From positions 90,168 to 154,167 of IMG/VR virus record IMGVR_UViG_3300042514_001858: 64,000 bases of DNA; one strand, given 5' to 3'. The stretch is from a virus. The position numbers and the translations under genes were made by a program. Below, in pieces: positions 1 through 64,000 of this stretch. Under the pieces are notes generated by a model. That model was not told the origin of the DNA and searched no databases. It saw only the letters and a program-made list of their open reading frames with translations. Numbering within the stretch: the first letter of the stretch is position 1; every line of letters begins with the position of its first letter.

Positions 1-904
1 CAATATATTTGATATCTGACTTTGATTTATTGAAATTATTATCCATCAAAGGTGCGAGAGTTAATTGCACATTTAGTTCGGAAATAAATTTCGGATAATT
101 TGTCAATGTCTGCCAATGATGAAATTCAATTTCTCCATTTTGAATGTATGGATGCAATTGTGGAGGAAATGCACCAATGAAAATGAATTGATATTTATAC
201 CTATTATCGATAATAAATTTCAAAACATGGGAAAAATCGTCTTGCCCTCCTTTTTTCACATCAAAGTGCGCTCCTGAGCCAGAATATAAAATTCTTGGTT
301 TTTTACGATTTTTATCGTAATTTTTAGCAATTTTATAAGAATCATAATAATGTCCAATCCACCATTCAGGTGGGAAATTTGGAATCACAGAGATTTTATC
401 TTGACCTGTTTTTTCAATAAACAAATCACGCATGAACTTACACGTGACTGTGACTTCATCTGCCATTCGCATCATGTCAACGCAATTTTGACGGATTTCG
501 TCATTATCGAACGATGGTTTTCCTGAATTATAATCAGGAATTTCTTCGCGAAATACAACATCATCTACTTCATAGATAATCTTGAATCCCATTTCTGCTT
601 GAATGCTCTTGAGAAATTCAAAATATTGTTTTTGAGGGGTAGATGCTTGTCTTTGTAATTTGACGGTTTTAATATCTCTAAACCAATTTTTATCTAAAAT
701 CATCTTAGTAAGTGATGTGGACTCACCAAGATTATTCATATTGATATGATGTTCATGCCAACCTATTCGCCATTGACCACATCCCTGACGATCTGCTACA
801 AAATTTAAATAGACATTACCTTTTTTGGGTTCTTCTTTATTTTTATTTTGGACTTGAAAGGGGTTTGTTGGAAAAGGAGATGCAAACGGTTGACTATTAA
901 ACAT
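1..904 (-). CDS. Glycosyltransferase, GT4-like (3' end outside window)
   Basis: Translating the minus strand from the ATG at 904 gives an uninterrupted frame of about 301 codons that runs off the left edge, so the C-terminus is missing. The residues IIYEVDDVVF and later VIPNFPPEWW are typical of phage and bacterial GT4-type glycosyltransferases: an acidic loop in the N-terminal Rossmann-like domain, then the inter-domain VIPN segment. The segment after that (ILYSGSGAHFD) fits the start of the nucleotide-sugar-binding domain. It lies just downstream of gene 46 and has its own TTGACA/TAATTA promoter ending 5 nt before the ATG. The acceptor is unknown; it may act with the glycan locus at 12.7-24.8 kb. 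Confidence 0.72.
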   Translation of the reverse strand, partial: MFNSQPFASPFPTNPFQVQNKNKEEPKKGNVYLNFVADRQGCGQWRIGWHEHHINMNNLGESTSLTKMILDKNWFRDIKTVKLQRQASTPQKQYFEFLKSIQAEMGFKIIYEVDDVVFREEIPDYNSGKPSFDNDEIRQNCVDMMRMADEVTVTCKFMRDLFIEKTGQDKISVIPNFPPEWWIGHYYDSYKIAKNYDKNRKKPRILYSGSGAHFDVKKGGQDDFSHVLKFIIDNRYKYQFIFIGAFPPQLHPYIQNGEIEFHHWQTLTNYPKFISELNVQLTLAPLMDNNFNKSKSDIKYI

Positions 905-937
905 GTCAATAATTAACCATTTGCTATTATTTGTCAA
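905..937 (-). promoter_or_regulatory. Sigma70-like promoter for the partial glycosyltransferase
   Basis: Read leftward, TTGACA (937-932) is followed by a 16-nt spacer, TAATTA (915-910), then 5 nt and the ATG at 904. The -35 box overlaps the stop codon of gene 46. The spacing predicts transcription starting at or next to the start codon. Confidence 0.45.
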
Positions 938-2724
938 TTAGTTATTCTTCTAGTCATTCCCATTTCTTTTTCAAGGAAGACTATTTCACCAGTAACATGT
1001 TTGGATGTTTCTGTTCTATGGGAAATCACATAAACAGAAAGATCATATTTGTCAGTTCTATGCTTGATCTGTTCGATCAGCTTATCAATTCCCATGGAAT
1101 CTAGGGTGGAATCAAGGTATTCATCAAAAAATTCCACATTAGATGACACGCCTGAAATCTTTCTCTTCAAATCCTTGAATGCCCACGCACACGCGAGGTC
1201 AACCGTTCTACGTTCGCCACCACTCAAGTTCCAGTAAGAAATCTCCTTGCCTTTATCATTGGAAAGCTGCTCATCAAAGTATTCATCGAATTTGCAACGA
1301 ATGGACATACCAAGATCGTTGATATATTGCTGAATGCTTGCGTTCATCATGGAAAGAAGTCTCTTCACCACAAAGCTACGAACACCTTCTTCTCCTAGCA
1401 CGAATTTACAGATTTCATAATCATCTGATTTCTGTTTGAACATTCGGGAATTGTCGTTTTCAGCGTTTTGTCTCACCAAAGTATTTTGAATACTTTCTTC
1501 GAAATTTGGTTTAGGTAATTCTTCCAGCTTCAAATTGTCCAGAGACTCTTTGTATTGCTTGAGACTGTTTTCCAGACCTTCTAATTTTTGTTTGGTGACT
1601 TTCGCTTCGTTGATCTGATCTTGGAATTCCGCTACCTTTTGTTGAACCTTTTCCTTTTTGGAATGAAATTGGGATTTCTCTTCCTTCAATTTGTCAATCT
1701 CCTCAACAATACCATCCAATTCGGATTGATATTGTTCCTTCATCTTCTCCAGATGCTCCACATGGGTATGGGGAATATCTTGGAGGCATTTATCACACTG
1801 AATACCATCTTCAACAGAGGAAAATTTATCAATTTCTTTCACCTTCAGCTTTCTCAAAGTCTCCTTGGATGAAATCGCATCATTCACATGACCGATCTTT
1901 CCATCCAGCTTTCTCCATGCTTCATGATACTTTTCTTGCTCTTGTTGTATCGTAGAAACATCCATAACGGATGTTTTATCAATCTCTTTTTCAATATCAA
2001 AGATTTTCCCTTGAATTTCAATACGTCTCGCCTCAAGACGACCCTCCATTTCTTCGACTTTCTTTTGGTAATCTTCTTGTTGTCTATTCAGAGTTTCCAA
2101 AGTGTTGTCAATTTCTTCCAATTTAGCAGAGGAAATATTCATATCTGATTTGTTCTCACGAATCAGATTCTTCAATTCGTTGCTCATTTTACCAAAGACT
2201 TCCAGAGAGAAAATATCATTGATGAATTTGCGCTTCTCTTCAGGCTTCTTTGCCATGAATGGGATGTTATCCGAAAGAGATAGAATATCACAACTACGAC
2301 AAATCACAGGATTGGAACCGATCAAATCACAGATGAATTTATCTGTATTGGCAATGGAGTCCTTGGTGATGTCTTCTTCGCCTCTCAGGAGCGTCACAGA
2401 GCTTGGTTTGAGTTGTCGCTTGATTGTGTATGTCTGCGTGTCATTGTCAGTCTCTACGTCGAACGTAAGCTCAATAGCACCCTTTCCTTTGGTGATATTG
2501 TTGATGATGAATTCTTTCTTGATGTCACGGATGGTTTTACCAAACAATGCATAATAGAAAAGTTCTGCAATACAACTTTTCCCGATTCCGTTCACACGAT
2601 CAGGATTATCCAAATTCTTTCCAGTAATCAGGTTAAAACCAGATTGGAAATCAATCACAATCTGGTCATTTCCGATACTAAGGAAGTTCTGCCCCTTTAA
2701 ATTTTTATATAAGATTTTTTTCAT
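934..2724 (-). CDS. 46: Recombination endonuclease subunit gp46 (SbcC/Rad50-like ATPase)
   Basis: This is the 596-residue SMC-type ATPase that pairs with gp47 to resect DNA ends for recombination-dependent replication. The N-terminal P-loop ends in NGIGKS; an insert of about 8 residues separates it from the preceding GKN, as in some phage Rad50-like proteins. Coiled coil fills residues ~190-400 and holds a zinc hook, CDKC, near residue 310. The C-terminal lobe has the ABC signature LSGGERR and a Walker B strand VEFFDEYLD. It overlaps gene 47 by 4 nt, so the two are almost certainly translated together. T4 gp46 is of similar length (about 560 residues). Confidence 0.93.
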   Translation of the reverse strand: MKKILYKNLKGQNFLSIGNDQIVIDFQSGFNLITGKNLDNPDRVNGIGKSCIAELFYYALFGKTIRDIKKEFIINNITKGKGAIELTFDVETDNDTQTYTIKRQLKPSSVTLLRGEEDITKDSIANTDKFICDLIGSNPVICRSCDILSLSDNIPFMAKKPEEKRKFINDIFSLEVFGKMSNELKNLIRENKSDMNISSAKLEEIDNTLETLNRQQEDYQKKVEEMEGRLEARRIEIQGKIFDIEKEIDKTSVMDVSTIQQEQEKYHEAWRKLDGKIGHVNDAISSKETLRKLKVKEIDKFSSVEDGIQCDKCLQDIPHTHVEHLEKMKEQYQSELDGIVEEIDKLKEEKSQFHSKKEKVQQKVAEFQDQINEAKVTKQKLEGLENSLKQYKESLDNLKLEELPKPNFEESIQNTLVRQNAENDNSRMFKQKSDDYEICKFVLGEEGVRSFVVKRLLSMMNASIQQYINDLGMSIRCKFDEYFDEQLSNDKGKEISYWNLSGGERRTVDLACAWAFKDLKRKISGVSSNVEFFDEYLDSTLDSMGIDKLIEQIKHRTDKYDLSVYVISHRTETSKHVTGEIVFLEKEMGMTRRITN

Positions 2725-3755
2725 TTACACTTTTCGTATAACTCATCGTTAATTTTCTTCACTCTCATCAATTGCTCATCACCCAGCTTGAGTTGTTCAT
2801 AGAACTCATCAAACATTCCCACAATATCAACAGAATCCACTTGTTCAACATCACCAATTGTCTTGGTTGCCACATTGTATTCCGTGGTGAGACGGAAAGG
2901 AGCGAAGTTAGACAGGTAGACTTTGAACTTCTCAACCTTATCATCTTCAATGTCTTTGTCAACTATGAGCTTGATGATGTTTCCTTCGATATCCTCCGCT
3001 TTGTAATTCTTGATCTTAGTCAGAGGAATTTTAATAAATTCAGGAGATGCCGTGTTCTTTACAAATTCGACAGAATCATCTTCTAGATTCAGAATGTGAT
3101 AACCCTTGTCGTCCCCACAATCGTTAAAATCGTGATGGAAAGTGTTACCAATGTATCGAATCGTTCCTTCGTTGTATTTCTTAATACTCTTGGTATGGAA
3201 GTGACCAGACCAAACATTGGTGGTTCGGGATGCTAAGAAATCCATGACTTGGAATCCGTGATCACAAACCTTATAATTGTTCATTTGAAATGTCTGAATT
3301 TCAAAGTGTCCGAAAATATGGTCAAATTTACCGTCTGGCAATTCGTGATTCCAAGGAACAAATAATATTTTTTTACCAAATGCCTCAAATTCCAAGTTCT
3401 GATCGATAATAGTAATATTGTCATGACCTTTGAGGAAACCCAAGCTATGCACATCACTACGATTTTTATAGAAAGCATCATGATTTCCAATTACCATGAA
3501 CATGTTGAAGCCCTTGAACTTTGCAATCAATTCTGATGCCACATGGATGGTTTGCACAGAGATTTCTGAACGATTATGGAAAAAGTCACCAAGGAAAAAG
3601 ATATCAGTGATCTTCTTTTTCTTTAGATCGGTGACAATCCAATCTGCCCACTTGAGAGCGATTTCATGCCACTCCGTTGAATTTCCATATAGACCCAAAT
3701 GAAGGTCGGAAAAAATAGCTACTGTAGGTTTCTTAATCATTGTCGTCATATTCAT
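2721..3755 (-). CDS. 47: Recombination endonuclease subunit gp47 (SbcD/Mre11-like)
   Basis: A calcineurin-like metallophosphoesterase of about 344 residues, the nuclease partner of gp46. The metal-binding motifs appear in order: SDLHLG near residue 17, FLGDFFHN near 56, GNHD near 92, and SGHFHTK near 180. It overlaps gene 46 by 4 nt and gene 55 at its 5' end. Three possible ATGs lie at 3755, 3749 and 3740. The one at 3740 overlaps the gene 55 stop as ATGATTAA and could be the real start; the longest form is given here. No Shine-Dalgarno sequence is visible. Confidence 0.93.
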   Translation of the reverse strand: MNMTTMIKKPTVAIFSDLHLGLYGNSTEWHEIALKWADWIVTDLKKKKITDIFFLGDFFHNRSEISVQTIHVASELIAKFKGFNMFMVIGNHDAFYKNRSDVHSLGFLKGHDNITIIDQNLEFEAFGKKILFVPWNHELPDGKFDHIFGHFEIQTFQMNNYKVCDHGFQVMDFLASRTTNVWSGHFHTKSIKKYNEGTIRYIGNTFHHDFNDCGDDKGYHILNLEDDSVEFVKNTASPEFIKIPLTKIKNYKAEDIEGNIIKLIVDKDIEDDKVEKFKVYLSNFAPFRLTTEYNVATKTIGDVEQVDSVDIVGMFDEFYEQLKLGDEQLMRVKKINDELYEKCK

Positions 3756-4173
3756 CTCCTTCCATAACTGGTTTTACATATACATGTCCCATCGCATCAG
3801 GACCAGACATTGAATCCATATATACCATTTCTTTATATTCATTCAGACCTTCGTGCTGTCCCTTTTCTTTATTAATACGATTGGTAAATGCGTTCCATGC
3901 AATACGATTGAAATAAGAAAATGGGTTAAATTCTGATTCAATGTTATATAATTTTTTCTCCAAAGCATGATACATTTTTACAATTGCATCTCCCACCATT
4001 TCCTCTTTCCAACTTCGAGAATATCGAATAAAGCGGTGATTATATGATAATCCCTCTGCTATTTTAACAATGTTAGATGCCAAATCATTAGTCATATTGT
4101 CAGACTGATAATAATCGGTTAATAGCTGTCGGAACTCTTTGGAGTTCACATAATACTCACTTTTATTACTCAT
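3733..4173 (-). CDS. 55: Late transcription sigma factor, gp55-like
   Basis: A 146-residue protein matching T4 gp55 along its length: an N-terminal YVNSKEF segment, then IAEGLS..H.FI.YS.SWKEEMVGDAI, then a FNPFSYF..IAWNAFTNRI..E block. These correspond to a minimal sigma region 2. Known role: gp55 directs host RNA polymerase to late promoters of the TATAAATA type, with the sliding clamp as activator. That fits the roughly 30 TAAATA boxes found just before start codons in this window. It lies between uvsW and 47 with overlapping ends, so it is co-transcribed with recombination genes. The shorter C-terminus than T4 (185 residues) is real; the frame ends cleanly. Confidence 0.85.
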   Translation of the reverse strand: MSNKSEYYVNSKEFRQLLTDYYQSDNMTNDLASNIVKIAEGLSYNHRFIRYSRSWKEEMVGDAIVKMYHALEKKLYNIESEFNPFSYFNRIAWNAFTNRINKEKGQHEGLNEYKEMVYMDSMSGPDAMGHVYVKPVMEGDEYDDND

Positions 4174-5584
4174 TTATTTCAATTGTTCTTTCTGTCCATT
4201 GGATATCTTCTTTATCGTAAATTTCTTGTCTGTATTCAGCATGAGAAGATGAATATTTGGTATTATCCACGATGTCAAATATTCTCAATTTATCTTTACT
4301 ATCATGCAAACGGAGTCCTCTACCAATTGATTGGACAACACGGATAAAGCTCTTACCCAATCCAACAAACATAATATTTGGAAGATTTTTAATGTTGATA
4401 CCAGTGGAAAAGATAGATGACATTGCAATACATATGATATTATCATTCTTTTCCATCATGTCAATTATTTTTTGTCTTTCTTGAACATCAACTTCACCTT
4501 TGACAAAATATATATGTCTATCCAATCTATTAGACAACACAGATAATAAAGAATCGCCATGTTCCAAATGATTGACCATGATAAGAACGTTGCCATTAAG
4601 TTTACTAGCCAATTTACAAATAAAATCATTCCGTTTTTCATTTTTATATAAGTATTCTAATTCTTGTTTATAATTTAATTTATGTGTTTTTGGATGCTTT
4701 AATTTTAAAATATTTATATTAACATTTGATAAATATTTCTCATCTCTCAATTCTTTGGATTTCTTCTCATAAATCACTGGTCCAAAGACACCAAGCGTTT
4801 TCCATTGATTCAATGGCTTATCAGATAATGTCCCTGTAAAACCAAACTTGTTTGGTGTTTTAATTTTATTAATAATTTTCGACAAATTGGCATCACTATT
4901 GACACCGTGACACTCATCGACTATCAATAAATTCACATCAAGTATCCAAGGATTATCAGTAAATTTGGAACCTAAATTCTGAGTATTACATATGACAACT
5001 TGAGTATCTTGCAAAGGATTTTCACCAGTCCAACCTGAATATGAAAATGTAACTTGGTAGTCCTCAAAATCTTTTTGTAACTGATTTACAAGAGAAAGAC
5101 CTGGAACTACGATAAGACATTTGAATGTATCATTTGATACGTTTTCCATATAATTTTCTATCAGTAATGCTTGAGCTAAAGATTTACCTGCTCCTGTTGC
5201 TAATAGAAAAACACCATAACCTTTCTCTAGTCCAGCTATGATAGAATCTTTTTGATAATAACGAGCATCATATTTAAGTTCATCTTTGAACTCGAATTTC
5301 CCAATGCCACATTTCAATCTATTACGAAATTCATCGGTGAATGTGATATCGGTAATTTGGTTATCTCTTAGATGTTTCAGAATCTCCCCATAAAATCCAA
5401 AGTCAAACAAACCAGTGGGTGTGATTGCATACTTACGATCTTTTACAAAACGATGACCTTTCCTCTTAGCAAAAGAAGCACCATCATTCTTAACAGAAAA
5501 ATGATTACGGATCATACTGAGTGTTTCGGAATCCGTAATCAATTGCGCCTGTCGCTTAGTTGGTTTATAATCAAATGTTATCAT
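4166..5584 (-). CDS. uvsW: UvsW-type DNA/RNA helicase
   Basis: A 472-residue superfamily 2 helicase similar to T4 UvsW, which unwinds branched DNA and R-loops and shifts phage replication from origins to recombination. The N-terminal region (residues 1-95, with a PTGLFDFGFYGEI stretch) matches the UvsW substrate-binding domain. It is followed by Q-motif-like YYQKDSI, Walker A ATGAGKS, the DEAH-type box VDECHG, and motif VI SIGRGLRLHD. It overlaps gene 55 by 8 nt at its 3' end and abuts the uvsY-like gene upstream, forming one leftward recombination/late-control operon. Confidence 0.9.
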   Translation of the reverse strand: MITFDYKPTKRQAQLITDSETLSMIRNHFSVKNDGASFAKRKGHRFVKDRKYAITPTGLFDFGFYGEILKHLRDNQITDITFTDEFRNRLKCGIGKFEFKDELKYDARYYQKDSIIAGLEKGYGVFLLATGAGKSLAQALLIENYMENVSNDTFKCLIVVPGLSLVNQLQKDFEDYQVTFSYSGWTGENPLQDTQVVICNTQNLGSKFTDNPWILDVNLLIVDECHGVNSDANLSKIINKIKTPNKFGFTGTLSDKPLNQWKTLGVFGPVIYEKKSKELRDEKYLSNVNINILKLKHPKTHKLNYKQELEYLYKNEKRNDFICKLASKLNGNVLIMVNHLEHGDSLLSVLSNRLDRHIYFVKGEVDVQERQKIIDMMEKNDNIICIAMSSIFSTGINIKNLPNIMFVGLGKSFIRVVQSIGRGLRLHDSKDKLRIFDIVDNTKYSSSHAEYRQEIYDKEDIQWTERTIEINE

Positions 5585-5983
5585 TTACATTTCCTGTAGC
5601 TTCCGCAGTTCCAAAATGTTTTTAATGTCGTTACCAATGAATGTAATCTGACTTACCAATTTTTCCAAATATTCAATCAAATATTCCTGTTCTTTAATTT
5701 TTTGATTGATTGCTTCCAATGATGGAGTCTTATCCAAATCATCCAATACCTGCTTATTAAGAGCCACAGGAGACTCTTCCATAATTCTTTTCTGGAGAAT
5801 GTGTTTGGTAGATGCTTTTAATTTGTAGAGCTTATCTTTCTCGATCTTCGCATCAATGAGCCGACATACCCAAAAGTGCTTTTCAGAAGGAACTCTGCGT
5901 GTGACATCTTCGAGATTGAAGTCTGTGATCTTAGCAAATTCTTCATATTGTGTTTGATATTTTTTAATCAGTTCGTAACTCAT
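5585..5983 (-). CDS. UvsY-like recombination mediator (probable)
   Basis: A helical 132-residue protein that directly abuts uvsW. Length, charge and the layout (a basic central part with HFWVCRLIDAKIEKDKLYKLK, then a C-terminal helix ending IKNILELRKLQEM) resemble T4 UvsY (137 residues), which loads the UvsX recombinase on ssDNA coated by gp32. The family is short and divergent, so this rests on size, helix pattern and position next to uvsW and genes 46/47. It is the first gene of the leftward operon. A TAAATA box lies about 46 nt upstream, leaving room for an ordinary leader, unlike most genes here. Confidence 0.55.
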   Translation of the reverse strand: MSYELIKKYQTQYEEFAKITDFNLEDVTRRVPSEKHFWVCRLIDAKIEKDKLYKLKASTKHILQKRIMEESPVALNKQVLDDLDKTPSLEAINQKIKEQEYLIEYLEKLVSQITFIGNDIKNILELRKLQEM

Positions 5984-6029
5984 AATTTTTCAATGATATT
6001 TCCATAGTGTTTATCAGGAGCATGAAAGC

Positions 6030-6040
6030 TATTTATTCAC
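6030..6040 (-). promoter_or_regulatory. TAAATA box upstream of the uvsY-uvsW-55-47-46 operon
   Basis: GAATAAATA is present on the minus strand, 46 nt before the ATG at 5983. It matches the late-type box used elsewhere but is not next to a start codon, so its use is less certain. Confidence 0.3.
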
Positions 6041-6056
6041 TACTCTCATCATTTAG

Positions 6057-6068
6057 TTAAATAATAAC
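6057..6068 (+). promoter_or_regulatory. Late-type promoter abutting the ATG at 6069
   Basis: TTAAATAATAAC sits directly before the ATG; TAAATA (6058-6063) is followed by exactly 5 nt. Predicted leaderless late start. Confidence 0.6.
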
Positions 6069-6305
6069 ATGAACCAACCTTTTGTCAACGATAAAAATGA
6101 AATCGCCAACATTTATCAACAAATGTTGAATGAGGACATGACTGCTGGGGGCGTGTATGGGGGGGATGTTGCTGGTCATGCTGGTATTGAAAACACCGAT
6201 TGGTTTGCTCCAGGAGATGCTAGGAATCCTTATGGGATGGGTGTCACCACCAGAAGAGGTAAATTGAAAAATAAAAAACGCAGGAAGAAAATTAAAAAGA
6301 ATTAA
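6069..6305 (+). CDS. Small basic protein with capsid-targeting-like leader
   Basis: A 78-residue protein of unknown function. The N-terminus has the motif EIANIYQQMLNED, shared in form by many proteins of this window; the LNE tripeptide fits the L/I-x-E cleavage rule of T4-type prohead protease. The middle is rich in glycine and aspartate, and the C-terminus is strongly basic (KLKNKKRRKKIKKN), as expected for a DNA-contacting internal head protein. It has a late-type promoter with 5-nt spacing and overlaps the end of the convergent methyltransferase by 14 nt. A G7 run lies at 6159-6165, unusual in this AT-rich sequence. Internal-head function is inferred. Confidence 0.6.
   Translation: MNQPFVNDKNEIANIYQQMLNEDMTAGGVYGGDVAGHAGIENTDWFAPGDARNPYGMGVTTRRGKLKNKKRRKKIKKN
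6159..6165 (+). repeat. G7 homopolymer in the 6069 gene
   Basis: Seven Gs in a run, in frame, in an AT-rich sequence. A G5 run lies just upstream at 6147-6151. Confidence 0.6.
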
Positions 6306-7218
6306 TTCTCTTTCTCGCTACTTCACAATATTCGGAATTTAAATCAAATCCAATATAATTCATACCTAATTGTTTGGCAACTGCTCCTGTTGTTCCTGAA
6401 CCCATGAAGAAGTCCAATACGATACCATTTTCAGGGCATCCACTCTTTAACATACGTTCTACCAATTCTTCAGGAAATGTGGCTGTGTGAACGGACTTGT
6501 TGGATTTGGTATTAATCTTCCACACTGCTCTCATGGAACGTCCTCCTCGCTTACGCATTGCGTCCAGAATCCTTCTCTTCGTATCACTTGGGTTCTGTGC
6601 CTTCTGAGACTCATAATCCTTTGTAGCCTCTCCTGTATACACTTCATCAGGATTGGAAGAATTGGCAAATGGTTCAATTTGTTGTTTGAAATAATACGAT
6701 TTGCTTTTCACGAACATGAATACTGATTCAAAATCAACCACAAAACGATCTGTGACGCTCTGGGGGAGGGCATTTCCTTTATGCCATACGATATTATTTC
6801 TCAAAATCCATCCTCTATTCTGCATCTCGATGGCAAAACGGAAAGGAATTAATGCCAATTGTTTTGGTTTTCTCCATCCTCCCAATTTCTCTTTGGGTTT
6901 TTCATTAAATTTGAATGATTCTTTTTGAAGCTCATCCTTATTTTTCCAAACACCTTTACCACTTCCAAGATAGGTATCCCCTAAGTTCACAAAAACAACA
7001 CCATCATCTCGTAGAACACGATAAACTTCATCGTAGTAATCACACAATCCATTGACAAACTCTTCAGGTGTCTCAGCCAATCCAAATTCATTTTCATCAT
7101 CTGTGTATTGACGAAGGTTGTAATAGGGAGGTGATGTCAGGCTGCAATGGATCGATTTGTCAGGCAATTCCTTCAATCCAGCCATTGCGTCAATGTTTTT
7201 GATGTAATTCACGTTCAT
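6292..7218 (-). CDS. DNA methyltransferase (N4-cytosine/N6-adenine, beta-type order)
   Basis: A 308-residue DNA methyltransferase. The catalytic motif IV, TSPPYYNL, is near residue 28, and the SAM-binding motif I, DFFMGSGTTGAVA, lies near residue 270. This order (catalytic first, SAM-binding last) is that of beta-class amino-methyltransferases, so it should methylate exocyclic adenine N6 or cytosine N4; the target sequence cannot be read from the protein. No restriction partner is next to it, so protection of phage DNA from host restriction is the likeliest role. It has a sigma70-like promoter rather than the late box, suggesting early expression. A second, different methyltransferase lies at 21087-21866. 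Confidence 0.9.
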   Translation of the reverse strand: MNVNYIKNIDAMAGLKELPDKSIHCSLTSPPYYNLRQYTDDENEFGLAETPEEFVNGLCDYYDEVYRVLRDDGVVFVNLGDTYLGSGKGVWKNKDELQKESFKFNEKPKEKLGGWRKPKQLALIPFRFAIEMQNRGWILRNNIVWHKGNALPQSVTDRFVVDFESVFMFVKSKSYYFKQQIEPFANSSNPDEVYTGEATKDYESQKAQNPSDTKRRILDAMRKRGGRSMRAVWKINTKSNKSVHTATFPEELVERMLKSGCPENGIVLDFFMGSGTTGAVAKQLGMNYIGFDLNSEYCEVARKRINSF

Positions 7219-7252
7219 GTTTGGACAGTAGCACAGATTTTTGGGATGTCAA
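7219..7252 (-). promoter_or_regulatory. Sigma70-like promoter for the methyltransferase
   Basis: Read leftward: TTGACA (7252-7247), 16-nt spacer, TACTGT (7230-7225), then 6 nt to the ATG at 7218. The mRNA would start at or very near the start codon. Confidence 0.45.
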
Positions 7253-7543
7253 ACGGATGTTTTTTAATTTTCTGGCGATTAAATTTAACTAAATTTCTTT
7301 ATTATATTGTACATCTATTCCCACCCCCCTCCCATTAATTATACTCGCTATATTCATTTGTCAATAGTCAATTTATTATTATAATTAATTATCTTATTAT
7401 TAGATATAGATTAGATATTAACTATGATTAAAGATAACTAAAGAAAGAAACAAAAGAAAAAAAATTAATTAAAATCAATCTTCTTATCATTATCTATTGA
7501 TTAAGATTAATGTACAATAAATATAATAAATCAGAATCAATTA
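7253..7543. other. AT-rich intergenic region between divergent genes
   Basis: About 290 nt with no supportable gene. It has a C-rich patch at 7320-7334 (CCCACCCCCCTCCC) followed by about 200 nt of nearly pure A/T with the 12-bp palindrome ATAATTAATTAT at 7381-7392 and several TTAATTA-like elements. It separates a leftward early-type gene from a rightward late-type run, so it is a regulatory region; an origin is possible but nothing proves it. Confidence 0.4.
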
Positions 7544-7556
7544 TAATTAAATATAA
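7544..7556 (+). promoter_or_regulatory. Late-type promoter before the ATG at 7557
   Basis: TAATTAAATATAA precedes the ATG; TAAATA is at 7548-7553 with only 3 nt to the start codon, shorter than the usual 5. Confidence 0.4.
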
Positions 7557-8033
7557 ATGCAAAAATCAGAAAGTCAACCCCAAAGCACATGGAAAAATTT
7601 CCCAACCGATACGGAAGGTGTCGTAGGATTTGTTTATCTCATTCGCAATGATCATCCAGAAGTCGTCAATACCGACAAACCTCAATATTACATTGGGCAG
7701 AAGAAGCTACTCAAGAAAGTAAAGCGCAAACCATTGAAAGGTAAGACGCGCAATAGAATTTCTTATGTGGACAACGATGTTGAAAAGTATTGGGGATCGT
7801 CCAAAGAATTGCTTGCTGACATTGAGAAATACGGTATTGAGCATTTTTCCAGAGAAGTGATAGAAGTCTGTCAATCAAAATTCCATATGTCATTCGCGGA
7901 AATGGATTGGCAGGTTAAATGTAAAGTATTATTTGATAAGAGATTCATGAACGGCATTATCAATGTCCGCTTAGGAGTCGTTCCCAAAAATTATGTTGAC
8001 ATCGAACGTGATCCTGTTACTCTCGAATTGTGA
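7557..8033 (+). CDS. GIY-YIG-like nuclease-domain protein
   Basis: A 158-residue protein with an early GFVYLIRN strand and YYIGQKK, the spacing of the GIY-YIG core, followed by WGSSKELLADIEKYG..HFSREVIE and a conserved glutamate in FAEMDWQ. This pattern (core, W-GSS, F-REIL-like, E) is common in phage GIY-YIG-like proteins of this size. No separate DNA-binding domain is visible, so it may be a free-standing nuclease or a repurposed domain. It begins the small rightward operon; its stop overlaps the GTG of the next gene (GTGA). Confidence 0.55.
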   Translation: MQKSESQPQSTWKNFPTDTEGVVGFVYLIRNDHPEVVNTDKPQYYIGQKKLLKKVKRKPLKGKTRNRISYVDNDVEKYWGSSKELLADIEKYGIEHFSREVIEVCQSKFHMSFAEMDWQVKCKVLFDKRFMNGIINVRLGVVPKNYVDIERDPVTLEL

Positions 8034-8527
8034 GTAGGATTTCATTTCAAAACAAACAGATCATCGATATTGATGAAGTGTTTAAGGAAACCAATGAACA
8101 TTTCTATTATTTGTTGGAAAATCTTGGATTGACAGCAACTTTCGATTTCTCTAAAAGAAATAACAAAAAGCTATACACCCATCAATTTATCAAGACATTC
8201 ACAGAATTTCTAAAATATCTCAACGGTGATTTTGTATTTTTCTCCAACACATTAACAAAGGATAAGTTCCGTAATCAGCTTTTGGCTAAAATCCACCGAA
8301 TTTTCAAAATTAATATCGTGGGAAAAAATTACACATTTGAGCAATTGGAAAGCTATCTTGAATGTAGACACGCTGAAGTAATTTCCGAATTTGAATCGGT
8401 TTTTCAAAATAGAAAAACACCTTCATTTCGAAAAATTTCTAAATATCTGGAAAAAGAAGGTCTGACTTTTCTCAATGAGCAATATTTTCAAGAAGTTCTT
8501 AATAAGATGACTATTTTGATTAAATAA
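8030..8527 (+). CDS. Hypothetical protein, GTG start
   Basis: A 165-residue protein that I do not recognise. It is mainly alpha-helical by eye, with aromatic-rich segments (EHFYYLLENLGL, FIKTFTEFLKYLNGDFVFF) and a basic middle. The start is GTG, overlapping the previous stop as GTGA; the same overlap is used at 14339, which supports it. There is no signal peptide or clear membrane segment. Its position upstream of several head-targeted candidates suggests a virion or assembly role, by context only. Confidence 0.55.
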   Translation: MSRISFQNKQIIDIDEVFKETNEHFYYLLENLGLTATFDFSKRNNKKLYTHQFIKTFTEFLKYLNGDFVFFSNTLTKDKFRNQLLAKIHRIFKINIVGKNYTFEQLESYLECRHAEVISEFESVFQNRKTPSFRKISKYLEKEGLTFLNEQYFQEVLNKMTILIK

Positions 8528-8531
8528 TGCT
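8519..8531 (+). promoter_or_regulatory. Late-type promoter abutting the ATG at 8532
   Basis: ATTAAATAATGCT; TAAATA at 8521-8526 and exactly 5 nt to the ATG. It overlaps the end of the upstream gene. Confidence 0.55.
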
Positions 8532-8996
8532 ATGAGTAAATTTTTGAAACTTATTGAAGAACATGATCCAGCTACTAAGCGTAGAATGGTTGATTCTTCC
8601 AAAGCTAAAAAAAGCAAATTTTTAGAAATTCTGGAACAATATGATCCAGCTAATGAACAAAAAAGAGAAGATGCTTTCAAAGCTAAAATGCTTTTACATG
8701 AAAAGAAAAGACGATTCAAAAAGAAAAAATACGCTGAAGAGGATGAATCTATCAATGCTACAACAGGTACGTATGAAGTCGATAAAGAAGTCGAAGGATT
8801 GGCAGGTAAAGCTTCTGGTGGTTTGAAAGGTCTTGCAGGTAAATTGTTTGGCACTTCTGCACAAAAAGCAAAATCAGCAGTGAAAGAAAGACAAAATCTT
8901 GCCAATCAAGCAGTTGATGCTTATAGAAAAGGTTCCGTAAGAATTAAAAAAGGATTACAATCAGTAAAACAAACCGCAACTGGAAGAACTTATTAA
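8532..8996 (+). CDS. Basic internal-head candidate with duplicated leader
   Basis: A 154-residue basic protein. The first ~50 residues are a tandem duplication: SKFLKLIEEHDPA followed by a related SKFLEILEQYDPA, each with an L/I-x-E site (LIE, ILE) of the kind cut by T4-type prohead protease, and each followed by a lysine-rich tail ending in FKAK or SKAK. The middle is basic (KKRRFKKKKY). The C-terminus is rich in Ala, Gly and Lys (AGKASGGLKGLAGKLFG), as in DNA-condensing proteins. Function is unknown; a packaged protein is inferred from the leader, charge and late-type promoter. Confidence 0.6.
   Translation: MSKFLKLIEEHDPATKRRMVDSSKAKKSKFLEILEQYDPANEQKREDAFKAKMLLHEKKRRFKKKKYAEEDESINATTGTYEVDKEVEGLAGKASGGLKGLAGKLFGTSAQKAKSAVKERQNLANQAVDAYRKGSVRIKKGLQSVKQTATGRTY
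8535..8689 (+). repeat. Tandem duplication of ~75 nt inside the 8532 gene
   Basis: Two adjacent, diverged copies encode the SKFL..IE..DPA leader unit. The nucleotide copies share GATCCAGCTA and the CAAAGCTAAA end, so this is a true intragenic duplication. Confidence 0.6.
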
Positions 8997-8997
8997 T

Positions 8998-9408
8998 ATG
9001 AAATCAAAAACATTACAATTAATTGAAAAATATGTTCGTCTTCTTGAACAAGACGAACAAGATCCCAATGCTGGTATGGAGCAAGCACCTCCTCAAGAAG
9101 GGCAACCAGCACCTGAAGCACCAGCGGAAGAAGCTAATCCTGTTCCTCTCACTTCCATAGCAGAAATTAATTACATTAAACATGTTGTGATGGCATTGCT
9201 ATACGCAACAACAACTAATGTATCGGAAGCAGATAAATCAAATCTGAAGGAACTTGAAGTTGCTTTACAGGATGATGATGAAGCTCAAGAATTGTTACAA
9301 CAGACTGGAAAGACTGGTAAAGAATTTTATGAAGAAGAAATCCTACCAATTATTATGGGAATCCAGAATGAAAAAGAAGAAGCACAGAATTTAAACTCAA
9401 TTAGCTAA
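8998..9408 (+). CDS. Acidic small protein, head-associated candidate
   Basis: A 136-residue acidic protein I cannot name. The N-terminus, KTLQLIEKYVRLLEQDEQD, is an amphipathic helix with two L/I-x-E sites (LIE, LLE), then a proline/alanine/glutamate linker (residues ~25-50) and a helical C-terminal part. The layout (targeting-like helix, disordered linker, small helical domain) fits a prohead core or internal head protein. It starts 1 nt after the preceding stop, with no promoter box, so it is probably co-transcribed with the 8532 gene. Confidence 0.55.
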   Translation: MKSKTLQLIEKYVRLLEQDEQDPNAGMEQAPPQEGQPAPEAPAEEANPVPLTSIAEINYIKHVVMALLYATTTNVSEADKSNLKELEVALQDDDEAQELLQQTGKTGKEFYEEEILPIIMGIQNEKEEAQNLNSIS

Positions 9409-9416
9409 ATAATATT
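9405..9416 (+). promoter_or_regulatory. Late-type promoter abutting the ATG at 9417
   Basis: CTAAATAATATT directly before ATG; TAAATA 9406-9411, 5-nt gap. It overlaps the stop codon of the preceding gene. Confidence 0.65.
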
Positions 9417-9878
9417 ATGAAATTCAAAGGTGAAGAAAATAAAGTGATTTGGGAATCTTTCCGTGGTAAAGTTATGAACGAAAGATTTGATGACGAGATG
9501 GATGATGACTTCGGTGATGCCATGGAGTATGATGGTTTCGGTGACGACGATGAATTCGGTGGTGATGATGACTTTGGAGATGATGACTTCGGTGACGAAG
9601 GTGATTTTGATCAACCTGAAGCACAAGGAATGGTCATGGAATTTGACCCAATTAGTCCTGTTGAGAAGCACGAAGTTAATGAAGTTCTTCTTTCAGAGTT
9701 GAAAAAACTCGCTGAATATGCTGATCGTTTGTATGAAATGAGAAACGATTGTGAATTTGAAGATTGGATGGTTTCAGCGATTACTATTTCTTCGACTTAT
9801 GTTTCCGATGTTTGGCATCGCCTTGATGCTAAAGCTGATTTTGCAAACACTGGATTTGAACAATCCGATGATTATTAA
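9417..9878 (+). CDS. Acidic-repeat protein with helical C-terminal domain
   Basis: A 153-residue protein. Residues ~25-65 are a low-complexity run of Asp, Gly and Phe (repeats of the form DDDFGD), strongly acidic. The C-terminal ~60 residues, with LLSELKKLAEYADRLYEM then FEDWMVSAITISSTYVSDV, form a helical domain that recurs in proteins of T4-like marine phages, where it is of unknown function. The acidic stretch could mimic DNA or bind a basic partner. The late-type promoter and its neighbours suggest a structural or assembly role. Confidence 0.6.
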   Translation: MKFKGEENKVIWESFRGKVMNERFDDEMDDDFGDAMEYDGFGDDDEFGGDDDFGDDDFGDEGDFDQPEAQGMVMEFDPISPVEKHEVNEVLLSELKKLAEYADRLYEMRNDCEFEDWMVSAITISSTYVSDVWHRLDAKADFANTGFEQSDDY

Positions 9879-9894
9879 TAATTTTGATAAATGA

Positions 9895-10353
9895 ATGACA
9901 AATTTCAAACAATTCTTTGTGGAGAAAAATATATTCGGTCTAATCGAAGATATTTTCGTTGATGGTATCGGAACTATTTCCTCTAAATTGGATACTGGTA
10001 ACGGTGCTTACAATGTTTTACATGGAGAAGATATTGAATTTGGAGAGGATAAAAAAACAGGCGAGAAGATAGTAAGATTTACAACCATCAATTCCATGAG
10101 ATTAGAAAAACCTACAGAAGACACAATTATAATTAATATCGGAGAAGGAAATACTATTGAAAGACCTGTGTGTCTTTTTGATTGTGTTATAGGAGGTAAA
10201 AAATTTAAAAGTATCCCCTTTTCTATTAGTAATCGATCTACTAATGACCACAAGGTTTTAATCGGAAAAGATTTTATCAAAAATGAATTGGATGCCCTGA
10301 TCGATGTAGCATTAAACAATGTAGCAGACAAAAAATTATCAGTCGATGTATAA
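9895..10353 (+). CDS. Retropepsin-like aspartic protease with capsid-targeting-like leader
   Basis: A 152-residue protein. SSKLDTGNGAYNVLHG carries the aspartic-protease DTG triad near residue 40. The later segment (RPVCLFDCVIGG, then FSISNR, then VLIGKDFI) matches the RimK-linked, single-domain retropepsin family, which works as a dimer. The N-terminus, MTNFKQFFVEKN, looks like the leader of other head candidates here. Together these suggest a protease packaged in or acting on the head, but no catalytic activity can be shown from sequence. Its stop overlaps the next gene by 8 nt. No canonical late box precedes it, so it is probably expressed from 9405. Confidence 0.6.
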   Translation: MTNFKQFFVEKNIFGLIEDIFVDGIGTISSKLDTGNGAYNVLHGEDIEFGEDKKTGEKIVRFTTINSMRLEKPTEDTIIINIGEGNTIERPVCLFDCVIGGKKFKSIPFSISNRSTNDHKVLIGKDFIKNELDALIDVALNNVADKKLSVDV

Positions 10354-10900
10354 GTTATCACAAAGAGAATTATTGGAAGAGGGACTTTGGGACAAGTTTA
10401 AGGATTCCAAAGTTGGTAGAGGGCTTCGAAAAGTTGGTCAATTCGGGGCAGAAATTGCTAAAGTAGTTGCTCCAAATACTAGTTCTCAAGTTGGTTCTAT
10501 TGTTCAAAAATACAGAGACGCAAAACAAAATATTTCACAAGCTGGTAGAAAAATGGAAGATAGGGTTATCGAATTTTTAGATGGTTACAGTCTTATGCCT
10601 GATGATTCAGAAGTTAAAATGCTCAAAAGTTTTCCAAATGGTGATTCGCAGTGGAGAGTCAAAGTTGGAAAAAAAGACGTTGATCCAAATACAGGTGAAA
10701 GTAAAGTTGTTCAAAGATATAATTTTCCTATTGCTATAATCCTCCATGATAAAAAAAGCAATTCGTTTAAATTCCTAACAGAACCAGCACAAAGAAGAAC
10801 GGGTGCTGTTAATAATACTACGCCTCCACCATCTACTACGCCTCCACCATCTACTACGCCTCCACCATCTACTACGCCTCCACCAACTACTCGACCATAA
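10346..10900 (+). CDS. Head-associated candidate with C-terminal TTPPPS repeats
   Basis: A 184-residue protein of unknown function. The N-terminus has SQRELLEEGLWDKFKD, with an LLE site followed by a Gly/Lys-rich amphipathic region, a pattern often found at the start of small T4-like phage virion proteins. The middle (residues ~75-150) looks like a small beta domain with alternating charged strands. The C-terminus ends in four copies of TTPPPS, a rigid proline-rich tail encoded by near-identical 18-nt repeats. Overlaps the protease gene by 8 nt. Confidence 0.6.
   Translation: MYKLSQRELLEEGLWDKFKDSKVGRGLRKVGQFGAEIAKVVAPNTSSQVGSIVQKYRDAKQNISQAGRKMEDRVIEFLDGYSLMPDDSEVKMLKSFPNGDSQWRVKVGKKDVDPNTGESKVVQRYNFPIAIILHDKKSNSFKFLTEPAQRRTGAVNNTTPPPSTTPPPSTTPPPSTTPPPTTRP
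10817..10888 (+). repeat. Four tandem 18-nt repeats (TTPPPS codons)
   Basis: The unit ACTACGCCTCCACCATCT is repeated: three identical copies, then a fourth with ACT in place of TCT. Near-identity suggests recent expansion and likely length variation. Confidence 0.9.
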
Positions 10901-10904
10901 GGTA

Positions 10905-10936
10905 TTGACATCCACAAATTATTCATAAATATCACT
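10905..10936 (+). promoter_or_regulatory. Hybrid promoter: TTGACA plus TAAATA
   Basis: TTGACA (10905-10910), 15-nt spacer, TAAATA (10926-10931), 5 nt, ATG at 10937. It combines a sigma70-like -35 with the late box. Confidence 0.5.
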
Positions 10937-11116
10937 ATGAACGTAGAAATCGTAGTAAAAGAGGATGAGAATTTTAAAATTGTAGACGGTGTAGAAGAAG
11001 CACCGAAAGCTGTTGAGCAACCAATCAAAGTAGAAACACCACAAAAACCACAACCAACCTTGGAAAATCCAAAAGGTCATTCATGGTTTGATGGCACTTC
11101 TTGGGGGACAAAGTGA
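10937..11116 (+). CDS. Small hypothetical protein
   Basis: A 59-residue reading frame from ATG 10937 to TGA 11116, too short for many gene finders. It starts MNVEIVVKEDENFK, has an acidic/proline middle (VETPQKPQPTL) and ends GHSWFDGTSWGTK. A clean hybrid promoter with exact 5-nt spacing before the ATG is the main support. Function unknown; the Trp-containing tail suggests a small folded or peptide-binding end. Confidence 0.55.
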   Translation: MNVEIVVKEDENFKIVDGVEEAPKAVEQPIKVETPQKPQPTLENPKGHSWFDGTSWGTK

Positions 11117-11145
11117 TTGGTATTTATTGCTAAAATAAATGCGCA

Positions 11146-11886
11146 CTACACCTTGAGTACTTGCGTGATATGCTTCAATATCTGCGATCTCACAATATCA
11201 CTTATGTCAAATTTGACACATTGAATATCGTTTTTTACTGAGAAATCAGTATCAAATGCATCATACACGAAAGTGAACCCCGAATCATTGATATCTGCTT
11301 GAGCAGCATCCCCCAATACAAAGTATCGAGAATGTCTACCAAATCGTGTTAGGATAGTTGTTATCTCTCCCTTCGTCATATTTTGAGCTTCATCGATTAT
11401 CACAGCACAGCGATGGAAGGTAAGACCTCTTACAAAATTTACTGGTATTGCTTTAATATATTCGTTTTCCATCAAGTGAGTAATATCTGTTTTAGATAAA
11501 ATTTCATTTAATTTATCCAACATTGGCATAATATAAGGTAAGAATTTTTCATTCTCATCACCTTTAAGGAATCCAATTGAACGTGAAGAACTTTCCACCA
11601 CAGAACGAATGTAGATGATCTTATCAACATGCCCATTCTTCAAAAGCTCAAGGGCTGAAAATACAGCCAAATGCGTTTTTGCGCTTCCTGCTGGTCCGTT
11701 GACAAATACCATATTATTCTTCGGATGTTGCGACATATAATAAAATTTCTGTTGGTTATCAGTCATTGGATAATTATTTTTCAAATATAAATTTGATAAA
11801 TCAAACCCCTTTTTGATGTGTTCGGTATATTCCTCCGTCACATCCCGCTCTTTCCTCTTACGAGGAGGTGTCTTTTTTACTGACAT
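11146..11886 (-). CDS. phoH: PhoH-like P-loop ATPase
   Basis: A 246-residue PhoH family protein: NGPAGSAKTHLA is the P-loop near residue 63, and VIIDEAQNM is the Walker B near residue 160, followed by FVLGDAAQAD. PhoH-like proteins are common in T4-like and marine phages; a helicase/RNA-related role is proposed for some homologues but the phage function is unsettled. The N-terminal ~25 residues are basic and lysine/arginine rich. It is leftward and stands alone, with a TAAATA box 9 nt before the start. Confidence 0.88.
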   Translation of the reverse strand: MSVKKTPPRKRKERDVTEEYTEHIKKGFDLSNLYLKNNYPMTDNQQKFYYMSQHPKNNMVFVNGPAGSAKTHLAVFSALELLKNGHVDKIIYIRSVVESSSRSIGFLKGDENEKFLPYIMPMLDKLNEILSKTDITHLMENEYIKAIPVNFVRGLTFHRCAVIIDEAQNMTKGEITTILTRFGRHSRYFVLGDAAQADINDSGFTFVYDAFDTDFSVKNDIQCVKFDISDIVRSQILKHITQVLKV

Positions 11887-11902
11887 ATGTATTATTATTT
11901 AA
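11887..11902 (-). promoter_or_regulatory. Late-type box before phoH
   Basis: GTTAAATAATAAT on the minus strand; TAAATA (11901-11896) is 9 nt from the ATG, wider than the usual 5. Confidence 0.4.
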
Positions 11903-11948
11903 CAGAAAATCACTTGATTTTTGAGAATATGGTGGTAAATTAATTAAT

Positions 11949-12686
11949 ATGAAAATTGCATTCGCAGGGGCGCACAATACTGGAAAATCGACACTTATTA
12001 AGTCATTTTTACAAAAATGGCAAATGTATAAAACACCGTCGAAAACATACAGAGATATTATCAAAGAAAAAGATTTGAAACATTCTTCCAATACCACAGC
12101 CGAAACACAATTGCTTATTTTGGATTGGATGACAGAGACTTTAGAAGTTAATAAGGATGAGAAATATGTCGTCTATGATCGTTGTACTTTGGATAATTTG
12201 GCATATACTCTTCATGCTGCTGAGAAAGATTTGATATCGGAGGATGTTCTCGGAATTACTGTAGATATTGTTCGACGTTCTCTGAAAAATCTAGATATTA
12301 TTTTTTGGATTAAATACGATCCCACTATCAAAGTTGTAGCAGACGGATTACGGGATACTAATTTGAATTATATTCAAGAGATTGATGATATCTTTGCTGG
12401 TCTTTATGAACAATATTCAGATCAGCTTGAGAACACACCATTCTTCATTGCTGATGATATGCCAGCAATTATTCCCATTGAAAATATCCCGAATCTTGAT
12501 GATCGAATTGCTTGGATAGGAGAATTTATTGATCAAAAAGGCGAATTAATTGAAACACAGGACAGTATCCTCGATCCTAAAAATCTGGAGATGATGGAAC
12601 AAATGCTAAAAGATCAGAGTCAATGGACGGAAAAAGATAATGAATTCAAGAATATCACAAATCAAATTAAGAATTTTAAAATATGA
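11949..12686 (+). CDS. P-loop kinase, NadR/AAA_28-like
   Basis: A 245-residue P-loop protein. FAGAHNTGKSTL is the Walker A at residue 4-15, VVYDRCTLDNLAY resembles the DR(S/T) lid-side motif of nucleoside or NMN kinases, and a long helical C-terminus follows. AAA_28/NadR-type kinases phosphorylate ribosyl-nicotinamide or related small substrates; a deoxynucleotide or sugar-related substrate is equally possible here. Its stop overlaps the first glycosyltransferase start (ATGA), so it leads the glycan operon. Confidence 0.65.
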   Translation: MKIAFAGAHNTGKSTLIKSFLQKWQMYKTPSKTYRDIIKEKDLKHSSNTTAETQLLILDWMTETLEVNKDEKYVVYDRCTLDNLAYTLHAAEKDLISEDVLGITVDIVRRSLKNLDIIFWIKYDPTIKVVADGLRDTNLNYIQEIDDIFAGLYEQYSDQLENTPFFIADDMPAIIPIENIPNLDDRIAWIGEFIDQKGELIETQDSILDPKNLEMMEQMLKDQSQWTEKDNEFKNITNQIKNFKI

Positions 12687-13531
12687 GTGAAAAAATCGGA
12701 GTTGGTATTATCACATGTGGAAGAAAATCCATGTTTGAGAAGCTTTTCAATTCTCTTTTGGATTGTGGTGAACAAATTGATTATTTATATGTGGTTGAGG
12801 ATACTAAAACCAATCGCAGTTATGATGATAATTACGCTGTCGATATTGCAAGATCTTGGAAGGGTGAACACATCACAGTGTTCACCCCAACTGCAAATTT
12901 AGGTGTCGCCAAAGCTAAGAATAGCGCATTGGCGCATCTTCTTGATGCAGGATGTGATCATATCTTTCTGATTGAAGATGATATGTTTATTAAAAATCCA
13001 AACATCTTCCAAGCATATATCGACGCTTCTAAGAAAAGTGGTATTCAACATTTGATGTTTGGTTATCATGGACCAGCTAATAAAAATGGAATCTCTCGTG
13101 GTAAACCATATCCTCGATTGGTTGTTGATTATGGGGATTTCTCTCTCGCATTTAATCAGCATTGCGTTGGGGCATTTTGTTATTATTCCAGTAAGTGTCT
13201 AGAAGATGTCGGTCTAATCGATGAAAAATTTCGTAATGCTTTTGATCATGTTTCCCATAGTTATGAACTCGCTTTAAAGGGTTATTCCACTCCTTATTGG
13301 TGGTGGGCTGATCTGGCAAATTCTTTGGATTATATTGAAGAACAAGCGTGTTCAGAGGAAAATTCGTCCATCAAGACACCTGAATCCATGCAGAAATGGA
13401 GTGATAATATTCGAAGTTCCATGGAGTATTTCAAAGAGAAATTTGGCGTATTCCCGTTTGGGAATGATGGTGTCCTAGATACGAGAGAACAGGAAGTATT
13501 GACATTTTTGAAAAATACTATAAATCATTGA
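12683..13531 (+). CDS. Glycosyltransferase, GT2-type fold
   Basis: A 282-residue GT-A glycosyltransferase. GVGIITCGRKSMFEKLFNSLL is the usual N-terminal strand-helix, NLGVAKAKNSAL follows, and the metal-binding DxD is in FLIEDDMFI near residue 95. The C-terminal half (GAFCYYSSKCLEDVG, then FDHVSHSYELALKGY) looks like the acceptor-binding part of GT2 enzymes. First of a series of glycosyltransferases with 1-bp to about 13-bp overlaps or very short gaps, typical of a single operon. Confidence 0.8.
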   Translation: MSEKIGVGIITCGRKSMFEKLFNSLLDCGEQIDYLYVVEDTKTNRSYDDNYAVDIARSWKGEHITVFTPTANLGVAKAKNSALAHLLDAGCDHIFLIEDDMFIKNPNIFQAYIDASKKSGIQHLMFGYHGPANKNGISRGKPYPRLVVDYGDFSLAFNQHCVGAFCYYSSKCLEDVGLIDEKFRNAFDHVSHSYELALKGYSTPYWWWADLANSLDYIEEQACSEENSSIKTPESMQKWSDNIRSSMEYFKEKFGVFPFGNDGVLDTREQEVLTFLKNTINH

Positions 13532-13532
13532 A

Positions 13533-14342
13533 ATGAAATCCGACTTGAATAATATTGGCTTGATGATTCATTTCCGTAGGGACGTGGATGATCGATTTCG
13601 CAATCTAGAAATGGTTGTAAAATTCTATCGTGAAAATTCTGAAAATCTCCAAATCGCCATTCTGAATGATGATAAGGAATTGGATGGGGACTTCAAAAGA
13701 CTCTGTAAGCAATACGATTGTAAAGGTCTTTTTATGGTAAATCATGATGTTTATTGGAGAACCAAGGCATTCAATGAAATGTCTAAGATTCTGGAAGTTG
13801 ATTATCTGATTGCGGGAGATACTGATGTGATCGTTGATCCAAAATATATTCTGGAAGCGAAGCAATTGTTCGATGATAATGTGGGGATCGTGTATCCTTA
13901 CGATGGAATGTTCATTCATTTGAAGCAACCAATGTTTGAAAAATTCATCGCAGATCAATCCTTAGTTGATCTATTGGATAAATCTAAAGCACTTAAACCA
14001 ATCCCATACGATCAGGATGAGAATTTTCTCGTTGCACATCCCCAAAGCAAGGGAGGAATGGTTATGTTTAGTAAAAAAGCTTTTACCGAATGTAATGGGT
14101 ATAATCCAAATTTTAGAGGATGGGGTTATGAAGATGATGAGATCTTAGCTAGATTTCAAAAAATGGGATGGGGGATTTTGAGAGTTGGTAATAAAGAGGC
14201 AATAGCGTGGCATCTACCTCATGAAAATACAGTGAGAGAAAAACACCAATACTATGATAATAATCGGAAACACTCCGATTTCGTTTGTGGTAATACTAAG
14301 TGGGAAGATTTGGAAAAATATATTTGGAGTTGGACACTGTGA
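13533..14342 (+). CDS. Glycosyltransferase with GT7-like C-terminal signature
   Basis: A 269-residue GT-A enzyme. YLIAGDTDVIVDP carries the DxD. GGMVMFSKKAFTECNGYNP followed by FRGWGYEDDEILAR matches the WGxEDDE signature of beta-1,4-galactosyltransferase-type (GT7) domains, which contacts the acceptor and metal. The exact sugar is not readable from sequence. It overlaps the next gene through a GTGA start/stop. Confidence 0.75.
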   Translation: MKSDLNNIGLMIHFRRDVDDRFRNLEMVVKFYRENSENLQIAILNDDKELDGDFKRLCKQYDCKGLFMVNHDVYWRTKAFNEMSKILEVDYLIAGDTDVIVDPKYILEAKQLFDDNVGIVYPYDGMFIHLKQPMFEKFIADQSLVDLLDKSKALKPIPYDQDENFLVAHPQSKGGMVMFSKKAFTECNGYNPNFRGWGYEDDEILARFQKMGWGILRVGNKEAIAWHLPHENTVREKHQYYDNNRKHSDFVCGNTKWEDLEKYIWSWTL

Positions 14343-15037
14343 AACCTAGATTTTCCATATGTGTTCCCGTTTGGGAGCAGCACGGATTTGGTCTTCAGTA
14401 TTTGAAAGATCTGATCCATTCAATCCAAATCCAAACATTTCAGGATTGGGAGATTGTGATTTCTGATCATAGTAAAAATTTTGATATTTTTGATTTTTGT
14501 TTAGCGGAATCGGAGAAAGATTATATATTACGATATTTCAAATACGAGGAAAATTATGGTAATGGTGTTGCCAATCTCAACAATGCTCTGAAAAGAGCGG
14601 AAGGAGAAATCATCAAGATCATGTTTCAAGATGACTTCATGTTTGATCGTAGATGTTTGGAGAAATTCGATAAAGCATTCCAATGTGAAAATAATAAATG
14701 GGCTGTTTGTGGGTGTAATCATACGAGAGATGGTGTGAATTTTGATAGATTCATGGTTCCGTCTTGGAATGATAGATTGTTGGAAGGTGTGAATACAATT
14801 AGTTCTCCGTCCGTGCTATCTTTTAGAAATGAAAATATTGAATTGTTTGATGAGAACTTGACAATGCTCATGGATGTGGCATACTATTATCGAATGAATA
14901 AGCACCACGGATTACCCACGGTGATTGAAGACTGCTTGGTTACTAATCGGTGTCATGAGAATCAGATCAGTAGCAGGTATTCAGGAAATTTAGAAGACGA
15001 GATAAAATATTGTAAAGAAAAATATGATAGTAACTGA
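14339..15037 (+). CDS. Glycosyltransferase family 2
   Basis: A 232-residue GT2 enzyme. I place the start at the GTG at 14339, which overlaps the previous stop (GTGA) and gives MKPRFSICVPVWEQHG; a longer frame from 14300 would overlap the upstream gene by about 40 nt. NLNNALKRAEGEIIKIMFQDDFMF holds the DD metal-binding pair near residue 97. Its C-terminus overlaps the next gene by 14 nt. Confidence 0.78.
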   Translation: MKPRFSICVPVWEQHGFGLQYLKDLIHSIQIQTFQDWEIVISDHSKNFDIFDFCLAESEKDYILRYFKYEENYGNGVANLNNALKRAEGEIIKIMFQDDFMFDRRCLEKFDKAFQCENNKWAVCGCNHTRDGVNFDRFMVPSWNDRLLEGVNTISSPSVLSFRNENIELFDENLTMLMDVAYYYRMNKHHGLPTVIEDCLVTNRCHENQISSRYSGNLEDEIKYCKEKYDSN

Positions 15038-15920
15038 AATATACAATGGACAGGGATTAGGTAATCAACTTGCTTGTTACGTGACAACAAGAGTCGTTGC
15101 CAAAGATAAGGGATTTGATTTTGGGATTATGAATCCCCATAAATTTAAATGTTTGGATTTTATGGATTTAGATTTTGGATTACCCGTGATAGGTGGATAT
15201 TCAGAAAAAGAAGGCGATATACCCATTACTTTACCAGATGGTATTCAACATTCTTTCAAAGAAAGATGGTTGTATCTCTCAAATGGTTCCAATGTAACTA
15301 TCGATGATCCTAATTTAGAATTGATTCAAGATAACACACAAATTATCGGAATTTTTCAATCGGAAGATCGTATCATCCACCGCAAAGATGAAATTAGGCA
15401 GTGGTTGAAAATTAAACCAGAAAAGGATTGTTATGATTATTCTGATCCAAATATCTGCATCATTAATTATCGTGGCGGGGAATATGCAAGTGTTGCCGAT
15501 TTTCATTTGAATGGAAAGTATTGGGATGATGCGATTACCAGAATGAGACAAATTAACCCAAATTTTAGATTCGTTGTTATCACTGATGATGTAGAAAGAG
15601 CAAGCAGACAATTCCCTGATTTTGAAGTGAAACATTATGATATTGGAACAGATTTCACTATTATCAAGAATGCTCATTATTTGATTTTATCAAATTCCAG
15701 CTTCCCGTATTTTGCCACTTTACTAAGTGATACTGTAAAGTATATATTAGCTCCTAAATATTGGGGTCGCTATAATATATCAGATGGTTATTGGGCATGT
15801 GGCTACAACATTTTCAGGGATCATGTCTATATTGATAGGGAAGGAACATTGTTTGGATATGATGAATGTGTGGCAGAATTTGAAGAGTATAAGAAACGCG
15901 ACCCCAATTTTTGGAAATGA
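15024..15920 (+). CDS. GT11-like (alpha-1,2-fucosyltransferase-type) glycosyltransferase
   Basis: A 298-residue protein starting with IYNGQGLGNQLACY, the G-x-GNQ loop of GT11 fucosyltransferases. The donor-site segment is IINYRGGEY, in place of HxRRGD, so it is a diverged member. ILSNSSFPYFATLLSD resembles the conserved N-S-S-F-W motif. Together with the second GT11 at 20330 it suggests deoxyhexose addition; the acceptor is unknown. Confidence 0.65.
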   Translation: MIVTEIYNGQGLGNQLACYVTTRVVAKDKGFDFGIMNPHKFKCLDFMDLDFGLPVIGGYSEKEGDIPITLPDGIQHSFKERWLYLSNGSNVTIDDPNLELIQDNTQIIGIFQSEDRIIHRKDEIRQWLKIKPEKDCYDYSDPNICIINYRGGEYASVADFHLNGKYWDDAITRMRQINPNFRFVVITDDVERASRQFPDFEVKHYDIGTDFTIIKNAHYLILSNSSFPYFATLLSDTVKYILAPKYWGRYNISDGYWACGYNIFRDHVYIDREGTLFGYDECVAEFEEYKKRDPNFWK

Positions 15921-16708
15921 TCTACGACATTTTTAGCTTTAATAACGAACTTGACATGTTGGAATTGAGATTGAATATTCTCGATCCCTACGTGGATAAA
16001 TTTGTATTGGTAGAAGCGGATAAGACTTTCAGTGGTGTTGATAAGCCTTTGTATTACGAAGAGAATAAGGAACGCTTTGAGAAATTCCATGACAAGATTA
16101 TTCATTACAAGGTTCTAGATTCTCCAACATCGTTTGATGATCCAAATTGCGATCAGGAAATCTTACAGATGGCACTCAACAGTGATATGGTAACACGAGA
16201 ACATATATGCTGGGTCGTTGAATTTTATCAGAAAGAATCTATTAAAAAAGCTTTAATTAATTTGGAAGATGACGATATTTGCATAATTTCTGATGTTGAT
16301 GAAATATGGAATTATGATATATCATTATCTCCAAATGGGGAAGAAATTTTGAAACCATTAATTAATAATTGCTATATAGAATATCTTAACGTTAAAACAA
16401 ATGAAAATTGGACATATTTTACTGGTCCTATAATCACTAGATATGAAAATATTAAAAATATTAATCCAATGTGTCATTTAAGAGTATTGAAAAAATTTCA
16501 ACATCTCTATAAGTTTATAGAGAATGGTGGATGGCATTTTAATGCTTTGGGTGGAATACAGAAAAAGATTGAAGATTTTAAGCATCCAGTATATCATAGT
16601 GGATACATGGAAATGAGAAAAAATGGATATAGAATAGACGAAGTAGGATTGCCTATATTCATTTTAGAAAATATGGATAAATTAAAAAATAAGAAATTAA
16701 TATTATAA
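15911..16708 (+). CDS. Glycosyltransferase family 17-like
   Basis: A 265-residue protein matching GT17 (beta-1,4-N-acetylglucosaminyltransferase-like). The N-terminus, IYDIFSFNNELDMLELRLNIL, then FVLVEADKTFSG and a DVDEIWN motif near residue 130 are characteristic. GT17-like enzymes are found in bacteria and large viruses as well as animals. It starts inside the end of the preceding gene (10-nt overlap). Confidence 0.78.
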   Translation: MEMIYDIFSFNNELDMLELRLNILDPYVDKFVLVEADKTFSGVDKPLYYEENKERFEKFHDKIIHYKVLDSPTSFDDPNCDQEILQMALNSDMVTREHICWVVEFYQKESIKKALINLEDDDICIISDVDEIWNYDISLSPNGEEILKPLINNCYIEYLNVKTNENWTYFTGPIITRYENIKNINPMCHLRVLKKFQHLYKFIENGGWHFNALGGIQKKIEDFKHPVYHSGYMEMRKNGYRIDEVGLPIFILENMDKLKNKKLIL

Positions 16709-16709
16709 T

Positions 16710-17336
16710 ATGAATATAGAAAATAATGGAGAAAGAATGGATATTGATTATTTCAATATGGAGTATGAAAATTTTGACATTTATCAGAAAAGTCATTATA
16801 AAAGATATGAATTTGCTAAAACTTTAATGAACGAAGGTGATATTGTCGGAGATATGGCATGTGGTTCTGGGTATGGTAGTATGATGCTTTTAGAAAAAAG
16901 TAAAGAAGTTTATTCTGTCGATATTGATCCAATCACTATCAATGAAGTTGCTAATAGATACGAAAATGAAAATATCCATTTTGTTGTTGGAGATTTAATA
17001 GACCTAAAAGTTGAAAATAAATTTGATAAGATTGTCTCATTTGAAACACTGGAGCATTTTACTCCAGATGATTTGAAAAAAGTCATAACAAATTTTCACA
17101 AAGCCTTGAAAAAAGATGGTAAATTAATTTTTTCCACTCCTTATAATCAAGAACAATCAGAAGCATCGATGAGATTTCATAAGACATTCTACATAACAGA
17201 GAATACCATTAATCAATTTTTCAAAAATTTATTCGAGATTGATATAATCAAATATCAAGATTATCAAACACATACTGTAAAAGACGATGATGGGAATAAG
17301 AATTTTATTATAGGAGTTGTTAAAAAAATAAGTTAA
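16710..17336 (+). CDS. SAM-dependent class I methyltransferase
   Basis: A 208-residue methyltransferase. GDMACGSGYGSMML is motif I and VYSVDIDPI is the acidic motif II; FDKIVSFETLEHF and LIFSTPYN follow in the usual order. Being inside a run of glycosyltransferases, it most likely methylates a sugar residue or a glycan end, but small-molecule or protein targets cannot be excluded. Confidence 0.8.
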   Translation: MNIENNGERMDIDYFNMEYENFDIYQKSHYKRYEFAKTLMNEGDIVGDMACGSGYGSMMLLEKSKEVYSVDIDPITINEVANRYENENIHFVVGDLIDLKVENKFDKIVSFETLEHFTPDDLKKVITNFHKALKKDGKLIFSTPYNQEQSEASMRFHKTFYITENTINQFFKNLFEIDIIKYQDYQTHTVKDDDGNKNFIIGVVKKIS

Positions 17337-17340
17337 AAAT

Positions 17341-18075
17341 ATGAAAAAAATAAATAAAAATTTTGTAGTTGTCAGTGATTACAATTGGCTACCTGAAAAT
17401 CTTGAAGATTCTTGGGTTGATAAATGGTGTGAAAATTATCTAATTTATGATCGTTATCATCGATTTCCCGAATCTGAAAAAGTAAAGCATCAGAAAAATG
17501 TGGGGCAGAATGTTTATGATATATTCCATTTTATTTTAGAAAATTATGACAATCTTCCCGATTCCACATTGTTTTGTCGTGCGTGTCTAATGAATCAAAA
17601 GGATACTGGAACTCCACGATACGATGAAAATGGCAGGATCATCTCTAATGGAAATTGCACGGAAGAATTTTTTCTTGATATTGCTAACAACACTAGATTT
17701 ACAGAGATTCAAGATTTCACCAGTGAGCCTTGGAGGATAAATTATATCGAAAATGCTATTGGACCTGAAAATAGTTATCTTGAGCGCAATACTTCATGGT
17801 ATTTTGGAAAACATCAGGGAAAATATTATTCAAATATTAATGATTTTTTCAATGACATGTATGAAAATCCTGAGATTCCACCTTGGTTTAGATTTGCACC
17901 AGGTGTTAATTACATCATCCCAAAGGAGTATATTTTGAAATATTCGAGAAAATTTTATCAACGAATTCTTGATATTCTCGGATGGGATGTTATTGTTGGA
18001 GAAGCTCATATGATTGAGCGAGCATTGTGGACAATATTCCATAATGATTGGAAAGTTAAAGAAGAATATAGATAA
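17341..18075 (+). CDS. DUF3431-like protein of glycan loci
   Basis: A 244-residue protein of unknown activity. NFVVVSDYNWLPE, LIYDRYHRFPE, KNVGQNVYDIFHFILENYDNLPDSTLFC are characteristic of DUF3431-type proteins, which often sit with glycosyltransferases. Its stop codon overlaps the ATG at 18075 (TAATG), which supports the upstream start chosen for the next gene. Confidence 0.6.
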   Translation: MKKINKNFVVVSDYNWLPENLEDSWVDKWCENYLIYDRYHRFPESEKVKHQKNVGQNVYDIFHFILENYDNLPDSTLFCRACLMNQKDTGTPRYDENGRIISNGNCTEEFFLDIANNTRFTEIQDFTSEPWRINYIENAIGPENSYLERNTSWYFGKHQGKYYSNINDFFNDMYENPEIPPWFRFAPGVNYIIPKEYILKYSRKFYQRILDILGWDVIVGEAHMIERALWTIFHNDWKVKEEYR

Positions 18076-18624
18076 TGCAACCATTTAAGAAACATCCCAC
18101 CCCCCGCCGAAACATTCAACCATACCGAATTTTTTGATCTGTTGTTCAAATGGATTCGTCCAGAACACTATCTTGAACTTGGTGTGAGGCATGGAGGCAA
18201 TTTTGTCACGCTTGCCAAACACTGCAAAAAAGCAGTCGGAGTGGATATGATTCCTGCTGAATTTGGTTTGGAGGGTAATATGGAATATCATCAAAAAACA
18301 ACTGATGATTATTTTGAATCATTAACTACTGAACAATTTGATGCCGTGTTTATTGACGCTGATCATTCTCATCAACAATCTTTGAAAGATTTTAACAATG
18401 TAAAAGATAGAGTGATCGAAGATGGATTTATTTTCTTCCATGATACCTATCCTTGGGATTGGTCTATGACTGACAGAGGACAATGCGAGGATGTTTATAA
18501 AACTGCGAAACATATTAAACAAAATTTAATAGATGATTTTGAAATCATAACTTTACCTTTCAATCCTGGAGTAACAATTTGTAAAAAGATTTCCAGAACG
18601 AAACAAATGATCTATGACTGGTGA
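18075..18624 (+). CDS. SAM-dependent methyltransferase, frameshifted at a C6 run
   Basis: A class I methyltransferase: YLELGVRHGGNFVTLA is motif I, AVGVDMI motif II, and FDAVFIDADHSHQQSLKDF is the catalytic-side motif of TylF/class-24-like sugar methyltransferases. The ATG at 18075 overlaps the previous stop, but its frame ends after 20 codons. One C fewer in the run at 18100-18105 would join it to the main frame, giving MQPFKKHPTPAETFNHTEFF. The main frame is open from 18076 with no ATG before 18142 (a TTG). So the gene is either switched by slippage, programmed to shift, or affected by a sequencing error. Confidence 0.65.
18100..18105 (+). repeat. C6 homopolymer at a frameshift
   Basis: Six Cs after CCCA, near codon 9 of the methyltransferase. 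Removing one base restores one continuous frame. Confidence 0.7.
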
Positions 18625-19543
18625 AAAAATTTTCATAACGGGCGGTGCTGGATTTCTTGGTAGAAATCTAATTCGTCGCTTACATCAAGATAATGAAATC
18701 ACCGTGTATTCACGCGATGAGTCCAAACATTATTATCTAAAAAAAGAATACCCAAAAGTAAATTTTGTGGTTGGGGATATTCGCAATCGTGATCTATTGA
18801 TTAGAAAATCAAGGTATCATACGATTGGTATTTTTGCAGCATCTCTGAAACAGATTGAAGCCTGTAATGACAATTATGAAGAAGCTTCAAAAATCATTAT
18901 CGATGGTGCAATCAATTCCAGAATTGCAGCAGAGGAAAATAATTTCAAAGCTGCTTGCTTCATCTCATCTGATAAAAGCAGAGCAGCAACTACAATTTAT
19001 GGTGCAATGAAATATGTAGCTGGTGAGTGTTTCATTGCAGGTAAATCAAATTGTAACCTAACTACTGCCGTATATGGAAACGTAATGAATTCCACAGGAT
19101 CGATTATTCCTTTGATATGGGAATATATCAAAAACGGTAAAACACTTTCTCTCTATGGAGAAGAAATGACAAGATTTTTATTGGATGTTGAAGATGCTGT
19201 AGATTTGATTTTGAAATCTTTAAAGTATAAAGGATGTAATGTTATCCCAGATTTAAAATCGTTTTTTGTAGTCGATCTTTTCAATATTTATAAAGAAAAA
19301 TTTGGATTAAAATATGAAATTTCTGAACCTAGAACTGGTGAAAAAATTCATGAAATCATGGCTTCTTCTGAAGAAATTAGACGAATGAGTTATGAATATG
19401 CTGATGATATTTATTTGATGTATCCACATAAAGATTTAAATATGGTAGAATTTTCAAAAAATGAATATTCTTCGAGAGATAGTTCACTTGAATATATAGA
19501 ACTTGAAAAATATTTAAAATCTAAAAATTATTTTAAACCATGA
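18614..19543 (+). CDS. UDP-GlcNAc 4,6-dehydratase-like SDR (CapD/PseB type)
   Basis: A 309-residue extended short-chain dehydrogenase. FITGGAGFLGRNL binds NAD(P); SSDKSRAATTIYGAMKYVAGE holds the catalytic S/D/K and YxxMK residues typical of the CapD/PseB/FnlA subgroup; MTRFLLDVEDAVDLIL matches the C-terminal part. Known members remove water from UDP-GlcNAc, often with C5 epimerisation, as the first step to rare amino-deoxy sugars. It is followed directly by an RmlD-like reductase, which makes a two-step sugar-nucleotide pathway likely. Confidence 0.75.
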   Translation: MTGEKIFITGGAGFLGRNLIRRLHQDNEITVYSRDESKHYYLKKEYPKVNFVVGDIRNRDLLIRKSRYHTIGIFAASLKQIEACNDNYEEASKIIIDGAINSRIAAEENNFKAACFISSDKSRAATTIYGAMKYVAGECFIAGKSNCNLTTAVYGNVMNSTGSIIPLIWEYIKNGKTLSLYGEEMTRFLLDVEDAVDLILKSLKYKGCNVIPDLKSFFVVDLFNIYKEKFGLKYEISEPRTGEKIHEIMASSEEIRRMSYEYADDIYLMYPHKDLNMVEFSKNEYSSRDSSLEYIELEKYLKSKNYFKP

Positions 19544-20337
19544 AAATTATAGTATTTGGAAGCACTGGAATGTTGGGAACTTATTGTGTCAAGTTTTTCA
19601 AACAAAAAGGTTATACGGTATTACCAGTAGATAGAGAAATGTTAGATTTGACATCATCTCATGAAAATATATTAAATTTTTTGATATCGAATGTTTCTAG
19701 TGTGGATGTTATAATTAATGCTGCTGGTGTTATTAAACAACGAAACACTGATATAGGTGATATGTATAAAGTTAATACTATATTTCCTCACATTTTATCT
19801 AAATTTAAAATGGAAAATGGGTGTAATGTTATCCATATAACGACTGATTGCGTGTTTAGTGGTAAAGATGGGTATTATAATGAATCATCTTTACCTGATT
19901 GTGAAGATGATTACGGTAAATCTAAATTATTAGGCGAAGCACCTAATTTATCAATCATTAGGACTTCTATTATTGGTGAAGAAATTAATAATAAATTATC
20001 ATTACTTGAGTGGTGTAAGTCTAAACGCGAACAAACTGTCTATGGATATGTCGATCATTATTGGAACGGTGTAACATGTTTAGAATTGTGTAAAAGAATA
20101 AATCAATTATTGGAATATAAATCGTTTTGGGAGGGTGTTAGTATTTTACATTCACCAGAGATCGTATCGAAGTATAATTTAATCAATATGATTTCCGATG
20201 TATTTGATTTACAAATATCAATAACTCCAAAAATCGGTGGTAAATGTTATAGAAATTTACAAAATGTGCGATGCATACCGACAGCATCATTGAAACAACA
20301 ATTAGAAGAATTGAAAGAATTTAATATATATGAATAG
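19540..20337 (+). CDS. RmlD-like sugar-nucleotide reductase
   Basis: A 265-residue SDR similar to dTDP-4-dehydrorhamnose reductase. FGSTGMLGTYCV is the nucleotide-binding loop, HITTDCVFSGKDG.Y.E and DDYGKSKLLGE hold the catalytic Y-x-x-x-K, and RTSIIGEE follows. Because its partner upstream is PseB/FnlA-like rather than RmlB, the product is more likely an N-acetylated 6-deoxy-hexose (as in L-RhaNAc/L-QuiNAc-type pathways) than dTDP-rhamnose; this is inference from gene pairing. Confidence 0.7.
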   Translation: MKIIVFGSTGMLGTYCVKFFKQKGYTVLPVDREMLDLTSSHENILNFLISNVSSVDVIINAAGVIKQRNTDIGDMYKVNTIFPHILSKFKMENGCNVIHITTDCVFSGKDGYYNESSLPDCEDDYGKSKLLGEAPNLSIIRTSIIGEEINNKLSLLEWCKSKREQTVYGYVDHYWNGVTCLELCKRINQLLEYKSFWEGVSILHSPEIVSKYNLINMISDVFDLQISITPKIGGKCYRNLQNVRCIPTASLKQQLEELKEFNIYE

Positions 20338-21094
20338 TTGCTATGTAAATGTTATTGGTGGCGTGGGCAATCAGTTATTTCAAATAGCTGCTGGTTATGC
20401 TTATGCCAAGAAACATGGTAAGAAATTGATCATCAACCCTTATAATTGGTTTGCTGGTCAGGGGTCTAATCCTCTAGTGTATAAAGATAACATTTTTAAA
20501 AATTTTGAATATGGTAATTATAGTGGAAATGTCGTTCCTATTCAAGAAAAAAGATTTAATTATGATGAATTACCCTTCATAGAAGGCTCTGTATCATTGA
20601 ATGGATATTTCCAATCTTTGAAATACTTCGAAGAATACAAAGATGAATTTATTTCTTTATTGAACTTGCCAGAAGTCGATGTTCTTCCTAAATGGGGAAA
20701 CAATCTGAATATTGCATTTCATATAAGACGAGGTGATTACTTGAACCATGCAACAATACATTATGTGTGTAGAACCGAATACTTTAATAAATTATTTGAT
20801 ATTTTCACACCTGAAATAGTAAAGAATACTAAAATTCTTGTATTTACAGATTCACCCGAAATTGTTTTAGAAGAATTTAAAGGCAAAGAATTTATTATAA
20901 TGAAATCAGATTCTGATATTAAAGAACTTGCATACATGTCAAAGTGTGATATCGTAGTGGGGAGCAACTCTACCTTTTCTTGGTGTGCAGCTTTGATTGG
21001 TGATAAGACATCTTATTTCCCTTCCAAGTGGTTCGCAGATGGTGGAGAAGCGACTGATATTTACTACGATAAAATGATTAAATGTAATGTTTGA
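20330..21094 (+). CDS. GT11 alpha-1,2-fucosyltransferase-like
   Basis: A 254-residue GT11 enzyme. VIGGVGNQLFQIAAGYAYA, FHIRRGDYL (the GDP-sugar binding HxRRGDY), ILVFTDSPE and VGSNSTFSWCAALIG are all in their family positions, making this a stronger GT11 assignment than 15024-15920. It could transfer fucose or a related deoxy-sugar made elsewhere. Confidence 0.82.
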   Translation: MNSCYVNVIGGVGNQLFQIAAGYAYAKKHGKKLIINPYNWFAGQGSNPLVYKDNIFKNFEYGNYSGNVVPIQEKRFNYDELPFIEGSVSLNGYFQSLKYFEEYKDEFISLLNLPEVDVLPKWGNNLNIAFHIRRGDYLNHATIHYVCRTEYFNKLFDIFTPEIVKNTKILVFTDSPEIVLEEFKGKEFIIMKSDSDIKELAYMSKCDIVVGSNSTFSWCAALIGDKTSYFPSKWFADGGEATDIYYDKMIKCNV

Positions 21095-21866
21095 AATTAA
21101 TAAAATATATAATGAAAATTGTCTGGATACTATGAATAGTATGCCAGAAGAATCCATTGATTTAACTGTTACCAGCCCTCCATATGATGATTTGCGAACT
21201 TATAATGGTTATTCTTTCGACTTTGAAAATGTAGCCAAGGGGCTTTTCAAAGTCACTAAGAAAGGTGGAGTTGTTGTTTGGGTAGTTGGTGATCAGACAA
21301 AAGATGGTGATAAATCTGGAACGAGTTTCCGACAAGCTCTTTACTTCAAAGAAATTGGCTTCAAATTACATGATGTCATCATTTATGAGAAGAGTGGTGT
21401 CTCACCAGTGAAAAATAGATATTACCCTGCATTTGAATATATGTTTGTTTTATCCAAAGATAAAATCAAAACATTCAATCCTATTTGCGATAGACCAAAT
21501 AAATGGAGAGAGCGTTGGGGTAAGACTCGCCAACGTAGAAAAGCAGATGGAACTATGGGTGAGAAATATGAAAGTAAGATTGCTCCTGAATTTGGTATTC
21601 GACGTAACATTTGGAAGTATACACAAGGAGGTGGTTATGGGTCTGATGATAAAATCGCATATAAACATCCAGCAATCTTTCCCGAAAAATTAGCAGAAGA
21701 TCATATTTTAAGTTGGTCAAATGAAGGCGATTTGGTATACGATCCATTCATGGGAAGTGGGACTACTGCTAAAATGGCAAAGCTAAATAATAGAAATTAC
21801 ATTGGTAGTGAGATCAGTGGGGAATATATAAACATCATCAATAATCGCTTATGTTTAACACAATAA
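21087..21866 (+). CDS. DNA methyltransferase (N4/N6, beta-type order)
   Basis: A 259-residue DNA methyltransferase with VTSPPYDDLRTY near residue 28 and YDPFMGSGTTAKMA near 215, followed by YIGSEISGEY. It has the same class and motif order as the enzyme at 6292-7218, but the proteins differ clearly in the middle, so the targets probably differ. It lies inside the glycan operon with 8- and 16-nt overlaps on its two sides, so it is expressed with sugar genes. That placement raises the question of whether the operon also concerns DNA modification. Confidence 0.88.
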   Translation: MFEINKIYNENCLDTMNSMPEESIDLTVTSPPYDDLRTYNGYSFDFENVAKGLFKVTKKGGVVVWVVGDQTKDGDKSGTSFRQALYFKEIGFKLHDVIIYEKSGVSPVKNRYYPAFEYMFVLSKDKIKTFNPICDRPNKWRERWGKTRQRRKADGTMGEKYESKIAPEFGIRRNIWKYTQGGGYGSDDKIAYKHPAIFPEKLAEDHILSWSNEGDLVYDPFMGSGTTAKMAKLNNRNYIGSEISGEYINIINNRLCLTQ

Positions 21867-22111
21867 ATCACATTCTTTTTGATAAGAAAGGGGAGATGAC
21901 AAATGAATTGTTGGAAGAGTTCTCTCCTTATATGGTGACTCGTTACTTGAGTTTCTATGATAAAGATCTGTTGAATTATGCTAATGAGACAGTGAACAGA
22001 TACTCACAGATATTCGATACGGATGAAGAAGCATTTCGATTCTTTGAAAATGTGATTCCCAAATTGAAACGAAAAAATATCAAATATATATCCAAAAAAA
22101 GAGAAAAATGA
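21851..22111 (+). CDS. Small protein resembling gp62-type clamp-loader subunit
   Basis: An 86-residue protein. FSPYMVTRYLSFYDKDLLNYANETVNRYS then FFENVIPKLKRKNIKYISKKR resembles the short clamp-loader small subunits (gp62-like) of T4-like marine phages, in which an N-R-x-L-S/YAN..N pattern and a basic end recur. The resemblance is short, and the location inside a sugar operon is odd for a replication gene. Stop and start overlaps with both neighbours show it is co-translated. Confidence 0.45.
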   Translation: MFNTINHILFDKKGEMTNELLEEFSPYMVTRYLSFYDKDLLNYANETVNRYSQIFDTDEEAFRFFENVIPKLKRKNIKYISKKREK

Positions 22112-22722
22112 ATGCTTTAAATAATTTTTTCAAAAAAATCTATTGTATAAATTTGGATAGACGACCTGATCGTTGGGAACATGCTTCCAAACAATTTGAA
22201 AAATTTGGAATAAATGTTGAGAGATTTTCTGCAATAGATCATGAACATTTGGATAACATACCTCCAAATATTAAGCGAGGAGCATACGGATGCACATTAA
22301 GTCATTGTGGAATAATTGAAAAGTGTAAAAACGATAATGTTGAAAATGTTTTGATTTTTGAAGACGATGTTGTATTGGACGATGATATTTTAAACGTTTT
22401 TGAAAATAATATAAATCATATTCCGAGATGGGATATGATTTATTTTGGAGGGTATCACATACATCGCCCAACGCACATAGAAAAAAATATCTACAAATTG
22501 CATTATAGCTATGCGTTGCATAGCTACGCATGTAATCACACCATGTATGATATTTTACTAAAACTCGAAAACCATATTTGTTTTGATGTTAGTGTAGCAG
22601 AAATCCATAATACGCATGATTGTTTTTTACTTACCAAAGATGACGGTTCATCTTTGACAAAACAATATTTAAATTTTAGTGATATTGAAAATGGATATAA
22701 AGATTATACGAATATACTATGA
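22108..22722 (+). CDS. Glycosyltransferase family 25
   Basis: A 204-residue GT25 enzyme. KIYCINLDRRPDRWEHASKQF is the family N-terminus; AYGCTLSHCGIIEKC and VLIFEDDVVLDD (the ExDD metal site) follow at the expected spacing. GT25 members are LPS and collagen galactosyl- or glucosyltransferases; here the donor is unknown. Confidence 0.85.
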   Translation: MNALNNFFKKIYCINLDRRPDRWEHASKQFEKFGINVERFSAIDHEHLDNIPPNIKRGAYGCTLSHCGIIEKCKNDNVENVLIFEDDVVLDDDILNVFENNINHIPRWDMIYFGGYHIHRPTHIEKNIYKLHYSYALHSYACNHTMYDILLKLENHICFDVSVAEIHNTHDCFLLTKDDGSSLTKQYLNFSDIENGYKDYTNIL

Positions 22723-23486
22723 AAGCACTTGTTGTATGTCCAACTTATGGAAGACTCCCTTATCTGGGGAGATTGTTAGCATCATTTTTACATCAAGACT
22801 ATGATGACAAGCATTTGGTTATCATCAATGATGATAAAAAAATCACATTGGAATGTGATTATGATAATGTCACTGTTATGAATTTGACCAAAAAGATATC
22901 GGTAGGGGAAAAAAGAAACTTGGGGGCAGCATACGGACATTTTGATGTGATACATCCATGGGATGATGATGATATTTTCTTACCCAACCGTTTATCAAAT
23001 CATATGAAACAATACGCCGATCCTTCTGTGGAAGCATACAGAAATTTTCCCTCATATACTATATATGCGGATAAATTTGCTTCGTGTAGTGGGGGGACGA
23101 ACAATAAATCATATCGAAAAAAAATGTTTTTTGATGTTGGAGGATATGGCAGCACTAATAATTTTCAAGAAGATGCGGAATTACATCACAAATTAAGAAA
23201 TTTTAAAAAAGATGAAAATGAAAATGAACGCGATTTTGTTTATGGATTTTCAACATCTAATTTTCATTTATCGTGTCAACCCACGGAATTACAAATACAA
23301 AAAATTTCATATGACCAATTAATAGAATTAAATTTATTAAACAAAAAATTTATCATAACGCCTGACTTCGATGAATATAATAAATATCTACTGTTAGATG
23401 AAATTTTTAAAAAAAAGGGTGAAAGTATTGAGATTGATGTCTTACCAAATGGTAAAATTAAAATACTAAATGTGGACAATGAATGA
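22719..23486 (+). CDS. Glycosyltransferase family 2
   Basis: A 255-residue GT2 enzyme. VVCPTYGRLPYLGRLLASFLHQDY opens it, GEKRNLGAAYGHFDVIHPWDDDDIFLPNRL holds the donor loop and D-D-D metal site. A G6 run (23091-23096) lies in the codons for SGGT; the frame is intact here, but it is a possible slippage site. It overlaps a short sulfotransferase-like remnant at its end. Confidence 0.82.
   Translation: MKALVVCPTYGRLPYLGRLLASFLHQDYDDKHLVIINDDKKITLECDYDNVTVMNLTKKISVGEKRNLGAAYGHFDVIHPWDDDDIFLPNRLSNHMKQYADPSVEAYRNFPSYTIYADKFASCSGGTNNKSYRKKMFFDVGGYGSTNNFQEDAELHHKLRNFKKDENENERDFVYGFSTSNFHLSCQPTELQIQKISYDQLIELNLLNKKFIITPDFDEYNKYLLLDEIFKKKGESIEIDVLPNGKIKILNVDNE
23091..23096 (+). repeat. G6 homopolymer inside a glycosyltransferase gene
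   Basis: Six Gs in an AT-rich region; in frame in this sequence, but a possible slippage site. Confidence 0.6.
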
Positions 23487-23559
23487 TTACGTATTCATGC
23501 ATATTCCCAACGCAGGTAGAGGATCAATCCTCCATATAAAAAGATTCCAAAAATTGTGA
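23479..23559 (+). pseudogene. Truncated sulfotransferase-like N-terminus
   Basis: The frame from ATG 23479 encodes 26 residues. MNDYVFMHIPNAGRGSI resembles the start of Sulfotransfer_2-type sulfotransferases, whose phosphosulfate-binding loop is HIPKxxGTSI-like. The frame then stops, overlapping the 3' end of the convergent sulfotransferase on the other strand. It starts inside the end of the preceding gene, as functional genes of this operon do, so it is probably what is left of a gene replaced from the right. Confidence 0.45.
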
Positions 23560-24042
23560 TATTCTTTTATTATATTCAATTGCTAAGTTCTTTCCCTGCT
23601 CTATTGAAATCCCGTTTCTTTTGTGTAGGGACGTGGCAATATCTTTAAGATTTCTATAACATACAACAAATTGAGGATTTGGTAGATGTTTATACCAAGC
23701 ATCTATGGTCAATGATGTTCTAGGATCTTTAAACCCCCAACTTTCCATATTTTTACTCTGTGCTGTTGCAACCTCATCAGCGACGATCCGTTTAATATGA
23801 TCTTCATAATTTTTACCAATTTCAATTATTTTTTCTCTTGGTGGGGGATCAAACCAACTACCACCAGAATTGTGTAATATCTCATCATTTATTTTAATTA
23901 TCTCAATGTTTTCATAATGACCCTTTGGATTGTCTACTAATCCGATCAACAATTTTTTTCCCATATGAACTTCAGAATTTAAAGTTCTGGCAACTAATGA
24001 GGTTGCTGATCTATGCATTCCCAATACGACTATTGTTTTCAT
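23524..24042 (-). CDS. Sulfotransferase-family protein
   Basis: A 172-residue P-loop-like sulfotransferase. VVLGMHRSATSLVARTLN is the phosphosulfate-binding loop near residue 5, and WGFKDPRTSLTIDAWYKHLP is the 3'-phosphate-binding segment. It is shorter than typical (about 250-300 residues), so it may be a minimal form. It is leftward and shares 4 nt with the glycosyltransferase upstream. Sulfation of a glycan end is the natural role in this setting, inferred from context. Confidence 0.7.
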   Translation of the reverse strand: MKTIVVLGMHRSATSLVARTLNSEVHMGKKLLIGLVDNPKGHYENIEIIKINDEILHNSGGSWFDPPPREKIIEIGKNYEDHIKRIVADEVATAQSKNMESWGFKDPRTSLTIDAWYKHLPNPQFVVCYRNLKDIATSLHKRNGISIEQGKNLAIEYNKRISQFLESFYMED

Positions 24043-24782
24043 ATTTTCAAATAATTTTCTAAAAGTTGTTTATAGTCGGTGTTCCATTTTGGCTTTAGTT
24101 CAATATCACCAATTGGAATTTTTCCCTCTTTTTTTAAATTATCAATGTGTTTCGAATGTCTAATAATTACATTTTCTCTATCTGGTGTATCCTTACTTTG
24201 ACCCGACATATGATAACTTCTACCGCCCCATAAATACATCCACGAAATTTCTTCATCTGGTGGGGAAGCATTTACCACTCTACAATTATATTCTCCTTTC
24301 AATTTAATAACAAATGACATATCATATCCCGCATTTTCAAGAGGATGTTTACTCGATCTCTCCCATATCTCTTTAGTATAAATGATGCCAGAATTTCCCA
24401 GAGAAGTCAGAGCATGTATTTTATTATGATTAACCAACGCACCTCTATTCCAATGAAGTAAATCGTAACTTGGAAAATATTTGTTTATATTACCTAAGTG
24501 ATTCGATAATGCAATATCATCATCATCCCAAACTGCTATTGTATTGTAGCTACAATTTTCTACCGCAAAATTTTCCTTAGCTCCAATTGTTTCAAATGTT
24601 TTATCGAAATTAATTATTTTAACTTTCGGGTGATCGAAATATAATTTTTGTTCAGGATAGTCATTCACGATAACCATCTCACTATCACCATCATATTCTT
24701 GATTTAAAAAACTGTATAATGATTCTTCTAATAAATCAACTCGTCCGTATGTGATACATTTACATGAAATAGGAATTGCCAT
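24039..24782 (-). CDS. Glycosyltransferase family 2-like
   Basis: A 247-residue GT2-like enzyme: ISCKCITYGRVDLLEESLYSFLNQEY at the N-terminus, AKENFAVENCSYNTIAVWDDDDIALSNHL with the D-D-D metal site, and a C-terminal part with WMYLWGGRSYHMSG. It is the upstream gene of a two-gene leftward unit with the sulfotransferase. A late-type TAAATA box precedes it by 7 nt, so at least this part of the glycan locus may be expressed late. Confidence 0.78.
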   Translation of the reverse strand: MAIPISCKCITYGRVDLLEESLYSFLNQEYDGDSEMVIVNDYPEQKLYFDHPKVKIINFDKTFETIGAKENFAVENCSYNTIAVWDDDDIALSNHLGNINKYFPSYDLLHWNRGALVNHNKIHALTSLGNSGIIYTKEIWERSSKHPLENAGYDMSFVIKLKGEYNCRVVNASPPDEEISWMYLWGGRSYHMSGQSKDTPDRENVIIRHSKHIDNLKKEGKIPIGDIELKPKWNTDYKQLLENYLKI

Positions 24783-24796
24783 ATTTGTTTATTTAA
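24783..24796 (-). promoter_or_regulatory. Late-type box for the 24039-24782 gene
   Basis: TTAAATAAACAAAT before the ATG; TAAATA (24795-24790) is 7 nt from the start. It lies back to back with the rightward promoter at 24814. Confidence 0.45.
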
Positions 24797-24813
24797 TAAT
24801 AAAAAAATATTCA

Positions 24814-24845
24814 TTGACAAATAAATAATACCAATAAATATATTT
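24814..24845 (+). promoter_or_regulatory. Hybrid promoter: TTGACA plus TAAATA
   Basis: TTGACA (24814-24819), 15-nt spacer, TAAATA (24835-24840), 5 nt, ATG at 24846. Same layout as at 10905 and 35297. Confidence 0.55.
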
Positions 24846-25271
24846 ATGTCCGTATCTATTGATGTTTTAGCCCCTCAAAAATCCCACATTGATCTCAGTG
24901 ATAAAGCACTACCAAGTGATTTTGGTTTGGATGATTATAGTCTATCCAAACTTTTTGATGATGTGATGCTTCTTGAATATTGTGATTTGGTCACAGGAGA
25001 AGAATCAGGTGATTATATTTTACGTGGAGGTATTGCGATTCCTGTTGCTCAAGTTCATAATGCTTGGAGAAAAGGTAAAGTCATCCTTAAAGGACCAAAC
25101 GTGCGATACACTGAAGTTGGTGATATCGTAGTGTTCCCCAATAATATGGGTATTCCAATCTCCAACTTGGAAGTAACAGGTCATGGTAAAGTGAAGAACG
25201 CTTTGTTCTTGAACGAGCAGCGCATGTTTGGCGTTTGTGATATAAATGCTAAAAAAATTAAAGAGAAATGA
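24846..25271 (+). CDS. 31: GroES-like co-chaperonin (gp31-like)
   Basis: A 141-residue protein with the GroES beta-barrel pattern: VMLLEYCDLVTGEESGDYILRGG as the first strands and mobile-loop region, VILKGPNVRYTEVGDIVVFPNNMGI as the central strands, and FLNEQRMFGVCD at the end. In T4 gp31 replaces host GroES to fold the capsid protein gp23. The N-terminal ~30 residues are an extension. The hybrid promoter suggests use both early and late. Confidence 0.7.
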   Translation: MSVSIDVLAPQKSHIDLSDKALPSDFGLDDYSLSKLFDDVMLLEYCDLVTGEESGDYILRGGIAIPVAQVHNAWRKGKVILKGPNVRYTEVGDIVVFPNNMGIPISNLEVTGHGKVKNALFLNEQRMFGVCDINAKKIKEK

Positions 25272-25659
25272 GTTACAAACGTTATTGAAAAATAACATTT
25301 GTGATTTATTAATTGTTCGTAGACGACCTGAACGCTCACCAGGACGACCTTATATTCGCCAGATGTTGTGTACGAACAGTATGGAGATTCTCAATTCCTA
25401 TAATGGTAAAACAACTTTGAACTTTTCAGGTTCCTTTGAACCTAAAAAAGTCGATGAGCGTAAACATAATTTAGTAGTTACATGGGATATCTTCATGCAG
25501 GACTTTAGAAATGTCTCGATGGATATGTGCTATCTCGTTCAAAAAATCCCAGCAGACGATAACTTTTGGAAGTTTTTCAATGAAAATATATTCCCCATGA
25601 GTCCAAACGAGAAATTGCGATACATGGACAATGAACTTAATCTCGACCCTTACCCATGA
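25246..25659 (+). CDS. SH3-like barrel protein (DUF2693 type)
   Basis: A 137-residue protein. PYIRQMLCTNSMEILNSYNGKTTLNF, HNLVVTWDIFMQDFRNVSMD and FWKFFNENIFPMSPNEKLRYMDN match the DUF2693-type small proteins of T4-like phages, predicted SH3-like barrels. The function is unknown. It starts 26 nt inside the gp31-like gene and overlaps the following one by 4 nt, so all three are one operon. Confidence 0.6.
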   Translation: MLKKLKRNELQTLLKNNICDLLIVRRRPERSPGRPYIRQMLCTNSMEILNSYNGKTTLNFSGSFEPKKVDERKHNLVVTWDIFMQDFRNVSMDMCYLVQKIPADDNFWKFFNENIFPMSPNEKLRYMDNELNLDPYP

Positions 25660-25985
25660 ATAGAATCGAAGAACATTTAAAAAAATTAATTTTCCGTGAT
25701 GTGAAATTTGTATTGAATTCCCGAACAATCAAAGGGGGTAAAATACAAATGTTTAACACAAAACAAAATTTTGTAAGATTTAAAATTGAAGAAGATGGAG
25801 ACATCAAAGAATGGGAAATCTCTTATCCTTATGATATTAAAAAAATTGAAAATGGATTTATTTTTGATTATTCTCTGAGTGCATTCTGTCCTAGAACTGA
25901 AGAGGTTTATTGGAAGATGAAAGCAATTAACAAAACAGATATTTCTAAATTTTTCGATAATTATCTTTACGTCTTGACATCTTAA
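25656..25985 (+). CDS. Hypothetical protein
   Basis: A 109-residue protein, not recognised. Alternating hydrophobic and charged residues (DVKFVLNSRTIKGGKIQMF, then EWEISYPYDIKKIENGFIFDY) suggest a small beta-rich fold. No signal peptide or membrane segment. ATGA overlap with the preceding gene supports translation. Confidence 0.55.
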   Translation: MNRIEEHLKKLIFRDVKFVLNSRTIKGGKIQMFNTKQNFVRFKIEEDGDIKEWEISYPYDIKKIENGFIFDYSLSAFCPRTEEVYWKMKAINKTDISKFFDNYLYVLTS

Positions 25986-26001
25986 AATTGCGTGGTAGGA
26001 T
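25974..26001 (+). promoter_or_regulatory. Sigma70-like promoter upstream of the helicase
   Basis: TTGACA (25974-25979), 16-nt spacer, TAGGAT (25996-26001). The predicted start is about 5 nt before a 13-codon frame at 26013. Confidence 0.4.
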
Positions 26002-26012
26002 TTCCATAATAA

Positions 26013-26054
26013 ATGTCCTTAGATGTTGAAATTGAAATCTTAAAAAATGCGTAA
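26013..26054 (+). CDS. Possible 13-residue leader peptide
   Basis: The frame MSLDVEIEILKNA ends at a TAA (26052-26054) that overlaps the helicase start codon (ATGCGTAA). Position right after a promoter and the overlap suggest translational coupling or a leader role; coding is unproven. Confidence 0.25.
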   Translation: MSLDVEIEILKNA

Positions 26055-27672
26055 CTTAATATTAAACTTCCCAGAGGGATTCAATCCTCGTGATAAACAA
26101 GCAAAAGCTCTTAATGCCATTGAAAAAGCATTTGAGAATGGTAAAAAATTCGTAATTGTTCATGCAGACACAGGGGTAGGTAAGACACACTTAGCTAAAA
26201 CCCTTGGGAATGTATCTAAAGATGTTCCTGTTGAATTTGAAAGAATAGTAAAGAATTATAGTATTTTTGCTGAAAATGGTGCAGAATTGATGAAAGATAT
26301 TGATCCATTTGGGTGTTATTCTTTGACAATTACTAAATCACTCCAAGATCAATACCAGAATACTTTCGATGATACAGGAGTTTTGAAAGGTAAGAGTAAT
26401 TACCAGTGTGATGTGGATGATACCCTGTCAGTTGATATTGCGCCATGTATTTATGTGGCAAACCAAAAGAATGAGTGTTGGAAAGCTAATCGTTGTCCTT
26501 ATTACAACTCTCGTAATAATATGCTAACGTCAAGGTTTTCCGCTTTGAATTACAGTATGTTTTTCTCTCTTCCCAACCACCTCAAGAAAAGACAGATTAT
26601 TGTATGTGATGAGGGTTCAGAATTAGAAGAGCAGTTAGTTGGTCAATTTACATGTGTAGTGGATATCCCATTTCTTATGAAGACTCAAACACTCGTCACA
26701 CCATTTCCCAATGATGATAACAACAAAACCAAAGTGTTGGCGTGGATTAGTAAGGTTACAGAGAGCGTAACAAATTCCTTAGATGAATACAAAAGTTGGT
26801 TTAGTGAGAATAGTAATAAAAAGGATATTATCACTTTCAATAAAAAGAAACAGGAATATACCAAACTTACCAATCTTCAAAATTCCTTACAATTATTGAT
26901 TGATACTTTCTACGATAGCGATTACATCGTAGAACGATTGGAAAATGCTATCCGATTTATTCCTTTAAAAGTTGATGTTCTTTCAAAATATTTGTTTGAT
27001 TATGCTGAAAAAGTAGTAATTCTTTCTGCGACAATTATTGATCCCGATGCTTATTGCAAATCTCTTGGTATTAAAGATCATGAATATATCCACATTGGAA
27101 CAGACTTTAATCCAGAGAAGTCACCGATTCATATCATGGCAAAACAGAAATTAAATTTTCAAAATTTAAAATCTATGCTTCCAACTTTGATGAAACAGAT
27201 CAAAGGTATCATGGAACATCATAAAGATGAAAAGGGTATCATTCATACTCACACTCAATATTTGGCAGATTATATTCGAGAAAATATAAAATCAGATCGT
27301 TTGCTTTGTAGGGAAGCAGGAGTGAATAATGAACAGCTTTTGGAAACTCATGAATCGTCCAGTGAACCGACCATTTTGGTATCTCCTTCAATGACATATG
27401 GTGTGGACTTAAAAGGTGATTTGTCTCGCTTCCAAATCATTCTCAAAGCACCATGGCTACCGACAAAGGATGTTCGAGTAGAGAAGCTGATGAAAATTGA
27501 TAAGGATTGGTATGGTAATGCTATGCTCAAGACTCTGCTTCAGGCTTGTGGTCGTAGTGTTCGCGCCCATGATGACTGGTGTGAAACATATATACTTGAC
27601 GGAAGCATTTTTGATGCTATTAATAGGAACAAGAAGAAGCTTCCCAAGTTCTTCCTAGACAGATTTAACTGA
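26047..27672 (+). CDS. DinG/XPD-like DNA helicase
   Basis: A 541-residue superfamily 2 helicase. HADTGVGKTHLAKTL is Walker A near residue 40. A cysteine-rich stretch between ~122 and 158 (CDVDD, APC, NEC, NRCPYY) fits the Fe-S cluster of the XPD/DinG group. CDEGSELEE is the DEAH-like box, VVILSATIID motif III, and QACGRSVRAHDD motif VI. A role in phage DNA replication or repair, 5'-3' polarity, is expected from the family. Confidence 0.82.
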   Translation: MRNLILNFPEGFNPRDKQAKALNAIEKAFENGKKFVIVHADTGVGKTHLAKTLGNVSKDVPVEFERIVKNYSIFAENGAELMKDIDPFGCYSLTITKSLQDQYQNTFDDTGVLKGKSNYQCDVDDTLSVDIAPCIYVANQKNECWKANRCPYYNSRNNMLTSRFSALNYSMFFSLPNHLKKRQIIVCDEGSELEEQLVGQFTCVVDIPFLMKTQTLVTPFPNDDNNKTKVLAWISKVTESVTNSLDEYKSWFSENSNKKDIITFNKKKQEYTKLTNLQNSLQLLIDTFYDSDYIVERLENAIRFIPLKVDVLSKYLFDYAEKVVILSATIIDPDAYCKSLGIKDHEYIHIGTDFNPEKSPIHIMAKQKLNFQNLKSMLPTLMKQIKGIMEHHKDEKGIIHTHTQYLADYIRENIKSDRLLCREAGVNNEQLLETHESSSEPTILVSPSMTYGVDLKGDLSRFQIILKAPWLPTKDVRVEKLMKIDKDWYGNAMLKTLLQACGRSVRAHDDWCETYILDGSIFDAINRNKKKLPKFFLDRFN

Positions 27673-27673
27673 T

Positions 27674-28819
27674 ATGAGCAAATTAAAAGAAACAATCAAA
27701 AAAGCACTGGAGAAAACCTATTGGGTAAATTCAGTTGGTGAATTTAAGAACCCTTCCGACTACCCTCAAGAATTTGAACAGAAATTTGGTAATATTTCTC
27801 TGAATACGATTGTACTTGATGATTATCTAATAGATGCTCGAAGACTCGATGATATTCATGATCTTTTCAAAAGATGGAAATTTGATGTAACTCATCAATA
27901 TAAAATCAATGATTTCAAATCTGGATATTATTTTAATGAATTTTTATATTTGATGGTTCGTTGTAATTTCGGTTTACCTGAAAACAAAATTAATAAAGAA
28001 GATGATGATGATGATATAGAATTTATTTCTATGGAAAGTGGAGTCGTTTCCATATCGTTTTGCCCTCTTCTTAAAAATAAAAATGCCATTGAAAAATTGC
28101 TAGAGGAGTTAATCGACATGAATGTTCTTTTTATTCCTGATTCGGAGAAGAACTTTTACATGATCGCTCAGAATGCTCAAGGTTTGTATAAACAAAAAAC
28201 CACTTTCAATAATATTGAAATTAAAGACGGGAGGTATGATCTATATTATGGTAAAAAATGTCCTATTGATAAATTTAAACAATTTATGAGAGATGACAAC
28301 ACTGAAAGTCTTTTGCTTTTACATGGCGATCCTGGTGCTGGAAAATCTAATATGTTAAAGAATTTAATTTTAGAGACGGATGAAGATGTTATTTATGTTC
28401 CACCTTCTATGGTATCAGTGATTTCATCTCCTGATTTTATTTCATTCATGATCAAAAACAAAAAAAACTTTTTGATTATCGAAGATGCCGAGGAAATTTT
28501 ATCAGTTGATAGAAATTCTGGAACAAATAACCTACTATCAATATGTGACGGATTTCTTAAAGATGCATTACAGATGAAAATTATATGCACTTTTAACTGC
28601 GATCTAAACAAGATCGATCCAGCTTTGTTGAGAAAAGGTCGATTATTTTTCGAATACAAATTTGGTGCGTTATCAAAAGAAGAGGTTCAAGATTTATCAA
28701 ATTTTTGTAATTTAGGGTTGAAAGTTGATAAAGAAATGACGTTAGCAGAGATTTTCAACAGCGAAAAAGATGTGAGCATTGAAAATTCATTTGAAGAGAG
28801 ACGGATCGGATTCTTTTAA
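27674..28819 (+). CDS. AAA+ ATPase, BCS1/FtsH-like core
   Basis: A 381-residue protein with a unique N-terminal half and an AAA+ module: LLHGDPGAGKSNML (Walker A near residue 218), FLIIEDAEEIL (Walker B) and IDPALLRKGRLFFEYKF (arginine-finger region). Such ATPases are frequent in large T4-like phages, function unknown. A short acidic stretch (EDDDDDI) lies near residue 115. Its 3' end overlaps the convergent endonuclease by 33 nt. Confidence 0.75.
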   Translation: MSKLKETIKKALEKTYWVNSVGEFKNPSDYPQEFEQKFGNISLNTIVLDDYLIDARRLDDIHDLFKRWKFDVTHQYKINDFKSGYYFNEFLYLMVRCNFGLPENKINKEDDDDDIEFISMESGVVSISFCPLLKNKNAIEKLLEELIDMNVLFIPDSEKNFYMIAQNAQGLYKQKTTFNNIEIKDGRYDLYYGKKCPIDKFKQFMRDDNTESLLLLHGDPGAGKSNMLKNLILETDEDVIYVPPSMVSVISSPDFISFMIKNKKNFLIIEDAEEILSVDRNSGTNNLLSICDGFLKDALQMKIICTFNCDLNKIDPALLRKGRLFFEYKFGALSKEEVQDLSNFCNLGLKVDKEMTLAEIFNSEKDVSIENSFEERRIGFF

Positions 28820-29539
28820 TAATTTATTTCTTTTTCGAGATTCCAACATTTTAATTCTTTGTTCCTCTGGCATTTTCTTTCCTTTATTAACATTCGGGAT
28901 TCCTTTCCTCAACCCTGCCAATCTTTGACGTTCTTCTTCAGAAACTTTTTTGCCATAATTATTATGTTTTTCGCCACTTCTAGCTATCGACATATTTATT
29001 CTCGCTTCATCACTCATTTTAGTTCCTTTTTTTAATTCCGACATTCGTTTTTTACATTCTTCAGTATGTTTGAATCCTGTGAAAGATTTCACCCTATTTG
29101 ATATTGCTTCGGGCGACATCTTCTTACCCATTCCACCCAAAGATATTTTTTTACGATGTTCTTCTGATAATTTCTTCCCTGTTCTAACTTTTGATAATTT
29201 TTGTTTGGTTTCATCCGAATGATTAAAACCTATCATGCTCTGTCCTCTTTTTAATACATTATAACCATTTGGTTCCAGTGAATTAAATTTTATAATAAGT
29301 TGTTCTTCTAAATCGTGTAATCCTTTTTTATCAAAATCTGTGAGATAATAAATATCGATATCAAAATTTTCAATACCATATTTGTTTATAGCATTATGAA
29401 TAATTTGTTTTCCTTTACTTCTATAACCACAAACTCTCTGATACATATTAATACTTTCCCCAATATAATACTTCCCATTCACTTCATTGCGAATGATATA
29501 AACACCAGCCTTCTTTTCAAATTTATCAGTTAATTTCAT
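28787..29539 (-). CDS. GIY-YIG homing endonuclease with NUMOD3 repeats
   Basis: A 250-residue endonuclease. GVYIIRNEVNGKYYIGES is the GIY-YIG core (residues 12-29), with R and E catalytic-type residues following. From residue ~100 to the end there are about seven NUMOD3-like units (GFNHSDETKQKLSK, GKKLSEEHRKKIS, GFKHTEECKKRMSE and so on) for sequence-specific DNA binding. A free-standing selfish endonuclease. It is in one unit with the RHH protein at 29526-29669 (14-nt overlap), convergent to the AAA ATPase. Confidence 0.88.
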   Translation of the reverse strand: MKLTDKFEKKAGVYIIRNEVNGKYYIGESINMYQRVCGYRSKGKQIIHNAINKYGIENFDIDIYYLTDFDKKGLHDLEEQLIIKFNSLEPNGYNVLKRGQSMIGFNHSDETKQKLSKVRTGKKLSEEHRKKISLGGMGKKMSPEAISNRVKSFTGFKHTEECKKRMSELKKGTKMSDEARINMSIARSGEKHNNYGKKVSEEERQRLAGLRKGIPNVNKGKKMPEEQRIKMLESRKRNKLLKESDPSLFK

Positions 29540-29669
29540 TCAACGTCTCCTCTAGTATTCTTTTGATATATTCGGTCATAGTCAGACCAGATTTCTTTGC
29601 AATCTTACGAATTTGCTCCTTCATTTCCAAAGTCACATAGAGTTCTATTTTTTTCTTTATTGTTTCCAT
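29526..29669 (-). CDS. Small ribbon-helix-helix (CopG/Arc-like) regulator
   Basis: A 47-residue frame with the RHH pattern: a beta strand KKKIELYVT, then helix A LEMKEQIRKIAKKSG and helix B TMTEYIKRILEETL. Its end overlaps the start of the endonuclease by 14 nt (ATGAAATTAACTGA), so it is probably its co-expressed repressor. A 7-bp inverted repeat (29672-29697) lies 2 nt upstream of its start, a good operator candidate. It is easily missed because of its size. Confidence 0.7.
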   Translation of the reverse strand: METIKKKIELYVTLEMKEQIRKIAKKSGLTMTEYIKRILEETLNEIN

Positions 29670-29671
29670 AT

Positions 29672-29697
29672 ATCATTACTTAGTAAATTTTAATGAT
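29672..29697. promoter_or_regulatory. Inverted repeat, candidate RHH operator
   Basis: ATCATTA (29672-29678) and TAATGAT (29691-29697) are perfect 7-bp arms with a 12-nt loop, in the divergent promoter region between the RHH gene and the 29757 gene. Confidence 0.45.
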
Positions 29698-29756
29698 TTT
29701 TTCATGATTTTTACATAAAAAGTTTAATTAGGAATTTTTAATTAAGTAATACTGTA

Positions 29757-30836
29757 ATGCGTGATTACAGTTATTTTTTTGAAAATTCCAATCTCCTCAA
29801 TATGTTTGTGGCAGCATTTGACGATGCATTTGTGTATCGTTATGATGCAAAAACCAGACAATCGAAGGAGAAAATTGAAGTTCGGTATGTAAACGGACCT
29901 AAACACCGTGTCCTACATGATCTCACTGATCGAGCCAAGACACTGACATTGCCAGTAGTAACGATTGAGCAAACAAGTTTAGCTCGTGATCCTTCCAGAA
30001 TTTCAAATAAAGATCAATTTCTGTATAGAAAACAGTTGGATTCTACCAATAGACTTGCGAAAATTCCAACACCAATTCCAGTAAATCTCACTCTGGATGT
30101 GAATATCATCTGTTATTTCAAAGAAGATTTGGATCAGATCATCCAGAATTTCGTCGTAAATTGTAATCCATATATCATTGTTTCTTGGCAATTTCCTGAA
30201 AAGTTCAACATGCCATTCATTGATGAGATTCGTTCAGAAATTCAATGGTCAGGTGATATTTCCTACGAAAATCCCAAAGATTTGTCACCTGATACAAAAT
30301 GGAGAATTTCTGCATCTACATCATTCACGATCAAAGGTTGGTTGTTCAAAGATTATAACCAAACTCAAGCACCGATCTATGTGGTTAATGCAGATTTCCA
30401 TGCTCTAGCTGTCAGTAATAGATTTTGTGATTACAATCTCTTCGATGCTATCAGTGCAGAAGGTGTTCAAACAGAAAGCGTATCGATTAGTGCGTATCCA
30501 GAATTCACCAATTATTTCATCAATGGTATCCATCAAGGAGATTCTTTGATTGTAACTGAGTTGAATGAAAGAAATTTCCAATTCTATGGGAAGCGATTCG
30601 GTTACAATAACACTTGGTATCTGTCTGGTGCATATAATATTCCTCAATTGGTTTACACTGAGATTGATACTGCCAAGTTCCCCACGATTTCCGCTTATCT
30701 ATTACCAGAGAATGTGATCACAGTAGTGAATGATAATATTGTCACAATATCCCTAAGTTCAAATTATTTTAGTAATTTGTCGGGAAACCATGTTTTTGTG
30801 ACGGCAAATGACGCAGGGTGGGTAGCATCCTATTAA
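29757..30836 (+). CDS. Tail sheath stabiliser-like protein (gp15-like)
   Basis: A 359-residue virion protein. The N-terminal region with FVAAFDDAFVYRYD, then EVRYVNGPKHRVLHDL and LTLPVVTIEQTSLARDPSRI has the layout of T4 gp15-type sheath terminator proteins (YGPK.K then PrisFE...YD..R). The middle is beta-rich with NLTLDVNIICYFKEDLDQIIQ. The gp15 identity is by pattern and by its position before the portal, as in T4; other tail-completion proteins of this fold are possible. Confidence 0.55.
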   Translation: MRDYSYFFENSNLLNMFVAAFDDAFVYRYDAKTRQSKEKIEVRYVNGPKHRVLHDLTDRAKTLTLPVVTIEQTSLARDPSRISNKDQFLYRKQLDSTNRLAKIPTPIPVNLTLDVNIICYFKEDLDQIIQNFVVNCNPYIIVSWQFPEKFNMPFIDEIRSEIQWSGDISYENPKDLSPDTKWRISASTSFTIKGWLFKDYNQTQAPIYVVNADFHALAVSNRFCDYNLFDAISAEGVQTESVSISAYPEFTNYFINGIHQGDSLIVTELNERNFQFYGKRFGYNNTWYLSGAYNIPQLVYTEIDTAKFPTISAYLLPENVITVVNDNIVTISLSSNYFSNLSGNHVFVTANDAGWVASY

Positions 30837-30850
30837 AAAAAACAATTTGA

Positions 30851-30862
30851 CTAAATAATATC
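30851..30862 (+). promoter_or_regulatory. Late-type promoter abutting the ATG at 30863
   Basis: CTAAATAATATC; TAAATA 30852-30857 and 5 nt to the ATG. Confidence 0.6.
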
Positions 30863-31270
30863 ATGACTACGAAAGATCAGATCGCAATTGCTAAATTGTA
30901 TATGGAGGGAAATACTTGGGCTGGGTCTATCGCAGATGCCCATAATAAAAATATAACAAATTGGGGGTCTTTTTCAAGAGCCATACTGAAAAAATTTCCA
31001 GATTTTGAAGAAAAAAATGATAGATTCGGTAACACCGAACGAGAAATATTAGAATATTCAACTGGTAATTTATCATTGGAAATAAAATTTGAGAATGGGA
31101 AAGTAAGCGTTGAATTATATTTTGAGAATGAGCAAATGGCTAATAAATATAATCAATATAAATCATTTGATGATGATTTTGATTCAGCATATGAGTTTGT
31201 TTTACAAATGGCGAAAAAGATAAAAATATCCAGCCATGATTTTGATCAAGATATTTATGGGGACGATTGA
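30863..31270 (+). CDS. Hypothetical virion-region protein
   Basis: A 135-residue protein not recognised. It begins TTKDQIAIAKLYMEGN, weakly like the leader helices of the head-targeted candidates, and has a beta-rich middle (LSLEIKFENGKVSVELYFE) and an acidic end. Late-type promoter with 5-nt spacing; upstream of the portal gene. Confidence 0.55.
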   Translation: MTTKDQIAIAKLYMEGNTWAGSIADAHNKNITNWGSFSRAILKKFPDFEEKNDRFGNTEREILEYSTGNLSLEIKFENGKVSVELYFENEQMANKYNQYKSFDDDFDSAYEFVLQMAKKIKISSHDFDQDIYGDD

Positions 31271-31300
31271 TCTATTTAATTGAATAATTGAAGATTCCCC

Positions 31301-31313
31301 CTAAATAATAAGT
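31301..31313 (+). promoter_or_regulatory. Late-type promoter for the portal gene
   Basis: CTAAATAATAAGT; TAAATA 31302-31307, 6 nt to the ATG at 31314. Confidence 0.55.
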
Positions 31314-33140
31314 ATGGCGGGTTCCGATAGTTCTTCTACACAATCTTCAAATAAATCCTACGTTAGTAATGACGGTAAGGGTTCCACTTTCGATAGGAAT
31401 ATGCAATCTTATTTGAAGAATCGTGGGAATTTTATTCAGCAAACTCCTGATGAAGCAAAGAATACAAAATATAAATATTTCCAAAAAATCGGGTTACGCA
31501 GACCTGAAGCAATTGCTAAGAACTCTGTAGCTCTTAATAACGACTGGAATAACACAGCGTTTTCCGCTATTTACCAAGACAAATCCTTTACGGATTTGAT
31601 GTATTCCCAAGCATCGGAAGAAAAACCAGGTCGTCTTAGAGACTACCGTATGATGGCTGCTTACTCTGAAGTGGCAGATGCTTTGGATGAAATTTGTGAT
31701 GAAACCATTAACGTTGATGAAGATGGGGAAATCGTAACTCTTGATTTCCGTAACGCTGATTTGGAATCAGAGAAAAAAGAGGAAATACAAAAAGAATTTT
31801 CTAAATTCTGTTCCATGTTGGATTTGGATGATAATGGATGGCATTATTTCCGACAATTTCTTGTTGAAGGTGAACTCTTTTTTGAACTTATTCTGAAAGA
31901 TGATTACATCAAACAAGGTGTTGTTGCCATTAAAAATCTTCCTGCTGATCAATTCGATCCTGTTTATGACAACATCCAGACGATGTTAGTCAAAGCATTT
32001 ATTTATAAGAAGCCTATTTTTTCTAGCATCGATAATAAAAAAGTTGAACGGTATGAATATATTCCATTTGAAAAGAACCAAGTTCTTTATGTAAATAGTG
32101 GACAATATAATGAAACAAAAGATTTTATCATTCCTTTCATTGAGAATTGCCGTAGAGCTTATAGACAGCTTTCGATGATCGAAGATTCTGTGGTTATCCA
32201 TAGAATGGTTCATGCACCTCTCCGTTTCCTTTTCAATGTGGATGTAGGTAGATTACCAGTTCCTCAAGCTGAAGCATATCTGAGAAAATTACAATCTCAA
32301 TATTGGTCTACCAAGACTTTCGATTTGGATCAAAGTGATGTCGTTAAAAAATATGCACCACAGTCTACTTTGGATTCTTTCTGGTTTGCTAAAAGACAAG
32401 GACAAGAAGCAACAACTGTTGAAACATTTGGTGGTCAACAATCAGATGGTAATATGGAGCCTCTAGATTGGTTCATCAAGAAACTTTATCGTTCTCTGAA
32501 GACTCCTACTTCTCGTTTGAATAATGAAACGGGATATAATGATGGGACAGAAATGCTTCGTGAAGAGCTTAAATTTGCGAAGATGATCATTCGTCAACAA
32601 CAAAGATTTGCTCAAGGCATCAAAAGAGCATTTGTCACTCATCTCAAATTCAAAGAAATGTTCGAAGAATATGATCTTTTCGAAGATAATATTCAAGTGG
32701 AATTTAATGTTCCGACGAATTTCTATGACATGAGAGAAAGTCAAAAGCTTGAATTAAAAATTAACACCTTTACCAGTATTACAAACAGTGAATTTGTCTC
32801 CAAAACCTTTGCTATGAAAAAATATTTGGATTGGAAAGATTCAGACATTCTTGCTAATCGTCACTTCCTGAGAAACGAAGCAGAGTTCCTATACGAAATT
32901 GAACAAATTAAAGCCAACGGACCTAACTGGAAAGAACTTGCAGCACAACAAGCTGAAGGTGCTGCGGGAGGAGAAGGTGGTGACATGAGCGACTTGGGTG
33001 GCGGTGGTGGTGGCGGTGGTGGCGTTCCAGACTTTGGAGGAGGAGGAGCCGCTATTAGTGGTGGAGAAGCTGATTTGGGCGGTGGCGAAGCACCTCCAGC
33101 AGAAGAAGCACCTCCAGCAGAAGAAGCACCACCAGTTTAA
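31314..33140 (+). CDS. 20: Portal vertex protein gp20
   Basis: A 608-residue T4-type portal. RLRDYRMMAAYSEVADALDEICDETI (residues ~105-130), KNLPADQFDPVYDN, the SQYWSTKTFDLD region and KTPTSRLNNETGYNDGTEMLREELKF match gp20 throughout. The dodecameric portal initiates prohead assembly and passes DNA. The C-terminal ~55 residues are a low-complexity tail rich in glycine followed by EEAPPA repeats, absent from T4 gp20. Its end overlaps the convergent PAS-protein gene by 4 nt. Confidence 0.93.
   Translation: MAGSDSSSTQSSNKSYVSNDGKGSTFDRNMQSYLKNRGNFIQQTPDEAKNTKYKYFQKIGLRRPEAIAKNSVALNNDWNNTAFSAIYQDKSFTDLMYSQASEEKPGRLRDYRMMAAYSEVADALDEICDETINVDEDGEIVTLDFRNADLESEKKEEIQKEFSKFCSMLDLDDNGWHYFRQFLVEGELFFELILKDDYIKQGVVAIKNLPADQFDPVYDNIQTMLVKAFIYKKPIFSSIDNKKVERYEYIPFEKNQVLYVNSGQYNETKDFIIPFIENCRRAYRQLSMIEDSVVIHRMVHAPLRFLFNVDVGRLPVPQAEAYLRKLQSQYWSTKTFDLDQSDVVKKYAPQSTLDSFWFAKRQGQEATTVETFGGQQSDGNMEPLDWFIKKLYRSLKTPTSRLNNETGYNDGTEMLREELKFAKMIIRQQQRFAQGIKRAFVTHLKFKEMFEEYDLFEDNIQVEFNVPTNFYDMRESQKLELKINTFTSITNSEFVSKTFAMKKYLDWKDSDILANRHFLRNEAEFLYEIEQIKANGPNWKELAAQQAEGAAGGEGGDMSDLGGGGGGGGGVPDFGGGGAAISGGEADLGGGEAPPAEEAPPAEEAPPV
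33000..33136 (+). repeat. Low-complexity 3' end of the portal gene
   Basis: GGT/GGC/GGA-rich codons (poly-Gly) then repeats of GCACCTCCAGCAGAAGAA encoding APPAEE. Likely length-variable. Confidence 0.75.
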
Positions 33141-33811
33141 TTCAAAGGTATATTATAATTCCTAGCACATTCTTTCGATTTCTGATCGAACGGATAAATT
33201 GTTCCGTGCCAAAGGTAATCTTTGCCACCTTCAATTGGACCTAAAGGACGAACTTTTATCAACCATTCTCCCATATATTCCCCACGGGAATTTTTAAATT
33301 TTAATTTACCTGAAAATTGGGAAGATGCATCAGTAGATTCTTCCCATCTACGCATGTAATCATCCAACTGGATTTCGTCTTCTATGAAATTTTTCCAATT
33401 CAAACGAAGTAATTCTTCCGATGAAGTCGCGCACAAATGACAATATGTTTCATTAACTTGAATATTTATTGCTTTGGAAGTAGTGCGAAAAGATGGTTTA
33501 GGATTCAACCAAAACATTGCTTCTATTTCTGCTTTGATGATTTTCAGAGAATCCTTCATGGAACCACCACCATTAGGGGAGATTTCATACTCAACATTCT
33601 TTAATCGAGTGTCTAAATTACCAATTCCCGATTTAATTTCTTGTAAAATTTCTGGTATTTCATGTTTAGATTTACTATAAATTTTATGTTGTTCATATTT
33701 TTTAATAATAAATTTTTTAATTTTTTTGAAAAAAACCAAGAAGGTGCTTACCAATCCAATAACAATTGAAATAGTTTGCGCGTTTTGCATTAAGAAAATC
33801 CATAAATCCAT
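33137..33811 (-). CDS. Membrane-anchored PAS-domain protein
   Basis: A 224-residue protein. Residues ~10-30 (AQTISIVIGLVSTFLVFF) form a transmembrane segment, followed by a basic stretch, a predicted coiled coil (~50-75) and a C-terminal PAS-like domain (~105-215): FRTTSKAINIQVNETYCHLCATS, LLRLNWKNFIEDEIQLDDY, FKNSRGEYMGEWLIKVRPL, WHGTIYPFD. No kinase, cyclase or DNA-binding output domain is present. Late-type promoter with 5-nt spacing. A sensory or protein-binding role at the host membrane is possible but unproven. Confidence 0.65.
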   Translation of the reverse strand: MDLWIFLMQNAQTISIVIGLVSTFLVFFKKIKKFIIKKYEQHKIYSKSKHEIPEILQEIKSGIGNLDTRLKNVEYEISPNGGGSMKDSLKIIKAEIEAMFWLNPKPSFRTTSKAINIQVNETYCHLCATSSEELLRLNWKNFIEDEIQLDDYMRRWEESTDASSQFSGKLKFKNSRGEYMGEWLIKVRPLGPIEGGKDYLWHGTIYPFDQKSKECARNYNIPLN

Positions 33812-33825
33812 GATATTATTTATTC
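33812..33825 (-). promoter_or_regulatory. Late-type promoter for the PAS-protein gene
   Basis: GAATAAATAATATC; TAAATA (33822-33817), 5 nt to the ATG at 33811. It overlaps the stop codon of the next upstream gene. Confidence 0.6.
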
Positions 33826-34116
33826 ACAAAAGCTGACGCAATTAAATGCTGAGTTATAATAAAATTTAGTTCCGTTATTAGATAGTGGAGACCACCCAGT
33901 ATCAGTTGATTTATTACACACGTAAAAATAGTATTGACTACCATTATTAGCTGATGGCTGAACGAAAATAGTGCTTTGACCCCAAAGTATGAAATCGTTG
34001 GAAGATAGGTAATAATATTTGGAACCATTATTGTTATTAGGATTCCAACCTGAAACAGTTGGAACACCACAAGAAAGTTGGTAATAAACAGAACCATTAT
34101 TGGATTCAAATGACAT
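33820..34116 (-). CDS. Small NNGSxYY-repeat protein
   Basis: A 98-residue protein built of four loose repeats of about 25-30 residues, each centred on NNGSxYY (residues ~6, 29, 57, 81): NNGSVYYQLS, NNGSKYYYLS, NNGSQYYFYV, NNGTKFYYNS. The rest is rich in Ser, Trp and Cys. No homologue is recognised; repeats with aromatic pairs suggest a sugar- or surface-binding beta structure. Expressed from the leftward half of a symmetric divergent late promoter. Confidence 0.6.
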   Translation of the reverse strand: MSFESNNGSVYYQLSCGVPTVSGWNPNNNNGSKYYYLSSNDFILWGQSTIFVQPSANNGSQYYFYVCNKSTDTGWSPLSNNGTKFYYNSAFNCVSFCE

Positions 34117-34144
34117 ATTATTATTTAGCTTATTAAATAATAAT
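34117..34144. promoter_or_regulatory. Symmetric divergent late promoter
   Basis: Two TAAATA boxes point outward, at 34127-34122 (leftward) and 34134-34139 (rightward), each exactly 5 nt from its ATG (34116 and 34145). Only 28 nt separate the two start codons. Confidence 0.65.
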
Positions 34145-35287
34145 ATGAGTCTCTGTCAATTAGAACCAATTTCAGCTTTCATGTCCACTAATCTTAATTC
34201 AAAGATTGAGTGTTATCAACGTTTGGGAGAAAGAATCTTGAGACTATTGGGACATCCAATGATCAATGTTGAATTGCATTATGACCAACTTTATGAAGCA
34301 ATTTCAATGGCAACGGATTTTTATACAAAATACGCTGGATATTCAAAAGAATATGTAATTTTTGATAGTAACTTATATGAAAGTGGCAAAGGAATCAGAT
34401 TGGATACTCTTTTCACTGTGGCAAATTCTGGATATACACCATCGGAAAAATTAAATGATAAGAAAATCGGACCTAATCCTGATTATGAAGTGAAAATTCC
34501 TGATGTGTTGTATGTTTCCTTATCCACCATACCAAATTCTTATTTTGCTTCTTCTTCCTCTTTGAGTGCTGTAGTTCCATCCGATGGTATTACATCCATG
34601 CAAATTATTGATAAAACCACTTATAATTTATTCACCACGTTCAGACCTTCTTTGAGTTCTTTGTTTCAACAATCTTATCAAAAACCTTTCACTGTTCAAT
34701 GTGAACCACAAGAAGATGTTCGCACATACAACAATATGTTTGATTATGATATCATGGATTATCGAAAAGTTGTTGATGTCGTATCGTTTGAAGAAGGTTC
34801 TACGACTGGTGTGAATACATTGTTCTCCGTGGAACAAACTATGGCACAACAATCATATCACGCATATTCTCTTGGGAATTATGGTTTTGATATTCTTTCT
34901 TGGCATACTGTCAAAGATTGGATTGATACCAGAGAAAAAATGTTTGCCACCAGAAGAGATATTTATTTCGATCCCAGAACACAATATTTACGCTTGATAC
35001 CACAGCCGAAAAACACCACATTCTATGGTTTATTGGAATGTTATGTGGAAAAACCGCTTCGAGATTTGGTAAAAGAAAAATGGGTATTGGAATACTCCAC
35101 TGCTTTGTGTAAAGTCATGTGGGGAAGGATTCTCACTAAAATTAGTGGCGTGGGTTTTCCTGGTGGTGGTTCTATCAATGGTGATTCCATTTTGTCAGAA
35201 GGTGTTGCAGAGAAAAAAGAATTGGAACAATTCTTAATTGAAGGTGGGTACGGAGATTTCGACCCAGTATCTTTCTCTGTTTTTTAA
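34145..35287 (+). CDS. 13: Neck protein, gp13-like
   Basis: A 380-residue virion protein. I choose the ATG at 34145 because it is 5 nt after a late box; a longer frame from 34100 would run through the divergent promoter and into the opposite gene. IECYQRLGERILRLLGHPMINVELHYDQLYEAISMATDFYTKYAGY is the conserved start of T4-like neck proteins (gp13 group), followed by the beta-rich body and YFDPRTQYLRLIPQP. The neck seals the portal after packaging. Confidence 0.65.
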   Translation: MSLCQLEPISAFMSTNLNSKIECYQRLGERILRLLGHPMINVELHYDQLYEAISMATDFYTKYAGYSKEYVIFDSNLYESGKGIRLDTLFTVANSGYTPSEKLNDKKIGPNPDYEVKIPDVLYVSLSTIPNSYFASSSSLSAVVPSDGITSMQIIDKTTYNLFTTFRPSLSSLFQQSYQKPFTVQCEPQEDVRTYNNMFDYDIMDYRKVVDVVSFEEGSTTGVNTLFSVEQTMAQQSYHAYSLGNYGFDILSWHTVKDWIDTREKMFATRRDIYFDPRTQYLRLIPQPKNTTFYGLLECYVEKPLRDLVKEKWVLEYSTALCKVMWGRILTKISGVGFPGGGSINGDSILSEGVAEKKELEQFLIEGGYGDFDPVSFSVF

Positions 35288-35296
35288 TAATTATAA

Positions 35297-35329
35297 TTGA
35301 CATAATAACCATTTGACTAAATATAAAAG
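35297..35329 (+). promoter_or_regulatory. Hybrid promoter: TTGACA plus TAAATA
   Basis: TTGACA (35297-35302), 15-nt spacer, TAAATA (35318-35323), 6 nt, ATG at 35330. Confidence 0.5.
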
Positions 35330-37594
35330 ATGAGATTGTTTAGCGAAGAGGTAAAAGTTACCTCGTCTAACTCTCCTCTGAACATCCTTCAAGTTAAAGA
35401 TTTTCAAGAAGTCTTTTTCGGTGTTTTCGAGGTGCAGATAAACGAAAAAAAATATGTGGCAGAAAAGATTTCCGAAGAAAACGGAAATCCAATCGTATCT
35501 ATTCTTGTGGAGGAAGGAAACGAGAAAGCACAATATCCTTTCTTACTTCTGAAAGGGAAACAAGAAATTTATTTCAATTCGCAAAGCGAACCAGTTGAAA
35601 TCTTTGAATCAAATATTGAGAATGAAGAAGATGAAGATTTAGAAGTTGAAGAGCTTATCAAAGAAACTTTCGATAATTCTGAAATTGTTGAAGATAAAAA
35701 ACAAGAAATTCTTGAAGAAATAAAAAGAGTAAAGAGAAATGCTGTAAAGAAATCTCTTGAAATTTTAGAACATAATAAAGCAAAAAATATTCAAGATATT
35801 AAGAATGAGAGTAGGAAAAAGGAAAAAGCTCTCAAAGGGTATTTGGAATCAGCAAGAGAAAATCTTGTAGATGAATTTACTATCATTTCTGGAAAAATTA
35901 AAAATGAATTAATTTCAGATAATGATTATAAATTTGATGAGATTCGTGAAAGCATTGATCTTAAAATTCAAGATATTGCTGACAATCTAAATGAATCTCT
36001 TGGAAAGAACTTTGAAAATTCTTCTAAGTTGATTGATAAGTCTGTCAAACAATTAGTCAAAGAATTATATGAAAGAAATATCAACCCGAAAGTTGATAAA
36101 GAATTAAAAGATATTGCTGAAGAAATTGTTGAAAAGGTATCAGAAATTGATAAAAATCTCAACGATAAATTGGATGAAAAAGCTGATGTTTCTTTAATTG
36201 AAAGTGTTAATAAGGAATTGGATGCAATTCGTGATGCCAATATTGAACTTAATAATTCCTTGAACAAAGGTGTCCAAAAAGCCCTCTCTCGTGTAGGAAA
36301 TGTCGATAAGAAAATTTTAGAGATTTCTGAGAAATTTGATAATAAAATCTCAGAAACAGAACAAGAAATCACGCAATATTTCGATGAAAAGTTATCCTTA
36401 GTAAAGGAAGAAACATTAGATATTACAGATGAAGCGAGAAAATATTTTCAAAATCTTATTCAAGAAAGTAGAAATGGATTACTTTCTGAGATTCGTAAAA
36501 TCAAAAATGAAAAGCCAATTGAATATATTTTAGAATCTAAAACAGGGAAACCAATTGTTAAAGAATGGGACTCCATTGAAAAGGATTGGAATAAAAAAAT
36601 TCACGATAAATTTGAAAATTATAAAACCGATTTAAGAAAATATGTAGCTGTTTATGCTTCTGGTGGAGGGACGAATGCCACTCAATACCAAGATGGTGGC
36701 ACGATGAATGGTGATTTGACTATTGTCGGAAAGCTTTCTGCTGGTGATATCTATTCAAATGGTAATAGAGTTGCAACAGTTGTCACTCCTACACGCACTA
36801 CACTATCTGGCAACGGTATATTATCATCGTTTGCCATCGATGGAGCAGAAAGTCTCACTAATCCATCTGCGCTCATTGTCGCTATTGATGGTGCGCTACA
36901 AGAACCATCTGTAGATTACTCTGTTGGCAGCGGAAACATTACCTTTACTTCTCCATTAGCAAGTGGAGCAAAAGCAGTTGTGGTATCTCCTACAAATACT
37001 GTCCAAGTGCTTGATATGATTCCTTCAGATGGGAGTGTGACAAGTGCAAAATTAGCAAGTGGGTTGAGCATTTCTGCGCCTACACTGACCAATGCCGTAA
37101 TAAGTGGGTCTACTACTTTTAGTACATCAGGTGCAGCGACAGCACTAAACACCTCTCTTGGAACGCGAAGAGTCAGGAGAACAACTCTTGCAACAAGAAC
37201 AAGCTCATCTATGGTAGCAGATGACACACTAGTTTTGTCAGTCGTCAGCGGCGTGACATATCGCATTAAAGTTCATTCGCTAACCAAAAATTCAACCGCG
37301 ACAGTTGGGATGGTTTTACGCATTGACCACCCTGGTATCACAGCAAGCGGAAGCGATACCGTAGGTCACTTTACAAACGGTGGCGGCAACTCAACGATTA
37401 CGCCATCAACCTCAACATCGCTGACAAACTCGGTCAACCAGAACGGGCAGAATCTAAGCACAATTTCAGAGGTTATTTTAACACCAACAGCGTCAGGTAA
37501 CGTAACTGTAATGTGGGGGGCGCGTGTTCCTGCTGGTGTAGAAACAGCAGGATTGAACGCTAACAGTTATATGGAAATTACAGAACTAAGTTAA
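35330..37594 (+). CDS. Long coiled-coil structural/tail-fibre protein
   Basis: A 754-residue protein with three parts: an N-terminal ~90-residue beta domain, a long Glu/Lys-rich coiled coil (~100-445) and a C-terminal fibre region (~450-754), which starts at GGGTNATQYQDGGTMNGDLTIVGKLSAGDIYSNGN, typical of trimeric tail fibres. The C-terminal third is visibly richer in G+C than the rest, as if acquired. It is probably a fibre shaft that attaches to the tail. The adjacent 37611 gene may form the distal part. Confidence 0.65.
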   Translation: MRLFSEEVKVTSSNSPLNILQVKDFQEVFFGVFEVQINEKKYVAEKISEENGNPIVSILVEEGNEKAQYPFLLLKGKQEIYFNSQSEPVEIFESNIENEEDEDLEVEELIKETFDNSEIVEDKKQEILEEIKRVKRNAVKKSLEILEHNKAKNIQDIKNESRKKEKALKGYLESARENLVDEFTIISGKIKNELISDNDYKFDEIRESIDLKIQDIADNLNESLGKNFENSSKLIDKSVKQLVKELYERNINPKVDKELKDIAEEIVEKVSEIDKNLNDKLDEKADVSLIESVNKELDAIRDANIELNNSLNKGVQKALSRVGNVDKKILEISEKFDNKISETEQEITQYFDEKLSLVKEETLDITDEARKYFQNLIQESRNGLLSEIRKIKNEKPIEYILESKTGKPIVKEWDSIEKDWNKKIHDKFENYKTDLRKYVAVYASGGGTNATQYQDGGTMNGDLTIVGKLSAGDIYSNGNRVATVVTPTRTTLSGNGILSSFAIDGAESLTNPSALIVAIDGALQEPSVDYSVGSGNITFTSPLASGAKAVVVSPTNTVQVLDMIPSDGSVTSAKLASGLSISAPTLTNAVISGSTTFSTSGAATALNTSLGTRRVRRTTLATRTSSSMVADDTLVLSVVSGVTYRIKVHSLTKNSTATVGMVLRIDHPGITASGSDTVGHFTNGGGNSTITPSTSTSLTNSVNQNGQNLSTISEVILTPTASGNVTVMWGARVPAGVETAGLNANSYMEITELS

Positions 37595-37598
37595 TTAT

Positions 37599-37610
37599 TA
37601 TAAATAAAAT
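37599..37610 (+). promoter_or_regulatory. TATAAATA late promoter before the fibre gene
   Basis: A full TATAAATA (37599-37606) lies 4 nt before the ATG at 37611, the closest match to the T4 consensus. Confidence 0.6.
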
Positions 37611-39659
37611 ATGGCAACAACTAAAATCACATCAAGATCCCTAGAAACTGGAGCAGCATTAGCAAATCTTAATGCTGGTGCAAGTGTGGCATTGACTGTT
37701 CCAGTCACAGCAACTAACTATAATCCAGGAACAAATGTAGCGACATTTTTAGCTACTCCCACAAGTGCAAATTTACTAGCGGCGGTGACAGATGAAACAG
37801 GGACGGGTAGCTTGGTTTTTGCGACATCGCCAACTATCACAACTCCAACAATAGCACAAATCAATGGCGGCATTGCAGCTAACGATGACCTGACTTTGCA
37901 AGGCACAACAAATGCCACACGGACAACGAGCTATGTTAATCTACAACCTAGCGGTGGCAATGTAGGGATCGGCACAGCTACTCCATCAGCGACTCTGCAC
38001 ACAATCGCGCTGACAGAACAAATGCGAATCGGCTATGATGCCGCAAACTACACTAGCCTAACCGTATCAAGTGCTGGCAACGTAACTCGTAACAACACTG
38101 GCACTTTTGTTAGTCAAACGCTCAGTGGCAATCAAGCACTCTATCAAGGGTTCTCAAGTTCTGCGGTGTATATGACTATAGGAGGAACTACCCGTGGTGA
38201 TGGTAGCTTAGGTAAGTTTAACGTATTCGGCACAGGCACTACCAGTGACGCACCTATTTATGTTATCTGGCATACCACAGATGACTCAGCAGGTAAGAAC
38301 GCAGGGCTTATAACTAAGACTAGGATGGGTAGTAGGTATCTTAAAACCTACCAAACAATAGGGCAAAACGATAACTCATTCGGCAATGCTGGGCTTGTTC
38401 AGTTTACTGCATTTGAGTACTCTAACAGCACTTATACCACTCTCGCAACACCAACAGAGTTCACTGGTTGGAACTATCAGTATTACAATGGAGCAGCATA
38501 CGAGTCTTTGCTTGCAGTCAGAAAAGCGGGAGTTGGAGTTGGAGTAGTATCTCCAAACGCTAAAGCGAAGCTGCAAGTTGATTCAACAACACAAGGGTTT
38601 CTTCCCCCGCGCATGGATACAACGCAGCGTAACGCTATTGCATCGCCTCCCGCTGGATTGGTCATCTACAATACAACCACAAGCAATCTCAATTCGTATA
38701 GTGGCTCTGCTTGGGTGGAACTAGTCGATAGTGCTGATCTCGGCACAAACGTAGCGACATTTTTAGCTACTCCCACAAGCGCGAATCTAGCATCGGCACT
38801 CACCGACGAGAACGGAACAGGCGGCGGCTTCGTGCGAGCAGAGGGCGCGACTTTGACGAGTCCATCAATCGCAGGAACGGCATCTTTTACGGATACAACT
38901 CGCCCGACATCGGCAGGAACGGGAACGCCAGCGGCTACATCTCTGATGACAAGAGACGATGTTGCACTAGAGCCTTTTTACAGTCTCGGCAGTGTTTTTC
39001 GCGTATCAGCAACGCCAGCTTTTGCAAATAGCGGCACTGGATCGGCGGCATTACAAGGAACGGGTGACCGATGGGTAGCATTAAGCTCAGGAACTTCTAA
39101 TAGTGGCTATGGCAGAGCGCAAATCGGACGGGGAATCACAACAGTTCCGTCTTATTCAGGCGGTGGCATCAACTTTGCTTCAAAGCTGGGCGTTTCTATT
39201 ATTTTATGGATCGCGAATTCCGCTGCGACTGACACCTTGAACATTTTCAGATTGCGATTCGGGTCAGACAATACTCCTGTTGCTGATGGAGTTGACGCTG
39301 TTGCATATCGCGGATTTGGCGTGGAAATTAAAGCGCGTGGAACCTCGCATGATTGGCGAGTGTACGGACATGACGGAACATCAATAACATACAGTGCATG
39401 GTCAAATACAGGATTGAACGCAAACATATTACAAACTCGAATTTCTTTATCCGTGATGAGCAATGGAAGTGGAACTATTACCGCCAGCCTTGGATCAAAT
39501 GGATCAAGAACATTGTCAACTATAACGACAACTGGAGGTCCCACTGCGACAGGAACTTCCGCGCAATCATACGTTGAAGCGCATGTTGCAAATTCCGCTA
39601 GCGGAGTAACGTCTGTATCTGCCGCGCTTTACGACGCACTCTTTTACGCTCAAACTTAA
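37611..39659 (+). CDS. Tail-fibre protein
   Basis: A 682-residue beta-rich protein of low complexity with many Thr, Ser, Ala and Gly. Two copies of the GTNVATFLATPTSAN segment (residues ~40 and ~378) occur with GNVGIGTATPSATLH, a segment common in fibre and cell-wall-like structural proteins. The C-terminal ~200 residues look like a lectin-type domain (VYGHDGTSITYSAWSNTG and following). Base composition is higher in G+C than the phage core, so it is probably acquired. The terminal domain is the best candidate for host binding. Confidence 0.7.
   Translation: MATTKITSRSLETGAALANLNAGASVALTVPVTATNYNPGTNVATFLATPTSANLLAAVTDETGTGSLVFATSPTITTPTIAQINGGIAANDDLTLQGTTNATRTTSYVNLQPSGGNVGIGTATPSATLHTIALTEQMRIGYDAANYTSLTVSSAGNVTRNNTGTFVSQTLSGNQALYQGFSSSAVYMTIGGTTRGDGSLGKFNVFGTGTTSDAPIYVIWHTTDDSAGKNAGLITKTRMGSRYLKTYQTIGQNDNSFGNAGLVQFTAFEYSNSTYTTLATPTEFTGWNYQYYNGAAYESLLAVRKAGVGVGVVSPNAKAKLQVDSTTQGFLPPRMDTTQRNAIASPPAGLVIYNTTTSNLNSYSGSAWVELVDSADLGTNVATFLATPTSANLASALTDENGTGGGFVRAEGATLTSPSIAGTASFTDTTRPTSAGTGTPAATSLMTRDDVALEPFYSLGSVFRVSATPAFANSGTGSAALQGTGDRWVALSSGTSNSGYGRAQIGRGITTVPSYSGGGINFASKLGVSIILWIANSAATDTLNIFRLRFGSDNTPVADGVDAVAYRGFGVEIKARGTSHDWRVYGHDGTSITYSAWSNTGLNANILQTRISLSVMSNGSGTITASLGSNGSRTLSTITTTGGPTATGTSAQSYVEAHVANSASGVTSVSAALYDALFYAQT
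37731..37772 (+). repeat. 42-nt direct repeat in the fibre gene, copy 1
   Basis: Encodes the TNVATFLATPTSAN segment. The second copy at 38745-38786 differs at 3 positions. Confidence 0.7.
38745..38786 (+). repeat. 42-nt direct repeat in the fibre gene, copy 2
   Basis: Second copy of the TNVATFLATPTSAN-encoding repeat, about 1 kb downstream of the first. Confidence 0.7.
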
Positions 39660-39683
39660 AACATAATCTTTATTAAAAAACAT

Positions 39684-40115
39684 ATGAACGAACAAATAGA
39701 CGAAGAAATGACATCGCAGGAATATGAAAAATTCCTAACACAACGAGCAATCAAAGGTATCTACCATGCTGTAGTAACCTTTGAGGAATGCTATAGATTA
39801 TTTTGGGGCAGACAACCTGAAACGATCATCGCATCTTTAAACGAAAATGTTCCTAAAACATTAGCACGATTCGCTTCTAATACAGAAATTGGAAATGCTC
39901 TTAATTATCAAATGGCAAAAACAAAACACACTGTGCGTGTGCCTGTTACAATGCCAGAAGGATATGGTTTTGATGGAGAATGTTTTACTTATAACATACC
40001 CGTAGTGGCGACACCTGAACCAGAGATTATCATAGATCTAAATCCAGTTCTAGAGCCACCAGTATTAGATGTCATTGAATCAGAAGTTATTGTCGAAGAG
40101 CCAATGATACAGTAA
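39684..40115 (+). CDS. Hypothetical protein next to fibre genes
   Basis: A 143-residue acidic protein without recognised domains. It has a helical N-terminus (QEYEKFLTQRAIKGIYHAVVTFEECYRLFW) and a Pro/Glu/Val-rich C-terminal tail. Its place right after the fibre genes suggests a fibre chaperone or attachment protein. Its stop overlaps the start of the gp4-like gene (TAATG). Confidence 0.55.
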   Translation: MNEQIDEEMTSQEYEKFLTQRAIKGIYHAVVTFEECYRLFWGRQPETIIASLNENVPKTLARFASNTEIGNALNYQMAKTKHTVRVPVTMPEGYGFDGECFTYNIPVVATPEPEIIIDLNPVLEPPVLDVIESEVIVEEPMIQ

Positions 40116-40576
40116 TGGGTAATCTACCTTTAAAAAAAGATTCGAGATTTAAACAAGGATTTTTTGCCCCTAAAAATCCTCAAAAGTATATTGGTAAATT
40201 GGATAATATAATTTTTCGATCTGGTTTAGAATTGAAATTGTTTCGATGGGCAGATAATAATGTAAATGTTTTGGAATGGAATAGCGAAGAATTTACTATT
40301 CCTTATTTTGATAGTCTTCAAAGGAAAAATCGTAAGTATTTTATTGATGCTTACGTAAAAATAAAAGAAGGAGATAAAATTAAAAAATATCTTATAGAAG
40401 TTAAACCTTGGAAACAGACTCAAGAACCAAAAGCTACTAAAAATAAAAAGAAATCCAATCTGCTTTATGAACAAGTAGCATGGAAGAATAATTGTGATAA
40501 ATGGGCATTTGCCAAAGAATTCGCGAAGAAGCATGGCATGGATTTTATTATTATTACAGAAAAAGAATTAAATTAA
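40115..40576 (+). CDS. 4: Head completion nuclease, gp4-like
   Basis: A 153-residue protein matching T4 gp4 (head completion protein): NPQKYIGKLDNIIFRSGLELKLFRWADNN, EEFTIPYFDSLQRKNRKYFIDAYVKI, YLIEVKPWKQ. The E-x-K in LIEVKP and the conserved D in FIDAYVK form a PD-(D/E)XK nuclease site. T4 gp4 acts on the packaged head before tail attachment. Overlaps the preceding stop. Confidence 0.75.
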   Translation: MGNLPLKKDSRFKQGFFAPKNPQKYIGKLDNIIFRSGLELKLFRWADNNVNVLEWNSEEFTIPYFDSLQRKNRKYFIDAYVKIKEGDKIKKYLIEVKPWKQTQEPKATKNKKKSNLLYEQVAWKNNCDKWAFAKEFAKKHGMDFIIITEKELN

Positions 40577-40598
40577 TAGAATTTACAATCATTAAACA

Positions 40599-40609
40599 TA
40601 AATAATATT
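40599..40609 (+). promoter_or_regulatory. Late-type promoter abutting gene 21
   Basis: TAAATAATATT; TAAATA 40599-40604, 5 nt to the ATG at 40610. Confidence 0.65.
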
Positions 40610-41275
40610 ATGGCGTTGAAACTTAAATTAATCGCAGAAAATCCTGATGTGTTTGATAACTTTGAAGTTATCGAAGAACAATCCAATCGAAACAGTACAT
40701 CCAATCTTTATGTTAAAGGACCGTTCATCGGTTGCAATAGCGTGAATAAAAATAAAAGAATGTATAAACTTGATGATACGAGAACTGAAGTTCAAAGATA
40801 TATCAATGAGATGGTTCTTCCAGGTAGAGCGATGGGTGAGTTGAATCACCCTACTAGTGCTGATGTTAATCTGGAGAGAGCTTGCCATTTGGTAACAGAA
40901 TTGACTGAAGTTAATGATTATTTTGTTGGTAAAGCGAAAGTCTTGTCAACACCTACTGGTCAGATCCTCCGTGCGCTTATCAATGATGGTGTTAAAGTCG
41001 GTATGTCCACTCGTGCATTGGGACAATTGATGGAAAATAATGATTACAATCTAGTTCAAAATATGCACTTGGTAGCTATTGATGCTGTTGCAGATCCATC
41101 TTATCCAAAAGCATTCGTTAATGGTATTTTGGAAAGTAAAACATACGTTGTTGAACAAGACGGTTCTTTTGAAGAAGTATATGAAAATTTTGAAAAGTCT
41201 CTCAAAACTATTCCAAAGCATGATATTGAATCTTATCTTCGTAAACAAATCATAAAATTCATTAATTCTATTTGA
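40610..41275 (+). CDS. 21: Prohead core protease gp21
   Basis: A 221-residue herpesvirus-like serine protease of phage proheads. MGELNHPTSADVN carries the catalytic His near residue 80, and VGMSTRALGQL the catalytic Ser near residue 127. The VKGPFIG and VAIDAVADPSYPKAFVNG segments are conserved. T4 gp21 cuts scaffolding and internal proteins after L/I-x-E sites, the pattern found at the start of many proteins in this window. Head-gene order around it matches T4 (21, 22, 23). Confidence 0.92.
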   Translation: MALKLKLIAENPDVFDNFEVIEEQSNRNSTSNLYVKGPFIGCNSVNKNKRMYKLDDTRTEVQRYINEMVLPGRAMGELNHPTSADVNLERACHLVTELTEVNDYFVGKAKVLSTPTGQILRALINDGVKVGMSTRALGQLMENNDYNLVQNMHLVAIDAVADPSYPKAFVNGILESKTYVVEQDGSFEEVYENFEKSLKTIPKHDIESYLRKQIIKFINSI

Positions 41276-41277
41276 TA

Positions 41278-41949
41278 ATGAAAAAGCTACCTTTCTGGAA
41301 ATTTAGAAAATGGTTTTCTGATAAAGGGAAAATTGGAGAATTTTTCGCTGATCCTATATCACAACCAGAATTTCTAACTAGGTTAAAATGGTTGTCCGAA
41401 GGTTCTTTGGAATATCATCTATCTAAATTTACATCACCATGGACACATGGTGGAATTCCAGAAGAAAAACAACTTTATAAAGAATTTGAAGAATACGTGA
41501 TAAATAATAATATGGGTAAAACATTCAAAGATATGAAAAAAGACGGTAAAGTTACTTTTGATGGTCCTAAAGTAAAAGACCGCAAACCATTTGCACCTGG
41601 CACTCAGAAACATAAAGCCAAAAAAGGTAAAGGTTCTTATGATCGTAAACCACCTGAAGAAGATGCTGAATTTAAAAAAGGTGAAACGAGCGAAGCGAAA
41701 AAAGATAGTCTGAGGCGTATGCGCGAAGAAAATAAAGGTAAAAAATTACCTCCTCCACAAAAAATGGAAATGAAAGGAGGACTTCAGAAAAAACTTAAAG
41801 AAACACTCGGAGAATCAGCATCTATCATCAAATTTATTGAAGCTATCATGACTGAAGACCATGCAAATGCTCATAAATATCTGAAAGATACCATCAATAA
41901 AAAGATTCAGGAGAAAATTTCTCAAGAAATTGAAAAACCTTTGTTCTAA
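41278..41949 (+). CDS. Prohead core-associated protein
   Basis: A 223-residue protein between genes 21 and 22. I choose the ATG at 41278; the in-frame TTG at 41272 overlaps the gp21 stop. The middle is basic and probably disordered (KKGKGSYDRKPPEEDAEFKKGE). The C-terminus, SIIKFIEAIMTEDHANAHKYLKDTINKKIQEKI, is a helix found in small prohead core proteins of T4-like phages. Cleavage and a scaffold role are likely but not shown by sequence. Confidence 0.6.
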   Translation: MKKLPFWKFRKWFSDKGKIGEFFADPISQPEFLTRLKWLSEGSLEYHLSKFTSPWTHGGIPEEKQLYKEFEEYVINNNMGKTFKDMKKDGKVTFDGPKVKDRKPFAPGTQKHKAKKGKGSYDRKPPEEDAEFKKGETSEAKKDSLRRMREENKGKKLPPPQKMEMKGGLQKKLKETLGESASIIKFIEAIMTEDHANAHKYLKDTINKKIQEKISQEIEKPLF

Positions 41950-41974
41950 AACATAAAAAAGTTATATCAAATCT

Positions 41975-41986
41975 CTAAATAATATT
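41975..41986 (+). promoter_or_regulatory. Late-type promoter abutting gene 22
   Basis: CTAAATAATATT; TAAATA 41976-41981, 5 nt to the ATG at 41987. It probably also drives gene 23, which has no TAAATA box of its own. Confidence 0.65.
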
Positions 41987-42871
41987 ATGAAGAAAAACAA
42001 ACAGAATCTTTTCTCTGAAGACGTTCAAAAAAGTCTCGGTCTTTCCGACGAATCCGTTAGTGCTATCCAAAAAGCATTGGAAGCTAAAGTAGATCTTGCA
42101 GTTGAAGCTGCATTGGTTGAACAGGATGAAGTGTATGCTACTAAATTGGGATCGGTCATGGAATCGCTCGATAAAGATCGCACCATCAAAATGAAAAAAT
42201 TGATGGAAGCTTTTGATAAAGATAAGACTACCAAATTAGTTAAAGTTGTTAAGAAATACGAAAGAGAACAGCAAGTTGATCTAATTAGATTTAAAAAACA
42301 ACTCACTGAATCTGTTAGTGCCTATTTGGAAGAATTTTTGAGTGAATCCATTCCTGCTAAAGATATTGAGCAAGCAGTTAAGAATAAAACCGCTATGAAC
42401 GTGTTGGGAAATCTCCGCAAAGTGTTTGCAATTGATTCTGCTATCATGAAAGAATCTGTGTCCGATGCAATTCTACAAGGTAAAAATGAATTGGATAAAC
42501 TTCGTAATGAGAACGCTTCTTTGAAGAGCAATCTCAAAGTTATCACTGAAGAGAAAAATAACACACAAGTTAAACTCTTCCTCGAAGGTAAAACTTCCAA
42601 GTATCCTGAATCTAAAAAGAACTTCATCAAGAAAGCTCTTGGCGATAAATCCCTTACCTTTATCAAAGAAAATTTCGATTACACCGTGCGTCTCTTTGAA
42701 AAACAAGAGAAAAAACAACTTGAAGTAATCAAGGAAGAAGCTCTCCAAAACCGTAAACATAAGCCAGATTTCGTGAAAAATCAAAAAATTATCACGGAAC
42801 AAGTAAGTAATGATGTAGAGGAGAATGATCCTTATCTGAGTGTCCTTCAAACGATGGAATTCAGAAGATAA
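41987..42871 (+). CDS. 22: Prohead core scaffolding protein gp22
   Basis: A 294-residue, nearly all-helical protein. It has repeated acidic/basic heptads (residues 20-115) and ends with NDPYLSVLQTMEFRR. Helical character, size and position between gp21 and the major capsid protein mark it as gp22, the internal scaffold that gp21 degrades during maturation. Several L/I-x-E sites lie along the chain (for example ALVEQDE, FLSES). Confidence 0.85.
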   Translation: MKKNKQNLFSEDVQKSLGLSDESVSAIQKALEAKVDLAVEAALVEQDEVYATKLGSVMESLDKDRTIKMKKLMEAFDKDKTTKLVKVVKKYEREQQVDLIRFKKQLTESVSAYLEEFLSESIPAKDIEQAVKNKTAMNVLGNLRKVFAIDSAIMKESVSDAILQGKNELDKLRNENASLKSNLKVITEEKNNTQVKLFLEGKTSKYPESKKNFIKKALGDKSLTFIKENFDYTVRLFEKQEKKQLEVIKEEALQNRKHKPDFVKNQKIITEQVSNDVEENDPYLSVLQTMEFRR

Positions 42872-42889
42872 TTTCCACCCCGCACTATG

Positions 42890-42903
42890 AGGAATTAATT
42901 CCT
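42890..42903. promoter_or_regulatory. 14-bp palindrome upstream of the major capsid gene
   Basis: AGGAATTAATTCCT is a perfect palindrome in the 62-nt gap before gene 23, 30 nt upstream of its ATG. It could be a protein site or an mRNA hairpin/processing site. Confidence 0.35.
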
Positions 42904-42933
42904 GAACAAATGTGAATAGAAAATCAAATATAT

Positions 42934-44385
42934 ATGAATATCCCACAAACTGATTTAAATGGCTCAAAAATGCAACGCGCAGTCGCTAAATGGCGTAAAG
43001 TGCTGGACTATAGCTCGAACTCGATTCCTGCTATCCAGAACGAACACGTCTATAAGACAACCGCTATGCTGCTTGAGAACCAAGAACAGTGGTGCTTTCA
43101 AGAATCAAACAACGCTGGTAGTAACGGCGTTTTTGGCGCAACGTCTTCCATTGGCAATGGTATCGCTAACAGCGACTCCTATGCTGCTGGTGATGCTCGT
43201 TTGCCAAAGATTCTGATTCCTATGATTAGACGTACTTTCCCAGAATTGATTTCTAATGAAATCGTCGGTGTCCAGCCAATGGGCGGTCCTGTCGGACTCG
43301 CCTTCGCTCTCCGTTATGCTTATCAAGGCGAAACCCTTGGTGCAGACGGTGTTGATGGCAAAGCATTCACCTCTACTTCCCGTGGCAACCAGCCTTGGGA
43401 TCAGTATGCAGGTGGTACAGGTCTTCCGAACGACGAAATGGGCTATCAATTACTGGACACACGTTTCACTGGCACATCTGCTGGTTTCCTCTCTGGTCAT
43501 GCTGAGTGGACATTCGCAGATCAAGACCGTGGTATTGCTGAACTATTGAGTAATTACGAATTGACAGGTAAAATCCCTCAAATCGAACTCAAGTTTGACA
43601 AAACTGCTGTTGAAGCTGGGACACGTAGACTTGCAACTCGTTGGAGTGTTGAGTTGGAACAAGACATCAAAAACATGAACGGCATCGATATCGATGGAGA
43701 ACTTACGAATGCTATGTCGTATGAGATCCAAGCTGAAATCGACCGTGAAGTTGTGATGCGTATGATCCAAACAGCCTTTAATGCTGGTGCTGGCGCAGGT
43801 TTCTCCATCTGGAGTCCTGTTAGTGCGGATGGTCGTTGGACTGCTGAAAGAAATATTACCTTCTATCAACGCCTTATTATCGAAAGTGGTCGTATGGCTG
43901 CTCGTAACCGTAGAGGTGCCGCTAACTTTGTTATCGCCACTCCTCGCGTTTGCAGCATCCTCGAAATGCTTCCTGACTTTAAGGTTTACGAAATCAACGG
44001 AACCGTTTCGACGGCTGGTGTTGGTATCGCAAAAGTTGGTACTGTTGGTAGCCGCTGGACGGTTTATCGTGATACTCGGACTGAAGTTCAGAACACTTCA
44101 CTCTATAGCCCTAACTACTACTCTGGTCAAACCAGCGGTGTAGAATATGCGCTATTGGGTTACAAAGGTTCTGAATACTATGACACAGGTATTATTTACT
44201 GCCCATACATCCCGATTATGGTGCAACGCACAATTGGACCGAATGATTTCGCTCCTCGCGTTGGACTCATGACCCGTTATGGTATTGTAAACAATATCTT
44301 CGGTGCTAATCTTTATTATCACCTGATCATTGTCAAAGGTCTTGGTACTGCGTTTACACCTGGTTCTGTTAGCACTTACCTGTAA
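42934..44385 (+). CDS. 23: Major capsid protein gp23
   Basis: A 483-residue HK97-fold capsid protein of T4 type. FPELISNEIVGVQPMGGPVGLAFALRYAY and the central TRWSVELEQDIKNMNGIDIDGELTNAMSYEIQAEIDREV are the usual conserved segments; ENITFYQRLI-like and NFVIATPRVCSILEMLPDF follow. In T4 the first 65 residues are removed by gp21; here an early L/I-x-E is not obvious, so the site is uncertain. No TAAATA box precedes the ATG. A strong terminator follows. Confidence 0.95.
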   Translation: MNIPQTDLNGSKMQRAVAKWRKVLDYSSNSIPAIQNEHVYKTTAMLLENQEQWCFQESNNAGSNGVFGATSSIGNGIANSDSYAAGDARLPKILIPMIRRTFPELISNEIVGVQPMGGPVGLAFALRYAYQGETLGADGVDGKAFTSTSRGNQPWDQYAGGTGLPNDEMGYQLLDTRFTGTSAGFLSGHAEWTFADQDRGIAELLSNYELTGKIPQIELKFDKTAVEAGTRRLATRWSVELEQDIKNMNGIDIDGELTNAMSYEIQAEIDREVVMRMIQTAFNAGAGAGFSIWSPVSADGRWTAERNITFYQRLIIESGRMAARNRRGAANFVIATPRVCSILEMLPDFKVYEINGTVSTAGVGIAKVGTVGSRWTVYRDTRTEVQNTSLYSPNYYSGQTSGVEYALLGYKGSEYYDTGIIYCPYIPIMVQRTIGPNDFAPRVGLMTRYGIVNNIFGANLYYHLIIVKGLGTAFTPGSVSTYL

Positions 44386-44416
44386 GTCTAATTTAGCAGA
44401 CACGCTGAACAAATTT

Positions 44417-44448
44417 GAAACCCGATGCACCGAAGAGCATCGGGTTTC
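44417..44448 (+). terminator. Intrinsic terminator after gene 23
   Basis: Perfect 12-bp stem: GAAACCCGATGC (44417-44428) and GCATCGGGTTTC (44437-44448), 8-nt loop. The U-tract is weak, but the stem is the strongest seen in the window. Confidence 0.85.
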
Positions 44449-44459
44449 CTCGTTTATAC

Positions 44460-44473
44460 GTTAAATAATATCA
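44460..44473 (+). promoter_or_regulatory. Late-type promoter before the ATG at 44474
   Basis: GTTAAATAATATCA; TAAATA 44462-44467, 6 nt to the ATG. Confidence 0.55.
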
Positions 44474-44998
44474 ATGCAATTATTCAATCAATTTTTCCAA
44501 ATCCACGAAAGTCTTGATAATCCATACCCTTGGAAGAATACGTTCAAAACCGAAGAAGTCGTAGATGATTGGGATGATAGTGGAGATGAATATCCCAAAG
44601 ATGTTCTTACACCAACTCAAATAATACATTTCAAAACAGATGAAGGTGTTCCATACATTTGGTATGCAAAGCAAAATAGATACAACGATAAATATTGGGA
44701 AATTGCATTCGGGATTGTTGAAAAAGATAAAGGAGATGGTGGCTATGAAACAAATATTGAAAAAACGGGAACAGGCAATGCATTTCGTGTATTCGCTACA
44801 GTAATTGAAATTACAAATTATTTCGTGGAATGGGATGGAGATAATTATGAAGTTCAAAATTTAACCTTTTCATCTAAAGGTAATAACCGAACATCTCTTT
44901 ATAAAAAATATCTAGTTCCCCGAATTGAAAATTTTGAAATATCTGATGAACAGAAAAATGGTGATGAAACAGAAATCCATCTTCAACGTAATTTCTAA
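44474..44998 (+). CDS. Conserved phage protein with targeting-like leader
   Basis: A 174-residue protein. The N-terminal MQLFNQFFQIHES is a targeting-like amphipathic helix. The body (IIHFKTDEGVPYIWYAKQN, WEIAFGIVE, GTGNAFRVFATVIEITNYFV, SKGNNRTSLYKKYL) belongs to a family often seen among T4-like and marine phage proteins of unknown role. It lies right after the capsid terminator with its own late-type box. Confidence 0.6.
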   Translation: MQLFNQFFQIHESLDNPYPWKNTFKTEEVVDDWDDSGDEYPKDVLTPTQIIHFKTDEGVPYIWYAKQNRYNDKYWEIAFGIVEKDKGDGGYETNIEKTGTGNAFRVFATVIEITNYFVEWDGDNYEVQNLTFSSKGNNRTSLYKKYLVPRIENFEISDEQKNGDETEIHLQRNF

Positions 44999-45014
44999 AA
45001 TTTGATCAATTTTG

Positions 45015-45026
45015 CTAAATAATAAT
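45015..45026 (+). promoter_or_regulatory. Late-type promoter abutting the ATG at 45027
   Basis: CTAAATAATAAT; TAAATA 45016-45021, 5 nt to the ATG. It decides the start over an upstream TTG at 45012. Confidence 0.65.
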
Positions 45027-45479
45027 ATGAGCATTTTTACGTTCCAACAAAACCTTCTTTCCGCTGAAAAAACTGGTAATCCTAATCTTACCAATACTAC
45101 ACTCTCCGCAACAGGTGTCACATTCCTATCTGGTGCTAACGTAGTTGTTGCAACTAGACAATTAGGTGTGGTATCTCTGTCCACTACTGATGTGGGTATT
45201 GCATTCGATCCTGTTGAATTTTCAGTAGGCTCTACAGTTAATACCGCATCTGCATTCTCCCTTGCTGCTTATCCAAGTGTCACGGTAAATGTTCTTGGTT
45301 CAAGATTTAATATTCCAGCATCGCTTCACAATACTCAAATGGCTATCGTGAATACTGATAATTCATATTCTGTGTTCCCATTCCTGAGTTCTGTCACGAC
45401 TGTTCCAACATCAGCATTCTCAGAAACCTTCTCTGTATCTACCCCTGATGCTCGTAGAAAGAGATTGCTAGGATATTAA
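45027..45479 (+). CDS. Small beta-rich virion protein, decoration-like candidate
   Basis: A 150-residue protein rich in Ser, Thr, Val and Ala, beta-strand-like throughout (VTFLSGANVVVATRQLGVVSLSTTDVG, SVTVNVLGSRFNIPAS). No name can be given. It is a single-gene unit with its own late promoter and terminator, so it is likely made in large amounts; near the capsid gene this suggests a capsid decoration or cement protein. That is inference from context only. Confidence 0.5.
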   Translation: MSIFTFQQNLLSAEKTGNPNLTNTTLSATGVTFLSGANVVVATRQLGVVSLSTTDVGIAFDPVEFSVGSTVNTASAFSLAAYPSVTVNVLGSRFNIPASLHNTQMAIVNTDNSYSVFPFLSSVTTVPTSAFSETFSVSTPDARRKRLLGY

Positions 45480-45512
45480 TAATAAGATACTTTTAATCTT
45501 TATTGGTATATG

Positions 45513-45539
45513 AAAGCACACGGTTGATTCGTGTGCTTT
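45513..45539 (+). terminator. Intrinsic terminator after the 45027 gene
   Basis: AAAGCACACG (45513-45522) pairs with CGTGTGCTTT (45530-45539), 7-nt loop, followed by T-rich sequence. Confidence 0.85.
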
Positions 45540-45543
45540 TCTC

Positions 45544-45555
45544 TTAAATAGTAAT
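45544..45555 (+). promoter_or_regulatory. Late-type promoter abutting the ATG at 45556
   Basis: TTAAATAGTAAT; TAAATA 45545-45550, 5 nt to the ATG. Confidence 0.55.
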
Positions 45556-46281
45556 ATGTATAATAGGGGAAGTGGTTCAGGCGCAGAATCCAAAAGAACT
45601 GACGAATCATTTTATAGTGGTATTGTCGTGAAGAACGATGATCCTTTGAAATTGAATAGAGTAAAAATTTATATTCCCGAATTATCTAACCAACCTTTTG
45701 ACAATTGGTTGGAAGAATACGATGAAATCAATGTTAAAATGGCAGGTGTCAATAATCCAACTGATAATTGGAACGACATTGCAATATTTAAAGAAATAGC
45801 CAATAACCTCCCATGGGCAGACCCATGCTACCCAATAATCGGTGAATCGGGAAATGCTCGATATTACCAAAACGATGAAGATAGTATTTCAACTATTTCT
45901 GATTGTAATTATGAAGAAGGGTTTCAAGTGAATGATGAAGAACCCCCAACATTACAAACGGGATCATTCTCACCAGCATTTATCTATGAAAACAAAGATA
46001 CCATTATGGGAGACGCTTTCAATAAACCAATTGATGTATTCTCTGTGAAGTGTAATACATATTCATTTGGTTACAAATCACAAAAATTTAGTAATAAAAC
46101 AAAGGGTATAATCGGTGTTCCTGAAGTTGGTTCTAAAGTATGGGTATTCCATTACATGGGAGATTTAAATTTCCCTGTTTATTTTGGTGTTATACAAGAT
46201 TACAGAAGCCTTACACTTATCAATAGAACTGATAATGAATCCAACATTTCTCCTTATTACCCATCTGACTTCGAAAATTAA
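45556..46281 (+). CDS. Baseplate hub OB-domain protein (gp5 N-terminal-like)
   Basis: A 241-residue protein. FYSGIVVKNDDPLKLNRVKIYIPEL is the start of the OB-fold hub domain seen in T4 gp5 and VgrG-like proteins, and NKTKGIIGVPEVGSKVWVFHYMGDLNFPVYFGVIQDY the end of the same barrel. No lysozyme domain is present. It is followed 2 nt later by a beta-helical spike protein, so the gp5 functions seem to be split between two genes. Confidence 0.68.
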   Translation: MYNRGSGSGAESKRTDESFYSGIVVKNDDPLKLNRVKIYIPELSNQPFDNWLEEYDEINVKMAGVNNPTDNWNDIAIFKEIANNLPWADPCYPIIGESGNARYYQNDEDSISTISDCNYEEGFQVNDEEPPTLQTGSFSPAFIYENKDTIMGDAFNKPIDVFSVKCNTYSFGYKSQKFSNKTKGIIGVPEVGSKVWVFHYMGDLNFPVYFGVIQDYRSLTLINRTDNESNISPYYPSDFEN

Positions 46282-46283
46282 TT

Positions 46284-47876
46284 ATGTCTAAAAAGAAATA
46301 TAGAAACCGCACAGTATTAAACCAAAGAGGGGGAGCAATTGTTATCAATAATACAACTGATAATGAATCTCTACATATTTCTCAAAGATCGGGTAGTAAT
46401 ATTCTATTGAATAATACTGTCAATTCTGAATTAGCGACAAATAATAAACAAACTCTAGTATTGAATGATAAATTTGATACCATAAAAGGAGATTCTAGTG
46501 AATTTGTAGTAGGTGGGAAAAACGAAAGAGTTGGTGGCACGGTTTACAATTATAAAGGATTTATAGATGAATCAGAAATTCAAGCATTCCAAGAGTGGAA
46601 AGATTTAGTAAAACCAATTGCTGATAATAATTCAAAATTTAAAATAAAAAGAGGTGGATTATCATTACCTAATGGTGTATCCAGTTCTCCATCGGGAACT
46701 CGCGATGACAATCCCGTGATAGGTTCTAAAGTATTCGTAGTTGAAAATAAATTTGGAGGTTACACCAAATTACCATATAGAACATCTAAGAGTGATGAAG
46801 TCACTGCTTATACACCAGTTCCAGAGAGGACGGGAAATCCAGCAAAAGAAGATTCTATCACATTACAAAATATCGAAAAGAGTGCTGGTGGTGCTGGATC
46901 TCAAGCTCCAGGTGTTTTAGAATTTGGTGCTTCCAAATCTGCTGCAACCGAAAATGGTGAATGGGAGAAAGATCAAGATGCATTGGACATCGACAAACAA
47001 TTTTTAGATGCTCAGGAACAATTAACCAAGATTGAAGAAAAAATGGGTGATGGTGGGGATGAACATCTTATCACTAAAAGAAATAAATTTGAAACAATTG
47101 GAGCAGTATTCAACGATTTACCATCAGTTCGCATTGATGAAAAAGGTAGAAGTCAACCATTTGAAATGTTAGTATCCGATAAAGGAATTTATAAAAATCA
47201 TGATTATGTTCCTTTAGTCGAAGAAGTTGATAACTCTTCCAATTTTCCTTGTGGGAAGGATCACGTAATTGTTGGAAATTCTTTCAGTAGAATTGTGGGA
47301 TCAGGGGGTATATCTCTGAAAACCACTGGTTCTTTTGAAATGGGAGGAACTGTTTTACGAGGTGGTTTCAAACAAATTAATTTAAATGCTTCCCATGGTG
47401 TTCACATTGCTTCAGAGAGTAATCTAGAATTACAATCTTTAAAGACAATCGTTCTTCGGACAAATAGACAAGTGTATGTCGAATCTTCCATGGGAATTAA
47501 AAATAATTTAATTGTAGGGGGTGGATTGGCAGTAGAGGGGGAAACATACCTCCAACATGTTACCGCCCCCTTGGAGGTGCAGCAAACAGAGAATACGGTA
47601 GTGCTTGGTAAATTTGCTATCGATCAAGATCGTAGATTGATTATTGGTGAATGTAATATTGCAGGGGAATTTTACCCAGTCTATGCTAAAGCAACTGATG
47701 ATTTAATTGTGACTTATCCACATAGTCACCATTTCAATAATATTCCTCTCAAACTTATGGAATCTAATGAGGATGTTCGTAAAGATGCTCACAATAATAA
47801 AATAAATGCGCATAACACTGTTGCTCAGTCCTATGCGCAATTACACGAGAAGAAAATACCTGTTAAAATTAATTAA
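46284..47876 (+). CDS. Baseplate spike/needle protein (gp5 C-terminal-like)
   Basis: A 530-residue protein with a repetitive beta-solenoid pattern. Short strands ending in Gly/Asn run from GGAIVINNTT through SEFVVGGKNERVGGTVYNYKG, then a linker, and later SGGISLKTTGSFEMGG, INLNASHGVHIASESNLELQSLKTIVLRTNRQVYVESS, much like the triple-stranded needle of T4 gp5 and VgrG. The C-terminus has PHSHHFNNIPL, a possible metal-binding tip. Probably the membrane-puncturing needle. Stop codons overlap those of nrdA on the other strand. Confidence 0.6.
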   Translation: MSKKKYRNRTVLNQRGGAIVINNTTDNESLHISQRSGSNILLNNTVNSELATNNKQTLVLNDKFDTIKGDSSEFVVGGKNERVGGTVYNYKGFIDESEIQAFQEWKDLVKPIADNNSKFKIKRGGLSLPNGVSSSPSGTRDDNPVIGSKVFVVENKFGGYTKLPYRTSKSDEVTAYTPVPERTGNPAKEDSITLQNIEKSAGGAGSQAPGVLEFGASKSAATENGEWEKDQDALDIDKQFLDAQEQLTKIEEKMGDGGDEHLITKRNKFETIGAVFNDLPSVRIDEKGRSQPFEMLVSDKGIYKNHDYVPLVEEVDNSSNFPCGKDHVIVGNSFSRIVGSGGISLKTTGSFEMGGTVLRGGFKQINLNASHGVHIASESNLELQSLKTIVLRTNRQVYVESSMGIKNNLIVGGGLAVEGETYLQHVTAPLEVQQTENTVVLGKFAIDQDRRLIIGECNIAGEFYPVYAKATDDLIVTYPHSHHFNNIPLKLMESNEDVRKDAHNNKINAHNTVAQSYAQLHEKKIPVKIN

Positions 47877-49582
47877 CCCTCGCAGGATTTACAGTTCATA
47901 ATCGATCTAGCCAGATTTTGTGCTGGATTAGAGCTTCTTTGATAATACAACCCTTTAATACCCTGCTCCCAAGCAAAAATCATCAGTTCATTGACTTCTT
48001 TTAATTTGGTGTTTGGGGGAATTGTGATGTTTAGAGACTGACCCTGATCGATATATTTTTGTCTTTGTGCTGCCTGAATAATGATTTCCTTTTGGGAGAT
48101 TTCACCAAACGTCTTGAACACATCTTTTTCATCTTGTGAGAGAAAATCTAAATGCTGAACACTGCCACCGTGAGTAAGAATTGATTTCCATGTGACGGAA
48201 TCATTCTTACCTTTACATTGAAGCAAATTCATAAGGTATGGATTCTTATATGTGAAGTTTCCTTTGGCAAGAGCTTTTACAAAATAACAACTGTTCAAAG
48301 GTTCAATCGATGGTGATGTTTGACCAAGGATAAAGCTACTAGATGTTGTTGGTGCTACTGCGAGAGTGGTAACATTTCTGCGACCATATCCTTCGAGAAG
48401 TGGTGCTTCCCCAAAAATCTTCGCCAATTCTTCTGTTGCATGATCTGCCTTTGTTCTGATGTGACTCCAGATATCAATATTCAAAAACTTAGCGTCCATA
48501 GACTCCCATGGAATCATCTTCGACTGAAGAAGAGAGTGCCACCCAAGAACCCCAACACCAAGAGCGCGTTGGTTGATTGCAAACTTACGAGGTGCTTCCA
48601 TAAACTCTAACCCCTTTGTTTTATTGATGAATTCTGTCATCACAGCATCCAAGAAATATACCAACGTTTCAACAGCATCTGTATCTTTCCAATTTTCCCA
48701 CTCTTCAAGATTTAGAGATGACAAATCACATACGAACGATTCGTCTTCAGAATTACTCAGAGCGATTTCGTTACAAAGATTTTGGTGATGGATTTTTAAT
48801 CCTTTATCTTTATAAACTTGGGGTGCATTGTTGTTGAGCGTATCTGTGAATGAAATGTATGGGTATCCACTCTCTGCTCTCTTCTTGATTACCAGTGACC
48901 AGATTTTTCTAGCTTGTTTATCGCCATCGATCATCTTTTGCATCCATTCATCAGAAACACATACGCCGATAGACATATCCTGAATAGCGTTACCCTCAGA
49001 TTTAATTTTTAAGAATTCCTCGATATCTGGGTGATCGATTGGAAGATAAGCTGCCATACTACCACGACGAACGTTTCCTTGAGAAACTACTCCCATAAGC
49101 TTATCAAATAATTCAAGACTATAATCCAATTTATGAATTGGTGTTCCTGCGAGATAATTGAGTCTTTCCGATATTTCCATGAAATGAACTGCTCCAGTAG
49201 ATGATCCACCAGAAGAAATTGGTTCTCCTCTTCCTCTCAATTCTCCAAAATATGCAGATGTTCCACCTCCCATTTTTGTCATGATTGCAATCTCTGAAGA
49301 CTTTCTAGCGATTCCCGCCATCGTATCGGGAATATAGCTCCCAAAGCATGAAATTGGCAATCCTCTTTCACGACCAAAGTTGCTCCAGATCGGTGATGCT
49401 AGAGAATATGCTCCCATATGTAAGTAAGCCTCGAATTTGTCAGCAAACCCATCAAGCCCTAAAAGTTTTTCTGCTGCTTCTGCAATGTCTCTCATCCGTT
49501 GTTCTGGAGTTTCCCCTTCCAACAGATATCCTCTTTCTAGAAATTTTCTAGAGTCTTCGTTTAACCATTTTATATTACTCAT
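47873..49582 (-). CDS. nrdA: Class I ribonucleotide reductase alpha subunit
   Basis: A 569-residue catalytic subunit. FGSYIPDTMAGI, GGGTSAYFGELRGRGEPISSGG and NLCNEIAL..SEDESFVCDLSSLNLE carry the active-site cysteines and the N-C-E triad; GLYYQRSS holds the Tyr pair of the radical pathway, and the C-terminus ends CKSC, the redox pair. It lacks the N-terminal ATP-cone of longer enzymes, so overall-activity control by dATP is probably absent. 11 nt upstream is nrdB; the two form a leftward pair. Confidence 0.93.
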   Translation of the reverse strand: MSNIKWLNEDSRKFLERGYLLEGETPEQRMRDIAEAAEKLLGLDGFADKFEAYLHMGAYSLASPIWSNFGRERGLPISCFGSYIPDTMAGIARKSSEIAIMTKMGGGTSAYFGELRGRGEPISSGGSSTGAVHFMEISERLNYLAGTPIHKLDYSLELFDKLMGVVSQGNVRRGSMAAYLPIDHPDIEEFLKIKSEGNAIQDMSIGVCVSDEWMQKMIDGDKQARKIWSLVIKKRAESGYPYISFTDTLNNNAPQVYKDKGLKIHHQNLCNEIALSNSEDESFVCDLSSLNLEEWENWKDTDAVETLVYFLDAVMTEFINKTKGLEFMEAPRKFAINQRALGVGVLGWHSLLQSKMIPWESMDAKFLNIDIWSHIRTKADHATEELAKIFGEAPLLEGYGRRNVTTLAVAPTTSSSFILGQTSPSIEPLNSCYFVKALAKGNFTYKNPYLMNLLQCKGKNDSVTWKSILTHGGSVQHLDFLSQDEKDVFKTFGEISQKEIIIQAAQRQKYIDQGQSLNITIPPNTKLKEVNELMIFAWEQGIKGLYYQRSSNPAQNLARSIMNCKSCEG

Positions 49583-49593
49583 GTTTATATATT

Positions 49594-50568
49594 TTAAAAT
49601 AACTCGTCTTCGTCAAATGCTTGATTTTTCTTGGAATATTCTGTGGGCTTACCGTGGAAAAAATCAACCATACTGTTACCAAGCAATTGCTCATCAAACC
49701 ACATTGTATCACCAATTAGCGTTTCGTCAATATCAAAAGCTTTGGAAAATCCAATCTGGATCAACGACTCGTTGATTCGACTCTTGATCAACTCTTTTAG
49801 TAATGGTGCTGATAATCCTTCTTCATCGATACCATTAACCATCCAGTCAATAATTTTGGACTCTGCGTTGAAAGCTTCTTGTGATTCTTGGATGATTTTC
49901 TCTTCGAATTCTTCGTCAAAAAGTTCTGGACATTCTTCTCTGATCGTATTGATGATCTTGATACCTACTAAGGCATGTATAAGTTCTTCGTTTCGTGTGT
50001 AGCAAACTTGTTGATTGGTATCTTTCAGAACATTTTTCTTGGTGTTGAACCAATTGATAACGTAAAATTGTGAGAACAGAGAAACGTTTTCAACAAACAA
50101 AGTGAACAACACCAAGGCATATAGATATTGTTTTTTTGAATCTTTGTAGAATCGGTGTGTATATTTTTTCAAATACTTGACCCTACCTTGAATCCAATCC
50201 AACTTTAGATTTTCCTCAAACACATCATTCAGTTCCAATACATCCAATAGACGTTCATATGCATTGTTATGGATCACCTCAACATTTGCCATAACGAACC
50301 CCAAATCCTGTAAAGATGGATGTGGTAAATTGTCTCCAAGCTTGCTCCAGAAAGTTTTTACAGCTACTTCTATCTGTCCAATAGCTGATAGTGTTCGGAT
50401 GATGATCTCTCGCTCTTGGTCGTTTAAAACAGTTTTAAATTGATGTAGATCGCTCTTAAATGAAAACTCTTTGTCTGTCCAGAAACCATTATGCATAGCT
50501 TCAATAAACTGTTCTGTCCATGGGTATTTGTTTGGTTTTCTACTAATTTGTTCGTCAAAAATGCTCAT
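49594..50568 (-). CDS. nrdB: Class I ribonucleotide reductase beta subunit
   Basis: A 324-residue radical-carrying subunit. The metal ligands appear as IEVAVKTFW, VEVIHNNAYERLL (E-x-x-H and radical Tyr), ENVSLFSQF and NEELIHALVG. The IEVAVKTFW segment resembles NrdB of Bacteroidota more than that of T4, a hint at the host lineage. Together with NrdA it makes dNDPs for phage replication. Confidence 0.93.
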   Translation of the reverse strand: MSIFDEQISRKPNKYPWTEQFIEAMHNGFWTDKEFSFKSDLHQFKTVLNDQEREIIIRTLSAIGQIEVAVKTFWSKLGDNLPHPSLQDLGFVMANVEVIHNNAYERLLDVLELNDVFEENLKLDWIQGRVKYLKKYTHRFYKDSKKQYLYALVLFTLFVENVSLFSQFYVINWFNTKKNVLKDTNQQVCYTRNEELIHALVGIKIINTIREECPELFDEEFEEKIIQESQEAFNAESKIIDWMVNGIDEEGLSAPLLKELIKSRINESLIQIGFSKAFDIDETLIGDTMWFDEQLLGNSMVDFFHGKPTEYSKKNQAFDEDELF

Positions 50569-50634
50569 AATTGTCTATTACTTATCCTCTGCTTTCTCTC
50601 GTTTTTCTTTTAATTTTTTTTGGTTCGTTTTGCT

Positions 50635-50662
50635 AAATATACCACGAACTAAAAAAAATCAA
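50635..50662 (-). promoter_or_regulatory. Possible sigma70-like promoter for nrdB-nrdA
   Basis: On the minus strand TTGATT (50662-50657) is followed after 15 nt by TATATT (50641-50636), about 67 nt before the nrdB ATG. Confidence 0.3.
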
Positions 50663-50671
50663 CCCCCTTTT

Positions 50672-51310
50672 TTAGAGAATTTCATCGATGATCCCATAAT
50701 CAAGACATTCTTGAGCATCCAACCAAATATCTCTCTTCATAAGATCATCCAATTTTTTCATTGGAACTTTGGTGTGTTTTTTATAAAAATCTTTGAGAAC
50801 TTTCATCAATTTAGTGCATGTGGCGATTTCATCCTCCATTTCTGAGAACTTACCATAGACACCAGAACTTAATTGGTGAATGAGGAAATGAGCATGTTGT
50901 CCCATATATCTTTTATGACCACTTAAACTAATCAGAGTTCCAGCGGATGCGGTATTACCATCGACATATGTGTAGACTTTAGATTTTAATCTACGGATTG
51001 TATCGACAGTAGAAAATGCTGCAAAAATAACACCTCCAAAGGTATTAAGATGGAGATGGATGATAGGTTCATAATTATCATCAAAGATTTTAATACTTTG
51101 TAATTTACAATCCAATTCGAGTAAAACACGGTTTAATTCCAAAACAGATCCTTCATCAATATCAGCATAGAATAAAATTTTATTATTAATAACTCGAATA
51201 CCACTATTAACGGTTGCTTGTTCTTCATTTGCAGATGTTATGATGATATTTGGTATATTTGAGTTATTTTCCTCTTTTTCCTCCTCGTTTCGATATCCCC
51301 ACCTTTTCAT
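50672..51310 (-). CDS. ClpP-like serine protease
   Basis: A 212-residue ClpP-family protein. LNTFGGVIFAAFSTVDTIR, then GNTASAGTLISLSG (catalytic Ser) and HAHFLIHQLSSG (catalytic His), with a C-terminal WLDAQECLDYGIIDEIL, are as in ClpP. There is a non-catalytic N-terminal stretch of ~45 acidic residues. Phage ClpP-like proteins may act in virion maturation or substitute for host ClpP; which applies cannot be read here. A late-type box with 7-nt spacing precedes it. Confidence 0.82.
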   Translation of the reverse strand: MKRWGYRNEEEKEENNSNIPNIIITSANEEQATVNSGIRVINNKILFYADIDEGSVLELNRVLLELDCKLQSIKIFDDNYEPIIHLHLNTFGGVIFAAFSTVDTIRRLKSKVYTYVDGNTASAGTLISLSGHKRYMGQHAHFLIHQLSSGVYGKFSEMEDEIATCTKLMKVLKDFYKKHTKVPMKKLDDLMKRDIWLDAQECLDYGIIDEIL

Positions 51311-51324
51311 ATAACATTATTTAA
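51311..51324 (-). promoter_or_regulatory. Late-type box before the ClpP-like gene
   Basis: GTTAAATAATGTTAT; TAAATA (51323-51318), 7 nt to the ATG at 51310. The rightward promoter at 51347 is 24 nt away. Confidence 0.45.
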
Positions 51325-51346
51325 CATTGAAATCTATGTTATCAAA

Positions 51347-51358
51347 TTAAATAATATT
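51347..51358 (+). promoter_or_regulatory. Late-type promoter abutting the ATG at 51359
   Basis: TTAAATAATATT; TAAATA 51348-51353, 5 nt to the ATG. Confidence 0.6.
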
Positions 51359-51676
51359 ATGGATAAATTTTTACAACAAATCTATACTGATTTGATTTTG
51401 GAATATCAAAGTGGTTTCAACCCACCCCAAAGAGTGCCAAAGCAAGAAGTTCCTCAAGAAGCGGGAACTAAATTGTCTTACAATAAACAAATAATTGGAA
51501 TAGCACCACCGATGGTGACTTCCCACGTTTATGGTGAGCAAGAAGAAGAATTGGGAGGAATTTTAAAAATTATCCAAGATGTTGAAGATGAATATATCGG
51601 AGATTCCCCAATTAATAATGCTGTCAGATTAGCACTTGGAACATTGAGAGAAAAATTGGATAAATCGAATAAGTAA
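51359..51676 (+). CDS. Hypothetical head-targeted candidate
   Basis: A 105-residue protein. MDKFLQQIYTDLILEYQSG is a targeting-like helix with an ILE site. The remainder is partly disordered (NPPQRVPKQEVPQEAG) with an acidic helical C-terminus. No known domain. Late-type promoter. Confidence 0.55.
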   Translation: MDKFLQQIYTDLILEYQSGFNPPQRVPKQEVPQEAGTKLSYNKQIIGIAPPMVTSHVYGEQEEELGGILKIIQDVEDEYIGDSPINNAVRLALGTLREKLDKSNK

Positions 51677-51683
51677 TATTGTC

Positions 51684-51845
51684 ATGAAAAAATTAATTTT
51701 AGCATTTGTAAGTGTATTCTTGTTTAATTCTTGTGGAGTTCCTTTTAAATTGGAATCCCCCAATGGCATATTCCGTAAAAGTGAAGACGGTTCCGTATTT
51801 TTCGGGTATAAGTTTGAAAAACCAACGGTTTCTGATGGAAAATAA
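51684..51845 (+). CDS. Small lipoprotein (possible lysis component)
   Basis: A 53-residue frame (ATG 51684 to TAA 51845). MKKLILAFVSVFLFNSC is a lipoprotein signal peptide whose cysteine at residue 17 follows a Phe-Asn-Ser lipobox, and about 36 residues remain after it. Its position beside the amidase (convergent) suggests an outer-spanin-like or other lysis role, but lipoproteins of this size can be many things. It follows the 51359 gene by 7 nt. Confidence 0.55.
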   Translation: MKKLILAFVSVFLFNSCGVPFKLESPNGIFRKSEDGSVFFGYKFEKPTVSDGK

Positions 51846-51860
51846 CCATCACAAACATAT

Positions 51861-52436
51861 TTAAAATCCGCAATATTTACGAAATTCCTCCATGGGGAAT
51901 GCTGGTCCTGGATCAACTTTGCGATCAGGTGCAATGTCCTCGTGTCCTAAAATAGCATCTAGAGTATAACGTTTGGTTAGAACATTGCTCAATTCTTTAC
52001 CAGTTGCAATTTGTTCTGAAGTATATTGTTCCCATTCACAAATTGGACCACCATTCTTATGTTTGGCTCTAAGAGGTGGTAATTTAGAATAGCGTCGAAT
52101 TAAATTCGTAGAATCCCCGGCATTAGCATATTCTATACCAATCGAACAGGAATTTAAGTTTTCATAGGTTTTTCCAGCATGAGTCCATTTTGATTTACCA
52201 GCATGTCCACATGTAAGATTGCAAGGACGACATTGATATAATGTGCCGTCTCTATCAATTACGAAATGTGCTGATGCCCCTTTAGCATCTGGTGTTTTCC
52301 AAAAATTAATTGAGGACATTCCAGTTGCACCACTTGTAAAATGTTGGATAAGAAATCTACGAACGCTCATTTTACTCCCACCTTCCAATGGAACTCTTTT
52401 TGCAGTGTCTACCCAATGATCTTCCAAAACTTTCAT
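51861..52436 (-). CDS. N-acetylmuramoyl-L-alanine amidase (endolysin)
   Basis: A 191-residue Amidase_2/PGRP-like enzyme that would cut the amide between muramic acid and L-alanine. FLIQHFTSGAT (Zn-binding His), ASAHFVIDRDGTLYQ, and GHEDIAPDRKVDPGPAF (Zn ligands and catalytic residue) mark the fold. No signal peptide is seen, so it needs a holin or other export path. Late-type promoter with exact 5-nt gap; the DUF1353 gene lies upstream on the same strand. Confidence 0.88.
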   Translation of the reverse strand: MKVLEDHWVDTAKRVPLEGGSKMSVRRFLIQHFTSGATGMSSINFWKTPDAKGASAHFVIDRDGTLYQCRPCNLTCGHAGKSKWTHAGKTYENLNSCSIGIEYANAGDSTNLIRRYSKLPPLRAKHKNGGPICEWEQYTSEQIATGKELSNVLTKRYTLDAILGHEDIAPDRKVDPGPAFPMEEFRKYCGF

Positions 52437-52448
52437 ATTATTATTTAG
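52437..52448 (-). promoter_or_regulatory. Late-type promoter for the amidase
   Basis: CTAAATAATAAT; TAAATA (52447-52442), 5 nt to the ATG at 52436. Confidence 0.65.
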
Positions 52449-52849
52449 TGTCCGTAATTTTTAATTCTTTTTTTCCATATAGGATAAGAACCAGCAACCA
52501 CAGCAGAATAGATAGTCCATCTCATGGTGAATCCAACTCCAGCTTCTTTCATCAATTCGAGAAACATCCAATTTGACGTTTTCCAATCATATTCAGTATT
52601 AAATGGTGAAAATAACCAATCATGGACTAGAGCGGCAGGGAAAGCAGGTCCATAAGGTCCGATAATAGCCCATGAAAATTTGGGTGCTGATATACCATCA
52701 GTAATAAATCCTTTGGGAACGGTAATTAATTTACCTTTGTAATAACAACGAAAATCTGCCAAAAGACGAAATTTTCTCGTTCCTTTGACAATACCCAAAT
52801 CTTCCAATTTAATGGTATCGGGAAAAACATTTTTATTTAATTCACTCAT
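52445..52849 (-). CDS. DUF1353 family phage protein
   Basis: A 134-residue DUF1353 protein: LLADFRCYYKGKLITVPKGFITDGISAPKF and ALVHDWLFS match the family pattern (P-GF-tDgaS-P, then HD-l). DUF1353 genes regularly stand beside lysis genes in tailed phages; function unknown, though a role in cell-envelope degradation is often supposed. Late-type promoter with 5-nt gap. Confidence 0.8.
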   Translation of the reverse strand: MSELNKNVFPDTIKLEDLGIVKGTRKFRLLADFRCYYKGKLITVPKGFITDGISAPKFSWAIIGPYGPAFPAALVHDWLFSPFNTEYDWKTSNWMFLELMKEAGVGFTMRWTIYSAVVAGSYPIWKKRIKNYGH

Positions 52850-52861
52850 ATTATTATTTAG
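52850..52861 (-). promoter_or_regulatory. Late-type promoter for the DUF1353 gene
   Basis: CTAAATAATAAT; TAAATA (52860-52855), 5 nt to the ATG at 52849. Confidence 0.65.
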
Positions 52862-52864
52862 TAC

Positions 52865-52898
52865 TTGACAAATGAAAAAAATATGCTAAATTGGAAAC
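52865..52898 (+). promoter_or_regulatory. Sigma70-like promoter for the 3D-domain gene
   Basis: TTGACA (52865-52870), 16-nt spacer, TAAATT (52887-52892), 6 nt, ATG at 52899. It lies back to back with the leftward late promoter at 52850-52861. Confidence 0.45.
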
Positions 52899-53279
52899 AT
52901 GTTGAAAATATCTTGTATATTATTGTTTATGATGTTATGTGGTAATTCTGAAGAATACACTGCTAGAGTCACTTATTATTGGTCAGGAAATGGTGGTCAA
53001 GTTGGATCACAAACTTCTACTGGTAAAAAAGCGATCTGTGGAAAAACCGTAGCAGTTGATCCAAAAATTATTCCTTATGGTAGTAAAGTAATTATTCCTC
53101 AAATGGGTATAACTGCTACAGCAATTGATACTGGTAGTGCAGTGAAAGCTAGAACTGCTTCTAAAAAAATTGGTAAAAATAATATTGTGATCGATGTTTT
53201 TTGTGCTTCTAAAAAAATCGCGCAACAACGAATCAAGAATTTTCCAATGTTTATGAAAATTATTGTGGAGAAAAAATAA
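52899..53279 (+). CDS. Secreted 3D-domain/double-psi barrel protein
   Basis: A 126-residue protein with a hydrophobic N-terminal signal segment (residues ~3-16) and a 3D-type domain: VTYYWSGN, VAVDPKIIPYGSKVIIP, ATAIDTGSAVKAR, NNIVIDVFCAS. Related domains occur in MltA- and RlpA-type lytic transglycosylases and in cell-wall hydrolases. It is likely exported to the periplasm and acts on peptidoglycan. Confidence 0.72.
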   Translation: MLKISCILLFMMLCGNSEEYTARVTYYWSGNGGQVGSQTSTGKKAICGKTVAVDPKIIPYGSKVIIPQMGITATAIDTGSAVKARTASKKIGKNNIVIDVFCASKKIAQQRIKNFPMFMKIIVEKK

Positions 53280-53296
53280 AATAGATACAATCTAAT

Positions 53297-53965
53297 ATGT
53301 CATACCTAGTCGCGAATATACCACCCGTTGAAGTTTTTGTACGCAAAGAATTCCTTTATGACTTTCTACCCGATGAAGATGGAAGACCTCTTGGGTTTGG
53401 TGAATATGAAGCTGCACATTGGATAACCACAAAGAGTATCCAAAATCAGGCACTATATTTTGAATCTTTCCTACATGATTATGGTGCGCTTTATGATAAG
53501 CTGCCATTACACGCATTCCTATGGCGTACTGATGTTGACACCTCAAATCTATACCCATTGGATTGGTTGCAACTATGGGATTGCTTTTCATATAATATCA
53601 CTGTAATAAAAAAGCAAAGGTTACGCAATGCTAGATGTGAAGTCTTAATGAAAGATCGTTCATGTGCTAATGGGACTTATCTATTTACAATTGACTCATG
53701 TGCCTCAGAGCCAAATGAAATTGATGTATCATGGTCTGAGACACCCAATGAACACAAGTCATTTAATATTATCAAATTGGATAATGGACAATTTGCAGCA
53801 CAGCCTAATAATCGTATCATTTGGAAACACCAATCACAAACACCATCGGAGCTTTTAAAAGTTCCTTACTTTAAATTTTCAACACGGACATGGGTATGTG
53901 AAAATAGCGATAGATGGAGTGCATCGGCTGCAACCACGTTTACATATGAAAATGAAAACCTATAA
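53297..53965 (+). CDS. Conserved phage protein of unknown function
   Basis: A 222-residue protein. YLVANIPPVEVFVRKEFLYD, GEYEAAHWITTKSIQNQALYFESFL and LPLHAFLWRTDVD are typical of a conserved family in T4-like phages, function unknown. Trp- and Tyr-rich, possibly beta-stranded; no signal peptide. It lies in a run with thyX without late-type boxes, so it may be early or middle. Confidence 0.55.
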   Translation: MSYLVANIPPVEVFVRKEFLYDFLPDEDGRPLGFGEYEAAHWITTKSIQNQALYFESFLHDYGALYDKLPLHAFLWRTDVDTSNLYPLDWLQLWDCFSYNITVIKKQRLRNARCEVLMKDRSCANGTYLFTIDSCASEPNEIDVSWSETPNEHKSFNIIKLDNGQFAAQPNNRIIWKHQSQTPSELLKVPYFKFSTRTWVCENSDRWSASAATTFTYENENL

Positions 53966-53995
53966 ATTATTTTTATCAGCAAATACTATTAAATT

Positions 53996-54661
53996 ATGAA
54001 AAACACAGTAGAACTACTTGGATATTATGGTAGCGATGAAATTATCGCTTGCAGTGCATGGACTTCTACTTCACGGGAACTCTCGGATGAAAAACGAAAA
54101 CGTATCCCTAAGCTTATCAACATGCTATGGAATGATGGACACGAAAGTCCATTTGAAAAAGGAACTGTCCACTTCCTTGTCGATACTGACATTGCAACTC
54201 ACATCCATTTACTCAAGCATCGTATCAGCAGCATGAACGCTGAGAGCGCACGTTATAAGGAACTGAAGGAAGACAAGTATTACCTACCTGAAGACTGGGC
54301 AGGCATCAAAGGAACTGTGGTCGATCCTTTCACATTTGCACCAAAACAGTTTGAATGGTTGGATCAGCTTGAAGCATATACTAAGCAAGGGAACCTATTA
54401 TATCATGCATGTCTCGCCGATCTTACGCCAGTTCTTGGTCGTAAACGTGCCAAAGAAAGCGCACGTTTCTTCAAGACTTACAACAGTCAAATCCAGGGAG
54501 ATGTTAGTTTCAATATGCGCAGCTTTGCTAACTTCATTAAGCTGCGAAACAGTGAACATGCACAAGTTGAGGTTCGTGAACTTGCGCAAGAAATGCTACA
54601 GCTTGTGAAAAACATCGATGGTAATCCGTTTGAACACACGCTAAAAGCATGGGGCTATTAA
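53996..54661 (+). CDS. thyX: Flavin-dependent thymidylate synthase ThyX
   Basis: A 221-residue ThyX. LLKHRISSMNAESARYKEL is the signature motif in the form KHRx7S, against the usual RHRx7S; ESPFEKGTVHFLV, NMRSFANFIKLRN and HAQVEVRELAQEM follow. It converts dUMP to dTMP with methylene-tetrahydrofolate and FAD, complementing NrdA/NrdB. The short gap without a TAAATA box suggests early or middle expression. Confidence 0.92.
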   Translation: MKNTVELLGYYGSDEIIACSAWTSTSRELSDEKRKRIPKLINMLWNDGHESPFEKGTVHFLVDTDIATHIHLLKHRISSMNAESARYKELKEDKYYLPEDWAGIKGTVVDPFTFAPKQFEWLDQLEAYTKQGNLLYHACLADLTPVLGRKRAKESARFFKTYNSQIQGDVSFNMRSFANFIKLRNSEHAQVEVRELAQEMLQLVKNIDGNPFEHTLKAWGY

Positions 54662-54693
54662 TATGCGTTGTATGTTTTAAAGATAAAAAATCA

Positions 54694-54727
54694 TTGATTT
54701 CTCGAATATTCGGATAAATAATTTAGT
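54694..54727 (+). promoter_or_regulatory. Hybrid-type promoter
   Basis: TTGATT (54694-54699), 15-nt spacer, TAAATA (54715-54720), 7 nt to the ATG at 54728. Confidence 0.4.
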
Positions 54728-54925
54728 ATGATCAAAGTATTGACAAATAATAGTGTTAAATTGTGCTGCAAAGGAAAAAGTTGCCCAGTAGTTACAGAAC
54801 TCACAGACGGCATGGTAGAAATTACTGATGATTTTGGTAACAAAATTATTGTGAGAAAAGAAGAAGCACTCCTGATTTCCGATGGTGTAAAAACGATTGA
54901 TAATCAAAAACTTATTCTAGGATGA
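54728..54925 (+). CDS. Small hypothetical protein
   Basis: A 65-residue protein with no recognised motif. It has a Cys-containing segment (LCCKGKSCP) and a beta-rich remainder (MVEITDDFGNKIIVRKEEAL). Its stop overlaps the ATG of the next gene (ATGA), so the pair is co-translated. Confidence 0.55.
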   Translation: MIKVLTNNSVKLCCKGKSCPVVTELTDGMVEITDDFGNKIIVRKEEALLISDGVKTIDNQKLILG

Positions 54926-55203
54926 GTCTTTGGTTTCAATCTTTTGTATTGATTGGTGCTTGTCTGATCCTGAAATACGGATCAATTCTAAATCCTATTC
55001 GAGATCGTTTGATTAAAATGAAATTCTTTGAGAAATTGTTTAAGTGTTGCATGTGTCTTGGATTTTGGGTGGGATGTTTCTTTGGAATGTTTTGGACAGG
55101 CACACCATTCTTGATTCCCCTATGGGGATTCTACGCATCTTCCATTTGTTGGTTTGCTGATTATTTCACCATGGTGATTGACAAATATTTGGGGAATGAT
55201 TAA
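54922..55203 (+). CDS. Small membrane protein (DUF1360-like CxxC motif)
   Basis: A 93-residue protein with three hydrophobic segments (residues ~4-22, 42-60, 62-80). KCCMCLGFWVGCFFG resembles the C-x-x-C-x-G-F-W motif of DUF1360-type phage membrane proteins. A membrane role, possibly holin-like, is conceivable, but location is the only other clue. Its stop codon (TAA, 55201-55203) is part of the next late-type box. Confidence 0.6.
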   Translation: MSLWFQSFVLIGACLILKYGSILNPIRDRLIKMKFFEKLFKCCMCLGFWVGCFFGMFWTGTPFLIPLWGFYASSICWFADYFTMVIDKYLGND

Positions 55204-55211
55204 ATAATAGA
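55199..55211 (+). promoter_or_regulatory. Late-type promoter abutting the ATG at 55212
   Basis: ATTAAATAATAGA; TAAATA 55201-55206, 5 nt to the ATG. It overlaps the stop codon of the preceding gene. Confidence 0.6.
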
Positions 55212-55826
55212 ATGCAGTCATTCTATAAATTTTTTTGGGAAGCATTCTCAGACATTGGTAAATTATCACCTGAACAATTAAAAATCAGTAGAAAACTAAC
55301 ACCTGAAGATTCTGGAAAATTTAAAAAAGTTGATTGGCGATCATTTTATAAAATCATCAATGCTTACATGGAATCAGATACTAAACGTGCTGACCCTGAA
55401 CACAAAGAACATGAATGGTTTAAAGATATTAAAAATAACATCACCATTTACAAACCAGAAGAATACGCAGAGATGGAATGTTTTATCGGACCAAACAATA
55501 CCAGCGGATATTGCATCAAAAAGGGTGATGAATTGGTTTCGGTTTTTTCTGGCATACAATCTTCGGGGGATGCGGCAGTAAAAAGTGCTATTAAAAATGG
55601 TGTTAGACGTTTAGATTGTTTTGCGGAACAAGATGGTGATGGTAATATCATACCAAAAAAATTATTCAAACTCTACAGTCGAAATGGTTTTGTTATTGAC
55701 AAAGATAAAAACGATGATACAATGCCTTATCCAGTGTTCAATGGTATTTCCTATGGTGTTGACGACGATGGCAACATCGACAGAAATTCCAAAACAGTGG
55801 TTGTTTACATGAAATTAGCACGATGA
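55212..55826 (+). CDS. Head-targeted candidate with GNAT-like C-terminal region
   Basis: A 204-residue protein. MQSFYKFFWEAFSDI is a targeting-like leader. The C-terminal half (GYCIKKGDELVSVFSG, AVKSAIKNGVRRLDCFAE, LFKLYSRNGFVIDKD) resembles the acetyl-CoA-binding N-acetyltransferase fold, with L-Y-x-x-x-G-F near the end as in GNAT enzymes; the lack of a clear Q/R-x-x-G-x-G/A loop makes this uncertain. Late-type promoter. Packaging is inferred. Confidence 0.5.
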   Translation: MQSFYKFFWEAFSDIGKLSPEQLKISRKLTPEDSGKFKKVDWRSFYKIINAYMESDTKRADPEHKEHEWFKDIKNNITIYKPEEYAEMECFIGPNNTSGYCIKKGDELVSVFSGIQSSGDAAVKSAIKNGVRRLDCFAEQDGDGNIIPKKLFKLYSRNGFVIDKDKNDDTMPYPVFNGISYGVDDDGNIDRNSKTVVVYMKLAR

Positions 55827-56107
55827 CAGTAATTTATCCAAGAGAACATATGATTAACGCTCCGAATAGTGATGGAGTAGAAGTTATTTTTACAGGCGAT
55901 CCAATTCCCCTTCCATCAGGAATGTATGATACAGTATTGATGATTGTTGAACATGAGCCTAAAATGGTTGATTTGAATTACGAATCGTCATATAAGTCCT
56001 GTATGCATACTGTAAAGACTATGATTGATTGTAATTTTCAATCTAGAAATTTGGAATTATTAATAAAAAAATTTAAAACAATAGAAGATATTTGGAATTA
56101 TGAGTGA
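55823..56107 (+). CDS. Small hypothetical protein
   Basis: A 94-residue protein with no recognised domain: SDGVEVIFTGDPIPLPSGMYDTVLMIVEHEPK then a helical tail. Its last ~25 codons are echoed at 57007-57060, upstream of another gene, so the region was duplicated. It overlaps both neighbours (4 and 8 nt). Confidence 0.55.
   Translation: MTVIYPREHMINAPNSDGVEVIFTGDPIPLPSGMYDTVLMIVEHEPKMVDLNYESSYKSCMHTVKTMIDCNFQSRNLELLIKKFKTIEDIWNYE
56028..56102 (+). repeat. Direct repeat, copy 1 (3' end of the 55823 gene)
   Basis: The first 25 nt (56028-56052) are identical to 57007-57031, and the following part aligns to 57029-57060 after a deletion of about 27 nt in copy 2. Confidence 0.7.
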
Positions 56108-57002
56108 TGAATTAAACATAAGAGAATTATATAATAAAATTCTGGAAAAACGTGCAGCAGCAAGAGGAATTGTTTTATCGGAAAACGTAAAAATACCAGT
56201 CACTAGAAGTAGTCCTGATAAACTCGAATTTGATGGTATTGTTAAAAATTTTGACGACAACACCAGACCATTTTGTTTTATTGGGGAAAATTCAGAATTG
56301 ATTGGAACAATAAACCACAATGAAGGTACACATCCGTATATATTTTCTGCTTTTACTAAGTTAGCAGCAGCTTTAAAAATTATACCTTTTCCAGCAATGA
56401 TGAGTTATCTGCAATCAATGTATTCAGATACTACAATTAAAGATGTTAAAAAGATTCTTAAAGACGATGATGTGTCTTTCTTGGGTAAATTTGACATGTC
56501 AAACTTGGAATTTTTTGCAAAGAAACAGAAATCAGGAATGACAACAGACACTAGACGGAATACCAGAGCGGGTAGAATATGGTTTTCGGTCGCATCTAAA
56601 ACATTGAAAAAAAATGTCAATGTAATTGTTTTTTGGTGTAGAGAACGTCAATTGAAACCAGATGATTTAAAAAGTTTGAATAAATATTTTAAATTGGGTG
56701 ATTTTTTCTGGTCTGCAACTGATTCAAGTCAGTTCAATTATTTTGGTGACAATTATAGAGAGAGCGAATCTGGTGAGACTAAAGAACTCAAAAGTAAAAT
56801 CTATCCCGAATTGTCACACGATGAGATTGTTGATATTCTAATGAGAGCGCATACTGGATTTAATATGACACCATATGAAAAGAAAATTGTATGGGAATTT
56901 AGAGGATTTGATCCATCGGACTTGAAACAGGTTACGGGAGGGTATCCTTCTGCTGCTGAATATGGATATCGTAAAAAATTAAGTGAGAGTGTCGATGATT
57001 AG
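56100..57002 (+). CDS. Head-targeted candidate, unknown domain
   Basis: A 300-residue protein. SDELNIRELYNKILEKRAA is a leader with an ILE site. The rest, including NFDDNTRPFCFIGENSELIGTIN and NPFDPSDLKQ-like segments, is not recognised. It starts inside the end of the 55823 gene and is followed by a damaged copy of that gene's 3' end, suggesting it arose by tandem duplication with its neighbour. Internal-head role inferred from the leader. Confidence 0.5.
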   Translation: MSDELNIRELYNKILEKRAAARGIVLSENVKIPVTRSSPDKLEFDGIVKNFDDNTRPFCFIGENSELIGTINHNEGTHPYIFSAFTKLAAALKIIPFPAMMSYLQSMYSDTTIKDVKKILKDDDVSFLGKFDMSNLEFFAKKQKSGMTTDTRRNTRAGRIWFSVASKTLKKNVNVIVFWCRERQLKPDDLKSLNKYFKLGDFFWSATDSSQFNYFGDNYRESESGETKELKSKIYPELSHDEIVDILMRAHTGFNMTPYEKKIVWEFRGFDPSDLKQVTGGYPSAAEYGYRKKLSESVDD

Positions 57003-57006
57003 TTAA

Positions 57007-57060
57007 ATTGTAATTTTCAATCTAGAAATTTAAAGCAATAGAAGAAATTTGAATAATATG
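57007..57060 (+). repeat. Direct repeat, copy 2 (decayed)
   Basis: A copy of the 3' end of the 55823 gene, including a 25-nt identical stretch. About 27 nt are missing, between AAATTT repeats, which points to a short-homology deletion. It ends at the ATG of the next gene. Confidence 0.7.
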
Positions 57061-57756
57061 AAAAATAAAGACAATAATGAAATTGGAGATATTTACACTG
57101 ACTTACTACAAGAAAGTGGATTAAATAGAGTTCGTAATAAAATTCAGAAACATGCTGCTGGAATTGTTACAGCATTTAGGAATGATAAATCATACAAAGA
57201 AAATATGCTCAACAATAAAAAAATATTAGCATATCTCCAATCGAAAAGATATTCCATTACCACAGTATTGGGAACATTTATCGAAGATTTTATCGATGAT
57301 GATAAGCGTGAGGAAATTCTAGCTAGAAAAGGTGGTGGTGATGCTTATAATCCAGTTGAAAAACATGTTAATGAGCGTTCGTTTTTCGTAGTCAATGACA
57401 AAGTAGAAGGCGATGATGATGGGGAACTGGCGAAAGATTTATATAAAATGGGTAAAGCTTTTAATCAAGATTCAGTCTTAATCATTCCAGCGGGTGGAAT
57501 AGGTGTTTATTTATGGGGAACTTCCGATGGAGAAGACGCATATCCTGGTTTAGATGTTAAACAAACCGTTGGTGAAGGAAAATTCGGTAAACATTCAGGT
57601 CCGTTCCTATCCAAAGTTAAAGGACGTGATTTTGCATTTGAAAAAGAACGTGATTTTGTATTTGAAGAAGTTGGACAACCTAAAACCATTAATGGCAAAA
57701 GAAGTCGATATCTATTACTGAAAGAGATTCAAAAAATTGTAGATAACTTAAAATGA
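57058..57756 (+). CDS. DUF3293-like protein with targeting-like leader
   Basis: A 232-residue protein; I use the ATG at 57058, since a frame opening at 57049 begins with TTG. KDNNEIGDIYTDLLQESG is a leader with an LQE site. The later part (RSFFVVND, ELAKDLYKMGKAFNQDSVLIIP) matches the DUF3293 pattern (E-SF-V, LA..fgQdaV). Unknown role; the leader predicts packaging in the head. Its end overlaps the next gene by 4 nt. Confidence 0.55.
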   Translation: MKNKDNNEIGDIYTDLLQESGLNRVRNKIQKHAAGIVTAFRNDKSYKENMLNNKKILAYLQSKRYSITTVLGTFIEDFIDDDKREEILARKGGGDAYNPVEKHVNERSFFVVNDKVEGDDDGELAKDLYKMGKAFNQDSVLIIPAGGIGVYLWGTSDGEDAYPGLDVKQTVGEGKFGKHSGPFLSKVKGRDFAFEKERDFVFEEVGQPKTINGKRSRYLLLKEIQKIVDNLK

Positions 57757-58517
57757 ATAACTTTAAAACTTTTTTTGAAAGATTCGCAAATGGGGAATTA
57801 CCTCCTGTAAATAAAAGAAGAAAAATTCTTTTAGAAGCTCAATATGTTTACCCATCCTCTGGTGATAAAGCTATCATGGATTTGTATGCGCTATATGCTC
57901 TATGGTGGGAATTGGGGGGTGGCAAATCAGCATACAATTACGAAGATACCAATGTTCGTAATTATAAAGTAAGAGAAAAAGTTGATCGATATTTTGAAGA
58001 AGCATTGGTAGTTATAGCAAATACTCTTCTACAGGAATCTAAAGAAGCGATTGCTGATGAAGCAGAAAATATTTTCGATGAATATTTAATACCTTCAAAA
58101 GAAGTAGTTACATGGTTTAAAGAGAATAACCTCCTCCCAAAATTAGCAAAAGCACACAACGAAGGAAAAGGTGGTATATGGTTTGATGTTTTTGATTATA
58201 ACGATACTACTAGTATTATGTCTGCTCCTTTTTGGGAAAAAAATGCTAATTTATATGGTGGTAAAAAATGGGCTGAAATCACTCAAGCAGTGAAAGAATT
58301 AGACAATGCCATCCGCAGAGAAAAAGTATCCGCTCTAATGGGTTCATTTGACAAGTTGATGGACTTGGAACACAACACGGGAAATCTTTATTCTAAACTT
58401 AATAAAATGAAAGTGTCAAAAGATACTTTAGATTTGAGAGCAGGATTTGGATCACCAAAAGATTTCCAACCATATGTCAGTGATCAAGTTGCAAAATTGA
58501 TTAATTTAATTAGATAA
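57753..58517 (+). CDS. Head-targeted candidate, unknown
   Basis: A 254-residue protein, mainly helical. MNNFKTFFERFANGE is a targeting-like leader, and the body has a conserved-looking YALYALWWELGGGKSAYNYE segment. No enzyme motif is recognised. It is in an operon with the DUF3293-like gene (ATGA overlap). Confidence 0.5.
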   Translation: MNNFKTFFERFANGELPPVNKRRKILLEAQYVYPSSGDKAIMDLYALYALWWELGGGKSAYNYEDTNVRNYKVREKVDRYFEEALVVIANTLLQESKEAIADEAENIFDEYLIPSKEVVTWFKENNLLPKLAKAHNEGKGGIWFDVFDYNDTTSIMSAPFWEKNANLYGGKKWAEITQAVKELDNAIRREKVSALMGSFDKLMDLEHNTGNLYSKLNKMKVSKDTLDLRAGFGSPKDFQPYVSDQVAKLINLIR

Positions 58518-58528
58518 TAAATAATACT
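58517..58528 (+). promoter_or_regulatory. Late-type promoter abutting the ATG at 58529
   Basis: ATAAATAATACT; TAAATA 58518-58523, 5 nt to the ATG. Confidence 0.6.
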
Positions 58529-58753
58529 ATGAAAAAATTCCAAGATTTCTTTAATGACTACTTCAAGAAAGTTGAAAAAAAAGATCTTCCTAAACCAGAG
58601 GTTTCCAAAGGAGAAGAAGTAGAACAAGAACATATTGCTCCTTCCAAGAGAAAAACAAAGTTAGGAAAGAAGTTGGCGAAAACGATTGCTAAACAGCATG
58701 TGGAAGAAGATCCAAAATATTACTCCAAGATGGAGAAACAGCACAAAGATTAA
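58529..58753 (+). CDS. Small basic head-targeted candidate
   Basis: A 74-residue protein: MKKFQDFFNDYFKKVEK leader, a short acidic linker, then a basic stretch (KRKTKLGKKLAKTIAKQHV). Size and charge match small DNA-binding internal proteins. Late-type promoter with 5-nt gap. It is convergent with the 58763 gene. Confidence 0.6.
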   Translation: MKKFQDFFNDYFKKVEKKDLPKPEVSKGEEVEQEHIAPSKRKTKLGKKLAKTIAKQHVEEDPKYYSKMEKQHKD

Positions 58754-58762
58754 ATTATTATT

Positions 58763-60181
58763 TTAATGATTAAATGATTCGGTGTAAGGATCTACCACAA
58801 CTTTTCTTGCGGTTATATCTACTGGTTTTCTGATCATGACATCATCAGTCATAGGTGATTTATTTGTAGATGAATGCATATTGTCTTTTATTTTATTAAT
58901 ACCTCTTCTGAGAAAAGAAAGAGTTTCTGTTCTACTTTTATCAGTCATCCCCGCCAAATATTTCAAAGTGTTGGTATCTAATTTTTCCGTGATCGCCATC
59001 ATATCAGATGGATTGATCTTTGTCAATGCTTGAATTGTATCTTTTCTGGATAATGTTTTATTTTTGATTGAATCTACAATCACTTGTCGTTGTTGTTTGG
59101 TCATCATACTTGGTATGTATCCTCCAACGCTTTCGATGATCTGCTCAACAGCTTTATCCCATTTCTGATCAAAGTCTTCTACGTATTCCTTCATTAACAT
59201 TTCATATTGTTGATCGAATGATTCTTTTTTGATGAAGGGTTCTATATCTTTAAAAATGGTGTAGTGATCTTTACTAACATTTCTTCCATCCATTTTAGAA
59301 CCTTTCAATCTCTTATTGGTATAATCTTCCAATCTATCTTTGGTTCTTTTATTTGGTGCGTATGCTGTTTGATATTTGATATTATCTCCTTTTTTAGTTG
59401 CTATTACTTTATGCTCGTCTCTCGCTTTTTCTTCTTTAGAAAACTTGCCAGCATATAAAAATTTATGCTCAACAATTTTACACCAATCGTCCCACAAAAT
59501 TTGTGACATTGGACTACTATATTCAATATATGATTCTAAATTTTTCCTACCACCTTTGGTCAATTTACCATGCTTATCTCTGGCGGGACTAGCCATATTT
59601 AATCCAGTGACATCATATGATTTGACATTAATACTATCGAAACATCCTAAATCACCACTTATCAGTTGCACTACAAAAGCAGCTTTAGCTTTTGCTAAAC
59701 CTTTTATGGTTGTAACGTAGTCGAAAAGTTCAAAAACATCGTCTATTCTTTTGACAACATTTTCATAAATGGTTTGTCTGTTATCATAAACATCATAAAA
59801 TTGTGATAATCTTTGAGTCGATAATCCAGTTTCTTTATGCTTACCAGTCATTTGATGACCCAGAAACGATGGTGGTTCCACATTTCTATTAACCACTAAT
59901 CGATTCCCCTTTCTCACAACTGCTTTCGTATAAAACCACTCAATAAATTTTGGGAAACCATGTAACACTTCTGCCCAAGGTGTTTGCATAGTATAAAATA
60001 CAAAGGCGAATACCATCGCTAAATTATCTGGATTTGATAATGCGAATGCTTTTATAAGAGGATTGTCATCTTTGAAACCACTGTCTTTGTCATCTCTCTT
60101 TATACCTAAAGGAATAGTGACTTTTGGTTGCCAAATGACACTCTCCATCAATTCCTTATACAATTTATTAAAGCTACGCAT
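58763..60181 (-). CDS. Virion-targeted candidate with HhH-like segment
   Basis: A 472-residue protein. MRSFNKLYKELMES is a leader with an LME site. Around residues 165-195 the segment TIKGLAKAKAAFVVQLISGDLGCFDSINVKSY resembles a helix-hairpin-helix element (GLG..KA, then D) of base-excision or structure-specific DNA-binding proteins, but no full glycosylase domain is clear. The remainder is helical and basic. The start is preceded by TAAGTA, a one-base variant of the late box with 5-nt spacing. Confidence 0.5.
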   Translation of the reverse strand: MRSFNKLYKELMESVIWQPKVTIPLGIKRDDKDSGFKDDNPLIKAFALSNPDNLAMVFAFVFYTMQTPWAEVLHGFPKFIEWFYTKAVVRKGNRLVVNRNVEPPSFLGHQMTGKHKETGLSTQRLSQFYDVYDNRQTIYENVVKRIDDVFELFDYVTTIKGLAKAKAAFVVQLISGDLGCFDSINVKSYDVTGLNMASPARDKHGKLTKGGRKNLESYIEYSSPMSQILWDDWCKIVEHKFLYAGKFSKEEKARDEHKVIATKKGDNIKYQTAYAPNKRTKDRLEDYTNKRLKGSKMDGRNVSKDHYTIFKDIEPFIKKESFDQQYEMLMKEYVEDFDQKWDKAVEQIIESVGGYIPSMMTKQQRQVIVDSIKNKTLSRKDTIQALTKINPSDMMAITEKLDTNTLKYLAGMTDKSRTETLSFLRRGINKIKDNMHSSTNKSPMTDDVMIRKPVDITARKVVVDPYTESFNH

Positions 60182-60193
60182 TATAATACTTAA
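60182..60193 (-). promoter_or_regulatory. Variant late-type box (TAAGTA) at 60181
   Basis: TTAAGTATTATA: TAAGTA (60192-60187) with the usual 5-nt gap to the ATG at 60181. Confidence 0.35.
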
Positions 60194-60663
60194 TATAATT
60201 CGTCCTGAATAGTAGTTAAATACTCCCCATCGATCTCTTCAACCATCTTAGATTCAACCACACTGTCAGGATTGATGATGATAATGGAAAGATTCTCATT
60301 TCTGATATCACCTTCTCCTGTATTTTTGTAGAAAGCAATATCATAATCACCCAAATCTTTTACATAATCATATCCATGATCTGTTCCATCATCAGGTAGT
60401 AACTTGGGATACACTTTATCAATTCTAATAGTTAATTCATAAAGATAATACTTGTCGAATCTCCCTTCGTCATTGATCATATAATCAGCACGAATCAGAG
60501 CTTGTTGCTTAGTTCCCGCATGAGAACCTGAAGTATAGTCGTTCTTATTGGGACGAGCCGAAGAACGATACACTTTAAGATAGTGAGTATTCGAGATATC
60601 TCGTAGCTTACTATTCGGAGATAGCTCTTGGATATCATAGAAAGATTCTAGAAAAGTTCTCAT
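60190..60663 (-). CDS. Hypothetical head-targeted candidate
   Basis: A 157-residue protein. I choose the ATG at 60663 over the one at 60735 because a TAAATA box lies 5 nt before it and the protein then starts MRTFLESFYDI, a targeting-like leader. YLKVYRSSARPN and SHAGTKQQALIRADYM (a H-x-G-T..QA..R pattern seen in several phage proteins) are the only distinctive parts; function unknown. Confidence 0.5.
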   Translation of the reverse strand: MRTFLESFYDIQELSPNSKLRDISNTHYLKVYRSSARPNKNDYTSGSHAGTKQQALIRADYMINDEGRFDKYYLYELTIRIDKVYPKLLPDDGTDHGYDYVKDLGDYDIAFYKNTGEGDIRNENLSIIIINPDSVVESKMVEEIDGEYLTTIQDELY

Positions 60664-60676
60664 AAAAATATTTAAT
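60664..60676 (-). promoter_or_regulatory. Late-type promoter deciding the start at 60663
   Basis: ATTAAATATTTTT; TAAATA (60674-60669), 5 nt to the ATG at 60663. Confidence 0.5.
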
Positions 60677-60750
60677 CTATTGACAGGGGAAGGAAATATT
60701 TCATACCATGGTGGAACATATGGAGAAATATCCATAATGTGATTAATATT

Positions 60751-61395
60751 TTAAGCTCTTAGCTTGTGACCAATGAAATCGAACACTTCCATTTTATCAT
60801 CGTCTATTTCAGTATTAATCATTTCCTGTTTATTAACTCTTAAACCAACCATCTTATCAAATCCATAAGTTCTCCATTTCACATCAGTTTCAAATTTACC
60901 ACCTGAAGATGGATACATATATTGTTTGGCTTCTTCCTTATCAATTTCTTTTAAGTTTCCCTGATTATCTCGAATGACATAAAACGTTACGTTATTCTTA
61001 ATTAGATTAGAATTAAACATGATTAAAGATAATCCTCTCTTAGAAATCCCCACACTACGGGAGAGTCTTTCTCCTACAGTATTACTTGACTGTGCTTCAA
61101 AATCCCCTTCATCACCCCTTTTAGTTAATTGTCTATTAACTTCTTTTTGGTATTCCCCCAATTCTCCAATCGTTTGAGTGATTTTATATAATTGTTGGTG
61201 AGGGAATTGTTTTTCATATTTTCTTGGTGTGGTAACTGCGGTAAAGCTAAAAGGGATTGTGGTGTTTGGTTTCTCTTTATCTGCCTTAATTACAAAGTCC
61301 ATCATACCTTTAATATCCATAGGTATTGATCCTTCTGCAAAACCATATGCCATTTCCATGTAAATATTCTCCAATATGATACGATCTTTGTTCAT
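60751..61395 (-). CDS. Hypothetical head-targeted candidate
   Basis: A 214-residue protein. The ATG at 61395 is chosen: it has the TAAATA box 5 nt upstream, and gives a leader, NKDRIILENIYMEMAYG, like its neighbours. A longer frame to 61476 would have no promoter. The body has short conserved-looking stretches (FPHQQLYKITQTIGELGEYQKEV, WRTYGFDKMVGLRVN), unrecognised. Confidence 0.5.
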   Translation of the reverse strand: MNKDRIILENIYMEMAYGFAEGSIPMDIKGMMDFVIKADKEKPNTTIPFSFTAVTTPRKYEKQFPHQQLYKITQTIGELGEYQKEVNRQLTKRGDEGDFEAQSSNTVGERLSRSVGISKRGLSLIMFNSNLIKNNVTFYVIRDNQGNLKEIDKEEAKQYMYPSSGGKFETDVKWRTYGFDKMVGLRVNKQEMINTEIDDDKMEVFDFIGHKLRA

Positions 61396-61408
61396 GATAA
61401 TATTTAAT
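61396..61408 (-). promoter_or_regulatory. Late-type promoter deciding the start at 61395
   Basis: ATTAAATATTATC; TAAATA (61406-61401), 5 nt to the ATG at 61395. Confidence 0.55.
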
Positions 61409-61481
61409 ATAATAAAGTTAAATATTTCTTTTGAAAAAAATTTTTGAGGGGCAACCACCGAAACGATATATTCCAATTATG

Positions 61482-61494
61482 ATTAAATAATAGA
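61482..61494 (+). promoter_or_regulatory. Late-type promoter abutting the ATG at 61495
   Basis: ATTAAATAATAGA; TAAATA 61484-61489, 5 nt to the ATG. Confidence 0.6.
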
Positions 61495-62349
61495 ATGAAC
61501 CAAGACGAACTTTCCCTACAACAAATCTACCAAGAAATGGCTTTGACCAATCTACAAAAGATTGGAAAGTGGGAAGACAAAAAGAATCGTCATGGTTATG
61601 ATAAAGCATCAATTGGTATCCTATCTTCTCCCGCAGGACTGAAGAAATTGGAAAATACTTTCAATCGCATTGGTAATTGGGATTTTAATTTATATTTCGT
61701 AAAAAAAGCGGGAGCATGGAAAGAAGCAGAAAAAGGTCTAGTGACTCCCGAATTTGTAAAAGAACATCTGGGTCTGGAAGTAGGTAAAGATTTCCCCCAA
61801 CCAGAGAACGACCAAATCACAGTATTCTTCACCAATAATGCAGCAGCAGAAAAAGTCCCTCTGACTCCATGGACAATTGCCCATAGAATTGGACATAGCT
61901 TCGCAGCAACATTTAGGAGAAATAATGATTTAAATTATATTAATAGAAACATATCAAACATCCTAAAAAATCTTTTTGAACAAGCTTACAATATAAACAC
62001 AAGTAATTCCAGAGACTTACGCTATTCATCTGATTATTATGTAAGAGACTTCTTCCAAAAGATCGGTAAGTTCCGTAGCGCAAGAATGGGTAAGCTCGTA
62101 AGACCCGCAGAATTCTATCACGAAGCATTTGCCTATTGGTTACTACATGATGGAGAATTGACTTTCAATGACCCGCCAAAAATTCTACAAGACAGTAACA
62201 AACAAGCATGGGGTAAATCAACAGCACGTAATTACAGATTACAAGATGAAGATGAAGCTTGGGAATATATTAATCAATTCAAATGGGCTTTAGATGAAAT
62301 GTTCAATGTCATGATCGGTAAGCACATGGGAACAATGTCCATTATGTGA
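61495..62349 (+). CDS. Putative degenerate zincin-like protein, head-targeted candidate
   Basis: A 284-residue protein. NQDELSLQQIYQEMALTN is the leader. VPLTPWTIAHRIGHSFAATF contains H-x-x-x-H at the position of a zincin helix, but the catalytic Glu is replaced by Arg (HRIGH); FYHEAFAYWLLHDGELTF later could supply a third ligand (Glu). T-P-W-x-x-x-H-R-x-x-H segments recur in phage proteins of unknown role. It may be an inactive metallopeptidase or a binding domain. A real HEXXH protein follows it. Confidence 0.5.
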   Translation: MNQDELSLQQIYQEMALTNLQKIGKWEDKKNRHGYDKASIGILSSPAGLKKLENTFNRIGNWDFNLYFVKKAGAWKEAEKGLVTPEFVKEHLGLEVGKDFPQPENDQITVFFTNNAAAEKVPLTPWTIAHRIGHSFAATFRRNNDLNYINRNISNILKNLFEQAYNINTSNSRDLRYSSDYYVRDFFQKIGKFRSARMGKLVRPAEFYHEAFAYWLLHDGELTFNDPPKILQDSNKQAWGKSTARNYRLQDEDEAWEYINQFKWALDEMFNVMIGKHMGTMSIM

Positions 62350-62361
62350 TTAAATAATAGG
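62349..62361 (+). promoter_or_regulatory. Late-type promoter abutting the ATG at 62362
   Basis: ATTAAATAATAGG; TAAATA 62351-62356, 5 nt to the ATG. It abuts the stop codon of the preceding gene. Confidence 0.6.
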
Positions 62362-63756
62362 ATGATATCTTTCCACGAATACTTTTTAATAAGAGAAGCA
62401 AAATTCTCCCAATCAAAAAAGGTAATCCCCATAACAAAATTACCTATGTTCTCTGTTTATCTTTTCAAAGATGATGTAGATAAAGTAGAGAGCATAAATG
62501 AATTGAAAGAAAAAATAACGAACGCTTGCACGGAAGCAAGAAAGATAATCACCAAGATGGGTTTCCCTTCCATGCATTCCAACATATTGATCAAGGATTT
62601 GTCAGAGGAAGTGAATTGGGTATCGGGGGGAGGAGTTGGGGGTTATGCTCATCGCAAAGGAAAATACATGACAGTATCCTTAAATCAAATCAATGATCCA
62701 AATTATCTAATCAAAGTGATAGTCCATGAATGGGCGCACCTATGGATGTTCAACAATTCCGAAGGATTTAAAAGAGCTGTCAGCGAATACTACAATACTC
62801 TATTAAACCAATACAAAACAAATTTCTCCACCGCTCAAAAACAGAAGGAAAAGGAACCATTCAAAAATATTTATAAGTATACTAATTTTGAAAAAACAGA
62901 AGAATTATTGGGCAGTGGTTATAACAGTTTAATTTGGAACGAAGTTGTTAAAGATATGATGTATACAGTCAGAAATATCTATCAAAGTTATGTTTCCAAC
63001 AAGTATGATGAAGACGGTTCCCCATGGAAAATAAATGACCAAGAATTTTTTAAAGTCTGGAGAGACAACTTCAAAAGTAAAACCAGAAAATTAATATTAA
63101 AAATAATTAATGACATGCAAAACAAATCACAATTTTGGCATGTTGATATGGGAATTTATAATAAACAACTTAATTATCTAAGCAATGCCCTGACAAAGTT
63201 ATTTTATGACAATCTAATAAAGAATATAAAACGTTCAGTGGAAGCGGATGAGAGTGATTGGAATTGGGCGAAGGAAGATGGAGAAGATTGGGTATCAGAA
63301 TTTGAATCCATTTCTGATTATCTATTAAGTGAAACAAAACATAACGAGAATTTTATATTCGCTAATGATGATTCTTATACGGAAGTTAGTAATAAATTTG
63401 ATGAATTAGATACTCATAGATTGGGTATTGTTGTCCTTATAATCAATTTCGTATTCAATATCTTTGAAATTACTATAAATCAAAAAAACTTCCCCCAATC
63501 AGGAGATAACCTTGCAGGAAAGGAACAATCTCCATTTAGGGAACAGATGAAAGATCTGGTAAAGTGGGTAGATTCTTATGGAATGTCAAATAATGATGAG
63601 TTATGGGCAACGGGAGTGGAGGAATTTCTCAAGCTCCCTTCAAACCATAAAAAAGCTATATTAAAATTAATGGGAACCCAAGGAGAACGACCTCTACCCA
63701 ATCGGAGATATAAAAAATATATCAAAACGATTGATACCGATGGTCTTACACTTTAA
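62362..63756 (+). CDS. HEXXH zinc metallopeptidase candidate with targeting-like leader
   Basis: A 464-residue protein. MISFHEYFLIREAKF is a targeting-like leader with an IRE site directly before Ala, as gp21-type cleavage would require. VIVHEWAHLWMFNNSEGF near residue 127 holds HEWAH, the zinc-binding and catalytic motif of zincins, with further acidic residues downstream. No signal peptide is visible. A packaged protease would fit this cluster, but the rest of the protein is not recognised. A G6 run lies at 62625-62630. Confidence 0.6.
   Translation: MISFHEYFLIREAKFSQSKKVIPITKLPMFSVYLFKDDVDKVESINELKEKITNACTEARKIITKMGFPSMHSNILIKDLSEEVNWVSGGGVGGYAHRKGKYMTVSLNQINDPNYLIKVIVHEWAHLWMFNNSEGFKRAVSEYYNTLLNQYKTNFSTAQKQKEKEPFKNIYKYTNFEKTEELLGSGYNSLIWNEVVKDMMYTVRNIYQSYVSNKYDEDGSPWKINDQEFFKVWRDNFKSKTRKLILKIINDMQNKSQFWHVDMGIYNKQLNYLSNALTKLFYDNLIKNIKRSVEADESDWNWAKEDGEDWVSEFESISDYLLSETKHNENFIFANDDSYTEVSNKFDELDTHRLGIVVLIINFVFNIFEITINQKNFPQSGDNLAGKEQSPFREQMKDLVKWVDSYGMSNNDELWATGVEEFLKLPSNHKKAILKLMGTQGERPLPNRRYKKYIKTIDTDGLTL
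62625..62630 (+). repeat. G6 homopolymer in the HEWAH gene
   Basis: Six Gs upstream of the HEWAH codons; in frame in this sequence. Confidence 0.55.
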
Positions 63757-64000
63757 ATCATTGTTCTCCTTACAAAAAAAATATTTTTTGAAAGAGACGC
63801 GAATATAGGAAAATTCCAATTTTTCCATAAAAAAAATTTTTTTTCAATAGGTGGATTTCCAAGAATTTTATATAAAATAATTTAGCCATGGCATCCTACC
63901 CCCCTCCCCCCCTCCACTTAAAAACTAAGCAAATCCAAACAGACCCCCCTAGTTTTTAAACACACCCTCTTAAAAACTAGACTACAGGTAAATAAAAAAA
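63757..64000. other. Non-coding right end with repeats
   Basis: No gene is supportable. It has an A8T8 run (63829-63844), a small inverted repeat GGAAAA/TTTTCC (63808-63826), a C-rich stretch from ~63897, and TTAAAAACTAR three times (two direct, one inverted) between ~63915 and 63980. It may hold a terminator and a regulatory or end-related structure. Confidence 0.4.

Follow-up and report, generated by a model that had tools for sequence, protein, structure and literature searches.

Late promoters at a fixed distance from the start codon and predicted leaderless messages in a lineage of T4-related phages

Late boxes and their genes in the window

The window, the whole 64,000-nucleotide stretch analysed here (positions 90,168 to 154,167 of the 154-kb IMG/VR record IMGVR_UViG_3300042514_001858), contains 75 genes with an ATG start, 22 of which are preceded by the late box TAAATA at a distance d of exactly 5, where d is the number of nucleotides between TAAATA and ATG. 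These are the 22 genes, on both strands, that a preliminary description had named, and box, spacer and ATG are present at each of them. On the plus strand, these elements (from box through ATG) lie at 6058..6071 (start 6069), 8521..8534 (8532), 9406..9419 (9417), 10926..10939 (10937), 24835..24848 (24846, a gene with a weak GroES-like match to phrog_3188, E 3.4e-4), 30852..30865 (30863), 34134..34147 (34145, the head-tail adaptor gene), 40599..40612 (40610, the head maturation protease gp21), 41976..41989 (41987, the gene just 5' of gp23, in the scaffold position), 45016..45029 (45027), 45545..45558 (45556), 51348..51361 (51359), 55201..55214 (55212), 58518..58531 (58529), 61484..61497 (61495) and 62351..62364 (62362). 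On the minus strand they lie at 33809..33822 (33811), 34114..34127 (34116), 52434..52447 (52436, the endolysin gene), 52847..52860 (52849, the tail assembly chaperone gene), 60661..60674 (60663) and 61393..61406 (61395). The genes starting at 34116 and 34145 are divergent, and only 28 bp separate their ATGs.

Two more TAAATA-N5-ATG sites, not listed in the preliminary description, are an internal box with an in-frame ATG at 41512 (41501..41514, plus strand), within the ORF at 41278-41949, and a site at 45779 (minus strand), which belongs to a 36-aa ORF. About nine more genes with 3-9 nt, and one with TAAGTA at 5 nt, had also been described; nine are counted, with d = 3 (one gene), 4 (one), 6 (three), 7 (three) and 9 (one), and the TAAGTA-N5-ATG is located at 60181 (minus strand). 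Some late-box ATGs also have TTGACA 26-28 nt upstream (26 nt for the gene at 10937, 28 nt for that at 55212), and these are candidate double promoters.

When orthologs are compared, the length of the spacer is constant while its sequence varies. For gp21, d = 5 is kept in 27 of 37 distinct scored upstream regions with 20 different spacer sequences, and for the gene at 45027 in 38 of 39. Some genes hold d = 6 or 7 rather than 5, and the 34 orthologs of the gene at 45556 range from 5 to 10 (nine at 5, eight at 6, 11 at 7). The gene in the scaffold position is without the box in 9 of 34 scored ortholog upstreams. The exception is gp23, which has a conserved structured leader (42873..42933, plus strand) without an adjacent TAAATA.

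The box is limited to 64 of the 200 called genes of the record and is enriched at unit starts. Box genes are divergent in 17 of 48 cases, versus 14 of 123 for genes without a recognised promoter (Fisher p 0.0006), and tight co-directional spacing is found for 11 of 31 versus 75 of 109 (p 0.0014). The boxes are, as judged from this arrangement, marks of the predicted starts of transcription units. The 123 genes without a recognised promoter lie mostly within tight operons and have a mild A bias only; an A-rich signal of the Bacteroidota type, standing before genes generally and independently of promoters, was not found among the 200 genes. A PHROGs scan, covering 27 of the 47 genes with d = 5 in the record, gives a clear function for seven, a weak one for two (GroES-like, baseplate) and none for 18. 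All seven are virion or lysis genes (head-tail adaptor, head protease, endolysin, tail chaperone, sheath, one tail and one head protein). No TAAATA is present within 40 nt of nrdA/B, gp46, gp47, uvsW, uvsY, gp44 or a helicase gene. The boxes thus appear to serve virion and lysis genes, with the exception of the non-virion gene PhoH, which has a box at d = 9.

Spacing and start signature in the record and its relatives

When every ATG with an open frame in the whole record is taken, independently of gene calls, 47 ATG-led ORFs are at d = 5, from 232 TAAATA hexamers, and any other spacing occurs at most 6 times. None of 14 other permutations of the hexamer has a peak at d = 5; the strongest, AATAAT (35 at d = 3) and ATAATA (30 at d = 2), both overlap the same TAAATAATA string as TAAATA. 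Among the 185 ATG starts of the record, some of which had been shifted beforehand to a box-preceded start codon, 45 are at d = 5, compared with a mean of 0.46 and a maximum of 3 in 1,000 dinucleotide shuffles. A gene call that is blind to the box still has d = 5 in 35 of 179 genes. The comparison of TAAATA-ATG distances with shuffled upstream sequences, as outlined in the preliminary description, therefore gives a sharp peak. Circularity of the gene calls as its source is excluded by the gene-call-free count and the box-blind call, and chance or AT-richness by the hexamer permutations, the shuffles and a reversed-pattern control, which finds 0-5 sites versus 29-54 for the forward pattern in nine large, hand-chosen clade records.

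The T4 late box is described as spanning -13 to -6 (PMC1524935), and because of this the late +1, transferred from T4 by homology, is predicted to fall on the A of the ATG when d is 5. In 80 IMG/VR relatives, which share ancestry so that the counts are not independent, 390 box-ATG pairs are at d = 5, and no other distance has more than 61. When only distinct contexts are counted (this record and relatives L006-L085 and L101-L110), 295 are at d = 5, 46 at d = 6, 38 at d = 7 and 26 at d = 0-4, and the drop below 5 is a cliff at the point where the ATG would precede +1. In the gut-MAG contigs L111 and L112, each represented by a 20-kb piece, box and ATG are loosely spaced, roughly 6-15 nt apart.

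A pyrimidine is present at -1 in 277 of the 295 contexts with d = 5. When the ATG is displaced, a pyrimidine-purine pair stays at box+5/+6 in 22 of 46 contexts (d = 6) and 23 of 38 (d = 7), against a background of 207 of 829. The start signature therefore holds its distance to the promoter, and not to the ATG, when the ATG shifts downstream. Where a frame of at least 60 aa is open, the codon at box+6 is ATG in 293 cases versus GTG in 14, with an AAA background of 14. Of 1358 distinct TAAATA hexamers, 829 have no ATG within 30 nt, as expected because TAAATA is AT-rich.

Other promoters at the start codon, Shine-Dalgarno motifs and the late sigma factor

The preliminary description caught the late half only; early genes have the corresponding arrangement in this record and in four of nine relatives. 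The early-gene promoter, TTAAAAACTAGnn[TC]AnnnT, is located exactly 6 nt 5' of the ATG in five of ten records (10-79 sites, control 0-1). Counted in whole records as AAAACTA-N15-ATG, it occurs 10 times in G000, 79 in G001, 42 in G002, 34 in G004 and 45 in G009, with 0-1 sites each in the reversed control, and the N16 variant of this spacing has 0-2 sites. An early element common to every relative is rejected, as it is far above control in five of ten records only; the other five have element/control counts of 4/3 (G003), 4/0 (G005), 4/4 (G006), 5/1 (G007) and 2/5 (G008). With a loose gap of N10-24, G000 has 15 sites versus 33 in the reversed control, so the early signal there is carried by the exact spacing alone. 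In the aligned early elements (n = 158, from G000 and stretches of G001, G002 and G009 picked as element-rich), A-11 is present in 158, T-7 in 156 and a pyrimidine at -1 in 158. A class of early genes has the ATG 3 nt further downstream (n = 52), and there the +1 position is A or G in 51 and is preceded by a pyrimidine in 50.

A third, sigma70-type promoter has the same placement. In the window it is found as TTGACA-N16-TACTGT-N6-ATG before the DNA methyltransferase gene (7216..7252, minus strand, start 7218), as TTGACA-N16-TAAATT-N6-ATG (52865..52901, plus strand, start 52899) and, with the geometry of 7218 but with GTG, as TTGACA-N16-TACTCT-N6-GTG (7996..8032, plus strand, start 8030). In the relatives, 21 promoters of the TTGACA/TANNNT type are at N6, the next spacing having 10, with a pyrimidine at -1 in 21 of 21.

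Shine-Dalgarno sequences had been called nearly absent, and this holds: SD-like motifs precede 5 of 104 ORFs of at least 200 aa, versus 24 of 32 in the T4 late region. The idea that a bS21 encoded by the phage helps translation without SD motifs is rejected, since no match to bS21 was found in ten of ten clade records, some of them possibly fragments.

The gp55-like sigma factor that had been recognised in the window is a 146-aa ORF (3733..4173, minus strand) between gp47-like and UvsW-like genes. It matches six gp55 proteins in phmmer at E 4.7e-13 to 2.7e-10, the best being P-HM2 gp55 (E 4.7e-13), with T4 gp55 at E 1.5e-12; a seventh sigma query, from phage P10VF, gave no match, and Pfam gave no domain at E 0.01. 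A gp44-like clamp loader is present (E 2.4e-45). The best phmmer matches are weak for gp45 (E 0.023 and 0.028, in two different ORFs) and for gp33 (E 0.078, with the annotated factor of HTVC008M). No -35 element is evident in the late-box logo.

Known systems and the predicted leaderless messages

Late transcription in T4 is a textbook case, with mRNAs that have SD leaders. Its promoters (gp55/gp33/gp45-dependent, TATAAATA) share with those described here the TAAATA core, the gp55 homologue, the virion and lysis genes downstream and the lack of an evident -35 element. The two differ at -13 and -12, where T4 has TA, whereas here -13 is A or G in 42 of 47 boxes and -12 is C or T in 35 of 47; T-13 is reported to be poorly conserved in other T4-likes too (PMC1524935). 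In the 49-kb late region of T4, the ATG is at 12-35 nt for 21 of 26 boxes with an ATG within 45 nt, and an SD-like motif lies between box and ATG in 14 of these 21, whereas the clade has the ATG at the predicted +1. The cultured T4-like Pelagibacter phage HTVC008M also has ORFs at d = 5 (12), the box often being TAAATAGT, but the peak there is small (12 of 186 boxes), SD-like motifs precede 47 of its 80 long ORFs, and bS21 is annotated there, unlike in the clade.

Leaderless middle and late mRNAs have been reported for Thermus phage phiYS40 (PMC3594737), in which, likewise, the messages of one temporal class lack leaders. It infects another host group, the available text of that report mentions no gp55 box, and leaderlessness is reported there, whereas here it is predicted and extends to early genes. 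Bacterial leaderless genes are described as having TANNNT about 12 bp upstream of the start codon (Zheng et al. 2011, PMC3160421), which is the geometry of the early and sigma70-type classes here; in the clade the TTAAAAACTAG element comes in addition, and the late genes would be read by a phage-encoded sigma. A literature search, with most subscription journals outside its coverage, turned up no report of leaderless messages for any T4-type phage.

The lineage is rather common, its gp23 being encoded in 235 IMG/VR stretches. A scan of genome contigs found two distant gut-MAG contigs only, labelled Lachnospiraceae (gp23 49% identity) and Paludibacteraceae (45%). The TTGACA/TANNNT promoters presumably argue against a Bacteroidota host. 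A marine Far-T4-like genome has been linked to Bacteroidetes (PMC7198788), and PMC4360716 terms its own host predictions spurious. As to a possible Far-T4 affiliation of the clade, gp18 alone of five query proteins matched in a comparison with 49 kb of RM378.

It is very probable that the late mRNAs, and in many records the early mRNAs, are leaderless or nearly so. The preliminary description had drawn the late part of this reading from the uniform spacing, and it is supported by a spacing that is real, is common to the relatives examined and matches the late start as known from T4. We infer a late transcription system of the T4 type in which promoter and start codon are fused. Host RNA polymerase carrying the gp55 homologue would recognise [AG]Y-TAAATA-AT, and RNA would start 6 nt past the final A of TAAATA, which is the A of the ATG, giving an AUG-first mRNA. 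In this record and several relatives, the early TTAAAAACTAG element with a sigma70-like -10 at -12 to -7 would be fused in the same way, as would a few promoters of the TTGACA/TANNNT type. Where a gene is the first of its unit, it would mostly be translated from a leaderless mRNA or from one with a 1-4 nt leader, whereas genes further down an operon would depend on internal initiation without SD motifs. Leaderlessness is accordingly predicted not to be universal, considering the operon-internal genes, the 1-4 nt leaders and the structured leader of gp23.

The preliminary description had also considered that the AT-rich box itself might be a translation signal. Such a signal would be A/U-rich and SD-independent, as in Bacteroidota or cyanobacteria, and transcription would start further upstream. 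The near absence of SD motifs, the AT-richness of the box and its fixed spacing to the ATG agree with this, but it is very improbable, because three unrelated promoter-like sequences with different spacings put the expected +1 on the same base and the Y-1/R+1 pair keeps its distance to the box, not to the ATG. Moreover, the box is found at unit starts, while the 123 genes with no recognised promoter, which need translation equally, are without it, and the divergent genes at 34116 and 34145 have only 28 bp between their ATGs. A late start lying a few nucleotides off the predicted base, giving 1-5 nt leaders, or heterogeneous starts would fit the homology-based transfer of +1 and the genes with d = 6 and 7; this is improbable too, given the pyrimidine-purine signature on the A of the ATG in 277 of 295 contexts and the agreement of the early class, which is placed independently by its canonical A-11 and T-7.

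Neutral compaction, in which leaders shrank without a need for SD motifs and zero length is an unselected lower limit, is compatible with leaderlessness and differs on the cause alone. Compaction would be expected to leave a sharp edge at d = 5 and a tail that decays over d = 6-10, as is seen, and the loose spread in the two gut-MAG pieces also fits. It is nevertheless rather unlikely, considering the sharpness of the peak (295 versus 46 and 38), the spacing kept across divergent orthologs of several genes, and the in-frame +3 class of the early genes, which have no smooth tail.

It seems moderately probable that the lineage runs a leaderless programme, in which late promoters throughout, early promoters in at least five of ten records and some sigma70-type promoters are fused to start codons at +1, such that most units are AUG-first and gp23 has a structured leader; the restriction of the early rule to five of the ten records weighs slightly against it. 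Such phages may rely on the capacity of host ribosomes to initiate on leaderless messages, or may reprogram it. The clade provides many aligned natural examples of promoter geometry for leaderless initiation, and the box-ATG spacing offers a simple way to locate the true starts of their genes. A T4-related lineage thus appears to have merged promoter and start codon, losing the leader, in more than one temporal class; if real, leaderless messages would set this uncultured T4-like group apart from T4, whose messages have leaders with ribosome-binding sites.

Spacing between the late box and the start codon

The preliminary description had listed 22 genes, on both strands, in which a TAAATA late box is followed by exactly 5 nt and then ATG, and all 22 are found to be as described. 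The window spans positions 90168–154167 of a 154,167-base virus record; this whole source record has 232 TAAATA sequences on its two strands, 47 of which precede an ATG-led frame of at least 50 aa at this distance. The spacing is sharper than in shuffled controls: every other distance from 0 to 40 nt has at most 6 sites, and shuffled upstream regions reach a maximum of 3. The logo of the 47 sites is [AG]Y-TAAATA-AT-A-W-Y-ATG, the base preceding ATG being T in 32 and C in 9 (41/47).

This spacing is also preserved in the relatives. gp23 relatives are encoded in 235 IMG/VR stretches, and in the best 80 of these the box–ATG distance is 5 nt in 390 pairs, 6 nt in 61, 7 nt in 48 and no other single value in more than 21; at least one 5-nt pair is present in 79 of the 80 loci, the lone exception being a 2.2-kb fragment. 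In nine large clade records chosen for comparison, TAAATA-N5-ATG occurs 29–54 times per whole record versus 0–5 times for the reversed pattern. The forward versus reversed counts in other phages are 10 versus 5 (T4), 3/3 (Syn9), 14/4 (HTVC008M), 11/3 (Mosig), 5/3 (Melnitz), 6/2 (P-HM2), 0/1 (RM378), 2/0 (SRB7757), 0/0 (P10VF), 7/5 (F341), 0/0 (V45v66) and 6/5 (S-SKS1). Among distinct scored ortholog upstreams, the 5-nt distance is found in 27/37 for the gp21 gene (start 40610; 20 different spacer sequences), and in 38/39 for the gene starting at 45027; others are looser, namely the gene at 45556 (9/34) and the scaffold-position gene at 41987 (25/34, box missing in 9). Spacer length is conserved across orthologs although the spacer letters vary. 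A late box with an in-frame ATG (41512) also lies at 41501–41514, inside the ORF 41278–41949, and this suggests a nested shorter protein, because the 5-nt distance recurs in 13 of 28 distinct scored ortholog upstreams.

Bacterial transcription starts tend to have a pyrimidine at −1 followed by a purine at +1, and a pyrimidine directly precedes ATG in 277 of the 295 distinct contexts with 5-nt spacing. The T4 late box occupies −13 to −6 (PMC1524935); therefore, 5 nt lie between box and +1, which puts the predicted +1 on the A of ATG. Where ATG lies an extra 1 or 2 nt downstream, the step between the fifth and sixth nucleotides after the box is still pyrimidine–purine in 22/46 and 23/38 cases, respectively, compared with 207/829 for boxes without a nearby ATG. 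ATGs at 0–4 nt, which would be upstream of +1, number only 26.

Early and sigma70-type promoters

Left-arm genes of the source record (G000) start with TTAAAAACTAG-nn-[TC]AnnnT-N6-ATG. The early promoter, TTAAAAACTAGnn[TC]AnnnT, has 10–79 copies per record, located at bases 135–18000 (minus strand) of G000 and in the early arms of the clade records G001, G002, G004 and G009. Whole-record counts of AAAACTA-N15-ATG are 10, 79, 42, 34 and 45, respectively (reversed pattern, 0–1), and are at or near control in the other five records (G003, 4 versus 3; G005, 4/0; G006, 4/4; G007, 5/1; G008, 2/5); AAAACTA-N16-ATG occurs 0–2 times in every record scanned. In five of ten records, then, the early rule is established; those without this promoter may use another early element.

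The early logo sample comprises G000 together with AAAACTA-rich stretches chosen from G001, G002 and G009. In this sample, 160 of 303 AAAACTA elements have an ATG-led frame of at least 30 aa exactly 15 nt on (G000 10, G002 37, G009 41, G001 72), and 53 of 303 form a second class with ATG exactly 18 nt on, mostly as ACC-ATG. When 158 of the 15-nt sites are aligned and the A of ATG is numbered +1, A−11 is present in 158 and T−7 in 156. Position −12 has T in 78 sites and C in 56, whereas −1 is always a pyrimidine (C 137, T 21). These positions match the numbering of a sigma70 −10 element; in T4-like early promoters, A−11 and T−7 are conserved and −12 is variable (PMC1524935). In 52 aligned sites of the 18-nt class, the predicted +1 is a purine in 51 and the base preceding it a pyrimidine in 50; because this signature stays put, it tracks the promoter and not ATG. 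The matched early-element genes (10 scanned) resemble DnaB/ATPase, DNA-binding protein and polynucleotide kinase. At the record's right end (window positions 63920–63972) there are three early-element copies, on both strands, such that the contig looks as if it continues into the early arm and may be circularly permuted.

In the relatives, TTGACA-N15-17-TANNNT is followed by ATG at N6 in 21 cases (the next highest of 16 distances has 10), with a pyrimidine at −1 in 21/21; the source record has three such N6-ATG sites and one with GTG. The three promoter types, differing in sequence and spacing, converge on one predicted transcription start.

Promoter or ribosome signal

Two readings of the box had been proposed, a promoter giving leaderless mRNA and a translation signal. 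A near absence of Shine-Dalgarno (SD) sequences had been noted and is borne out, SD-like motifs being present in 5/104 long ORFs of G000 versus 24/32 in the T4 late region and 47/80 in HTVC008M. The 200 called genes comprise 48 with the box at 5 nt, 16 with a box at a different short distance, 13 carrying the early element and 123 lacking all of these; the 123 are mostly in operons, with a median co-directional spacing of −1 nt. Compared with these, box genes are more commonly divergent (17/48 versus 14/123) and more rarely tightly packed (11/31 versus 75/109). The three promoter types, the start signature and the unit-start genes favor the promoter and count against the translation signal, so that the TAAATA box is supported as a promoter rather than a ribosome signal. 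Among 27 of 47 box genes scanned for function, seven are clear, all virion or lysis, 18 have no assigned function and two have weak matches only. The gp55-like sigma described previously is confirmed at 3733–4173 (minus strand), matched by gp55 of T4, Syn9, P-HM2, HTVC008M, Mosig and S-SKS1, and sits between gp47-like and UvsW-like genes, as in cyanophages.

The major capsid gene, gp23, is an exception: in 26 of its 27 distinct scored upstreams, no TAAATA lies within 25 nt. The gap of about 60 nt before it (42873–42933; also in relatives) has the conserved TTTCCACC..GCACYATGAGG-loop-CCTGAAY..AGAAA. Hairpin pair 72–87 is changed on both sides in 13/20 sequences and broken in none; pair 73–86 is changed on both sides in nine and broken in three. 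gp23 is probably preceded by a conserved structured RNA leader, the pairing being kept by compensatory changes. Its AUGA-stem-UGAA resembles a kink-turn. Scanning the window with Rfam 15 gives no match at gathering thresholds, and the leader stretch has two hits only (E 7.5 and 9.3).

Comparison with known systems

The phage has a T4-like gene set (gp46/gp47, UvsW and UvsY homologues, portal, head protease, head–tail adaptor, tail sheath, nrdA/B). Among 2,494 matching phage records, the 40 best-ranked isolates listed share no more than 33.3% identity with its gp23. Two genes, at 28790–29539 (−) and 7557–8030 (+), encode GIY-YIG homing endonucleases (phrog_314; Pfam SegE_GIY-YIG), and 12683–23486 (+) holds about 13 ORFs of 200–310 aa and two shorter ones, all on one strand and without late boxes.

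In the 49-kb late region of T4, by contrast, 21 of the 26 boxes with ATG within 45 nt are at 12–35 nt, and in 14 of the 21 an SD-like motif intervenes. The strict rule may be a trait of the present clade, because two gut-MAG contigs (L111 and L112; 239 and 376 kb; gp23 45–49% identical) have loosely spread boxes, at about 6–15 nt, in about 20 kb of each. The cultured pelagiphage HTVC008M, with 12 ORFs at 5 nt, would be a smaller convergent or ancestral case.

No account of leaderless mRNAs in a T4-type phage came up in the literature searches. Excerpts of two Far-T4 phage papers make no mention of promoter, sigma or leaderless (PMC4360716) or of promoter (PMC7198788), and in an excerpt on Melnitz phage late promoters are counted and leaderlessness appears only in a reference title (PMC9004378). 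Most middle and late mRNAs of Thermus phage phiYS40 are leaderless (PMC3594737), AR9 transcripts have leaders of 26–491 nt in a study whose authors describe phage transcripts as "often leaderless" (PMC5312081), and at leaderless bacterial genes TANNNT lies roughly 12 bp upstream of the start (PMC3160421).

The original observation holds exactly; its main interpretation gains support and is broadened. Judged from sequence, promoter and start codon appear to be fused in late genes clade-wide, in some sigma70-type genes and, for no fewer than five of the ten records, in early genes. The prediction of leaderless transcription is strong, and we infer that translation is leaderless and that the gp55 homologue acts at the late boxes.
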